A stretch of 64,000 nt of DNA from Siphonodentalium dalli (taxonomy: Eukaryota; Mollusca; Scaphopoda; Gadilida; Siphonodentaliidae), in contig CP136064.1 in the NCBI GenBank assembly GCA_032622095.1, positions 128,079,605 through 128,143,604 of the forward strand, written 5' to 3'. Under the pieces are notes generated by a model that saw only the letters and a program-made list of their open reading frames with translations, had not been told where the DNA came from and made no database searches. Within the stretch, counting starts at the first letter, position 1, and each line of letters opens with the position of its first letter. Below, one piece after another: positions 1-64,000 of the stretch. The position numbers and the translations under genes were made by a program.

Positions 1-245
1 ATGTCGTGATCCGACTCAAATTTGGTATGTAGGCCTACTTTGATCCTGAGAACAATATGGGCAGGTCCAATTTCATGTGCGACCGTGTCCTTGACCTCGC
101 TCATATAGGCATGTTTCTGGACCTCGACACAAATTTGGTATGTAGGCCTACTTTGATCCCGGGAACAATATGGGCAGATCCAATTTCATGTGTGACCGTG
201 TCTTGGCCTCACTCATATATGCTCATATAGGCATGTTTCTGGACC
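1..245. repeat. two imperfect copies of a 113-bp tandem repeat
   Basis: The block starting CAAATTTGGTATGTAGGCC at 17 recurs at 130. Both copies continue through an AACAATATGGGCAG segment to a CTCATATAGGCATGTTTCTGG segment. The second copy carries several substitutions and a short internal duplication of CTCATAT. It begins at the window edge, so more copies may lie to the left. No coding function is evident. Confidence 0.85.
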
Positions 246-867
246 GATTAAACAATAGTTTGTCCAGATGCTGTATATTCTGCCCAGACAGAGGCGATCA
301 CAAATAAATCCCTAAATAGACCGAAGTCGGGCACATCAGCTAGTATATAAATATATATATATCAGATTATGGAGGGTGGATTTCCACCAGTTCTTTAAAC
401 TTCATCATCTTCAGAGCTATCCCTTCTGTAACCACAATCATTATACTGCGGAAGTGTTCAGAATCAATGTAATGAACAGGTTAGGCTCATCCTGAATTCA
501 ACTATTATAGTTATATACAATTATAATAGATAAGTATGGATATCTTCATTGCTATATGTATGAGAAAGGATCCTTCGCTGTGAAACATGGATACAGATCA
601 ATGGTAATTAAAGATTCCTCTTGTTGATTGTGGCTTGCAGGCATTAACCCTATCTTTACTAAATGGATTCTCCCATCAGTTATGAGTATACATTGGATTG
701 ATCTATTTATTCATCTGAAGGGGTGTTCAAGAAATATAAGCACATAAATGACAAACAAAAAGATAATACAAGTGCAAAATGATTCCTATTCGTTATGGGG
801 GAAAGGTTCAGATAATTAGTCAACAAACAGCCTGTGGTCTCGGGGGGAACAACTCACCAATGAGCAT

Positions 868-1081
868 TTAACCCTTTCAGTGCCAAGACGATTTTTGTAT
901 CAACCCATTTTTCCTAAATTTTTAATCAAATTTATTGATTATAATAATGTGATACATTGATGGAAAGAGCTCTTAGAGCTCTTTCCATCAATGTATCACA
1001 TTATTATAATCAATAAATTTAAAAAAATGATGAAGGAAATATGGGTTGATACAAAAATCGGACTTGCACTGAAAGGGTTAA
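868..1081. mobile_element. piggyBac-type MITE (214 bp, TTAA-flanked near-palindrome)
   Basis: The element is a long imperfect hairpin whose symmetry centre is at 974-975 (GAGCTC TTA GAGCTC). Its ends are TTAACCCTTTCAGTGC on the left and GCACTGAAAGGGTTAA on the right. The TTAA at both ends (868-871 and 1078-1081) and the CCC/GGG termini are the hallmarks of piggyBac-superfamily insertions, which duplicate a TTAA target. There is no room for a transposase, so it is a non-autonomous element that would have to be mobilised in trans. The arms differ by a few substitutions and indels, mostly at 909-927 against 1020-1040, so it is not brand new. Confidence 0.85.
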
Positions 1082-1327
1082 GCAAAGAAGAGGTTAAATT
1101 GTGATTTTTGGAAAATGATCAATCATATACATGGTCCGTTCTGTTGGGAGATAGGTCAGAGTTAGTTAGAATAATTTATTACATTCCTGTGTTGAATTCA
1201 GGATGTACCTGACCTGTCCCTAATTGTAAACTTTTTCTCTTGTATTGTCGCTGTGTTGTGCTGCCTTTTAACTTACAAGCTACAATCTACAAGCAGAACC
1301 TTTTTATTCTTTTGATTGCGAAAGGCT

Positions 1328-1429
1328 GAAGCCAGCCTTATTAGTGCTCCCACGGCTAAATGAAGCCAGCCTTATTAGTGCTCCCACGGCTAAATGAAGC
1401 CAGCCTTATTAGTGCTCCCACGGCTAAAT
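1328..1429. repeat. three exact copies of a 34-bp tandem repeat
   Basis: The unit starts GAAGCCAGCCTTATTAGTGC and ends CACGGCTAAAT. It is repeated without mismatch at 1328-1361, 1362-1395 and 1396-1429. The identity suggests recent slippage or an assembly expansion. No gene is associated. Confidence 0.92.
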
Positions 1430-2424
1430 GAATCTGATGTGATGACAAACACTGAAATACTCCTAAATACTTTATTTGTGCAAAAACATGATTCTATAAT
1501 AACAATAATCTTCAAAAATTTAAATATTAAATAGTATTTACTTGTGAAATACAACAAGGATTTCATATTTAGTATAATGGACAATTATTATGCCAGCAGT
1601 CTATAACAAAAAGATATGACAATATGCAATAAGGGTTCTGCCCATTCTGAATCATTTCCCCAGTTTGAAATATTGAAATGGTATTATGCACTATTCGAAA
1701 GTTATAAAGGTCAGATAAACAATAATGGTCAGGATGTTTCTGTTTCTGGGCATCAGCGTATGATGCAAGAGTGATTGAGGTGGCATAGAAGGTGGGAGGA
1801 GTTATATAGCGCTAAAAACATGCCTTCTTATAATCTGCTGTGTAATCTCTATACGAAAATGATAGGAAAAAATTACCCTTTTTTTTGGTTCTGAAGTTGT
1901 AATTACTATGACTTAATTAAACAAGCCTTTCAAGTATTAATGGACCAATTTTTATCCCCATTATTGGGAAGGATGGTTACAAAAACCGAGGTATGAAACA
2001 ATGTATAATTTGCGGATTGAACACAGGCCTTTAATACTGAATCAATCCTAAGATTTGTGTCAGGTTCTAAAAATACATGTACAGAAACTTTGACTAAATT
2101 GCCTTTGACTAAAACCGCCTACGTGATTAAATTATGACTACCACAATCCATGCCATAGTTCATGGGATATGATGATGACTGACAAGCTTATTCCATGACA
2201 TAATGCTAGTCAGAAATTCATCTTTAAATCCATAATCTTGGTTAATACAGAATCCATTCAGTCGGTTATGGTGTGACGCTTAATCAGACTTCCAAGTTTG
2301 TTGAGGAAGCCTTTCTGTCATGACTTGGATTTTACGCTTGATAAGTTGTTGATGAGACATTGCCACCATGACCCGTCCAGTTGGTGTGGATATGAGTACC
2401 AGGGTTAGACAACAGCTCATAGGT

Positions 2425-2524
2425 NNNNNNNNNNNNNNNNNNNNNNNNNNNNNNNNNNNNNNNNNNNNNNNNNNNNNNNNNNNNNNNNNNNNNNNNNNNN
2501 NNNNNNNNNNNNNNNNNNNNNNNN
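2425..2524. other. assembly gap (100 N)
   Basis: Exactly 100 N separate the flank from the first array unit. A round 100-N run is the usual placeholder for a gap of unknown size. Its position at the array border means that further units, or the true junction, may be missing. Confidence 0.97.
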
Positions 2525-2619
2525 AACAAGCCCAAGGGCTTTTGTTAAGTTTGCTCCCTTTTTTTTCGCGCCCACTCTTCATTAAGTGTAGAGGGGGGTC
2601 AGACGGGAAGGAATGGAAA

Positions 2620-2673
2620 TATTATAATAATAATAATAATAATAGTAATGATGATGTTATGATAGACAGGAAG

Positions 2674-2726
<53 letters not shown>

Positions 2727-2765
2727 AGGAGTGAAAGAAGACGGACAGAGAGAGAGAGAGAAAAG
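2620..2765. repeat. compound microsatellite (AAT)n-(TA)n-(GA)n
   Basis: An AAT/TAA run is followed by two TA runs split by CATA and then two GA runs. Repeat numbers differ in almost every unit, so this is the easiest tag for telling units apart. Equivalent positions: 10072-10216, 17521-17656, 24956-25094, 34888-35034, 42333-42468, 47667-47800, 53001-53130 and 58324-58466. A CT-rich tract follows about 60 bp downstream in every unit. In unit 4 that tract contains one extra TTTCTCCCCCTC block near 25200. Confidence 0.93.
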
Positions 2766-3257
2766 AACATTAAATTTAACAGTGAAAAAAATGCGTTAAA
2801 TTTTCATGAACACACGGCAGTTGTAGCACTCCTCCTCTCCCTTTCTCCCTCTCTTTCTCCCCCTCACTCACTCTGTATCTCGCTCTGTCTCTCTGACCTC
2901 AGCAGATTCATAAATTTTCTACGATTATTAAAATCATCATTATCATGTTATACATATCCTGTCATTCATATCATGTACTCTTCAACTTGGCCTCTTACCC
3001 TCTGCTCTTCTTATATAGTCAATGTCTTTTTCTTTTCTGATGAGATAACTCAACATAAGTGATGACTCGATTGTTGTTAAATCCTCTTCAACCTCATCTA
3101 TTCTAAATTATGTCATAAATAAACATTTGTAAAAAAAATATTATATATGTTCTTTGAGGGTAGAATTAAATATTGTTTAAACCAGACCTGTGCAAACTAA
3201 GTGAGGCATACCATGACTAATTAATATTTCAACTCAATGGAACCAAAATTGTCACTT

Positions 3258-3960
3258 GGTCTGAAAATGGCTGCCAAGATGGCGACCAAACATGGGAAAT
3301 GGTAAATATTGACTCAGCATGCCATGTAATCGCTTACAAGTTGTGGTCGATGAATAAAATTGGCTATTCTGTCTTATATACTTTAAATTCTAACATTTCT
3401 GATGCACACTGGTTAAGTGTTAACAATGTGACCACTGAAATTACCAGAATTATTGGATTTTTCTATCACAAACTTAACATAAAAATTGGCAAAAATTTAC
3501 TTTTCAGGTTTTGGCCATTTATTCAAGTAAATGGAAGTATCTTTGGTATCAGAGATGTTTATTGTTTTAATCTGTCTTAAATGCGTCACACGAATGTGTT
3601 TTTAGACAAAATTACTCAAGGTGGCTTCCAAAATGGCAACCAATTTGGTAAAACCAAAAAAGATGATTTTTGTTACATATATCCCGAACATTATTCTGTT
3701 CCCAAGAGTTAGAAAATTATAACTCACTTGTTTATTACCATGTTGTGCTTAATCCAATGACTACTACATGTTTCATTCTCTGAGGCATGACAAATTCCTT
3801 TTAAATGATATACTGCAGTATGGAATTTTGTCAAAAATGTCTTCTGGGACTCTGGCCATATTTTTGAACGGAAATAGGCAGAACGTCTAAACGAAATTGA
3901 GTGAAACCATATTATGTGGCTACTCTCGACAATTAGCATGAACATCAACTTAATATATGG
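3258..3960. repeat. 0.7-kb element, copy A
   Basis: This segment is related in direct orientation to about 6510-7560 of the same unit. Shared landmarks, in order, are GATGAATAAAATTGGCTATTC, TTGGATTTT..TCACAAACTT, ATTACTCAAGRTGGCTTCC, ACATATATCC and GGCATGACAAATTC. By eye the two copies are roughly 70-75% alike, far more diverged than unit-to-unit homologues. The duplication therefore predates amplification of the array. The open frames inside it are not conserved between copies A and B, so I treat it as non-coding repeat. Confidence 0.8.
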
Positions 3961-3984
3961 TGTATGTTTTTTTGCCGAATAACC

Positions 3985-5790
3985 CTAAAATGTCAATGTC
4001 AAGATCCATGACGAATTTCATAATGATCCTATCAAAGGTACGTCTTGTAGCCTTTGCCAAAGGATTTAGTCATGCAAAGAGTAAAATCCAAGATTGCTGC
4101 CATGCTTTATGGCCGAATGACCCCAACATGACTCGTTTCCATCTACATGTCAATGTCAACGCCCATGACAAATTTCATAATGATCCAACCAAAGGTATGA
4201 CCTGTAGCCCGTGCCAAAGGATTTAGTCAGGCAAAGAGTAAAATCCAAGATGGCTGCCAGCGGCCATGTTTTATGGCCGAATGACCCCAAAATGAATTGT
4301 TCCCATCAGAGATCAGCTGAGATCAGTCTCCTACCCAGGATTAACCGCTGCCCGCGCCCATATGTTGCCCGCGCCCACACGTATTGCGAAGAAATGTCTC
4401 ATTTATGTATTTGAGACGTTTGTAGGTTACAATTCATTCTGCATTATTCTGAGAAGCTGAACAGCCCAAATTCATTTGAAAATTGTCTAGATCAAGTTAG
4501 AATGAATTACAACTGACAAAACGCATCAATAAACGAAAGTGTCAATGACAATGTAGCTCAACTTGGAAAGGGACTAATTTCATGTGTTACAGTCAATGGA
4601 GCGATAGAAATGCGGAAAGTTGAAATGTCTAAGTAATATCAGATTATCAACATGAAGATATATACATGTATATATATAAAGTAAAATCCAAGATGGTTGC
4701 TGACAGCCGTATGTTTTTGAATGCAACTAAAAAACATTTGATAGCTTCCATCTAGTAAATCAATATCAAGATTAATATGAAGTTTGATGATGATCCGCTG
4801 AGGGGAGTGGAATGTAGGGTGTGCGAAAGGATTTAGTCATGCAGAGAGTAAAATCCAAGATGGCTGCCAGCTGACATGTTTTATGGTCGAATGACCCCAA
4901 AATGACTCGTTTCCCATTTACGTGTCAATGTTAACATCCATGATGATCAGACGAAAACTCCGGCCTGTAGCCCGTGCTAATGGATTGAATTTTGAAATCC
5001 AAGATGCCGCTGGCGGCCATATTGTTTTGCCGAATGATCCCAAATTGACTCGTTCCCATCTACATGTCAAGAGCCATGACAAATTTCATAATGATCAGAC
5101 CAAAGGTACGACTCACTTGTAGCCTGTGCCAAATGATTTAGTCGTGCAAAGAGAAAATCCAAGATTGCTGCCAGCGGCCATATTTTATGGTCGAATGACC
5201 CCAACATGACTCGTTCCCATTTACATGTCAATGTCAACGCCCATGACAAATTTCATAATGATCCGACCAAAGGTATGACCTGGAGCCCGTGCCAAAGGAT
5301 TTAGTCAGGCGAAGAGTAAAATCCAAGATGGCTGTGAGCGGCCATGTTTTGTGGCCGAATGACCCCAAAATAACTTGTTCCCATCTACATGTCATTGTTA
5401 ACATCCATGACACATTTCATTATTATCAGACCAAAGGTATGACCTGCAGCCCATACCAAACAATTTAGTCATGCAAAGAGTAAAATACAAGATGGCTGCC
5501 GGCGGCCATATTTTATGGCTGATCGACCCCAAAATTACTCGTTCCCATCTACATGTCAATATTAACATCCATGACAAATTTCATGATGGTCAGACAAACA
5601 GTAGGACCTGTATCCCGTGCTAATCGATTGAATTTTGAATTCCAAGATGGCCGCTGGCAGCCATTTTTTTTTCTCGAATGACCCCAAAATGACTCGTTCC
5701 CATCTACATGTCAATGTCAACAGCTATGACAAATTTTATAATGATCCGACCAAAGGTACGACCTGTAGCCCGTGCTAAAGGAAATTGTTG
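3985..5790. repeat. diverged 145-165-bp satellite block with GCCAT palindromes
   Basis: About nine degenerate tandem copies can be aligned on CCAAGATGGC-type anchors at 4088, 4245, 4688, 4855, 4999, 5159, 5323, 5488 and 5642 (spacings mostly 144-167). A ~370-bp unrelated insertion lies between the second and third. Each copy carries a palindrome such as CGGCCATGTTTTATGGCCG, then GAATGACCCCAAAATGACTCG, ATCTACATGTCAATGT and CATGACAAATTTCATAATGATC. Equivalent blocks: about 11439-13244, 18879-20688, 26330-28140 and 28807-30612 (unit 4, twice), 36257-38062 and 59694-61502. Units 6-8 keep only the last copies, about 43137-43384, 48469-48716 and 53799-54046. The 66-89-residue open frames here are by-products of the repeat. 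Confidence 0.88.
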
Positions 5791-6024
5791 ACGAATCACA
5801 CTCGCACAGATACACGCACGACGGATACCAAGCCATGACAATAGCTCAAACTCTACAAAGTAAAGTTGAGCTAAAAATGTTATATTTAATTAAGAAAAGA
5901 CACACACCGGCAGCGTTCGGACATCGCGTTGCGAGGGGACTGCACTCTGTTTTGCCGCAGCTTGCGATTTTCGCTGGCGTCATGCCCAGCTTGTTGACCA
6001 TTGAACACGGGGGAGTAGAGTCTG

Positions 6025-6121
6025 AGCTGCATATAGACCCCTCCCATATGTGGATTTTGTGTGTGATTATGATATATGTGTAGAACTGTATCAGTGCTTC
6101 ATTTGCCGGTTGTTTGCCATC
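6025..6121 (+). repeat. inverted-repeat arm 1 (97 bp)
   Basis: This stretch, from AGCTGCATATAG to CCGGTTGTTTGCCATC, matches the reverse complement of 7853-7955 with a few substitutions and small indels. Both arms end sharply at GCCATC; beyond it the sequences are unrelated. It is present in every unit. Confidence 0.75.
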
Positions 6122-6509
6122 TGGCTATTGGGGCTTTCTAGAGTTGTCGGTCATTGAATCCAAGATGGCCGCCGAAACTGAATATCTGACTTGGTAAATT
6201 TTAATCAGCAAGTAATCAGGAAGATTGTGAGGTTATAGCTATTAAGTCGTGCGATATGTCATTATATTACTAATTGAATACACCATATTTATTGGTATGA
6301 ATAAATTTCATATATTCAAAATGGCCGCCAAAATGGTCACCGGAAGTGTACAATGGCGCTTTTTCAGTAATATTTTCTAGATCACTTTTTGTTGTTTGAA
6401 ACTGGTTAAGAATTGTTACTTTGTTTTTGCATTGTTTATATTTTCTGGTCATTGGGGCAATGAAATAAGACATTCTTGGTGTCCCTTACGATCCGTCAAT
6501 AATTTGATT

Positions 6510-7560
6510 TTTACAGAACGCCAAAATAGCCGCCAAAATATGGAAAATTGTGAAGATTTCCGCGGTGTACCCTGCAAATCGCTTTGTTGTGGTTGATGAA
6601 TAAAATTGGCTATTCTACATTACCAACATGTCTGTTGCACATTGGTTAATTGTTAGTATTGTAACTACTGGCATTGCCATAAATATTGGATTTTACTCTC
6701 ACAAACTTGACAATCGGCAAAAATTCACTTTCATGTTTGGACTATTAAAATGTAACTAACTTTGGTATGAAATGTGTTTATTGTTTTGAACTATTTTAAA
6801 TGTGTCAAACCAAATTACTCAAGATGGCTTCCAAAATGTCAACCAACTTGGGTAAAATGTTCATTTTTCACATATATCCGGAACATAATATTATTCTCTG
6901 CTGTTCCGAAAAGTTAGCAAACTGTGACTCACTTGGTTACTATGCATGTTAGGTCATCAACTGACAACTAAATATTCTACCTGATTGTCTGAGTTCCTTA
7001 TGAGGGTGGCGAACCCCCCCTCCCCCCTACCTCCGGAATCCGGCTTAAAACTTACCCCGGCATCCGGAATACTCCATAAAAGAGAGACGGCATCCGGCAT
7101 ACACTTTCTTCTCAAATGATACGAGGAATTAAATCGTGCGTGTTAAAACGCAACATGTGGTGCCTAGCTATATTTACCATTTCTAACCGATTCTATTCAA
7201 TCAATGTAACTTTTCCACTATTCTAGTGTGGTGCACTCGGCGTTATACAAACTAACGTAGATTATCAACGTTTTAACCCGTCAAGCAGATGCCAGGTGGA
7301 AGTCAACTCTATCGGGGAATATAGCAAACCACAGGTCATCATTACGATCTATTTGAACACTAATATTATTAGTCACCCTCCCTCATATGGGGCATGACAA
7401 ATTCATTTTAAAATTGCAATATGGAATTTGGCTGAAAACCTCTTTTGGGATTATGGCCATATTTTGAAAGGAAATTGGCAGAATCGAAACTGAGATGAAC
7501 CACAATATGTGGCTATTTTGGCCCATTTGGATCAAAATGGATCAACTTGATACAAGGGCT
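6510..7560. repeat. 0.7-kb element, copy B, interrupted
   Basis: This is the diverged partner of 3258-3960. Homology stops near 6960 and resumes at about 7385 (GGGGCATGACAAATTC). The intervening ~425 bp are specific to copy B: a poly-C tract at 7014-7028 whose length varies between units, a CCGGAATCCGG palindrome and two CATCCGG words at about 7033-7097, and unrecognised AT-rich sequence. The layout suggests an insertion into copy B after the duplication. Confidence 0.72.
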
Positions 7561-7830
7561 ATGGAGGCCATGGTGGCAGCCAGGTAGTTACTGTATGGTC
7601 ATAGGTGGTGTGAATAGGAATACAAGGAGTTGTTTTATGGTCACGAATGATGTTAATAGATATACAAGGGGTGGTCATGATTGGGGTGTCCATTGTGAGA
7701 TGCATGAGATACACGTAGTTGCTGGATGGTCATGTGTGAGGTGAAGATGTGGTGTGACTGTATGCATGGTTGCATGGTTATGTGTGGATGCACGGGTATA
7801 CACGATGTGACTGTACATGGTCATCTATAT
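7545..7830. repeat. degenerate minisatellite (about 43 bp period)
   Basis: ATGGTCA-type words followed by GTGGTGTGAATAGG or ATGATGTTAATAG and ATACAAGG recur at roughly 43-bp spacing, then decay into TGCATGGTT/GTGTGGATG variants. It is present in all nine units just downstream of the nanos 3' end. No coding signal was found. Confidence 0.55.
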
Positions 7831-7852
7831 GTTGTTTATGTATATATGTAGT

Positions 7853-7955
7853 GATGGCAAACAACCGGCAAATTGAGGGACTGATATAGTTATACAAGGA
7901 TATCATAACCACACAAAAAACCCGCAAATGGTGGAGGGGGGCTATATATGCAGCT
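7853..7955 (-). repeat. inverted-repeat arm 2 (103 bp)
   Basis: This is the reverse-complement partner of 6025-6121. The arms are about 1.7 kb apart and roughly 80% alike by eye. They could be two opposite insertions of one short dispersed element, or the ends of a dead DNA transposon. No target-site duplication could be recognised. Confidence 0.75.
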
Positions 7956-8071
7956 AAATCGCACCCAATCAACTATAGCCAATTCCCAAAACTGCTGCTT
8001 CAGAACAAGTTAGTGTTTTTTTTTTTGGATTTGCAATAAAACGAGAGATATATAATAAGAGAAAGATCACA

Positions 8072-8077
8072 TTTATT
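8072..8077 (-). terminator. poly(A) signal AATAAA, nanos copy 1
   Basis: AATAAA on the minus strand, 210 nt past the stop codon. It gives a predicted 3'UTR of about 225-240 nt. A genomic run of 11 A (minus strand) lies about 45 nt further on. Confidence 0.75.
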
Positions 8078-8236
8078 ACTGAAAATATAAACATCATTCA
8101 TTCATATAACATTGGCATAATATATAACATTGGTTCCATTCAAGGAATCAGTTCAATCACATGTAGTAAGCACTATACATATATGCACACTGGCAAGCAC
8201 GGGAACGGATTTGCACTATATTGAATACATTTTTGG

Positions 8237-8255
8237 TGTACGGTTGAGACGTACA
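8237..8255 (-). promoter_or_regulatory. 3'UTR hairpin (6-bp stem, 7-nt loop)
   Basis: TGTACG-TCTCAAC-CGTACA on the minus strand forms a perfect 6-bp stem 32-50 nt after the nanos stop codon. It is unchanged in all nine units: 15687-15705, 23120-23138, 33050-33068, 40494-40512, 45825-45843, 51159-51177, 56488-56506 and 63944-63962. The stem is short and could be chance. The 3'UTR is of interest because nanos mRNAs are commonly controlled through it. Confidence 0.35.
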
Positions 8256-8286
8256 AGTACGAGTCACTTCAGTCTCAGTCATAGAA

Positions 8287-8868
8287 TCACATGAAGGATC
8301 GGGTATTTCCGCCGTAGTTTTGAGGACAGTACTTGATTGTGTGAGAATCGTCGCCTGTCTTCCTGCAGATAGGACAAACGTACCGTCTCAGAATGGGACA
8401 CGTGGTTTTGCCGGCCGAGTTCTTCAGCACGTGGCAGGAGTACACTTCTACGTCTTCGCCGTTGTTTCTGCAGAACACGCACAGAGGCTTTCTTGTCTTC
8501 TTGTTCTTAGACGCCACATATTCCTGGAGAACGTCACCGGAACACTGAACGTCACTTTCGTCGAGCGAGAGAAGTGTTGCGTCGAGGGTTTTGTAACTTC
8601 GTGCGGCTGACTGATACACGTCGAAATCATCGAGGTCGGTTTCAATGCCGTTGCGACGAAATTCGTCGTATGCGTTGCATCTTGCGTTGTCGAGCTCCAG
8701 CAGATCGTTGGTGTGGTCGATGGTAGTAGGCATCGTTGCTGATATGTCCTTGAGAATTGTGAACGGACTGTCAATGACGGTTGTCTTGCTTTCAGCTCTT
8801 GGAACGTAATTTCCGAATGGGTTCAAACTAACGAACATTTCTTCGTTATCATCAAGGAAGAATTCCAT
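8287..8868 (-). CDS. nanos: Nanos zinc-finger protein, copy 1 (193 aa)
   Basis: Nanos proteins bind RNA with Pumilio and recruit deadenylases to silence mRNAs in germ-cell precursors. The C-terminal part has the complete tandem CCHC Nanos finger: C130-x2-C133-x12-H146-x10-C157-x7-C165-x2-C168-x7-H176-x4-C181, with the family motifs TCPILR and HTIKYCP. The N-terminal ~125 residues are acidic and low in similarity. An [10 protein letters not shown] stretch at 12-21 might be a divergent NOT1-interacting motif, but this is weak. The gene is one exon. I chose the ATG at 8868 because it follows a TATA/initiator promoter at the right distance and has A at -3 and G at +4. The same frame stays open for 84 more codons, but those lie across and upstream of the promoter. 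This copy alone has N8; others have T8. It has C145 next to ligand H146. Confidence 0.96.
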
Positions 8869-8951
8869 TGTAAAAACTGTTGAGTAAAACTGAGTCTGGA
8901 TACTGAATGTGATGGTACTAGTTATCGTATGGTAATGGTTGTGAGAGCGAA

Positions 8952-9041
8952 TGACATTTGCAGCCTGTACCGGTCTATTTATTACACTCTGGGCGTCCCC
9001 CAGTTGGTGCATGGGGGTTGACACCTGGTCAACTCCATTGG
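8952..9041 (-). promoter_or_regulatory. nanos copy 1 core promoter (CCAAT, TATA, initiator)
   Basis: Reading on the minus strand: CCAAT at 9041-9037, ATAAATA at 8982-8976, and an initiator GTCATTC whose A is at 8952. The TATA box starts 30 nt before that A and the CCAAT box lies about 85 nt before it, the textbook spacing. The leader is 84 nt and has no upstream ATG. Between the CCAAT and TATA boxes is a perfect inverted repeat, GTTGAC-ACCTG-GTCAAC (9017-9033), which overlaps a CACCTG E-box. The start site is predicted, not measured. Confidence 0.8.
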
Positions 9042-9177
9042 GCTTCGTTGAAAACCTTTCAGGATATTCTAGCCAATCGCGTATCAGCGTTGTGAAAACA
9101 TATAGTAAGCTAGTTACCACCGCAATTGACTAATTTGAATGTTGTTTTATCGTCGCTGAACATCACAGGAACCAAAA

Positions 9178-9246
9178 ATGTCTCCATCGACGCCGAAAGT
9201 CGGTAAGAACATTATCAACGGATGGTACAATGGATGGTACATCTAA
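9178..9246 (+). other. conserved divergent 22-codon ORF / possible orphan first exon
   Basis: An ATG in AACCAAAAATG context begins MSPSTPKVGKN and ends at TAA after 22 codons. The eighth codon is followed by G|GTAAGAAC, a strong 5' splice-site match. CATCACAG just upstream resembles a 3' splice site, which would define a 34-nt exon at 9169-9202. It starts 226 bp from the nanos start site on the opposite strand, so the nanos promoter may be bidirectional. The ORF is preserved in all eight complete units: 16628-16696, 24061-24129, 33991-34059, 41437-41505, 46769-46837, 52103-52171 and 57426-57494. It could be the first coding exon of a neighbour captured during duplication, or chance. I recognise no protein family. 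Confidence 0.25.
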
Positions 9247-10127
9247 TTATACACAGTTGCACACACATATCTAATATTGTTGCAATATAAAATATAAAAA
9301 AGACGTGATTATGAATATATTATTCGAAAAAACATATTTAACAAATAAAAAAAAATAAAAAACCTCATTGTGTATGAGCAGTTTGATAACAAAGCACATG
9401 ACACTGAGATGATATATATATGTCTCTCATAATTATGCATGTACGTCTTTGCTGTTCCATTTGATTTATTACACTTTTGTGAATTTTTCCAACTGTGAAC
9501 TTCAAATTAGTGGAGTAGATTAAGTCCAAATTTCAAAGCAATTGTTCAATTTGTAACTAAAGCATGAAAATTTGCACATATGTACATGTTCACATACTAA
9601 TTGATATTGGATATGGAGCCACGCTGAAATATAACGTTAACACCTCTTTTAAGGGGTTTTCCGAATTTAAAGAGCGTTTCGTGATTATATAATTTATTAA
9701 ATGTCGCAATTAATCGTACCATGAAATACGTGATTTAAAATTCGGCATATACATTAAGTATGATTATGCGATATATAATGTCACATTTTTGGGGTAAAAT
9801 TGTAACTCCCATCAAGATGGCCGTAAAAATGGTAGCCGTAAGTGGATTTTTTTTTTCACTAATATCTTAATGTAAACATATTTTATTCCAATCATAATAA
9901 CATATATACATTTGACAAAGTGTTGACAATAAAAACAGAATAGGATAAATGATTGTTGGATTGGAAAAGGGATTAAACAACAAGCCCAAGGGCTTTTGTT
10001 AAGTTTGCTCCCTTTTTTTTCGCGCCCACTCTTCATTAAGTGTAGAGGGGGGTCAGACGGGAAGGAATGGAAATATTATAATAATAATAATAATAATAGT
10101 AATGATGATGTTATGATAGACAGGAAG

Positions 10128-10180
<53 letters not shown>

Positions 10181-13100
10181 AGGAGTGAAAGAAGACGGAC
10201 AGAGAGAGAGAGAGAAAAGAACATTAAATTTAACAGTGAAAAAAATGCGTTAAATTTTCATGAACACACGGCAGTTGTAGCACTCCTCCTCTCCCTTTCT
10301 CCCTCTCTTTCTCCCCCTCACTCACTCTGTATCTCGCTCTGTCTCTCTGACCTCAGCAGATTCATAAATTTTCTACGATTATTAAAATCATCATTATCAT
10401 GTTATACATATCCTGTCATTCATATCATGTACTCTTCAACTTGGCCTCTTACCCTCTGCTCTTCTTATATAGTCAATGTCTTTTTCTTTTCTGATGAGAT
10501 AACTCAACATAAGTGATGACTCGATTGTTGTTAAATCCTCTTCAACCTCATCTATTCTAAATTATGTCATAAATAAACATTTGTAAAAAAAATATTATAT
10601 ATGTTCTTTGAGGGTAGAATTAAATATTGTTTAAACCAGACCTGTGCAAACTAAGTGAGGCATACCATGACTAATTAATATTTCAACTCAATGGAACCAA
10701 AATTGTCACTTGGTCTGAAAATGGCTGCCAAGATGGCGACCAAACATGGGAAATGGTAAATATTGACTCAGCATGCCATGTAATCGCTTACAAGTTGTGG
10801 TCGATGAATAAAATTGGCTATTCTGTCTTATATACTTTAAATTCTAACATTTCTGATGCACACTGGTTAAGTGTTAACAATGTGACCACTGAAATTACCA
10901 GAATTATTGGATTTTTCTATCACAAACTTAACATAAAAATTGGCAAAAATTTACTTTTCAGGTTTTGGCCATTTATTCAAGTAAATGGAAGTATCTTTGG
11001 TATCAGAGATGTTTATTGTTTTAATCTGTCTTAAATGCGTCACACGAATGTGTTTTTAGACAAAATTACTCAAGGTGGCTTCCAAAATGGCAACCAATTT
11101 GGTAAAACCAAAAAAGATGATTTTTGTTACATATATCCCGAACATTATTCTGTTCCCAAGAGTTAGAAAATTATAACTCACTTGTTTATTACCATGTTGT
11201 GCTTAATCCAATGACTACTACATGTTTCATTCTCTGAGGCATGACAAATTCCTTTTAAATGATATACTGCAGTATGGAATTTTGCCAAAAATGTCTTCTG
11301 GGACTCTGGCCATATTTTTGAACGGAAATAGGCAGAACGTCTAAACGAAATTGAGTGAAACCATATTATGTGGCTACTCTCGACAATTAGCATGAACATC
11401 AACTTAATATATGGTGTATGTTTTTTTGCCGAATAACCCTAAAATGTCAATGTCAAGATCCATGACGAATTTCATAATGATCCTATCAAAGGTACGTCTT
11501 GTAGCCTTTGCCAAAGGATTTAGTCATGCAAAGAGTAAAATCCAAGATTGCTGCCATGCTTTATGGCCGAATGACCCCAACATGACTCGTTTCCATCTAC
11601 ATGTCAATGTCAACGCCCATGACAAATTTCATAATGATCCAACCAAAGGTATGACCTGTAGCCCGTGCCAAAGGATTTAGTCAGGCAAAGAGTAAAATCC
11701 AAGATGGCTGCCAGCGGCCATGTTTTATGGCCGAATGACCCCAAAATGAATTGTTCCCATCAGAGATCAGCTGAGATCAGTCTCCTACCCAGGATTAACC
11801 GCTGCCCGCGCTCATATGTTGCCCGCGCCCACACGTATTGCGAAGAAATGTCTCATTTATGTATTTGAGACGTTTGTAGGTTACAATTCATTCTGCATTA
11901 TTCTGAGAAGCTGAACAGCCCAAATTCATTTGAAAATTGTCTAGATCAAGTTAGAATGAATTACAACTGACAAAACGCATCAATAAACGAAAGTGTCAAT
12001 GACAATGTAGCTCAACTTGGAAAGGGACTAATTTCATGTGTTACAGTCAATGGAGCGATAGAAATGCGGAAAGTTGAAATGTCTAAGTAATATCAGATTA
12101 TCAACATGAAGATATATACATGTATATATATAAAGTAAAATCCAAGATGGTTGCTGACAGCCGTATGTTTTTGAATGCAACTAAAAAACATTTGATAGCT
12201 TCCATCTAGTAAATCAATATCAAGATTAATATGAAGTTTGATGATGATCCGCTGAGGGGAGTGGAATGTAGGGTGTGCGAAAGGATTTAGTCATGCAGAG
12301 AGTAAAATCCAAGATGGCTGCCAGCTGACATGTTTTATGGTCGAATGACCCCAAAATGACTCGTTTCCCATTTACGTGTCAATGTTAACATCCATGATGA
12401 TCAGACGAAAACTCCGGCCTGTAGCCCGTGCTAATGGATTGAATTTTGAAATCCAAGATGCCGCTGGCGGCCATATTGTTTTGCCGAATGATCCCAAATT
12501 GACTCGTTCCCATCTACATGTCAAGAGCCATGACAAATTTCATAATGATCAGACCAAAGGTACGACTCACTTGTAGCCTGTGCCAAATGATTTAGTCGTG
12601 CAAAGAGAAAATCCAAGATTGCTGCCAGCGGCCATATTTTATGGTCGAATGACCCCAACATGACTCGTTCCCATTTACATGTCAATGTCAACGCCCATGA
12701 CAAATTTCATAATGATCCGACCAAAGGTATGACCTGGAGCCCGTGCCAAAGGATTTAGTCAGGCGAAGAGTAAAATCCAAGATGGCTGTGAGCGGCCATG
12801 TTTTGTGGCCGAATGACCCCAAAATAACTTGTTCCCATCTACATGTCATTGTTAACATCCATGACACATTTCATTATTATCAGACCAAAGGTATGACCTG
12901 CAGCCCATACCAAACAATTTAGTCATGCAAAGAGTAAAATACAAGATGGCTGCCGGCGGCCATATTTTATGGCTGATCGACCCCAAAATTACTCGTTCCC
13001 ATCTACATGTCAATATTAACATCCATGACAAATTTCATGATGGTCAGACAAACAGTAGGACCTGTATCCCGTGCTAATCGATTGAATTTTGAAATCCAAG

Positions 13101-15521
13101 ATGGCCGCTGGCAGCCATTTTTTTTTCTCGAATGACCCCAAAATGACTCGTTCCCATCTACATGTCAATGTCAACAGCTATGACAAATTTTATAATGATC
13201 CGACCAAAGGTACGACCTGTAGCCCGTGCTAAAGGAAATTGTTGACGAATCACACTCGCACAGATACACGCACGACGGATACCAAGCCATGACAATAGCT
13301 CAAACTCTACAAAGTAAAGTTGAGCTAAAAATGTTATATTTAATTAAGAAAAGACACACACCGGCAGCGTTCGGACATCGCGTTGCGAGGGGACTGCACT
13401 CTGTTTTGCCGCAGCTTGCGATTTTCGCTGGCGTCATGCCCAGCTTGTTGACCATTGAACACGGGGGAGTAGAGTCTGAGCTGCATATAGACCCCTCCCA
13501 TATGTGGATTTTGTGTGTGATTATGATATATGTGTAGAACTGTATCAGTGCTTCATTTGCCGGTTGTTTGCCATCTGGCTATTGGGGCTTTCTAGAGTTG
13601 TCGGTCATTGAATCCAAGATGGCCGCCGAAACTGAATATCTGACTTGGTAAATTTTAATCAGCAAGTAATCAGGAAGATTGTGAGGTTATAGCTATTAAG
13701 TCGTGCGATATGTCATTATATTACTAATTGAATACACCATATTTATTGGTATGAATAAATTTCATATATTCAAAATGGCCGCCAAAATGGTCACCGGAAG
13801 TGTACAATGGCGCTTTTTCAGTAATATTTTCTAGATCACTTTTTGTTGTTTGAAACTGGTTAAGAATTGTTACTTTGTTTTTGCATTGTTTATATTTTCT
13901 GGTCATTGGGGCAATGAAATAAGACATTCTTGGTGTCCCTTACGATCCGTCAATAATTTGATTTTTACAGAACGCCAAAATAGCCGCCAAAATATGGAAA
14001 ATTGTGAAGATTTCCGCGGTGTACCCTGCAAATCGCTTTGTTGTGGTTGATGAATAAAATTGGCTATTCTACATTACCAACATGTCTGTTGCACATTGGT
14101 TAATTGTTAGTATTGTAACTACTGGCATTGCCATAAATATTGGATTTTACTCTCACAAACTTGACAATCGGCAAAAATTCACTTTCATGTTTGGACTATT
14201 AAAATGTAACTAACTTTGGTATGAAATGTGTTTATTGTTTTGAACTATTTTAAATGTGTCAAACCAAATTACTCAAGATGGCTTCCAAAATGTCAACCAA
14301 CTTGGGTAAAATGTTCATTTTTCACATATATCCGGAACATAATATTATTCTCTGCTGTTCCGAAAAGTTAGCAAACTGTGACTCACTTGGTTACTATGCA
14401 TGTTAGGTCATCAACTGACAACTAAATATTCTACCTGATTGTCTGAGTTCCTTATGAGGGTGGCGAACCCCCCCCCCTACCTCCGGAATCCGGCTTAAAA
14501 CTTACCCCGGCATCCGGAATACTCCATAAAAGAGAGACGGCATCCGGCATACACTTTCTTCTCAAATGATACGAGGAATTAAATCGTGCGTGTTAAAACG
14601 CAACATGTGGTGCCTAGCTATATTTACCATTTCTAACCGATTCTATTCAATCAATGTAACTTTTCCACTATTCTAGTGTGGTGCACTCGGCGTTATACAA
14701 ACTAACGTAGATTATCAACGTTTTAACCCGTCAAGCAGATGCCAGGTGGAAGTCAACTCTATCGGGGAATATAGCAAACCACAGGTCATCATTACGATCT
14801 ATTTGAACACTAATATTATTAGTCACCCTCCCTCATATGGGGCATGACAAATTCATTTTAAAATTGCAATATGGAATTTGGCTGAAAACCTCTTTTGGGA
14901 TTATGGCCATATTTTGAAAGGAAATTGGCAGAATCGAAACTGAGATGAACCACAATATGTGGCTATTTTGGCCCATTTGGATCAAAATGGATCAACTTGA
15001 TACAAGGGCTATGGAGGCCATGGTGGCAGCCAGGTAGTTACTGTATGGTCATAGGTGGTGTGAATAGGAATACAAGGAGTTGTTTTATGGTCACGAATGA
15101 TGTTAATAGATATACAAGGGGTGGTCATGATTGGGGTGTCCATTGTGAGATGCATGAGATACACGTAGTTGCTGGATGGTCATGTGTGAGGTGAAGATGT
15201 GGTGTGACTGTATGCATGGTTGCATGGTTATGTGTGGATGCACGGGTATACACGATGTGACTGTACATGGTCATCTATATGTTGTTTATGTATATATGTA
15301 GTGATGGCAAACAACCGGCAAATTGAGGGACTGATATAGTTATACAAGGATATCATAACCACACAAAAAATCCGCAAATGGTGGAGGGGGGCTATATATG
15401 CAGCTAAATCGCACCCAATCAACTATAGCCAATTCCCAAAACTGCTGCTTCAGAACAAGTTAGTGTTTTTTTTTTGGGATTTGCAATAAAACGAGAGATA
15501 TATAATAAGAGAAAGATCACA

Positions 15522-15527
15522 TTTATT
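15522..15527 (-). terminator. poly(A) signal, nanos copy 2
   Basis: AATAAA on the minus strand at the same 210-nt distance from the stop as in copy 1. Confidence 0.75.
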
Positions 15528-15736
15528 ACTGAAAATATAAACATCATTCATTCATATAACATTGGCATAATATATAACATTGGTTCCATTCAAGGAATCA
15601 GTTCAATCACATGTAGTAAGCACTATACATATATGCACACTGGCAAGCACGGGAACGGATTTGCACTATATTGAATACATTTTTGGTGTACGGTTGAGAC
15701 GTACAAGTACGAGTCACTTCAGTCTCAGTAATATAA

Positions 15737-16318
15737 TCACATGAAGGATCGGGTATTTCCGCCGTAGTTTTGAGGACAGTACTTGATTGTGTGAGAATCG
15801 TCGCCTGTCTTCCTGCAGATAGGACAAACGTACCGTCTCAGAATGGGACACGTGGTTTTGCCGGCCGAGTTCTTCAGCACGTGGCAGGAGTACACTTCTA
15901 CGTCTTCGCCGTTGTTTCTGCAGAACACGCACAGAGGCTTTCTTGTCTTCTTGTTCTTAGACGCCACATATTCCTGGAGAACGTCACCGGAACACTGAAC
16001 GTCATTTTCGTCGAGCGAGAGAAGTGTTGCGTCGAGGGTTTTGTAACTTCGTGCGGCTGACTGATACACGTCGAAATCATCGAGGTCGGTTTCAATGCCG
16101 TTGCGACGAAATTCGTCGTATGCGTTGCATCTTGCGTTGTCGAGCTCCAGCAGATCGTTGGTGTGGTCGATGGTAGTAGGCATCGTTGCTGATATGTCCT
16201 TGAGAATTGTGAACGGACTGTCAATGACGGTTGTCTTGCTTTCAGCTCTTGGAACGTAATTTCCGAATGGGTTCAAACTAACGAACATTTCTTCGGTATC
16301 ATCAAGGAAGAATTCCAT
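15737..16318 (-). CDS. nanos: Nanos zinc-finger protein, copy 2 (193 aa)
   Basis: This is a full-length intact copy with all eight zinc ligands. It differs from copy 1 by N8 to T8 and by S105 to N105, the latter unique to this copy and lying in the acidic linker ahead of the finger. C145 and R190 are as in copy 1. The start was chosen on the same promoter and context grounds; the upstream open frame is leader and promoter. Confidence 0.95.
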
Positions 16319-16401
16319 TGTAAAAACTGTTGAGTAAAACTGAGTCTGGATACTGAATGTGATGGTACTAGTTATCGTATGGTAATGGTTGTGAGAGCGA
16401 A

Positions 16402-16491
16402 TGACATTTGCAGCCTGTACCGGTCTATTTATTACACTCTGGGCGTCCCCCAGTTGGTGCATGGGGGTTGACACCTGGTCAACTCCATTGG
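16402..16491 (-). promoter_or_regulatory. nanos copy 2 core promoter
   Basis: CCAAT at 16491-16487, ATAAATA at 16432-16426 and the initiator A at 16402. The sequence is identical to copy 1 across the promoter and leader. Confidence 0.8.
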
Positions 16492-17574
16492 GCTTCGTTG
16501 AAAACCTTTCAGGATATTCTAGCCAATCGCGTATCAGCGTTGTGAAAACATATAGTAAGCTAGTTACCACCGCAATTGACTAATTTGAATGTTGTTTTAT
16601 CGTCGCTGAACATCACAGGAACCAAAAATGTCTCCATCGACGCCGAAAGTCGGTAAGAACATTATCAACGGATGGTACAATGGATGGTACATCTAATTAT
16701 ACACAGTTGCACACACATATCTAATATTGTTGCAATATAAAATATAAAAAAGACGTGATTATGAATATATTATTCGAAAAAACATATTTAACAAATAAAA
16801 AAAAATAAAAAACCTCATTGTGTATGAGCAGTTTGATAACAAAGCACATGACACTGAGATGATATATATATGTCTCTCATAATTATGCATGTACGTCTTT
16901 GCTGTTCCATTTGATTTATTACACTTTTGTGAATTTTTCCAACTGTGAACTTCAAATTAGTGGAGTAGATTAAGTCCAAATTTCAAAGCAATTGTTCAAT
17001 TTGTAACTAAAGCATGAAAATTTGCACATATGTACATGTTCACATACTAATTGATATTGGATATGGAGCCACGCTAAAATATAACGTTAACACCTCTTTT
17101 AAGGGGTTTTCCGAATTTAAAGAGCGTTTCGTGATTATATAATTTATTAAATGTCGCAATTAATCGTACCATGAAATACGTGATTTAAAATTCGGCATAT
17201 ACATTAAGTATGATTATGCGATATATAATGTCACATTTTTGGGGTAAAATTGTAACTCCCATCAAGATGGCCGTAAAAATGGTAGCCGTAAGTGGATTTT
17301 TTTTTTCACTAATATCTTAATGTAAACATATTTTATTCCAATCATAATAACATATATACATTTGACAAAGTGTTGACAATAAAAACAGAATAGGATAAAT
17401 GATTATTGGATTGGAAAAGGGATTAAACAACAAGCCCAAGGGCTTTTGTTAAGTTTGCTCCCTTTTTTTTCGCGCCCACTCTTCATTAAGTGTAGAGGGG
17501 GGTCAGACGGGAAGGAATGGAAATATAATAATAATAATAATAGTAATGATGATGTTATGATAGACAGGAAGATA

Positions 17575-17610
<36 letters not shown>

Positions 17611-20600
17611 GAGAGAGAGAAGGAGTGAAAGAAGACGGACAGAGAGAGAGAGAGAAAAGAACATTAAATTTAACAGTGAAAAAAATGCGTTAAATTTTCA
17701 TGAACACACGGCAGTTGTAGCACTCCTCCTCTCCCTTTCTCCCTCTCTTTCTCCCCCTCACTCACTCTGTATCTCGCTCTGTCTCTCTGACCTCAGCAGA
17801 TTCATAAATTTTCTACGATTATTAAAATCATCATTATCATGTTATACATATCCTGTCATTCATATCATGTACTCTTCAACTTGGCCTCTTACCCTCTGCT
17901 CTTCTTATATAGTCAATGTCTTTTTCTTTTCTGATGAGATAACTCAACATAAGTGATGACTCGATTGTTGTTAAATCCTCTTCAACCTCATCTATTCTAA
18001 ATTATGTCATAAATAAACATTTGTAAAAAAAATATTATATATGTTCTTTGAGGGTAGAATTAAATATTGTTTAAACCAGACCTGTGAAAACTAAGTGAGG
18101 CATACCATGACTAATTAATATTTCAACTCAATGGAACCAAAATTGTCACTTGGTCTGAAAATGGCTGCCAAGATGGCGACCAAACATGGGAAATGGTAAA
18201 TATTGACTCAGCATGCCATGTAATCGCTTACAAGTTGTGGTCGATGAATAAAATTGGCTATTCTGTCTTATATACTTTAAATTCTAACATTTCTGATGCA
18301 CACTGGTTAAGTGTTAACAATGTGACCACTGAAATTACCAGAATTATTGGATTTTTCTATCACAAACTTAACATAAAAATTGGCAAAAATTTACTTTTCA
18401 GGTTTTGGCCATTTATTCAAGTAAATGGAAGTATCTTTGGTATCAGAGATGTTTATTGTTTTAATCTGTCTTAAATGCGTCACACGAATGTGTTTTTAGA
18501 CAAAATTACTCAAGGTGGCTTCCAAAATGGCAACCAATTTGGTAAAACCAAAAAAGATGATTTTTGTTACATATATCCCGAACATTATTCTGTTCCCAAG
18601 AGTTAGAAAATTATAACTCACTTGTTTATTACCATGTTGTGCTTAATCCAATGACTACTACATGTTTCATTCTCTGAGGCATGACAAATTCCTTTTAAAT
18701 GATATACTGCAGTATGGAATTTTGCCAAAAATGTCTTCTGGGACTCTGGCCATATTTTTGAACGGAAATAGGCAGAACGTCTAAACGAAATTGAGTGAAA
18801 CCATATTATGTGGCTACTCTCGACAATTAGCATGAACATCAACTTAATATATGGTGTATGTTTTTTTGCCGAATAACCCTAAAATGTCAATGTCAAGATC
18901 CATGACGAATTTCATAATGATCCTATCAAAGGTACGTCTTGTAGCCTTTGCCAAAGGATTTAGTCATGCAAAGAGTAAAATCCAAGATTGCTGCCATGCT
19001 TTATGGCCGAATGACCCCAACATGACTCGTTTCCATCTACATGTACGTCAAAGTCAACGCCCATGACAAATTTCATAATGATCCAACCAAAGGTATGACC
19101 TGTAGCCCGTGCCAAAGGATTTAGTCAGGCAAAGAGTAAAATCCAAGATGGCTGCCAGCGGCCATGTTTTATGGCCGAATGACCCCAAAATGAATTGTTC
19201 CCATCAGAGATCAGCTGAGATCAGTCTCCTACCCAGGATTAACCGCTGCCCGCGCCCATATGTTGCCCGCGCCCACACGTATTGCGAAGAAATGTCTCAT
19301 TTATGTATTTGAGACGTTTGTAGGTTACAATTCATTCTGCATTATTCTGAGAAGCTGAACAGCCCAAATTCATTTGAAAATTGTCTAGATCAAGTTAGAA
19401 TGAATTACAACTGACAAAACGCATCAATAAACGAAAGTGTCAATGACAATGTAGCTCAACTTGGAAAGGGACTAATTTCATGTGTTACAGTCAATGGAGC
19501 GATAGAAATGCGGAAAGTTGAAATGTCTAAGTAATATCAGATTATCAACATGAAGATATATACATGTATATATATAAAGTAAAATCCAAGATGGTTGCTG
19601 ACAGCCGTATGTTTTTGAATGCAACTAAAAAACATTTGATAGCTTCCATCTAGTAAATCAATATCAAGATTAATATGAAGTTTGATGATGATCGGCTGAG
19701 GGGAGTGGAATGTAGGGTGTGCGAAAGGATTTAGTCATGCAGAGAGTAAAATCCAAGATGGCTGCCAGCTGACATGTTTTATGGTCGAATGACCCCAAAA
19801 TGACTCGTTTCCCATTTACGTGTCAATGTTAACATCCATGATGATCAGACGAAAACTCCGGCCTGTAGCCCGTGCTAATGGATTGAATTTTGAAATCCAA
19901 GATGCCGCTGGCGGCCATATTTTTTTGCCGAATGATCCCAAATTGACTCGTTCCCATCTACATGTCAAGAGCCATGACAAATTTCATAATGATCAGACCA
20001 AAGGTACGACTCACTTGTAGCCTGTGCCAAATGATTTAGTCGTGCAAAGAGAAAATCCAAGATTGCTGCCAGCGGCCATATTTTATGGCCGAATGACCCC
20101 AACATGACTCGTTCCCATTTACATGTCAATGTCAACGCCCATGACAAATTTCATAATGATCCGACCAAAGGTATGACCTATAGCCCGTGCCAAAGGATTT
20201 AGTCAGGCGAAGAGTAAAATCCAAGATGGCTGTGAGCGGCCATGTTTTGTGGCCGAATGACCCCAAAATGACTTGTTCCCATCTACATGTCATTGTTAAC
20301 ATCCATGACACATTTCATTATTATCAGACCAAAGGTATGACCTGCAGCCCATACCAAACAATTTAGTCATGCAAAGAGTAAAATACAAGATGGCTGCCGG
20401 CGGCCATATTTTATGGCTGATCGACCCCAAAATTACTCGTTCCCATCTACATGTCAATATTAACATCCATGACAAATTTCATGATGGTCAGACAAACAGT
20501 AGGACCTGTATCCCGTGCTAATCGATTGAATTTTGAAATCCAAGATGGCCGCTGGCAGCCATTTTTTTTTCTCGAATGACCCCAAAATGACTCGTTCCCA

Positions 20601-22954
20601 TCTACATGTCAATGTCAACAGCTATGACAAATTTTATAATGATCCGATCAAAGGTACGACCTGTAGCCCGTGCTAAAGGAAATTGTTGACGAATCACACT
20701 CGCACAGATACACGCACGACGGATACCAAGCCATGACAATAGCTCAAACTCTACAAAGTAAAGTTGAGCTAAAAATGTTATATTTAATTAAGAAAAGACA
20801 CACACCGGCAGCGTTCGGACATCGCGTTGCGAGGGGACTGCACTCTGTTTTGCCGCAGCTTGCGATTTTCGCTGGCGTCATGCCCAGCTTGTTGACCATT
20901 GAACACGGGGGAGTAGAGTCTGAGCTGCATATAGACCCCTCCCATATGTGGATTTTGTGTGTGATTATGATATATGTGTAGAACTGTATCAGTGCTTCAT
21001 TTGCCGGTTGTTTGCCATCTGGCTATTGGGGCTTTCTAGAGTTGTCGGTCATTGAATCCAAGATGGCCGCCGAAACTGAATATCTGACTTGGTAAATTTT
21101 AATCAGCAAGTAATCAGGAAGATTGTGAGGTTATAGCTATTAAGTCGTGCGATATGTTATTATATTACTAATTGAATACACCATATTTATTGGTATGAAT
21201 AAATTTCATATATTCAAAATGGCCGCCAAAATGGTCACCGGAAGTGTACAATGACGCTTTTTCAGTAATATTTTCTAGATCACTTTTTGTTGTTTGAAAC
21301 TGGTTAAGAATTGTTACTTTGTTTTTGCATTGTTTATATTTTCTGGTCATTGGGGCAATGAAATAAGACATTCTTGGTGTCCCTTACGATCCGTCAATAA
21401 TTTGATTTTTACAGAACGCCAAAATAGCCGCCAAAATATGGAAAATTGTGAAGATTTCCCCGGTGTACCCTGCATGTTGTGGTTGATGAATAAAATTGGC
21501 TATTCTACATTACCAACATGGCTGTTACACATTGGTTAATTGTTAGTATTGTAACTACTGGCATTGCCATAAATATTGGATTTTACTCTCACAAACTTGA
21601 CAATCGGCAAAAATTCACTTTCATGTTTGGACTATTAAAATGTAACTAACTTTGGTATGAAATGTGTTTATTGTTTTGAACTATTTTAAATGTGTCAAAC
21701 CAAATTACTCAAGATGGCTTCCAAAATGTCAACCAACTTGGGTAAAATGTTCATTTTTCACATATATCCGGAACATAATATTATGCTCTGCTGTTTCGAA
21801 AAGTTAGCAAACTGTGACTCACTTGGTTACTATGCATGTTAGGTCATTAACTGACAACTAAATATTCTACCTGATTGTCTGAGTTCCTTATGAGGGTGGC
21901 GAACCCCCCCCCTACCTCCGGAATCCGGCTTAAAACTTACCCCGGCATCCGGAATACTCCATAAAAGAGAGACGGCATCCGGCATACACTTTCTTCTCAA
22001 ATGATACGAGGAATTAAATCGTGCGTGTTAAAACGCAACATGTGGTGCCTAGCTATATTTACCATTTCTAACCGATTCTATTCAATCAATGTAACTTTTC
22101 CACTATTCTAGCGTGGTGCACTCGGCGTTATACAAACTAACGTAGATTATCAACGTTTTAACCCGTCAAGCAGATGCCAGGTGGAAGTCAACTCTATCGG
22201 GGAATATAGCAAACCACAGGTCATCATTACGATCTATTTGAACACTAATATTATTAGTCACCCTCCCTCATATGGGGCATGACAAATTCATTTTAAAATT
22301 GCAATATGGAATTTGGCTGAAACCTCTTTTGGGATTATGGCCATATTTTGAAAGGAAATTGGCAGACTCGAAACTGAGATGAACCACAATATGTGGCTAT
22401 TTTGGCCCATTTGGATCAAAATGGATCAACTTGATACAAGAGCTATGGATGCCATGGTGGCAGCCAGGTAGTTACTGTATGGTCATAGGTGGTGTGAATA
22501 GGAATACAAGGAGTTATTTTATGGTCACGAATGATGTTAATAGATATACAAGGGGTGGTCATGATTGGGGTGTCCATTGTGAGATGCATGAGATACACGT
22601 AGTTGCTGGATGGTCATGTGTGAGGTGAAGATGTGGTGTGACTGTATGCATGGTTGCATGGTTATGTGTGGATGCACGGGTATACACGATGTGACTGTAC
22701 ATGGTCATCTATATGTTGTTTATGTATATATGTAGTGATGGCAAACAACCGGCAAATTGAGAGACTGATATAGTTATACAAAGATATCATAACCACAAAC
22801 AAAATCCGCAAATGGTGGAGGGGGGCTATATATGCAGCTAAATCGCACCCAATCAACTATAGCCAATTCCCAAAACTGCTGCTTCAGAACAAGTTAGTGT
22901 TTTTTTTTTGGATTTGCAATAAAACGAGAGATATATAATAAGAGAACGATCACA

Positions 22955-22960
22955 TTTATT
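22955..22960 (-). terminator. poly(A) signal, nanos copy 3
   Basis: AATAAA on the minus strand, 210 nt past the stop. Confidence 0.75.
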
Positions 22961-23169
22961 ACTGAAAATATAAACATCATTCATTCATATAACATTGACA
23001 TATTATATAACATTGGTTCCATGCAAGGAATCAGTTCAATCACATGTAGTATGCACTATACATATATGCACACTGGCAAGCACGGGAACGGATTTGCACT
23101 ATATTGAATACATTTTTGGTGTACGGTTGAGACGTACAAGTACGAGTCACTTCAGTCTCAGTAATATAA

Positions 23170-23751
23170 TCACATGAAGGATTGGGTATTTCCGCCGTAG
23201 TTTTGAGGACAGTACTTGATTGTGTGAGAATCGTCGCCTGTCTTCCTGCAGATAGGACAAACGTACCGTCTCAGAATGGGACACGTGGTTTTGCCGGCCG
23301 AGTTCTTCAGCACGTGGCTGGAGTACACTTCTACGTCTTCGCCGTTGTTTCTGCAGAACACGCACAGAGGCTTTCTTGTCTTCTTGTTCTTAGACGCCAC
23401 ATATTCCTGGAGAACGTCACCGGAACACTGAACGTCACTTTCGTCGAGCGAGAGAAGTGTTGCGTCGAGGGTTTTGTAACTTCGTGCGGCTGACTGATAC
23501 ACGTCGAAATCATCGAGGTCGGTTTCAATGCCGTTGCGACGAAATTCGTCGTATGCGTTGCATCTTGCGTTGTCGAGCTCCAGCAGATCGTTGGTGTGGT
23601 CGATGGTAGTAGGCATCGTTGCTGATATGTCCTTGAGAATTGTGAACGGACTGTCAATGACGGTTGTCTTGCTTTCAGCTCTTGGAACGTAATTTCCGAA
23701 TGGGTTCAAACTAACGAACATTTCTTCGGTATCATCAAGGAAGAATTCCAT
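23170..23751 (-). CDS. nanos: Nanos zinc-finger protein, copy 3 (193 aa)
   Basis: This copy is intact and full length with all zinc ligands. It has T8, S145 in place of C145, and Q190 in place of R190. It is the first copy from the left with Ser before the first ligand His, the state of copies 5-8. It still lacks the extra Thr codon of those copies, so it is intermediate between the left and right groups. Confidence 0.95.
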
Positions 23752-23834
23752 TGTAAAAACTGTTGAGTAAAACTGAGTCTGGATACTGAATGTGATGGTA
23801 CTAGTTATCGTATGGTAATGGTTGTGAGAGCGAA

Positions 23835-23924
23835 TGACATTTGCAGCCTGTACCGGTCTATTTATTACACTCTGGGCGTCCCCCCGTTGGTGCATGGGGG
23901 TTGACACCTGGTCAACTCCATTGG
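23835..23924 (-). promoter_or_regulatory. nanos copy 3 core promoter
   Basis: CCAAT at 23924-23920, ATAAATA at 23865-23859 and the initiator A at 23835. One substitution (CCCCCGTTGG for CCCCCAGTTGG-type sequence near 23884) lies upstream of the TATA box. Confidence 0.8.
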
Positions 23925-25011
23925 GCTTCGTTGAAAACCTTTCAGGATATTCTAGCCAATCGCGTATCAGCGTTGTGAAAACATATAGTAAGCTAGTTAC
24001 CACCGCAATTGACTAATTTGAATGTTGTTTTATCGTCGCTGAACATCACAGGAACCAAAAATGTCTCCATCGACGCCGAAAGTCGGTAAGAACATTATCA
24101 ACGGATGGTACAATGGATGGTACATCTAAGTATACACAGTTGCACACACATATCTAATATTGTTGCAATATAAAATATAAAAAAGACGTGATTATGAATA
24201 TATTATTCGAAAAAACATATTTAACAAATACAAAAAAATAAAAAACCTCATTGTGTATGAGCAGTTTGATAACAAAGCACATGACACTGAGATGATATAT
24301 ATATGTCTCTCATAATTATGCATGTACGTCTTTGCTGTTCCATTTGATTTATTACACTTTTGTGAATTTTTCCAACTGTGAACTTCAAATTAGTGGAGTA
24401 GATTAAGTCCAAATACAAAGCAATTGTTCAATTTGTAACTAAAGCATGAAAATTTGCACATATGTACATGTTCACATACTAATTGATATTGGATATGGAG
24501 CCACGCTGAAATATAACGTTAACACCTCTTTTAAGGGGTTTTCCGAATTTAAAGAGCGTTTCGTGATTATATAATTTATTAAATGTCGCAATTAATCGTA
24601 CCATGAAATACGTGATTTAAAATTCGGCATATACATTAAGTATGATTATGCGATATATAATGTCACATTTTTGGGGTAAAATTGTAACTCCCATCAAGAT
24701 GGCCGTAAAAATGGTAGCCGTAAGTGGATTTTTTTTTCACTAATATCTTATTGTAAACATATTTTATTCCAATCATAATAACATATATACATTTGACAAA
24801 GTGTTGACAATAAAAACAGAATAGGATAAATGATTATTGGATTGGAAAAGGGATTAAACAACAAGCCCAAGGGCTTTTGTTAAGTTTGCTCCCTTTTTTT
24901 TTTCGCGCCCACTCTTCATTAAGTGTAGAGGGGGGTCAGACGGGAAGGAATGGAAATATTATAATAATAATAATAATAATAGTAATGATGATGTTATGAT
25001 AGACAGGAAGA

Positions 25012-25047
<36 letters not shown>

Positions 25048-25732
25048 GAGAGAGAGAAGGAGTGAAAGAAGACGGAAAGAGAGAGAGAGAGAGAAAAGAA
25101 CATTAAATTTAACAGTGAAAAAAATGCGTTAAATTTTCATGAACACTCGGCAGTTGTAGCGCTCCTCCTCTCCCTTTCTCCCTCTCTTTCTCCCCCTCTT
25201 TCTCCCCCTCACTCACTCTGTATCTCGCTCTGTCTCTCTGACCTCAGCAGATTCATAAATTTTCTACGATTATTAAAATCATCATTATCATGTTATACAT
25301 ATCCTGTCATTCATATCATGTACTCTTCAACTTGGCCTCTTACCCTCTGCTCTTCTTATACAGTCAATGTCTTTTTCTTTTCTGATGAGATAACTCAACA
25401 TAAGTGATGACTCGATTGTTGTTAAATCCTCTTCAACCTCATCTATTCTAAATTATGTCATAAATAAACATTTGTAAAAAAAATATTATATATGTTCTTT
25501 GAGGGTAGAATTAAATATTGTTTAAACCAGACCTGTGCAAACTAAGTGAGGCATACCATGACTAATTAATATTTCAACTCAATGGAACCAAAATTGTCAC
25601 TTGGTCTGAAAATGGCTGCCAAGATGGCGACCAAACATGGGAAATGGTAAATATTGACTCAGCATGCCATGTAATCGCTTACAAGTTGTGGTCGATGAAT
25701 AAAATTGGCTATTCTGTCTTATATACTTTAAA

Positions 25733-28209
25733 TTCTAACATTTCTGATGCACACTGGTTAAGTGTTAACAATGTGACCACTGAAATTACCAGAATTATTG
25801 GATTTTTCTATCACAAACTTAACATAAAAATTGGCAAAAATTAACTTTTCAGGTTTTGGCCATTTATTCAAGTAAATGGAAGTATCTTTGGTATCAGAGA
25901 TGTTTATTGTTTTAATCTGTCTTAAATGCGTCACACGAATGTGTTTTTAGACAAAATTACTCAAGGTGGCTTCCAAAATGGCAACCAATTTGGTAAAACC
26001 AAAAAAGATGATTTTTGTTACATATATCCCGAACATTATTCTGTTCCCAAGAGTTAGAAAATTATAACTCACTTGTTTATTACCATGTTGTGCTTAATCC
26101 AATGACTACTACATGTTTCATTCTCTGAGGCATGACAAATTCCTTTTAAATGATATACTGCAGTATGGAATTTTGCCAAAAATGTCTTCTGGGACTCTGG
26201 CCATATTTTTGAACGGAAATAGGCAGAACGTCTAAACGAAATTGAGTGAAACCATATTATGTGGCTACTCTCGACAATTAGCATGAACATCAACTTAATA
26301 TATGGTGTATGTTTTTTTGCCGAATAACCCTAAAATGTCAATGTCAAGATCCATGACGAATTTCATAATGATCCTATCAAAGGTACGTCTTGTAGCCTTT
26401 GCCAAAGGATTTAGTCATGCAAAGAGTAAAATCCAAGATTGCTGCCATGCTTTATGGCCGAATGACCCCAACATGACTCGTTTCCATCTACATGTCAATG
26501 TCAACGCCCATGACAAATTTCATAATGATCCAACCAAAGGTATGACCTGTAGCCCGTGCCAAAGGATTTAGTCAGGCAAAGAGTAAAATCCAAGATGGCT
26601 GCCAGCGGCCATGTTTTATGGCCGAATGACCCCAAAATGAATTGTTCCCATCAGAGATCAGCTGAGATCAGTCTCCTACCCAGGATTAACCGCTGCCCGC
26701 GCCCATATGTTGCCCGCGCCCACACGTATTGCGAAGAAATGTCTCATTTATGTATTTGAGACGTTTGTAGGTTACAATTCATTCTGCATTATTCTGAGAA
26801 GCTGAACAGCCCAAATTCATTTGAAAATTGTCTAGATCAAGTTAGAATGAATTACAACTGACAAAACGCATCAATAAACGAAAGTGTCAATGACAATGTA
26901 GCTCAACTTGGAAAGGGACTAATTTCATGTGTTACAGTCAATGGAGCGATAGAAATGCGGAAAGTTGAAATGTCTAAGTAATATCAGATTATCAACATGA
27001 AGATATATACATGTATATATATAAAGTAAAATCCAAGATGGTTGCTGACAGCCGTATGTTTTTGAATGCAACTAAAAAACATTTGATAGCTTCCATCTAG
27101 TAAATCAATATCAAGATTAATATGAAGTTTGATGATGATCGGCTGAGGGGAGTGGAATGTAGGGTGTGCGAAAGGATTTAGTCATGCAGAGAGTAAAATC
27201 CAAGATGGCTGCCAGCTGACATGTTTTATGGTCGAATGACCCCAAAATGACTCGTTTCCCATTTACGTGTCAATGTTAACATCCATGATGATCAGACGAA
27301 AACTCCGGCCTGTAGCCCGTGCTAATGGATTGAATTTTGAAATCCAAGATGCCGCTGGCGGCCATATTTTTTTGCCGAATGATCCCAAATTGACTCGTTC
27401 CCATCTACATGTCAAGAGCCATGACAAATTTCATAATGATCAGACCAAAGGTACGACTCACTTGTAGCCTGTGCCAAATGATTTAGTCGTGCAAAGAGAA
27501 AATCCAAGATTGCTGCCAGCGGCCATATTTTATGGCCGAATGACCCCAACATGACTCGTTCCCATTTACATGTCAATGTCAACGCCCATGACAAATTTCA
27601 TAATGATCCGACCAAAGGTATGACCTGGAGCCCGTGCCAAAGGATTTAGTCAGGCGAAGAGTAAAATCCAAGATGGCTGTGAGCGGCCATGTTTTGTGGC
27701 CGAATGACCCCAAAATGACTTGTTCCCATCTACATGTCATTGTTAACATCCATGACACATTTCATTATTATCAGACCAAAGGTATGACCTGCACCCCATA
27801 CCAAACAATTTAGTCATGCAAAGAGTAAAATACAAGATGGCTGCCGGCGGCCATATTTTATGGCTGATCGACCCCAAAATTACTCGTTCCCATCTACATG
27901 TCAATATTAACATCCATGAAAAATTTCATGATGGTCAGACAAACAGTAGGACCTGTATCCCGTGCTAATCGATTGAATTTTGAAATCCAAGATGGCCGCT
28001 GGCAGCCATTTTTTTTTCTCGAATGACCCCAAAATGACTCGTTCCCATCTACATGTCAATGTCAACAGCTATGACAAATTTTATAATGATCCGACCAAAG
28101 GTACGACCTCTAGCCCGTGCTAAAGGAAATTGTTGACGAATCACACTCGCACAGATACACGCACGACGGATACCAAGCCATGACAATAGCTCAAACTCTA
28201 CAAAGTAAA
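25733..28209. repeat. unit 4 tandem duplication, left copy (2477 bp)
   Basis: This copy spans the right part of element copy A and the whole satellite block. It ends at CTACAAAGTAAA, where the sequence jumps back to TTCTAACATTTCTG. The left and right breakpoints share TAAA, a 4-bp microhomology. The jump removes the stretch that normally follows (GTTGAGCTAAAAATG) from this copy only. Confidence 0.93.
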
Positions 28210-30686
28210 TTCTAACATTTCTGATGCACACTGGTTAAGTGTTAACAATGTGACCACTGAAATTACCAGAATTATTGGATTTTTCTATCACAAACTTAAC
28301 ATAAAAATTGGCAAAAATTAACTTTTCAGGTTTTGGCCATTTATTCAAGTAAATGGAAGTATCTTTGGTATCAGAGATGTTTATTGTTTTAATCTGTCTT
28401 AAATGCGTCACACGAATGTGTTTTTAGACAAAATTACTCAAGGTGGCTTCCAAAATGGCAACCAATTTGGTAAAACCAAAAAAGATGATTTTTGTTACAT
28501 ATATCCCGAACATTATTCTGTTCCCAAGAGTTAGAAAATTATAACTCACTTGTTTATTACCATGTTGTGCTTAATCCAATGACTACTACATGTTTCATTC
28601 TCTGAGGCATGACAAATTCCTTTTAAATGATATACTGCAGTATGGAATTTTGCCAAAAATGTCTTCTGGGACTCTGGCCATATTTTTGAACGGAAATAGG
28701 CAGAACGTCTAAACGAAATTGAGTGAAACCATATTATGTGGCTACTCTCGACAATTAGTATGAACATCAACTTAATATATGGTGTATGTTTTTTTGCCGA
28801 ATAACCCTAAAATGTCAATGTCAAGATCCATGACGAATTTCATAATGATCCTATCAAAGGTACGTCTTGTAGCCTTTGCCAAAGGATTTAGTCATGCAAA
28901 GAGTAAAATCCAAGATTGCTGCCATGCTTTATGGCCGAATGACCCCAACATGACTCGTTTCCATCTACATGTCAATGTCAACGCCCATGACAAATTTCAT
29001 AATGATCCAACCAAAGGTATGACCTGTAGCCCGTGCCAAAGGATTTAGTCAGGCAAAGAGTAAAATCCAAGATGGCTGCCAGCGGCCATGTTTTATGGCC
29101 GAATGACCCCAAAATGAATTGTTCCCATCAGAGATCAGCTGAGATCAGTCTCCTACCCAGGATTAACCGCTGCCCGCGCCCATATGTTGCCCGCGCCCAC
29201 ACGTATTGCGAAGAAATGTCTCATTTATGTATTTGAGACGTTTGTAGGTTACAATTCATTCTGCATTATTCTGAGAAGCTGAACAGCCCAAATTCATTTG
29301 AAAATTGTCTAGATCAAGTTAGAATGAATTACAACTGACAAAACGCATCAATAAACGAAAGTGTCAATGACAATGTAGCTCAACTTGGAAAGGGACTAAT
29401 TTCATGTGTTACAGTCAATGGAGCGATAGAAATGCGGAAAGTTGAAATGTCTAAGTAATATCAGATTATCAACATGAAGATATATACATGTATATATATA
29501 AAGTAAAATCCAAGATGGTTGCTGACAGCCGTATGTTTTTGAATGCAACTAAAAAACATTTGATAGCTTCCATCTAGTAAATCAATATCAAGATTAATAT
29601 GAAGTTTGATGATGATCGGCTGAGGGGAGTGGAATGTAGGGTGTGCGAAAGGATTTAGTCATGCAGAGAGTAAAATCCAAGATGGCTGCCAGCTGACATG
29701 TTTTATGGTCGAATGACCCCAAAATGACTCGTTTCCCATTTACGTGTCAATGTTAACATCCATGATGATCAGACGAAAACTCCGGCCTGTAGCCCGTGCT
29801 AATGGATTGAATTTTGAAATCCAAGATGCCGCTGGCGGCCATATTTTTTTGCCGAATGATCCCAAATTGACTCGTTCCCATCTACATGTCAAGAGCCATG
29901 ACAAATTTCATAATGATCAGACCAAAGGTACGACTCACTTGTAGCCTGTGCCAAATGATTTAGTCGTGCAAAGAGAAAATCCAAGATTGCTGCCAGCGGC
30001 CATATTTTATGGCCGAATGACCCCAACATGACTCGTTCCCATTTACATGTCAATGTCAACGCCCATGACAAATTTCATAATGATCCGACCAAAGGTATGA
30101 CCTGGAGCCCGTGCCAAAGGATTTAGTCAGGCGAAGAGTAAAATCCAAGATGGCTGTGAGCGGCCATGTTTTGTGGCCGAATGACCCCAAAATGACTTGT
30201 TCCCATCTACATGTCATTGTTAACATCCATGACACATTTCATTATTATCAGACCAAAGGTATGACCTGCACCCCATACCAAACAATTTAGTCATGCAAAG
30301 AGTAAAATACAAGATGGCTGCCGGCGGCCATATTTTATGGCTGATCGACCCCAAAATTACTCGTTCCCATCTACATGTCAATATTAACATCCATGAAAAA
30401 TTTCATGATGGTCAGACAAACAGTAGGACCTGTATCCCGTGCTAATCGATTGAATTTTGAAATCCAAGATGGCCGCTGGCAGCCATTTTTTTTTCTCGAA
30501 TGACCCCAAAATGACTCGTTCCCATCTACATGTCAATGTCAACAGCTATGACAAATTTTATAATGATCCGACCAAAGGTACGACCTCTAGCCCGTGCTAA
30601 AGGAAATTGTTGACGAATCACACTCGCACAGATACACGCACGACGGATACCAAGCCATGACAATAGCTCAAACTCTACAAAGTAAA
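28210..30686. repeat. unit 4 tandem duplication, right copy (2477 bp)
   Basis: This copy is nearly identical to 25733-28209. Both copies carry the private variants GGCAAAAATTAAC, CTGCACCCCATACC and CATGAAAAATTTCATG, so the duplication is young. They differ at 26281 against 28758 (GCATGAAC, GTATGAAC); unit 5 also has the GTATGAAC form. Confidence 0.93.
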
Positions 30687-32884
30687 GTTGAGCTAAAAAT
30701 GTTATATTTAATTAAGAAAAGACACACACCGGCAGCGTTCGGACATCGCGTTGCGAGGGGACTGCACTCTGTTTTGCCGCAGCTTGCGATTTTCGCTGGC
30801 GTCATCATGCCCAGCTTGTTGACCATTGAACACGGGGGAGTAGAGTCTGAGCTGCATATAGACCCCTCCCATATGTGGATTTTGTGTGTGATTATGATAT
30901 ATGTGTAGAACTGTATCAGTGCTTCATTTGCCGGTTGTTTGCCATCTGGCTATTGGGGCTTTCTAGAGTTGTCGGTCATTGAATCCAAGATGGCCGCCGA
31001 AACTGAATATCTGACTTGGTAAATTTTAATCAGCAAGTAATCAGGAAGATTGTGAGGTTATAGCTATTAAGTTGTGCGATATGTCATTATATTACTAATT
31101 GAATACACCATATTTATTGGTATGAATAAATTTCATATATTCAAAATGGCCGCCAAAATGGTCACCGGAAGTGTACAATGACGCTTTTTCAGTAATATTT
31201 TCTAGATCACTTTTTGTTGTTTGAAACTGGTTAAGAATTGTTACTTTGTTTTTGCATTGTTTATATTTTCTGGTCATTGGGGCAATGAAATAAGACATTC
31301 TTGGTGTCCCTTACGATCCGTCAATAATTTGATTTTTACAGAACGCCAAAATAGCCGCCAAAATATGGAAAATTGTGAAGATTTCCCCGGTGTACCCTGC
31401 ATGTTGTGGTTGATGAATAAAATTGGCTATTCTACATTACCAACATGTCTGTTACACATTGGTTAATTGTTAGTATTGTAACTACTGGCATTGCCATAAA
31501 TATTGGATTTTACTCTCACAAACTTGACAATCGGCAAAAATTCACTTTCATGTTTGGACTATTAAAATGTAACTAACTTTGGTATGAAATGTGTTTATTG
31601 TTTTGAACTATTTTAAATGTGTCAAACCAAATTACTCAAGATGGCTTCCAAAATGTCAACCAACTTGGGTAAAATGTTCATTTTTCACATATATCCGGAA
31701 CATAATATTATGCTCTGCTGTTCCGAAAAGTTAGCAAACTGTGACTCACTTGGTTACTATGCATGTTAGGTCATTAACTGACAACTAAATATTCTACCTG
31801 ATTGTCTGAGTTCCTTATGAGGGTGGCGAACCCCCCCCCCCCTACCTCCGGAATCCGGCTTAAAACTTACCCCGGCATCCGGAATACTCCATAAAAGAGA
31901 GACGGCATCCGGCATACACTTTCTTCTCAAATGATACGAGGAATTAAATCGTGCGTGTTAAAACGCAACATGTGGTGCCTAGCTATATTTACCATTTATA
32001 ACCGATTCTATTCAATCAATGTAACTTTTCCACTATTCTAGTGTGGTGCACTCGGCGTTATACAAACTAACGTAGATTATCAACGTTTTAACCCGTCAAG
32101 CAGATGCCAGGTGGAAGTCAACTCTATCGGGGAATATAGCAAACCACAGGTCATCATTACGATCTATTTGAACACTAATATTATTAGTCACCCTCCCTCA
32201 TATGGGGCATGACAAATTCATTTTAAAATTGCAATATGGAATTTGGCTGAAACCTCTTTTGGGATTATGGCCATATTTTGAAAGGAAATTGGCAGACTCG
32301 AAACTGAGATGAACCACAATATGTGGCTATTTTGGCCCATTTGGATCAAAATGGATCAACTTGATACAAGAGCTATGGAGGCCATGGTGGCAGCCAGGTA
32401 GTTACTGTATGGTCATAGGTGGTGTGAATAGGAATACAAGGAGTTATTTTATGGTCACGAATGATGTTAATAGATATACAAGGGGTGGTCATGATTGGGG
32501 TGTCCATTGTGAGATGCATGAGATACACGTAGTTGCTGGATGGTCATGTGTGAGGTGAAGATGTGGTGTGACTGTATGCATGGTTGCATGGTTATGTGTG
32601 GATGCACGGGTATACACGATGTGACTGTACATGGTCATCTATATGTTGTTTATGTATATATGTAGTGATGGCAAACAACCGGCAAATTGAGAGACTGATA
32701 TAGTTATACAAAGATATCATAACCACAAACAAAATCCGCAAATGGTGGAGGGGGGCTATATATGCAGCTAAATCGCACCCAATCAACTATAGCCAATTCC
32801 CAAAACTGCTGCTTCAGAACAAGTTAGTGTTTTTTTTTTGGATTTGCAATAAAACGAGAGATATATAATAAGAGAACGATCACA

Positions 32885-32890
32885 TTTATT
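32885..32890 (-). terminator. poly(A) signal, nanos copy 4
   Basis: AATAAA on the minus strand, 210 nt past the stop. Confidence 0.75.
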
Positions 32891-33099
32891 ACTGAAAATA
32901 TAAACATCATTCATTCATATAACATTGACATAATATATAACATTGGTTCCATGCAAGGAATCAGTTCAATCACATGTAGTAAGCACTATACATATATGCA
33001 CACTGGCAAGCACGGGAACGGATTTGCACTATATTGAATACATTTTTGGTGTACGGTTGAGACGTACAAGTACGAGTCACTTCAGTCTCAGTAATAGAA

Positions 33100-33681
33100 T
33101 CACATGAAGGATCGGGTATTTCCGCCGTAGTTTTGAGGACAGTACTTGATTGTGTGAGAATCGTCGCCTGTCTTCCTGCAGATAGGACAAACGTACCGTC
33201 TCAGAATGGGACACGTGGTTTTGCCGGCCGAGTTCTTCAGCACGTGGCAGGAGTACACTTCTACGTCTTCGCCGTTGTTTCTGCAGAACACGCACAGAGG
33301 CTTTCTTGTCTTCTTGTTCTTAGACGCCACATATTCCCGGAGAACGTCACCGGAACACTGAACGTCACTTTCGTCGAGCGAGAGAAGTGTTGCGTCGAGG
33401 GTTTTGTAACTTCGTGCGGCTGACTGATACACGTCGAAATCATCGAGGTCGGTTTCAATGCCGTTGCGACGAAATTCGTCGTATGCGTTGCATCTTGCGT
33501 TGTCGAGCTCCAGCAGATCGTTGGTGTGGTCGATGGTAGTAGGCATCGTTGCTGATATGTCCTTGAGAATTGTGAACGGACTGTCAATGACGGTTGTCTT
33601 GCTTTCAGCTCTTGGAACGTAATTTCCGAATGGGTTCAAACTAACGAACATTTCTTCGGTATCATCAAGGAAGAATTCCAT
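33100..33681 (-). CDS. nanos: Nanos zinc-finger protein, copy 4 (193 aa)
   Basis: This copy is intact and full length with an unaltered finger. It has T8, C145 and R190 like copy 2, plus a private Q115 to R115 just before the basic KNKKTRK segment (121-127) that leads into the finger. Its C145/R190 state between copy 3 (S/Q) and copy 5 (S/Q) breaks any left-to-right gradient and points to shuffling. Confidence 0.95.
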
Positions 33682-33764
33682 TGTAAAAACTGTTGAGTAA
33701 AACTGAGTCTGGATACTGAATGTGATGGTACTAGTTATCGTATGGTAATGGTTGTGAGAGCGGA

Positions 33765-33854
33765 TGACATTTGCAGCCTGTACCGGTCTATTTATTACAC
33801 TCTGGGCGTCCCCCAGTTGGTGCATGGGGGTTGACACCTGGTCAACTCCATTGG
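33765..33854 (-). promoter_or_regulatory. nanos copy 4 core promoter (variant initiator)
   Basis: CCAAT at 33854-33850, ATAAATA at 33795-33789 and the predicted initiator A at 33765. The initiator reads GTCATCC here and GTCATTC in every other copy, which weakens the match to YYANWYY at +3. Confidence 0.75.
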
Positions 33855-34937
33855 GCTTCGTTGAAAACCTTTCAGGATATTCTAGCCAATCGCGTATCAG
33901 CGTTGTGAAAACATATAGTAAGCTAGTTACCACCGCAATTGACTAATTTGAATGTTGTTTTATCGTCGCTGAACATCACAGGAACCAAAAATGTCTCCAT
34001 CGACGCCGAAAGTCGGTAAGAACATTATCAACGGATGGTACAATGGATGGTACATCTAATTATACACAGTTGCACACACATATCTAATATTGTTGCAATA
34101 TAAAATATAAAAAAGACGTGATTATGAATATATTATTCGAAAAAACATATTTAACAAATAAAAAAAAATAAAAAACCTCATTGTGTATGAGCAGTTTGAT
34201 AACAAAGCACATGACACTGAGATGATATATATATATGTCTCTCATAATTATGCATGTACGTCTTTGCTGTTCCATTTGATTTATTACACTTTTGTGAATT
34301 TTTCCAACTGTGAACTTCAAATTAGTGGAGTAGATTAAGTCCAAATTTCAAAGCAATTGTTCAATTTGTAACTAAAGCATGAAAATTTGCACATATGTAC
34401 ATGTTCACATACTAATTGATATTGGATATGGAGCCACGCTGAAATATAACGTTAACACCTCTTTTAAGGGGTTTTCCAAATTTAAAGAGCGTTTCGTGAT
34501 TATATAATTTATTAAATGTCGCAATTAATCGTACCATGAAATACGTGATTTAAAATTCGGCATATACATTAAGTATGATTATGCGATATATAATGTCACA
34601 TTTTTGGGGTAAAATTGTAACTCCCATCAAGATGGCCGTAAAAATGGTAGCCGTAAGTGGATTTTTTTTTTCACTAATATCTTAATGTAAACATATTTTA
34701 TTCCAATCATAATAACATATATACATTTGACAAAGTGTTGACAATAAAAACAGAATAGGATAAATGATTGTTGGATTGGAAAAGGGATTAAACAACAAGC
34801 CCAAGGGCTTTTGTTAAGTTTGCTCCCTTTTTTTTCGCGCCCACTCTTCATTAAGTGTAGAGGGGGGTCAGACGGGAAGGAATGGAAATATTATAATAAT
34901 AATAATAATAGTAATGATGATGTTATGATAGACAGGA

Positions 34938-34978
<41 letters not shown>

Positions 34979-37900
34979 TATATATAGAGAGAGAGAAGGA
35001 GTGAAAGAAGACGGACAGAGAGAGAGAGAGAGAAAAGAACATTAAATTTAACAGTGAAAAAAATGCGTTAAATTTTCATGAACACACGGCAGTTGTAGCA
35101 CTCCTCCTCTCCCTTTCTCCCTCTCTTTCTCCCCCTCACTCACTCTGTATCTCGCTCTGTCTCTCTGACCTCAGCAGATTCATAAATTTTCTACGATTAT
35201 TAAAATCATCATCATCATGTTATACATATCCTGTCATTCATATCATGTACTCTTCAACTTGGCCTCTTACCCTCTGCTCTTCTTATATAGTCAATGTCTT
35301 TTTCTTTTCTGATGAGATAACTCAACATAAGTGATGACTCGATTGTTGTTAAATCCTCTTCACCCTCATCTATTCTAAATCATGTCATAAATAAACATTT
35401 GTAAAAAAAATATTATATATGTTCTTTGAGGGTAGAATTAAATATTGTTTAAACCAGACCTGTGCAAACTAAGTGAGGCATACCATGACTAATTAATATT
35501 TCAACTCAATGGAACCAAAATTGTCACTTGGTCTGAAAATGGCTGCCAAGATGGCGACCAAACATGGGAAATGGTAAATATTGACTCAGCATGCCATGTA
35601 ATCGCTTACAAGTTGTGGTCGATGAATAAAATTGGCTATTCTGTCTTATATACTTTAAATTCTAACATTTCTGATGCACACTGGTTAAGTGTTAACAATG
35701 TGACCACTGAAATTACCAGAATTATTGGATTTTTCTATCACAAACTTAACATAAAAATTGGCAAAAATTTACTTTTCAGGTTTTGGCCATTTATTCAAGT
35801 AAATGGAAGTATCTTTGGTATCAGAGATGTTTATTGTTTTAATCTGTCTTAAATGCGTCACACGAATGTGTTTTTAGACAAAATTACTCAAGGTGGCTTC
35901 CAAAATGGCAACCAATTTGGTAAAACCAAAAAAGATGATTTTTGTTACATATATCCCGAACATTATTCTGTTCCCAAGAGTTAGAAAATTATAACTCACT
36001 TGTTTATTACCATGTTGTGCTTAATCCAATGACTACTACATGTTTCATTCTCTGAGGCATGACAAATTCCTTTTAAATGATATACTGCAGTATGGAATTT
36101 TGCCAAAAATGTCTTCTGGGACTCTGGCCATATTTTTGAACGGAAATAGGCAGAACGTCTAAACGAAATTGAGTGAAACCATATTATGTGGCTACTCTCG
36201 ACAATTAGTATGAACATCAACTTAATATATGGTGTATGTTTTTTTGCCGAATAACCCTAAAATGTCAATGTCAAGATCCATGACGAATTTCATAATGATC
36301 CTATCAAAGGTACGTCTTGTAGCCTTTGCCAAAGGATTTAGTCATGCAAAGAGTAAAATCCAAGATTGCTGCCATGCTTTATGGCCGAATGACCCCAACA
36401 TGACTCGTTTCCATCTACATGTCAATGTCAACGCCCATGACAAATTTCATAATGATCCAACCAAAGGTATGACCTGTAGCCCGTGCCAAAGGATTTAGTC
36501 AGGCAAAGAGTAAAATCCAAGATGGCTGCCAGCGGCCATGTTTTATGGCCGAATGACCCCAAAATGAATTGTTCCCATCAGAGATCAGCTGAGATCAGTC
36601 TCCTACCCAGGATTAACCGCTGCCCGCGCCCATATGTTGCCCGCGCCCACACGTATTGCGAAGAAATGTCTCATTTATGTATTTGAGACGTTTGTAGGTT
36701 ACAATTCATTCTGCATTATTCTGAGAAGCTGAACAGCCCAAATTCATTTGAAAATTGTCTAGATCAAGTTAGAATGAATTACAACTGACAAAACGCATCA
36801 ATAAACGAAAGTGTCAATGACAATGTAGCTCAACTTGGAAAGGGACTAATTTCATGTGTTACAGTCAATGGAGCGATAGAAATGCGGAAAGTTGAAATGT
36901 CTAAGTAATATCAGATTATCAACATGAAGATATATACATGTATATATATAAAGTAAAATCCAAGATGGTTGCTGACAGCCGTATGTTTTTGAATGCAACT
37001 AAAAAACATTTGATAGCTTCCATCTAGTAAATCAATATCAAGATTAATATGAAGTTTGATGATGATCGGCTGAGGGGAGTGGAATGTAGGGTGTGCGAAA
37101 GGATTTAGTCATGCAGAGAGTAAAATCCAAGATGGCTGCCAGCTGACATGTTTTATGGTCGAATGACCCCAAAATGACTCGTTTCCCATTTACGTGTCAA
37201 TGTTAACATCCATGATGATCAGACGAAAACTCCGGCCTGTAGCCCGTGCTAATGGATTGAATTTTGAAATCCAAGATGCCGCTGGCGGCCATATTTTTTT
37301 GCCGAATGATCCCAAATTGACTCGTTCCCATCTACATGTCAAGAGCCATGACAAATTTCATAATGATCAGACTAAAGGTACGACTCACTTGTAGCCTGTG
37401 CCAAATGATTTAGTCGTGCAAAGAGAAAATCCAAGATTGCTGCCAGCGGCCATATTTTATGGCCGAATGACCCCAACATGACTCGTTCCCATTTACATGT
37501 CAATGTCAACGCCCATGACAAATTTCATAATGATCCGACCAAAGGTATGACCTGGAGCCCGTGCCAAAGGATTTAGTCAGGCGAAGAGTAAAATCCAAGA
37601 TGGCTGTGAGCGGCCATGTTTTGTGGCCGAATGACCCCAAAATGACTTGTTCCCATCTACATGTCATTGTTAACATCCATGACACTTTTCATTATTATCA
37701 GACCAAAGGTATGACCTGCACCCCATACCAAACAATTTAGTCATGCAAAGAGTAAAATACAAGATGGCTGCCGGCGGCCATATTTTATGGCTGATCGACC
37801 CCAAAATTACTCGTTCCCATCTACATGTCAATATTAACATCCATGACAAATTTCATGATGGTCAGACAAACAGTAGGACCTGTATCCCGTGCTAATCGAT

Positions 37901-40328
37901 TGAATTTTGAAATCCAAGATGGCCGCTGGCAGCCATTTTTTTTTCTCGAATGACCCCAAAATGACTCGTTCCCATCTACATGTCAATGTCAACAGCTATG
38001 ACAAATTTTATAATGATCCGACCAAAGGTACGACCTGTAGCCCGTGCTAAAGGAAATTGTTGACGAATCACACTCGCACAGATACACGCACGACGGATAC
38101 CAAGCCATGACAATAGCTCAAACTCTACAAAGTAAAGTTGAGCTAAAAATGTTATATTTAATTAAGAAAAGACACACACCGGCAGCGTTCAGACATCGCG
38201 TTGCGAGGGGACTGCACTCTGTTTTGCCGCAGCTTGCGATTTTCGCTGGCGTCATGCCCAGCTTGTTGACCATTGAACACGGGGGAGTAGAGTCTGAGCT
38301 GCATATAGACCCCTCCCATATGTGGATTTTGTGTGTGATTATGATATATGTGTAGAACTGTATCAGTGCTTCATTTGCCGGTTGTTTGCCATCTGGCTAT
38401 TGGGGCTTTCTAGAGTTGTCGGTTATTGAATCCAAGATGGCCGCCGAAACTGAATATCTGACTTGGTAAATTTTAATCAGCAAGTAATCAGGAAGATTGT
38501 GAGGTTATAGCTATTAAGTCGTGCGATATGTCATTATATTACTAATTGAATACACCATATTTATTGGTATGAATAAATTTCATATATTCAAAATGGCCGC
38601 CAAAATGGTCACCGGAAGTGTACAATGACGCTTTTTCAGTAATATTTTCTAGATCACTTTTTGTTGTTTGAAACTGGTTAAGAATTGTTACTTTGTTTTT
38701 GCATTGTTTATATTTTCTGGTCATTGGGGCAATGAAATAAGACATTCTTGGTGTCCCTTACGATCCGTCAATAATTTGATTTTTACAGAACGCCAAAATA
38801 GCCGCCAAAATATGGAAAATTGTGAAGATTTCCCCGGTGTACCCTGCATGTTGTGGTTGATGAATAAAATTGGCTATTCTACATTACCAACATGTCTGTT
38901 ACACATTGGTTAATTGTTAGTATTGTAACTACTGGCATTGCCATAAATATTGGATTTTACTCTCACAAACTTGACAATCGGCAAAAATTCACTTTCATGT
39001 TTGGACTATTAAAATGTAACTAACTTTGGTATGAAATGTGTTTATTGTTTTGAACTATTTTAAATGTGTCAAACCAAATTACTCAAGATGGCTTCCAAAA
39101 TGTCAACCAACTTGGGTAAAATGTTCATTTTTCACATATATCCGGAACATAATATTATGCTCTGCTGTTCCGAAAAGTTAGCAAACTGTGACTCACTTGG
39201 TTACTATGCATGTTAGGTCATTAACTGACAACTAAATATTCTACCTGATTGTCTGAGTTCCTTATGAGGGTGGCGAACCCCCCCCCTACCTCCGGAATCC
39301 GGCTTAAAACTTACCCCGGCATCCGGAATACTCCATAAAAGAGAGACGGCATCCGGCATACACTTTCTACTCAAATGATACGAGGAATTAAATCGTGCGT
39401 GTTAAAACGCAACATGTGGTGCCTAGCTATATTTACCATTTCTAACCGATTCTATTCAATCAATGTAACTTTTCCACTATTCTAGTGTGGTGCACTCGGC
39501 GTTATACAAACTAACGTAGATTATCAACGTTTTAACCCGTCAAGCAGATGCCAGGTGGAAGTCAACTCTATCGGGGAATATAGCAAACCACAGGTCATCA
39601 TTACGATCTATTTGAACACTAATATTATTAGTCACCCTCCCTCATATGGGGCATGACAAATTCATTTTAAAATTGCAATATGGAATTTGGCTGAAACCTC
39701 TTTTGGGATTATGGCCATATTTTGAAAGGAAATTGGCAGACTCGAAACTGAGATGAACCACAATATGTGGCTATTTTGGCCCATTTGGATCAAAATGGAT
39801 CAACTTGATACAAGAGCTATGGAGGCCATGGTGGCAGCCAGGTAGTTACTGTATGGTCATAGGTGGTGTGAATAGGAATACAAGGAGTTATTTTATGGTC
39901 ACGAATGATGTTAATAGATATACAAGGGGTGGTCATGATTGGGGTGTCCATTGTGAGATGCATGAGATACACGTAGTTGCTGGATGGTCATGTGTGAGGT
40001 GAAGATGTGGTGTGACTGTATGCATGGTTGCATGGTTATGTGTGGATGCACGGGTATACACGATGTGACTGTACATGGTCATCTATATGTTGTTTATGTA
40101 TATATGTAGTGATGGCAAACAACCGGCAAATTGAGAGACTGATATAGTTATACAAAGATATCATAACCACAAACAAAATCCGCAAATGGTGGAGGGGGGC
40201 TATATATGCAGCTAAATCGCACCCAATCAACTATAGCCAATTCCCAAAACTGCTGCTTCAGAACAAGTTAGTGTTTTTTTTTTGGATTTGCAATAAAACG
40301 AGAGATATATAATAAGAGAACGATCACA

Positions 40329-40334
40329 TTTATT
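40329..40334 (-). terminator. poly(A) signal, nanos copy 5
   Basis: AATAAA on the minus strand, retained although the coding frame is broken. Confidence 0.7.
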
Positions 40335-40543
40335 ACTGAAAATATAAACATCATTCATTCATATAACATTGACATATTATATAACATTGGTTCCATGCAA
40401 GGAATCAGTTCAATCACATGTAGTAAGCACTATACATATATGCACACTGGCAAGCACGGGAACGGATTTGCACTATATTGAATACATTTTTGGTGTACGG
40501 TTGAGACGTACAAGTACGAGTCACTTCAGTCTCAGTAATATAA

Positions 40544-41127
40544 TCACATGAAGGATTGGGTATTTCCGCCGTAGTTTTGAGGACAGTACTTGATTGTGTG
40601 AGAATCGTCGCCTGTCTTCCTGCAGATAGGACAAACGTACCGTCTCAGAATGGGACACGTGGTTTTGCCGGCCGAGTTCTTCAGCACGTGGCTGGAGTAC
40701 ACTTCTACGTCTTCGCCGTTGTTTCTGCAGAACACGCACAGAGGCTTTCTTGTCTTCTTGTTCTTAGACGCCGCATATTCCTGGAGAACGTCACCGGAAC
40801 ACTGAACGTCACTTTCGTCGAGCGAGAGAAGTGTTTGTCGAGGGTTTTGTAACTTCGTGCGGCTGACTGATACACGTCGAAGTCATCGAGGTCGGTTTCA
40901 ATGCCGTTGCGACGAAATTCGTCGTATGCGTTGCATCTTGCGTTGTCGAGCTCCAGCAGATCGTTGGTGTGGTCGATGGTAGTAGGCATCGTTGCTGATA
41001 TGTCCTTGAGAATTGTGAACGGACTGTCAATGACGGTTATTGTCCTGCTTTCAGCTCTTGGAACGTAATTTCCGAATGGGTTCAAACTAACGAACATTTC
41101 TTGGGTATCATCAAGGAAGAATTCCAT
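40544..41127 (-). pseudogene. nanos: nanos copy 5, frameshifted before the zinc finger
   Basis: The copy is collinear with an intact nanos but has lost one net base at about 40834-40838 (GTGTTTGTCG where other copies have GTGTTGCGTCG). The predicted protein keeps residues 1-97, then reads 43 foreign residues and stops after 140 aa at 40705, so it has no zinc finger. The finger frame downstream is otherwise intact and has no further lesion. It carries T8, Q9, R28, the extra Thr codon and, past the shift, the codons equivalent to A118, S145 and Q190, as in copy 6. The lesion is either recent or a sequencing error, since the rest shows no decay. Confidence 0.85.
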
Positions 41128-41210
41128 TGTAAAAACTGTTGAGTAAAACTGAGTCTGGATACTGAATGTGATGGTACTAGTTATCGTATGGTAATGGTTG
41201 TGAGAGCGAA

Positions 41211-41300
41211 TGACATTTGCAGCATGTACCGGTCTATTTATTACACTCTGGGCGTCCCCCAGTTGGTGCATGGGGGTTGACACCTGGTCAACTCCATTGG
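41211..41300 (-). promoter_or_regulatory. nanos copy 5 core promoter
   Basis: CCAAT at 41300-41296, ATAAATA at 41241-41235 and the initiator A at 41211. Copies 5-8 have TACATGC where copies 1-4 have TACAGGC, between the TATA box and the start site. Confidence 0.75.
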
Positions 41301-42385
41301 GCTTCGTTGAAAACCTTTCAGGATATTCTAGCCAATCGCGTATCAGCGTTGTGAAAACATATAGTAAGCTAGTTACCACCGCAATTGACTAATTTGAATG
41401 TTGTTTTATCGTCGCTGAACATCACAGGAACCAAAAATGTCTCCATCGACGCCGAAAGTCGGTAAGAACATTATCAACGGATGGTACAATGGATGGTACA
41501 TCTAATTATACACAGTTGCACACACATATCTAATATTGTTGCAATATAAAATATAAAAAAGACGTGATTATGAATATATTATTCGAAAAAACATATTTAA
41601 CAAATACAAAAAAATAAAAAACCTCATTGTGTATGAGCAGTTTGATAACAAAGCACATGACACTGAGATGATATATATATGTCTCTCATAATTATGCATG
41701 TACGTCTTTGCTGTTCCATTTGATTTATTACACTTTTGTGAATTTTTCCAACTGTGAACTTCAAATTAGTGGAGTAGATTAAGTCCAAATTTCAAAGCAA
41801 TTGTTCAATTTGTAACTAAAGCATGAAAATTTGCACATATGTACATGTTCACATACTAATTGATATTGGATATGGAGCCACGCTGAAATATAACGTTAAC
41901 ACCTCTTTTAAGGGGTTTTCCGAATTTAAAGAGCGTTTCGTGATTATATAATTTATTAAATGTCGCAATTAATCGTACCATGAAATACGTGATTTAAAAT
42001 TCGGCATATACATTAAGTATGATTATGCGATATATAATGTCACATTTTTGGGGTAAAATTGTAACTCCCATCAAGATGGCCGTAAAAATGGTAGCCGTAA
42101 GTGGATTTTTTTTTTCACTAATATCTTAATGTAAACATATTTTATTCCAATCATAATAACATATATACATTTGACAAAGTGTTGACAATAAAAACAGAAT
42201 AGGATAAATGATTGTTGGATTGGAAAAGGGATTACACAACAAGCCCAAGGGCTTTTGTTAAGTTTGCTCCCTTTTTTTTTTCGCGCCCACTCTTCATTAA
42301 GTGTAGAGGGGGGTCAGACGGGAAGGAATGGAAATATTATAATAATAATAATAGTAATGATGATGTTATGATAGACAGGAAGATA

Positions 42386-42423
<38 letters not shown>

Positions 42424-43134
42424 GAGAGAGAGAAGGAGTGAAAGAAGACGGAAAGAGAGAGAGAGAGAAAAGAACATTAAATTTAACAGTGAAAAAAATG
42501 CGTTAAATTTTCATGAACACTCGGCAGTTGTAGCACTCCTCCTCTCCCTTTCTCCCTCTCTTTCTCCCCCTCACCCACTCTGTATCTCGCTCTGTCTCTC
42601 TGACCTCAGCAGATTCATAAATTTTCTACGATTATTAAAATCATCATCATCATGTTATACATATCCTGTCATTCATATCATGTACTCTTCAACTTGGCCT
42701 CTTACCCTCTGCTCTTCTTATATAGTCAATGTCTTTTTCTTTTCTGATGAGATAACTCAACATAAGTGATGACTCGATTGTTGTTAAATCCTCTTCAACC
42801 TCATCTATTCTAAATTATGTCATAAATAAACATTTGTAAAAAAAATATTATATATGTTCTTTGAGGGTAGAATTAAATATTGTTTAAACCAGACCTGTGC
42901 AAACTAAGTGAGGCATACCATGACTAATTAATATTTCAACTCAATGGAACCAAAATTGTCACTTGGTCTGAAAATGGCTGCCAAGATGGCGACCAAACAT
43001 GGGAAATGGTAAATATTGACTCAGCATGCCATGTAATCGCTTACAAGTTGTGGTCGATGAATAAAATTGGCTATTCTGTCTTATATACTTTAAATTCTAA
43101 CATTTCTGATGCACACTGGTTAAGTGTTAACAAT

Positions 43135-43136
43135 GT
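43135..43136. other. deletion junction, unit 6
   Basis: The two bases GT are shared by both parental breakpoints (AATGT|GACC and CTCGT|TCCC), a 2-bp microhomology. The same junction occurs at 48467-48468 in unit 7 and 53797-53798 in unit 8, so the three units descend from one deletion event. Confidence 0.92.
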
Positions 43137-45659
43137 TCCCATCTACATGTCAATATTAACATCCATGACAAATTTCATGATGGTCAGACAAACAGTAGGA
43201 CCTGTATCCCGTGCTAATCGATTTAATTTTGAAATCCATGATGGCCGCTGGCAGCCATTTTTTTTTCTCGAATGACCCCATAATGACTCGTTCCCATCTA
43301 CATGTCAATGTCAACAGCTATGACAAATTTTATAATGATCCGACCAAAGGTACGACCTGTAGCCCGTGCTAAAGGAAATTGTTGACGAATCACACTCGCA
43401 CAGATACACGCACGACGGATACCAAGCCATGACAATAGCTCAAACTCTACAAAGTAAAGTTGAGCTAAAAATGTTATATTTAATTAAGAAAAGACACACA
43501 CCGGCAGCGTTCAGACATCGCGTTGCGAGGGGACTGCACTCTGTTTTGCCGCAGCTTGCGATTTTCGCTGGCGTCATGCCCAGCTTGTTGACCATTGAAC
43601 ACGGGGGAGTAGAGTCTGAGCTGCATATAGACCCCTCCCATATGTGGATTTTGTGTTTGATTATGATATATGTGTAGAACTGTATCAGTGCTTCATTTGC
43701 CGGTTGTTTGCCATCTGGCTATTGGGGCTTTCTAGAGTTGTCGGTCATTGAATCCAAGATGGCCGCCGAAACTGAATATCTGACTTGGTAAATTTTAATC
43801 AGCAAGTAATCAGGAAGATTGTGAGGTTATAGCTATTAAGTCGTGCGATATGTCATTATATTACTAATTGAATACACCATATTTATTGGTATGAATAAAT
43901 TTCATATATTCAAAATGGCCGCCAAAATGGTCACCGGAAGTGTACAATGACGCTTTTTCAGTAATATTTTCTAGATCACTTTTTGTTGTTTGAAACTGGT
44001 TAAGAATTGTTACTTTGTTTTGCATTGTTTATATTTTCTGGTCATTGGGGCAATGAAATAAGACATGCTTGGTGTCCCTTACGATCCGTCAATAATTTGA
44101 TTTTTACAGAACGCCAAAATAGCCGCCAAAATATGGAAAATTGTGAAGATTTCCCCGGTGTACCCTGCAAATCGCTTTGTTGTGGTTGATGAATAACATT
44201 GGCTATTCTACATTACCAACATGTCTGTTGCACATTGGTTAATTGTTAGTATTGTAACTACTGGCACTGCCATAAATATTGGATTTTACTCTCACAAACT
44301 TGACAATCGGCAAAAATTCACTTTCATGTTTGGACTATTAAAATGTAACTAACTTTGGTATGAAATGTGTTTATTGTTTTGAACTATTTTAAATGTGTCA
44401 AACCAAATTACTCAAGATGGCTTCCAAAATGTCAACCAACTTGGGTAAAATGTTCATTTTTCACATATATCCGGAACATAATATTATTCTCTGCTGTTCC
44501 GATAAGTTAGCAAACTGTGACTCACTTGGTTACTATACATGTTAGGTCATCAACTGACAACTAAATATTCTACCTGATTGTCTCAGTTCGTTATGAGGGT
44601 GACGACCCCCCCCCCCCTACCTCCGGAATCCGGCTTAAAACTTACCCCGGCATCCGGAATACTCCATAAAAGAGAGACGGCATCCGGCATACACTTTCTA
44701 CTCAAATGATACGAGGAATTAAATCGTGCGTGTTAAAACGCAACATGTGGTGCCTAGCTATATTTACCATTTCTAACCGATTCTATTCAATCAATGTAAC
44801 TTTTCCACTATTCTAGTGTGGTGCACTCGGCGTTATACAAACTAACGTAGATTATCAACGTTTTAACCCGTCAAGCAGATGCCAGGTGGAAGTCAACTCT
44901 ATCGGGGAATATAGCAAACCACAGGTCATCATTACGATCTATTTGAACACTAATATTATTAGTCACCCTCCCTCATATGGGGCATGACAAATTCATTTTA
45001 AAATTGCAATATGGAATTTGGCTGAAACCTCTTTTGGGATTATGGCCATATTTTGAAAGGAAATTGGCAGACTCGAAACTGAGATGAACCACAATATGTG
45101 GCTATTTTGGCCCATTTGGATCAAAATGGATCAACTTGATACAAGAGCTATGGAGGCCATGGTGGCAGCCAGGTAGTTACTGTATGGTCATAGGTGGTGT
45201 GAATAGGAATACAAGGAGTTATTTTATGGTCACGAATGATGTTAATAGATATACAAGGGGTGGTCATGATTGGGGTGTCCATTGTGAGATGCATGAGATA
45301 CACGTAGTTGCTGGATGGTCATGTGTGAGGTGAAGATGTGGTGTGACTGTATGCATGGTTGCATGGTTATGTGTGGATGCACGGGTATACACGATGTGAC
45401 TGTACATGGTCATCTATATGTTGTTTATGTATATATGTAGTGATGGCAAACAACCGGCAAATTGAGAGACTGATATAGTTATACAAAGATATCATAACCA
45501 CAAACAAAATCCGCAAATGGTGGAGGGGGGCTATATATGCAGCTAAATCGCACCCAATCAACTATAGCCAATTCCCAAAACTGCTGCTTCAGAACAAGTT
45601 AGTGTTTTTTTTTTGGATTTGCAATAAAACGAGAGATATATAATAAGAGAACGATCACA

Positions 45660-45665
45660 TTTATT
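45660..45665 (-). terminator. poly(A) signal, nanos copy 6
   Basis: AATAAA on the minus strand, 210 nt past the stop. Confidence 0.75.
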
Positions 45666-45874
45666 ACTGAAAATATAAACATCATTCATTCATATAACAT
45701 TGACATATTATATAACATTGGTTCCATGCAAGGAATCAGTTCAATCACATGTAGTAAGCACTATACATATATGCACACTGGCAAGCACGGGAACGGATTT
45801 GCACTATATTGAATACATTTTTGGTGTACGGTTGAGACGTACAAGTACGAGTCACTTCAGTCTCAGTAATATAA

Positions 45875-46459
45875 TCACATGAAGGATTGGGTATTTCCGC
45901 CGTAGTTTTGAGGACAGTACTTGATTGTGTGAGAATCGTCGCCTGTCTTCCTGCAGATAGGACAAACGTACCGTCTCAGAATGGGACACGTGGTTTTGCC
46001 GGCCGAGTTCTTCAGCACGTGGCTGGAGTACACTTCTACGTCTTCGCCGTTGTTTCTGCAGAACACGCACAGAGGCTTTCTTGTCTTCTTGTTCTTAGAC
46101 GCCGCATATTCCTGGAGAACGTCACCGGAACACTGAACGTCACTTTCGTCGAGCGAGAGAAGTGTTGCGTCGAGGGTTTTGTAACTTCGTGCGGCTGACT
46201 GATACACGTCGAAGTCATCGAGGTCGGTTTCAATGCCGTTGCGACGAAATTCGTCGTATGCGTTGCATCTTGCGTTGTCGAGCTCCAGCAGATCGTTGGT
46301 GTGGTCGATGGTAGTAGGCATCGTTGCTGATATGTCCTTGAGAATTGTGAACGGACTGTCAATGACGGTTATTGTCCTGCTTTCAGCTCTTGGAACGTAA
46401 TTTCCGAATGGGTTCAAACTAACGAACATTTCTTGGGTATCATCAAGGAAGAATTCCAT
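45875..46459 (-). CDS. nanos: Nanos zinc-finger protein, copy 6 (194 aa)
   Basis: This is an intact copy with one extra Thr codon after residue 28 (RTITV in place of KTTV). It has T8, Q9 and R28, Ala for Val at the position of V118, Ser at the position of C145, and Gln at the position of R190. It also carries the only silent CDS change I found, GAT to GAC in the LDDFD segment. All zinc ligands are kept, shifted by one in numbering. Its sequence is that of copy 5 without the frameshift. Confidence 0.95.
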
Positions 46460-46542
46460 TGTAAAAACTGTTGAGTAAAACTGAGTCTGGATACTGAATG
46501 TGATGGTACTAGTTATCGTATGGTAATGGTTGTGAGAGCGAA

Positions 46543-46632
46543 TGACATTTGCAGCATGTACCGGTCTATTTATTACACTCTGGGCGTCCCCCAGTTGGTG
46601 CATGGGGGTTGACACCTGGTCAACTCCATTGG
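46543..46632 (-). promoter_or_regulatory. nanos copy 6 core promoter
   Basis: CCAAT at 46632-46628, ATAAATA at 46573-46567 and the initiator A at 46543. It is identical to copy 5. Confidence 0.78.
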
Positions 46633-47717
46633 GCTTCGTTGAAAACCTTTCAGGATATTCTAGCCAATCGCGTATCAGCGTTGTGAAAACATATAGTAAG
46701 CTAGTTACCACCGCAATTGACTAATTTGAATGTTGTTTTATCGTCGCTGAACATCACAGGAACCAAAAATGTCTCCATCGACGCCGAAAGTCGGTAAGAA
46801 CATTATCAACGGATGGTACAATGGATGGTACATCTAATTATACACAGTTGCACACACATATCTAATATTGTTGCAATATAAAATATAAAAAAGACGTGAT
46901 TATGAATATATTATTCGAAAAAACATATTTAACAAATACAAAAAAATAAAAAACCTCATTGTGTATGAGCAGTTTGATAACAAAGCACATGACACTGAGA
47001 TGATATATATATGTCTCTCATAATTATGCATGTACGTCTTTGCTGTTCCATTTGATTTATTACACTTTTGTGAATTTTTCCAACTGTGAACTTCAAATTA
47101 GTGGAGTAGATTAAGTCCAAATTTCAAAGCAATTGTTCAATTTGTAACTAAAGCATGAAAATTTGCACATATGTACATGTTCACATACTAATTGATATTG
47201 GATATGGAGCCACGCTGAAATATAACGTTAACACCTCTTTTAAGGGGTTTTCCGAATTTAAAGAGCGTTTCGTGATTATATAATTTATTAAATGTCGCAA
47301 TTAATCGTACCATGAAATACGTGATTTAAAATTCGGCATATACATTAAGTATGATTATGCGATATATAATGTCACATTTTTGGGGTAAAATTGTAACTCC
47401 CATCAAGATGGCCGTAAAAATGGTAGCCGTAAGTGGATTTTTTTTTTCACTAATATCTTAATGTAAACATATTTTATTCCAATCATAATAACATATATAC
47501 ATTTGACAAAGTGTTGACAATAAAAACAGAATAGGATAAATGATTGTTGGATTGGAAAAGGGATTACACAACAAGCCCAAGGGCTTTTGTTAAGTTTGCT
47601 CCCTTTTTTTTTTCGCGCCCACTCTTCATTAAGTGTAGAGGGGGGTCAGACGGGAAGGAATGGAAATATTATAATAATAATAATAGTAATGATGATGTTA
47701 TGATAGACAGGAAGATA

Positions 47718-47755
<38 letters not shown>

Positions 47756-50700
47756 GAGAGAGAGAAGGAGTGAAAGAAGACGGAAAGAGAGAGAGAGAGA
47801 AAAGAACATTAAATTTAACAGTGAAAAAAATGCGTTAAATTTTCATGAACACTCGGCAGTTGTAGCACTCCTCCTCTCCCTTTCTCCCTCTCTTTCTCCC
47901 CCTCACCCACTCTGTATCTCGCTCTGTCTCTCTGACCTCAGCAGATTCATAAATTTTCTACGATTATTAAAATCATCATCATCATGTTATACATATCCTG
48001 TCATTCATATCATGTACTCTTCAACTTGGCCTCTTACCCTCTGCTCTTCTTATATAGTCAATGTCTTTTTCTTTTCTGATGAGATAACTCAACATAAGTG
48101 ATGACTCGATTGTTGTTAAATCCTCTTCAACCTCATCTATTCTAAATTATGTCATAAATAAACATTTGTAAAAAAAATATTATATATGTTCTTTGAGGGT
48201 AGAATTAAATATTGTTTAAACCAGACCTGTGCAAACTAAGTGAGGCATACCATGACTAATTAATATTTCAACTCAATGGAACCAAAATTGTCACTTGGTC
48301 TGAAAATGGCTGCCAAGATGGCGACCAAACATGGGAAATGGTAAATATTGACTCAGCATGCCATGTAATCGCTTACAAGTTGTGGTCGATGAATAAAATT
48401 GGCTATTCTGTCTTATATACTTTAAATTCTAACATTTCTGATGCACACTGGTTAAGTGTTAACAATGTTCCCATCTACATGTCAATATTAACATCCATGA
48501 CAAATTTCATGATGGTCAGACAAACAGTAGGACCTGTATCCCGTGCTAATCGATTTAATTTTGAAATCCATGATGGCCGCTGGCAGCCATTTTTTTTTCT
48601 CGAATGACCCCATAATGACTCGTTCCCATCTACATGTCAATGTCAACAGCTATGACAAATTTTATAATGATCCGACCAAAGGTACGACCTGTAGCCCGTG
48701 CTAAAGGAAATTGTTGACGAATCACACTCGCACAGATACACGCACGACGGATACCAAGCCATGACAATAGCTCAAACTCTACAAAGTAAAGTTGAGCTAA
48801 AAATGTTATATTTAATTAAGAAAAGACACACACCGGCAGCGTTCAGACATCGCGTTGCGAGGGGACTGCACTCTGTTTTGCCGCAGCTTGCGATTTTCGC
48901 TGGCGTCATGCCCAGCTTGTTGACCATTGAACACGGGGGAGTAGAGTCTGAGCTGCATATAGACCCCTCCCATATGTGGATTTTGTGTGTGATTATGATA
49001 TATGTGTAGAACTGTATCAGTGCTTCATTTGCCGGTTGTTTGCCATCTGGCTATTGGGGCTTTCTAGAGTTGTCGGTCATTGAATCCAAGATGGCCGCCG
49101 AAACTGAATATCTGACTTGGTAAATTTTAATCAGCAAGTAATCAGGAAGATTGTGAGGTTATAGCTATTAAGTCGTGCGATATGTCATTATATTACTAAT
49201 TGAATACACCATATTTATTGGTATGAATAAATTTCATATATTCAAAATGGCCGCCAAAATGGTCACCGGAAGTGTACAATGACGCTTTTTCAGTAATATT
49301 TTCTAGATCACTTTTTGTTGTTTGAAACTGGTTAAGAATTGTTACTTTGTTTTGCATTGTTTATATTTTCTGGTCATTGGGGCAATGAAATAAGACATGC
49401 TTGGTGTCCCTTACGATCCGTCAATAATTTGATTTTTACAGAACGCCAAAATAGCCGCCAAAATATGGAAAATTGTGAAGATTTCCCCGGTGTACCCTGC
49501 AAATCGCTTTGTTGTGGTTGATGAATAACATTGGCTATTCTACATTACCAACATGTCTGTTGCACATTGGTTAATTGTTAGTATTGTAACTACTGGCACT
49601 GCCATAAATATTGGATTTTACTCTCACAAACTTGACAATCGGCAAAAATTCACTTTCATGTTTGGACTATTAAAATGTAACTAACTTTGGTATGAAATGT
49701 GTTTATTGTTTTGAACTATTTTAAATGTGTCAAACCAAATTACTCAAGATGGCTTCCAAAATGTCAACCAACTTGGGTAAAATGTTCATTTTTCACATAT
49801 ATCCGGAACATAATATTATTCTCTGCTGTTCCGATAAGTTAGCAAACTGTGACTCACTTGGTTACTATACATGTTAGGTCATCAACTGACAACTAAATAT
49901 TCTACCTGATTGTCTCAGTTCGTTATGAGGGTGACGACCCCCCCCCCCCTACCTCCGGAATCCGGCTTAAAACTTACCCCGGCATCCGGAATACTCCATA
50001 AAAGAGAGACGGCATCCGGCATACACTTTCTTCTCAAATGATACGAGGAATTAAATCGTGCGTGTTAAAACGCAACATGTGGTGCCTAGCTATATTTACC
50101 ATTTCTAACCGATTCTATTCAATCAATGTAACTTTTCCACTATTCTAGTGTGGTGCACTCGGCGTTATACAAACTAACGTAGATTATCAACGTTTTAACC
50201 CGTCAAGCAGATGCCAGGTGGAAGTCAACTCTATCGGGGAATATAGCAAACCACAGGTCATCATTACGATATATTTGAACACTAATATTATTAGTCACCC
50301 TCCCTCATATGGGGCATGACAAATTCATTTTAAAATTGCAATATGGAATTTGGCTGAAAACCTCTTTTGGGATTATGGCCATATTTTGAAAGGAAATTGG
50401 CAGACTCGAAACTGAGATGAACCACAATATGTGGCTATTTTGGCCCATTTGGATCAAAATGGATCAACTTGATACAAGAGCTATGGAGGCCATGGTGGCA
50501 GCCAGGTAGTTACTGTATGGTCATAGGTGGTGTGAATAGGAATACAAGGAGTTATTTTATGGTCACGAATGATGTTAATAGATATACAAGGGGTGGTCAT
50601 GATTGGGGTGTCCATTGTGAGATGCATGAGATACACGTAGTTGCTGGATGGTCATGTGTGAGGTGAAGATGTGGTGTGACTGTATGCATGGTTGCATGGT

Positions 50701-50993
50701 TATGTGTGGATGCACGGGTATACACGATGTGACTGTACATGGTCATCTATATGTTGTTTATGTATATATGTAGTGATGGCAAACAACCGGCAAATTGAGG
50801 GACTGATATAGTTATACAAGGATATCATAACCACACAAAAAAATCCGCAAATGGTGGAGGGGGGCTATATATGCAGCTAAATCGCACCCAATCAACTATA
50901 GCCAATTCCCAAAACTGCTGCTTCAGAACAAGTTAGTGTTTTTTTTTTGGATTTGCAATAAAACGAGAGATATATAATAAGAGAACGATCACA

Positions 50994-50999
50994 TTTATT
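50994..50999 (-). terminator. poly(A) signal, nanos copy 7
   Basis: AATAAA on the minus strand, 210 nt past the stop. Confidence 0.75.
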
Positions 51000-51208
51000 A
51001 CTGAAAATATAAACATCATTCATTCATATAACATTGACATAATATATAACATTGGTTCCATGCAAGGAATCAGTTCAATCACATGTAGTAAGCACTATAC
51101 ATATATGCTCACTGGCAAGCACGGGAACGGATTTGCACTATATTGAATACATTTTTGGTGTACGGTTGAGACGTACAAGTATGAGTCACTTCAGTCTCAG
51201 TAATAGAA

Positions 51209-51793
51209 TCACATGAAGGATCGGGTATTTCCGCCGTAGTTTTGAGGACAGTACTTGATTGTGTGAGAATCGTCGCCTGTCTTCCTGCAGATAGGACAAA
51301 CGTACCGTCTCAGAATGGGACACGTGGTTTTGCCGGCCGAGTTCTTCAGCACGTGGCTGGAGTACACTTCTACGTCTTCGCCGTTGTTTCTGCAGAACAC
51401 GCACAGAGGCTTTCTTGTCTTCTTGTTCTTAGACGCCGCATATTCCTGGAGAACGTCACCGGAACACTGAACGTCACTTTCGTCGAGCGAGAGAAGTGTT
51501 GCGTCGAGGGTTTTGTAACTTCGTGCGGCTGACTGATACACGTCGAAATCATCGAGGTCGGTTTCAATGCCGTTGCGACGAAATTCGTCGTATGCGTTGC
51601 ATCTTGCGTTGTCGAGCTCCAGCAGATCGTTGGTGTGGTCGATGGTAGTAGGCATCGTTGCTGATATGTCCTTGAGAATTGTGAACGGACTGTCAATGAC
51701 GGTTATTGTCTTGCTTTCAGCTCTTGGAACGTAATTTCCGAATGGGTTCAAACTAACGAACATTTCTTGGGTATCATCAAGGAAGAATTCCAT
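51209..51793 (-). CDS. nanos: Nanos zinc-finger protein, copy 7 (194 aa)
   Basis: This copy is intact, with the extra Thr codon (KTITV). It has T8, Q9 and K28, Ala at the V118 position, Ser at the C145 position and Arg at the R190 position. It differs from copy 6 by K28 and by the C-terminal Arg, and lacks the silent GAC variant. The protein is identical to copy 8. Confidence 0.95.
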
Positions 51794-51876
51794 TGTAAAA
51801 ACTGTTGAGTAAAACTGAGTCTGGATACTGAATGTGATGGTACTAGTTATCGTATGGTAATGGTTGTGAGAGCGAA

Positions 51877-51966
51877 TGACATTTGCAGCATGTACCGGTC
51901 TATTTATTACACTCTGGGCGTCCCCCAGTTGGTGCATGGGGGTTGACACCTGGTCAACTCCATTGG
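51877..51966 (-). promoter_or_regulatory. nanos copy 7 core promoter
   Basis: CCAAT at 51966-51962, ATAAATA at 51907-51901 and the initiator A at 51877. Confidence 0.78.
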
Positions 51967-53048
51967 GCTTCGTTGAAAACCTTTCAGGATATTCTAGCCA
52001 ATCGCGTATCAGCGTTGTGAAAACATATAGTAAGCTAGTTACCACCGCAATTGACTAATTTGAATGTTGTTTTATCGTCGCTGAACAACACAGGAACCAA
52101 AAATGTCTCCATCGACGCCGAAAGTCGGTAAGAACATTATCAACGGATGGTACAATGGATGGTACATCTAATTATACACAGTTGCACACACATATCTAAT
52201 ATTGTTGCAATATAAAATATAAAAAAGACGTGATTATGAATATATTATTCGAAAAAACATATTTAACAAATACAAAAAAATAAAAAACCTCATTGTGTAT
52301 GAGCAGTTTGATAACAAAGCACATGACACTGAGATGATATATATATGTCTCTCATAATTATGCATGTACGTCTTTGCTGTTCCATTTGATTTATTACACT
52401 TTTGTGAATTTTTCCAACTGTGAACTTCAAATTAGTGGAGTAGATTAAGTCCAAATTTCAAAGCAATTGTTCAATTTGTAACTAAAGCATGAAAATTTGC
52501 ACATATGTACATGTTCACATACTAATTGATATTGGATATGGAGCCACGCTGAAATATAACGTTAACACCTCTTTTAAGGGGTTTTCCGAATTTAAAGAGC
52601 GTTTCGTGATTATATAATTTATTAAATGTCGCAATTAATCGTACCATGAAATACGTGATTTAAAATTCGGCATATACATTAAGTATGATTATGCGATATA
52701 TAATGTCACATTTTTGGGGTAAAATTGTAACTCCCATCAAGATGGCCGTAAAAATGGTAGCCGTAAGTGGATTTTTTTTTTCACTAATATCTTAATGTAA
52801 ACATATTTTATTCCAATCATAATAACATATATACATTTGACAAAGTGTTGACAATAAAAACAGAATAGGATAAATGATTGTTGGATTGGAAAAGGGATTA
52901 CACAACAAGCCCAAGGGCTTTTGTTAAGTTTGCTCCCTTTTTTTTTTCGCGCCCACTCTTCATTAAGTGTAGAGGGGGGTCAGACGGGAAGGAATGGAAA
53001 TATTATAATAATAATAATAGTAATGATGATGTTATGATAGACAGGAAG

Positions 53049-53081
<33 letters not shown>

Positions 53082-56000
53082 GAGAGAGAGAGAGAAGGAG
53101 TGAAAGAAGACGGAAAGAGAGAGAGAGAGAAAAGAACATTAAATTTAACAGTGAAAAAAATGCGTTAAATTTTCATGAACACTCGGCAGTTGTAGCACTC
53201 CTCCTCTCCCTTTCTCCCTCTTTTTCTCCCCCTCGCCCACTCTGTATCTCGCTCTGTCTCTCTGACCTCAGCAGATTCATAAATTTTCTACGATTATTAA
53301 AATCATCATCATCATGTTATACATATCCTGTCATTCATATCATGTACTCTTCAACTTGGCCTCTTACCCTCTGCTCTTCTTATATAGTCAATGTCTTTTT
53401 CTTTTCTGATGAGATAACTCAACATAAGTGATGACTCGATTGTTGTTAAATCCTCTTCAACCTCATCTATTCTAAATTATGTCATAAATAAACATTTGTA
53501 AAAAAAATATTATATATGTTCTTTGAGGGTAGAATTAAATATTGTTTAAACCAGACCTGTGCAAACTAAGTGAGGCATACCATGACTAATTAATATTTCA
53601 ACTCAATGGAACCAAAATTGTCACTTGGTCTGAAAATGGCTGCCAAGATGGCGACCAAACATGGGAAATGGTAAATATTGACTCAGCATGCCATGTAATC
53701 GCTTACAAGTTGTGGTCGATGAATAAAATTGGCTATTCTGTCTTATATACTTTAAATTCTAACATTTCTGATGCACACTGGTTAAGTGTTAACAATGTTC
53801 CCATCTACATGTCAATATTAACATCCATGACAAATTTCATGATGGTCAGACAAACAGTAGGACCTGTATCCCGTGCTAATCGATTTAATTTTGAAATCCA
53901 TGATGGCCGCTGGCAGCCATTTTTTTTTCTCGAATGACCCCATAATGACTCGTTCCCATCTACATGTCAATGTCAACAGCTATGACAAATTTTATAATGA
54001 TCCGACCAAAGGTACGACCTGTAGCCCGTGCTAAAGGAAATTGTTGACGAATCACACTCGCACAGATACACGCACGACGGATACCAAGCCATGACAATAG
54101 CTCAAACTCTACAAAGTAAAGTTGAGCTAAAAATGTTATATTTAATTAAGAAAAGACACACACCGGCAGCGTTCAGACATCGCGTTGCGAGGGGACTGCA
54201 CTCTGTTTTGCCGCAGCTTGCGATTTTCGCTGGCGTCATGCCCAGCTTGTTGACCATTGAACACGGGGGAGTAGAGTCTGAGCTGCATATAGACCCCTCC
54301 CATATGTGGATTTTGTGTGTGATTATGATATATGTGTAGAACTGTATCAGTGCTTCATTTGCCGGTTGTTTGCCATCTGGCTATTGGGGCTTTCTAGAGT
54401 TGTCGGTCATTGAATCCAAGATCGCCGCCGAAACTGAATATCTGACTTGGTAAATTTTAATCAGCAAGTAATCAGGAAGATTGTGAGGTTATAGCTATTA
54501 AGTCGTGCGATATGTCATTATATTACTAATTGAATACACCATATTTATTGGTATGAATAAATTTCATATATTCAAAATGGCCGCCAAAATGGTCACCGGA
54601 AGTGTACAATGACGCTTTTTCAGTAATATTTTCTAGATCACTTTTTGTTGTTTGAAACTGGTTAAGAATTGTTACTTTGTTTTGCATTGTTTATATTTTC
54701 TGGTCATTGGGGCAATGAAATAAGACATGCTTGGTGTCCCTTACGATCCGTCAATAATTTGATTTTTACAGAACGCCAAAATAGCCGCCAAAATATGGAA
54801 AATTGTGAAGATTTCCCCGGTGTACCCTGCAAATCGCTTTGTTGTGGTTGATGAATAACATTGGCTATTCTACATTACCAACATGTCTGTTGCACATTGG
54901 TTAATTGTTAGTATTGTAACTACTGGCATTGCCATAAATATTGGATTTTACTCTCACAAACTTGACAATCGGCAAAAATTCACTTTCATGTTTGGACTAT
55001 TAAAATGTAACTAACTTTGGTATGAAATGTGTTTATTGTTTTGAACTATTTTAAATGTGTCAAACCAAATTACTCAAGATGGCTTCCAAAATGTCAACCA
55101 ACTTGGGTAAAATGTTCATTTTTCACATATATCCGGAACATAATATTATTCTCTGCTGTTCCGATAAGTTAGCAAACTGTGACTCACTTGGTTACTATAC
55201 ATGTTAGGTCATCAACTGACAACTAAATATTCTACCTGATTGTCTCAGTTCCTTATGAGGGTGACGACCCCCCCCCCCTACCTCCGGAATCCGGCTTAAA
55301 ACTTACCCCGGCATCCGGAATACTCCATAAAAGAGAGACGGCATCCGGCATACACTTTCTTCTCAAATGATACGAGGAATTAAATCGTGCGTGTTAAAAC
55401 GCAACATGTGGTGCCTAGCTATATTTACCATTTCTAACCGATTCTATTCAATCAATGTAACTTTTCCACTATTCTAGTGTGGTGCACTCGGCGTTATACA
55501 AACTAACGTAGATTATCAACGTTTTAACCCGTCAAGCAGATGCCAGGTGGAAGTCAACTCTATCGGGGAATATAGCAAACCACAGGTCATCATTACGATA
55601 TATTTGAACACTAATATTATTAGTCACCCTCCCTCATATGGGGCATGACAAATTCATTTTAAAATTGCAATATGGAATTTGGCTGAAAACCTCTTTTGGG
55701 ATTATGGCCATATTTTGAAAGGAAATTGGCAGACTCGAAACTGAGATGAACCACAATATGTGGCTATTTTGGCCCATTTGGATCAAAATGGATCAACTTG
55801 ATACAAGAGCTATGGAGGCCATGGTGGCAGCCAGGTAGTTACTGTATGGTCATAGGTGGTGTGAATAGGAATACAAGGAGTTATTTTATGGTCACGAATG
55901 ATGTTAATAGATATACAAGGGGTGGTCATGATTGGGGTGTCCATTGTGAGATGCATGAGATACACGTAGTTGCTGGATGGTCATGTGTGAGGTGAAGATG

Positions 56001-56322
56001 TGGTGTGACTGTATGCATGGTTGCATGGTTATGTGTGGATGCACGGGTATACACGATGTGACTGTACATGGTCATCTATATGTTGTTTATGTATATATGT
56101 AGTGATGGCAAACAACCGGCAAATTGAGGGACTGATATAGTTATACAAGGATATCATAACCACACAAAAAAATCCGCAAATGGTGGAGGGGGGCTATATA
56201 TGCAGCTAAATCGCACCCAATCAACTATAGCCAATTCCCAAAACTGCTGCTTCAGAACAAGTTAGTGTTTTTTTTTTGGATTTGCAATAAAACGAGAGAT
56301 ATATAATAAGAGAACGATCACA

Positions 56323-56328
56323 TTTATT
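56323..56328 (-). terminator. poly(A) signal, nanos copy 8
   Basis: AATAAA on the minus strand, 210 nt past the stop. Confidence 0.75.
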
Positions 56329-56537
56329 ACTGAAAATATAAACATCATTCATTCATATAACATTGACATAATATATAACATTGGTTCCATGCAAGGAATC
56401 AGTTCAATCACATGTAGTAAGCACTATACATATATGCTCACTGGCAAGCACGGGAACGGATTTGCACTATATTGAATACATTTTTGGTGTACGGTTGAGA
56501 CGTACAAGTATGAGTCACTTCAGTCTCAGTAATAGAA

Positions 56538-57122
56538 TCACATGAAGGATCGGGTATTTCCGCCGTAGTTTTGAGGACAGTACTTGATTGTGTGAGAATC
56601 GTCGCCTGTCTTCCTGCAGATAGGACAAACGTACCGTCTCAGAATGGGACACGTGGTTTTGCCGGCCGAGTTCTTCAGCACGTGGCTGGAGTACACTTCT
56701 ACGTCTTCGCCGTTGTTTCTGCAGAACACGCACAGAGGCTTTCTTGTCTTCTTGTTCTTAGACGCCGCATATTCCTGGAGAACGTCACCGGAACACTGAA
56801 CGTCACTTTCGTCGAGCGAGAGAAGTGTTGCGTCGAGGGTTTTGTAACTTCGTGCGGCTGACTGATACACGTCGAAATCATCGAGGTCGGTTTCAATGCC
56901 GTTGCGACGAAATTCGTCGTATGCGTTGCATCTTGCGTTGTCGAGCTCCAGCAGATCGTTGGTGTGGTCGATGGTAGTAGGCATCGTTGCTGATATGTCC
57001 TTGAGAATTGTGAACGGACTGTCAATGACGGTTATTGTCTTGCTTTCAGCTCTTGGAACGTAATTTCCGAATGGGTTCAAACTAACGAACATTTCTTGGG
57101 TATCATCAAGGAAGAATTCCAT
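56538..57122 (-). CDS. nanos: Nanos zinc-finger protein, copy 8 (194 aa)
   Basis: This copy is intact and predicts the same protein as copy 7: T8, Q9, K28, extra Thr, Ala, Ser and Arg at the variable sites. The differences from copy 7 lie outside the coding sequence, in the leader and the upstream inverted repeat. That makes 7 and 8 a natural pair for testing promoter effects with a constant protein. Confidence 0.95.
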
Positions 57123-57199
57123 TGTAAAAACTGTTGAGTAAAACTGAGTCTGGATACTGAATGTGATGGTACTAGTTATCGTATGGTTGTGAGAGCGAA

Positions 57200-57289
57200 T
57201 GACATTTGCAGCATGTACCGGTCTATTTATTACACTCTGGGCGTCCCCCAGTTGGTGCATGGGGGTTGACACCTGGGCAACTCCATTGG
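57200..57289 (-). promoter_or_regulatory. nanos copy 8 core promoter (variant)
   Basis: CCAAT at 57289-57285, ATAAATA at 57230-57224 and the initiator A at 57200. The leader is 78 nt because 6 bp are missing (GTATGGTTGTG where others have GTATGGTAATGGTTGTG). The upstream inverted repeat is broken: GTTGAC-ACCTG-GGCAAC. Confidence 0.76.
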
Positions 57290-58383
57290 GCTTCGTTGAA
57301 AACCTTTCAGGATATTCTAGCCAATCGCGTATCAGCGTTGTGAAAACATATAGTAAGCTAGTTACCACCGCAATTGACTAATTTGAATGTTGTTTTATCG
57401 TCGCTGAACATCACAGGAACCAAAAATGTCTCCATCGACGCCGAAAGTCGGTAAGAACATTATCAACGGATGGTACAATGGATGGTACATCTAATTATAC
57501 ACAGTTGCACACACATATCTAATATTGTTGCAATATAAAATATAAAAAAGACGTGATTATGAATATATTATTCGAAAAAACATATTTAACAAATACAAAA
57601 AAATACAAAACCTCATTGTGTGTGAGCAGTTTGATAACAAAGCACATGACACTGAGATGATATATATATATGTCTCTCATAATTATGCATGTACGTCTTT
57701 GCTGTTCCATTTGATTTATTACACTTTTGTGAATTTTTCCAACTGTGAACTTCAAATTAGTGGAGTAGATTAAGTCCAAATTTCAAAGCAATTGTTCAAT
57801 TTGTAACTAAAGCATGAAAATTTGCACATATGTACATGTTCACATACTAATTGATATTGGATATGGAGCCACGCTGAAATATAACGTTAACACCTCTTTT
57901 AAGGGGTTTTCCGAATTTAAAGAGCGTTTCGTGATTATATAATTTATTAAATGTCGCAATTAATCGTACCATGAAATACGTGATTTAAAATTCGGCATAT
58001 ACATTAAGTATGATTATGCGATATATAATGTCACATTTTTGGGGTAAAATTGTAACTCCCATCAAGATGGCCGTAAAAATGGTAGCCGTAAGTGGATTTT
58101 TTTTTTCACTAATATCTTAATGTAAACATATTTTATTCCAATCATAATAACATATATACATTTGACAAAGTGTTGACAATAAAAACAGAATAGGATAAAT
58201 GATTGTTGGATTGGAAAAGGGATTACACAACAAGCCCAAGGGCTTTTGTTAAGTTTGCTCCCTTTTTTTTTTCGCGCCCACTCTTCATTAAGTGTAGAGG
58301 GGGTCAGACGGGAAGGAATGGAAATATTATAATAATAATAATAATAATAGTAATGATGATGTTATGATAGACAGGAAGATATA

Positions 58384-58419
<36 letters not shown>

Positions 58420-61400
58420 GAGAGAGAGAAGGAGTGAAAGAAGACGGAAAGAGAGAGAGAGAGAGAAAAGAACATTAAATTTAACAGTGAAAAAAATGCG
58501 TTAAATTTTCATGAACACTCGGCAGTTGTAGCACTCCTCCTCTCCCTTTCTCCCTCTCTTTCTCCCCCTCACCCACTCTGTATCTCGCTCTGTCTCTCTG
58601 ACCTCAGCAGATTCATAAATTTTCTACGATTATTAAAATCATCATCATCATGTTATACATATCCTGTCATTCATATCATGTACTCTTCAACTTGGCCTCT
58701 TACCCTCTGCTCTTCTTATATAGTCAATGTCTTTTTCTTTTCTGATGAGATAACTCAACATAAGTGATGACTCGATTGTTGTTAAATCCTCTTCAACCTC
58801 ATCTATTCTAAATTATGTCATAAATAAACATTTGTAAAAAAAATATTATATATGTTCTTTGAGGGTAGAATTAAATATTGTTTAAACCAGACCTGTGCAA
58901 ACTAAGTGAGGCATACCATGACTAATTAATATTTCAACTCAATGGAACCAAAATTGTCACTTGGTCTGAAAATGGCTGCCAAGATGGCGACCAAACATGG
59001 GAAATGGTAAATATTGACTCAGCATGCCATGTAATCGCTTACAAGTTGTGGTCGATGAATAAAATTGGCTATTCTGTCTTATATACTTTAAATTCTAACA
59101 TTTCTGATGCACATTGGTTAAGTGTTAACAATGTGACCACTGAAATTAGCAGAATTATTGGATTTTTCTATCACAAACTTAACATAAAAATTGGCAAAAA
59201 TTAACTTTTCAGGTTTTGGCCATTTATTCAAGTAAATGGAAGTATCTTTGGTATCAGAGATGTTTATTGTTTTAATCTGTCTTAAATGAGTCACACGAAT
59301 GTGTTTTTAGACAAAATTACTCAAGGTGGCTTCCAAAATGGCAACCAATTTGGTAAAACAAAAAAAGATGATTTTTTTTACATATATCCCGAACATTATT
59401 CTGTTCCCAAGAGTTAGAAAATTATAACTCACTTGTTAATTACCATGTTATGCTTAATCCAATGACTACTACATGTTTCATTCTCTGAGGCATGACAAAT
59501 TCCTTTTAAATGATATACTGCAGTATGGAATTTTGCCAAAAATGTCTTCTGGGACTCTGGCCATATTTTTGAACGGAAATAGGCAGAACGTCTAAACGAA
59601 ATTGAGTGAAACCATATTATGTGGCTACTCTCGACAATTAGCATGAACATCAACTTAATATATGGTGTATTTTTTTTGCCGAATAACCCTAAAATGTCAA
59701 TGTCAAGATCCATGACGAATTTCATAATGATCCTATCAAAGGTACGTCTTGTAGCCTTTGCCAAAGGATTTAGTCATGCAAAGAGTAAAATCCAAGATTG
59801 CTGCCATGCTTTATGGCCGAATGACCCCAACATGACTCGTTTCCATCTACATGTCAATGTCAACGCCCATGACAAATTTCATAATGATCCAACCAAAGGT
59901 ATGACCTGTAGCCCGTGCCAAAGGATTTAGTCAGGCAAAGAGTAAAATCCAAGATGGCTGCCAGCCTGCCAGCGGCCATGTTTTTTGGCCGAATGACCCC
60001 AAAATGAATTGTTCCCATCTGAGATCAGCTGAGATCAGTCTCCTACCCAGGATTAACCACTGCCCGCGCCCATGTGTTGCCCGCGCCCACACGTATTGCG
60101 AAGAAATGTCTCATTTATGTATTTGAGACGTTTGTATGTTACAATTCATTCTGCATTATTCTGAGAAGCTGAACAGCCCAAATTCATTTGAAAATTGTCT
60201 AGATCAAGTTAGAATGAATTACAACTGACAAAACGCATCAATAAACGAAAGTGTCAATGACACTGTAGCTCAACTTGGAAAGGGACTAATTTCATGTGTT
60301 ACAGTCAATGGAGCGATAGAAATGCGGAAAGTTGAAATGTCTAAGTAATATCAGATTATTAACATGAAGATATATACATGTATATATATAAAGTAAAATC
60401 CAAGATGGTTGCTGACAGCCGTATGTTTTTGAATGCAACTAAAAAACATTTGATAGCTTCCATCTAGTAAATCAATATCAAGATTAATATGAAGTTTGAT
60501 GATGATCGGCTGAGGGGAGTGGACTGTAGGGTGTGCGAAAGGATTTAGTCATGCAGAGAGTAAAATCCAAGATGGCTGCCAGCTGACATGTTTTATGGTC
60601 GAATGACCCCAAAATGACTCGTTTCCCATTTACGTGTCAATGTTAACATCCATGATGATCAGACGAAAACTCCGGCCTGTAGCCCGTGCTAATGGATTGA
60701 ATTTTGAAATCCAAGATGCCGCTGGCGGCCATATTTTTTTGCCGAATGATCCCAAATTGACTCGTTCCCATCTACATGTCAAGAGCCATGACAAATTTCA
60801 TAATGATCATACCAAAGGTACGACTCACTTGTAGCCTGTGCCAAATGATTTAGTCGTGCAAAGAGAAAATCCAAGATTGCTGCCAGCGGCCATATTTTAT
60901 GGCCGAATGACCCCAACATGACTCGTTCCCATTTACATGTCAATGTCAACGCCCATGACAAATTTCATAATGATCCGACCAAAGGTATGACCTGGAGCCC
61001 GTGCCAAAGGATTTAGTCAGGCGAAGAGTAAAATCCAAGATGGCTGTGAGCGGCCATGTTTTGTGGCCGAATGACCCCAAAATGACTTGTTCCCATCTAC
61101 ATGTCATTGTTAACATCCATGACACATTTCATTATTATCAGACCAAAGGTATGACCTGCAGCCCATGCCAAACAATTTAGTCATGCAAAGAGTAAAATAC
61201 AAGATGGCTGCCGGCGGCCATATTTTATGGCTGATCGACCCCAAAATTACTCGTTCCCATCTACATGTCAATATTAACATCCATGACAAATTTCATGATG
61301 GTCAGACAAACAGTAGGACCTGTATCCCGTGCTAATCGATTTAATTTTGAAATCCATGATGGCCGCTGGCAGCCATTTTTTTTTCTCGAATGACCCCAAA

Positions 61401-63778
61401 ATGACTCGTTCCCATCTACATGTCAATGTCAACAGCTATGACAAATTTTATAATGATCCGACCAAAGGTACGACCTGTAGCCCGTGCTAAAGGAAATTGT
61501 TGACGAATCACACTCGCACAGATACACGCACGACGGATACCAAGCCATGACAATAGCTCAAACTCTACAAAGTAAAGTTGAGCTAAAAATGTTATATTTA
61601 ATTAAGAAAAGACACACACCGGCAGCGTTCAGACATCGCGTTGCGAGGGGACTGCACTCTGTTTTGCCGCAGCTTGCGATTTTCGCTGGCGTCATGCCCA
61701 GCTTGTTGACCATTGAACACGGGGGAGTAGAGTCTGAGCTGCATATAGACCCCTCCCATATGTGGATTTTGTGTGTGATTATGATATATGTGTAGAACTG
61801 TATCAGTGCTTCATTTGCCGGTTGTTTGCCATCTGGCTATTGGGGCTTTCTAGAGTTGTCGGTCATTGAATCCAAGATGGCCGCCGAAACTGAATATCTG
61901 ACTTGGTAAATTTTAATCAGCAAGTAATCAGGAAGATTGTGAGGTTATAGCTATTAAGTCGTGCGATATGTCATTATATTACTAATTGAATACACCATAT
62001 TTATTGGTATGAATAAATTTCATATATTCAAAATGGCCGCCAAAATGGTTACCGGAAGTGTACAATGACGCTTTTTCAGTAATATTTTCTAGATCACTTT
62101 TTGTTGTTTGAAACTGGTTAAGAATTGTTACTTTGTTTTGCATTGTTTATATTTTCTGGTCATTGGGGCAATGAAATAAGACATTCTTGGTGTCCCTTAC
62201 GATCCGTCAATAATTTGATTTTTACAGAACGCCAAAATAGCCGCCAAAATATGGAAAATTGTGAAGATTTCCCCGGTGTACCCTGCAAATCGCTTTGTTG
62301 TGGTTGATGAATAACATTGGCTATTCTACATTACCAACATGTCTGTTGCACATTGGTTAATTGTTAGTATTGTAACTACTGGCATTGCCATAAATATTGG
62401 ATTTTACTCTCACAAACTTGACAATCGGCAAAAATTCACTTTCATGTTTGGACTATTAAAATGTAACTAACTTTGGTATGAAATGTGTTTATTGTTTTGA
62501 ACTATTTTAAATGTGTCAAACCAAATTACTCAAGATGGCTTCCAAAATGTCAACCAACTTGGGTAAAATGTTCATTTTTCACATATATCCGGAACATAAT
62601 ATTATTCTCTGCTGTTCCGAAAAGTTAGCAAACTGTGACTCACTTGGTTACTATACATGTTAGGTCATCAACTGACAACTAAATATTCTACCTGATTGTC
62701 TCAGTTCCTTATGATGGTGACGACCCCCCCCCCCTACCTCCGGAATCCGGCTTAAAACTTACCCCGGCATCCGGAATACTCCATAAAAGAGAGACGGCAT
62801 CCGGCATACACTTTCTTCTCAAATGATACGAGGAATTAAATCGTGCGTGTTAAAACGCAACATGTGGTGCCTAGCTATATTTACCATTTCTAACCGATTC
62901 TATTCAATCAATGTAACTTTTCCACTATTCTAGTGTGGTGCACTCGGCGTTATACAAACTAACGTAGATTATCAACGTTTTAACCCGTCAAGCAGATGCC
63001 AGGTGGAAGTCAATTCTATCGGGGAATATAGCAAACCACAGGTCATCATTACGATATATTTGAACACTAATATTATTAGTCACCCTCCCTCATATGGGGC
63101 ATGACAAATTCATTTTAAAATTGCAATATGGAATTTGGCTGAAAACCTCTCTTGGGATTATGGCCATATTTTGAAAGGAAATTGGCAGACTCGAAACTGA
63201 GATGAACCACAATATGTGGCTATTTTGGCCCATTTGGATCAAAATGGATCAACTTGATACAAGAGCTATGGAGGCCATGGTGGCAGCCAGGTAGTTACTG
63301 TATGGTCATAGGTGGTGTGAATAGGAATACAAGGAGTTATTTTATGGTCACGAATGATGTTAATAGATATACAAGGGGTGGTCATGATTGGGGTGTCCAT
63401 TGTGAGATGCATGAGATACACGTAGTTGCTGGATGGTCATGTGTGAGGTGAAGATGTGGTGTGACTGTATGCATGGTTGCATGGTTATGTGTGGATGCAC
63501 GGGTATACACGATGTGACTGTACATGGTCATCTATATGTTGTTTATGTATATATGTAGTGATGGCAAACAACCGGCAAATTGAGGGACTGATATAGTTAT
63601 ACAAGGATATCATAACCACACAAAAAAATCCGCAAATGGTGGAGGGGGGCTATATATGCAGCTAAATCGCACCCAATCAACTATAGCCAATTCCCAAAAC
63701 TGCTGCTTCAGAACAAGTTAGTGTTTTTTTTTTGGATTTGCAATAAAACGAGAGATATATAATAAGAGAACGATCACA

Positions 63779-63784
63779 TTTATT
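63779..63784 (-). terminator. poly(A) signal, nanos copy 9
   Basis: AATAAA on the minus strand, 210 nt past the stop codon at 63994. Confidence 0.7.
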
Positions 63785-63993
63785 ACTGAAAATATAAACA
63801 TCATTCATTCATATAACATTGACATAATATATAACATTGGTTCCATGCAAGGAATCAGTTCAATCACATGTAGTAAGCACTATACATATATGCTCACTGG
63901 CAAGCACGGGAACGGATTTGCACTATATTGAATACATTTTTGGTGTACGGTTGAGACGTACAAGTATGAGTCACTTCAGTCTCAGTAATAGAA

Positions 63994-64000
63994 TCACATG
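63994..64000 (-). CDS. nanos: nanos copy 9, last codons only (cut by window edge)
   Basis: The stop codon (63994-63996) and the final Met codon (63997-63999) are present and are preceded by the standard 3'UTR with its hairpin and poly(A) signal. Whether the rest is intact cannot be seen. Confidence 0.8.

Follow-up and report, generated by a model that had tools for sequence, protein, structure and literature searches.

Nanos is a germline switch that most animals carry in one or a few copies. The window analysed here, a stretch of 64,000 nucleotides (C4:128079605-128143604 of an assembly of 2.227 Gb in 9 contigs), holds a row of nanos genes and raises the question of how far this gene has been multiplied in the genome and whether its many copies matter to the host.

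The nanos array in the window

The nine consecutive same-strand nanos units claimed by the initial annotation were borne out, with eight loci lying head to tail on the minus strand and a ninth entering the window only by its last codon and stop. Seven of the eight are intact and encode 193 aa (8287..8868, which is intronless, 15737..16318, 23170..23751 and 33100..33681) or 194 aa (45875..46459, 51209..51793 and 56538..57122), while the fifth in order (~40547..41127) is frameshifted, its start half and finger half lying in different frames and giving two half matches. The ninth copy (63994..64000 within the window, also on the minus strand) otherwise falls just outside and has an open frame of 194 aa. 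The copies share one orientation and recur with a regular period, as in a tandem gene array, with ATG-to-ATG steps of 7450, 7433, 9930, 7446, 5332, 5334 and 5329 bp. The 9930-bp step contains a partial-unit duplication (25729..30686), in which 25729-28209 and 28206-30686 (2.48 kb) are 99.96% identical by self-comparison, and the 5.33-kb units correspond to the 7.45-kb unit minus ~2.1 kb. Unit-to-unit identity reached 98.3-99.4% for aligned pieces of at least 5 kb (self-comparison, among 70 of 85 pieces). The spacers carry a 164/328-bp minisatellite, of which 12285..13233 is one of seven such stretches in the window.

Self-comparison and genome search place the in-window part of the array (2525..64000) in the second of two blocks, at C4:127.867-127.939 and 128.088-128.152 Mb, which extend outside the window and together comprise 18 loci (17 open and 1 frameshifted). 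A gap of 100 N at 2425-2524 lies directly 5' of the array start at 2525, so that the array is cut off on the left by a scaffolding gap rather than by a natural border. On the 5' side of this gap, outside the array, a perfect 34-bp tandem repeat of 3.1 copies was found at 1327-1432. At the other end (C4:128144100-128164000), the right array edge is followed by an open frame of 867 aa, the start of which reads as a transposon protein of endonuclease/reverse-transcriptase type.

The C4 spacer also has a piece of a dispersed repeat, present on C1, C3, C5, C6, C7, C8 and C9 as well (among 40 scored of 20563 candidates). Carriage of nanos by a transposon is nevertheless unlikely, since this repeat sits in the spacer. 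Compared with the loci fetched from other contig regions, the window unit had no match in those at C1:129 Mb or C1:97 Mb, and only minisatellite-type matches in that at C1:103 Mb. Note that a spacer piece of ~115 bp (window 9979-10094) recurs at 85-91% identity, 1.3-3 kb upstream of nanos genes in three loci of another subfamily; this piece may be a transposon end, and it counts against a full dismissal of transposon carriage.

Nanos loci across the assembly

Extending the search to the whole assembly yielded ~268 nanos finger loci (171 + 56 + 18 + 23, from pattern and search counts), a sum that includes a frame-broken stray copy on C2 and other broken copies, and that leaves out copies with more than 3 mismatches to the pattern or outside the scored lists. 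The tandem amplification of at least nine copies noticed initially was therefore real, but its size was understated. All 150 scored matches of a zf-nanos profile search (of 349 candidates) were above the cut-off, and the window nanos protein used as a query gave 294 candidates, of which 150 were scored; since these scored lists cover part of the candidates, the two largest groups were counted by sequence patterns. The finger type of an array at C1:129 Mb, searched with a 38-base pattern, gave 171 forward and 0 reverse matches. Among the 100 matches listed, 99 fell at C1:129.37-129.70 Mb, ~3.0 kb apart, and 1 on C2, and the pattern was also present in three copies read at C1:129.76, 129.83 and 129.87 Mb. 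The finger type of another array, at C1:103 Mb, gave 54 reverse matches at C1:103.256-103.395 Mb, 2.5 kb apart, and 2 forward matches at C1:97.1 Mb. Reversed-pattern controls of both types gave 0 matches. The 23 other loci, found by profile and protein search, are located on C6 (2), C4:88.8-92.7 Mb (6), C3 (1), C4:249.7-250.5 Mb (6), C5:18.5-18.8 Mb (3), C5:23.7 Mb (2), C5:249 Mb (2) and C2:48.9 Mb (1).

Several of these places show local peculiarities. Between C1:129393154 and 129415533 most steps are of 2.99 kb, but two of 5.18 kb, separated by 17.16 kb, point to duplication of a block of several units. The stray frame-broken copy of C1:129 type is found at C2:141673000-141674000. At C1:97109000-97118900, a direct repeat of 4.65 kb bears two identical nanos genes, each 3' of a truncated nanos start of 50 codons. 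A second nanos-like start also lies ~470 bp 3' of the stop of a C6 nanos gene, and this dispersed locus seems to be locally duplicated too.

In a tree of 32 nanos proteins, each array had partners of its own: the two dispersed C6 genes joined the C4 array (97/97), the C1:97 genes joined the C1:103 array (100/99) and the C5:18 genes joined the C1:129 array (100/98); 11 of the 28 inner branches of this tree were starred, and long-branch effects may account for some of its deep joins. With the arrays falling into three subfamilies, tandem amplification probably occurred at least three times, separately. All nanos groups examined have at least two copies, except for the single gene at C2:48.85 Mb.

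Such copy numbers could also be produced by false haplotype duplication or mis-joined contigs. Gaps of 100 N touch the C4 and C1:103 arrays, and near-identical stretches (99.3-99.4% over 16-18 kb) could be allelic, so that false duplication of part of the arrays is possible. As an explanation of the amplification as a whole, an assembly artefact is very improbable: the units vary in length and are set apart by substitutions and indels, 65 of the 71 steps in the C1:129 array measured 2.88-3.01 kb (72 of the 99 listed places checked), and a single error is unlikely to have produced arrays from three subfamilies. In a tree of the C4 array (2 of 15 inner branches starred), a fork (96/95) united all copies but the two rightmost of block 1, which argues in the same direction; the window copies intermixed with copies from the left end of block 1. 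That the two blocks are alternative haplotypes is made less likely by the 1.5 kb of right flank compared from block 1, which matched the right flank of block 2 only in scattered pieces of 77-85%; the left edge of block 2 is the gap. A true number of one or two copies, which the initial annotation had named as the case against itself, is therefore unlikely given the three subfamilies involved and the diagnostic variants, which in the C4 array include codons 9, 30, 122, 149 and 194, even with N gaps touching two arrays.

A very large and repeated tandem nanos amplification in this assembly is thus well supported, and nanos would be, on its sequence, a high-copy family here, on a scale different from the one to few copies usual in animals. 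Vertebrates have Nanos1-3, with some extra nanos1 copies (PMC5932020). In the open literature, a corpus with most subscription journals outside it, the papers listed by searches contained, by title and start of abstract, no report of nanos copy number or expansion of this kind.

Other families were searched in the same assembly. Repeats of Pumilio, the partner protein of nanos, were found at 1 locus (C9:169.63-169.65 Mb, among 150 scored of 221 candidates), Argonaute/Piwi domains at 4 loci (24 of 24 candidates scored), and a homeobox query gave 58 matches (136 of 136 scored), some of them in equal-scoring pairs, the largest local group noticed being four within 47 kb. No array like those of nanos was present among the Pumilio, Piwi and homeobox matches; among the families tested, the amplification is therefore a property of nanos. 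Arrays of telomere repeats were absent at the two contig starts examined.

Gene structure, protein features and selection

In each array family, the repeated unit comprises a whole compact intronless gene of 193-210 codons, and most of the copies read encode both CCHC nanos fingers. The C4 and C6 genes are 88-94% identical from -300 to +800 of the ATG and align poorly outside. A TATA-like box lies 114 bp (C4), 70 bp (C1:103) and 109 bp (C1:129) before the ATG; such a box was found within -130 to -40 in 9 of 18 loci, including all three array families, against ~2 expected from shuffles (summed rates), the 18 loci including related ones and so not being independent. The sister gene at C1:97 had no TATA-like box. 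An AATAAA or ATTAAA signal was present within 600 bp 3' in 16 of 18 loci (a plain count, with no shuffle control), and within ~210 bp of the stop in the three array families.

By their sequence, the encoded proteins belong to the Nanos family. Two window copies matched Pfam zf-nanos (PF05741) with 83.3 and 83.4 bits (cut-off 27, E ~1e-23), and the finger matched the solved structures 5kl1, 5kl8 and 3alr (E ~2e-15), which we take to be Drosophila and zebrafish Nanos. Both CCHC zinc sites were complete in 16 of the 17 open C4 copies, in all 13 sampled C1:129 copies, in 9 of the 11 sampled C1:103 copies and in all 25 others. With their two CCHC fingers, these scores and structure matches and a small intronless gene, the loci resemble known Nanos genes; they differ in their number, ~268 against one to a few, and in that the window subfamily is without a recognisable CNOT1-interacting motif.

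The source describing this motif gives F1, W4, D6, Y7 and L10 as its near-invariant residues, and reports its loss from a number of phyla as well as recruitment of CCR4-NOT by Drosophila Nanos in its absence (PMC4003280). A motif present in some phyla only does not define all Nanos proteins, and its absence does not mean lost function, given the phylum losses and the motif-free recruitment by Drosophila Nanos. We scored it in one representative per group, over the first 70 residues and against 2000 shuffles. Like known Nanos proteins, the representatives of C1:103, C1:97 and C2:48.85 carry 4 of the 5 key residues, a score reached by 5, 0 and 2 of the 2000 shuffles, respectively. That of C5:23 carries 3 of 5, which is not beyond chance (284 of 2000), and those of the C4 array (2 of 5; 1789 of 2000) and the C1:129 array (2 of 5; 1740 of 2000) remained at shuffle level, as did that of C4:249. 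The row scored for C5:249 was truncated at its beginning and is left out of this comparison. A motif search in the PDB with 40-aa peptides gave no match among chains of at least 20 residues. The C4, C1:129 and C4:249 subfamilies are thus without a recognisable CNOT1 motif, and may use another repression route or modulate the nanos proteins that bear it.

Comparisons between related groups differ in outcome from those within arrays. Ten C4 copies against the two C6 genes gave dN 0.043 and dS 0.199 (ratio 0.22), and five C1:103 copies against the two C1:97 genes also gave a dN/dS of 0.22. Three small clusters evolve under purifying selection, with ratios of 0.32 (C4:249), 0.36 (C4:88-90 with C3) and 0.31 (C5:18), each with p < 0.001. 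Among the 17 open copies of the C4 array, 22 nonsynonymous and 6 synonymous changes were found (ratio 1.01, p = 1; the pairwise ratio is 1.8 when ten copies are used), and 10 nonsynonymous changes and 1 synonymous change separate the two C6 genes (ratio 2.7). This neutral ratio and the 10:1 changes in C6 give no sign of present constraint on the C4/C6 subfamily. The ratio was 0.51 both within C1:129 (13 copies, 16 nonsynonymous and 9 synonymous changes, p 0.15) and within C1:103 (11 copies, 8 and 4 changes, p 0.28), neither being significant. Nanos genes thus seem, from sequence comparison, to be held by selection in the longer term, with single C4 copies now free to drift.

Broken copies also occur. 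One of the 18 C4 loci is frameshifted and one of the 17 open ones is without a zinc ligand. In the C1:103 array, 52 of the 54 loci keep their frame open across the 129 residues matched, in one case as far as an N gap, and frames are shortened at two; two of the 11 sampled copies are without a zinc ligand, a share biased upward by the lower-scoring matches in this sample, from which some copies, including these two, were drawn. All 13 sampled C1:129 copies are full length, the sample being 13 of ~170 copies and mostly of well-matching ones, and some others have frames of only 138-182 aa. Sampling left out the C1:103 copy cut by an N gap and the fourth copy of the fetched C1:129 stretch, cut at its end.

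Possible explanations: total output, neutral turnover or germline conflict

We are moderately inclined to explain these observations by a nanos amplification of which the total output matters, a reading that joins arrays, crossing-over and dosage and in which dosage is the conjectural step. Unequal crossing-over between repeats is the likely route by which the arrays were enlarged, and exchange between units would keep the copies alike. The array proteins would bind mRNA via their conserved finger, with Pumilio, present here at one locus, as their probable partner. If their copies are transcribed, the arrays would multiply nanos-type mRNA in germ cells or early embryos. Since single C4 copies look dispensable, total output is what counts, if anything.

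The main rival to such an output-driven amplification is neutral, satellite-like turnover, by which unequal crossing-over without benefit would have spread mostly redundant passengers, kept alike by exchange, while a few dispersed copies do the work. The neutral ratio obtained from the 17 open copies of the C4 array, the frameshifted copy and lost zinc ligands, the spacer-rich C4 units with their dispersed-repeat and minisatellite parts, and the frame-broken stray copy on C2 are all consistent with it. We nevertheless hold it to be less likely, as arrays arose in three subfamilies and the other nanos groups examined (bar C2:48.85) are multi-copy, while Pumilio and Piwi form no such arrays among the matches scored; in addition, the open C1:103 loci, the full-length C1:129 copies (mostly well-matching ones) and purifying selection on the three small clusters argue against mere passengers.

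Known systems provide two points of comparison. Histone gene clusters and other high-dosage tandem arrays consist of compact intronless genes with a TATA box, arranged head to tail and kept alike, and the nanos arrays share this compact, intronless and head-to-tail organisation, a TATA-like box and the likeness of copies. Unlike histones, nanos is a regulatory translational repressor and not a bulk structural product, its arrays have polyadenylation signals, and a demand for dosage is presumed. Stellate, Slx/Sly and DAZ are ampliconic germline families in tandem arrays with some broken copies, and nanos likewise belongs to a germline gene class found here in tandem with some broken copies; in contrast to them, its three arrays come from as many subfamilies of a single RNA-binding family, and the likeness concerns the genes alone, not sex linkage or drive.

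This second likeness suggests that the arrays could be ampliconic germline genes in conflict, through meiotic drive, competition between sex chromosomes or an arms race against parasites of the germline, as in known amplified families expressed in testis. What is known of the family as a germline gene class would fit, as would expansions in three divergent subfamilies and the fact that, in two array families out of three, no CNOT1 motif is recognisable. This seems quite unlikely to us, with the arrays on two contigs (C1 and C4) rather than on one candidate sex chromosome, and with no array ratio clearly above neutrality.

Returning to the total-output reading, we tentatively propose, as a less secure extension, that nanos exists here as a high-copy family of more than 250 loci, with partly CNOT1-motif-free proteins made from macrosatellite-like arrays, and that these could add a layer of translational repression, based on dosage, to germ cells or early embryos, subject to satellite-like birth and decay. 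Hundreds of nanos copies offer a natural test of germline translational repression under extreme dosage, tolerated or used. The same genome bears on whether nanos works without the CNOT1 motif, and its arrays on whether germline RNA regulators turn selfish or satellite-like.

The initial annotation had framed such output in sea-urchin terms, with small micromeres as the site of expression, which does not fit this genome. The homeobox at C7:77.88 Mb ends in KKENNLAKLTGP, with the KLTGP signature that we take to be the Lox5 signature of spiralians, and its neighbours on C7 presumably are of labial, Hox3, Dfd, Scr, Lox4 and Lox2 types. A sea urchin or other echinoderm origin is not supported, given this signature and these spiralian-type neighbouring homeoboxes. 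Judged by PMC4003280, the presence of the CNOT1 motif in some copies is a weak hint towards a mollusc rather than an annelid. Molluscan hemocyanin (PF14830) had no match, a result of little weight because its controls matched nowhere. The spiralian-type Hox cluster spans C7:77.30-78.82 Mb and contains two diverged, equal-scoring central-class homeoboxes at 77.673 and 77.720 Mb.
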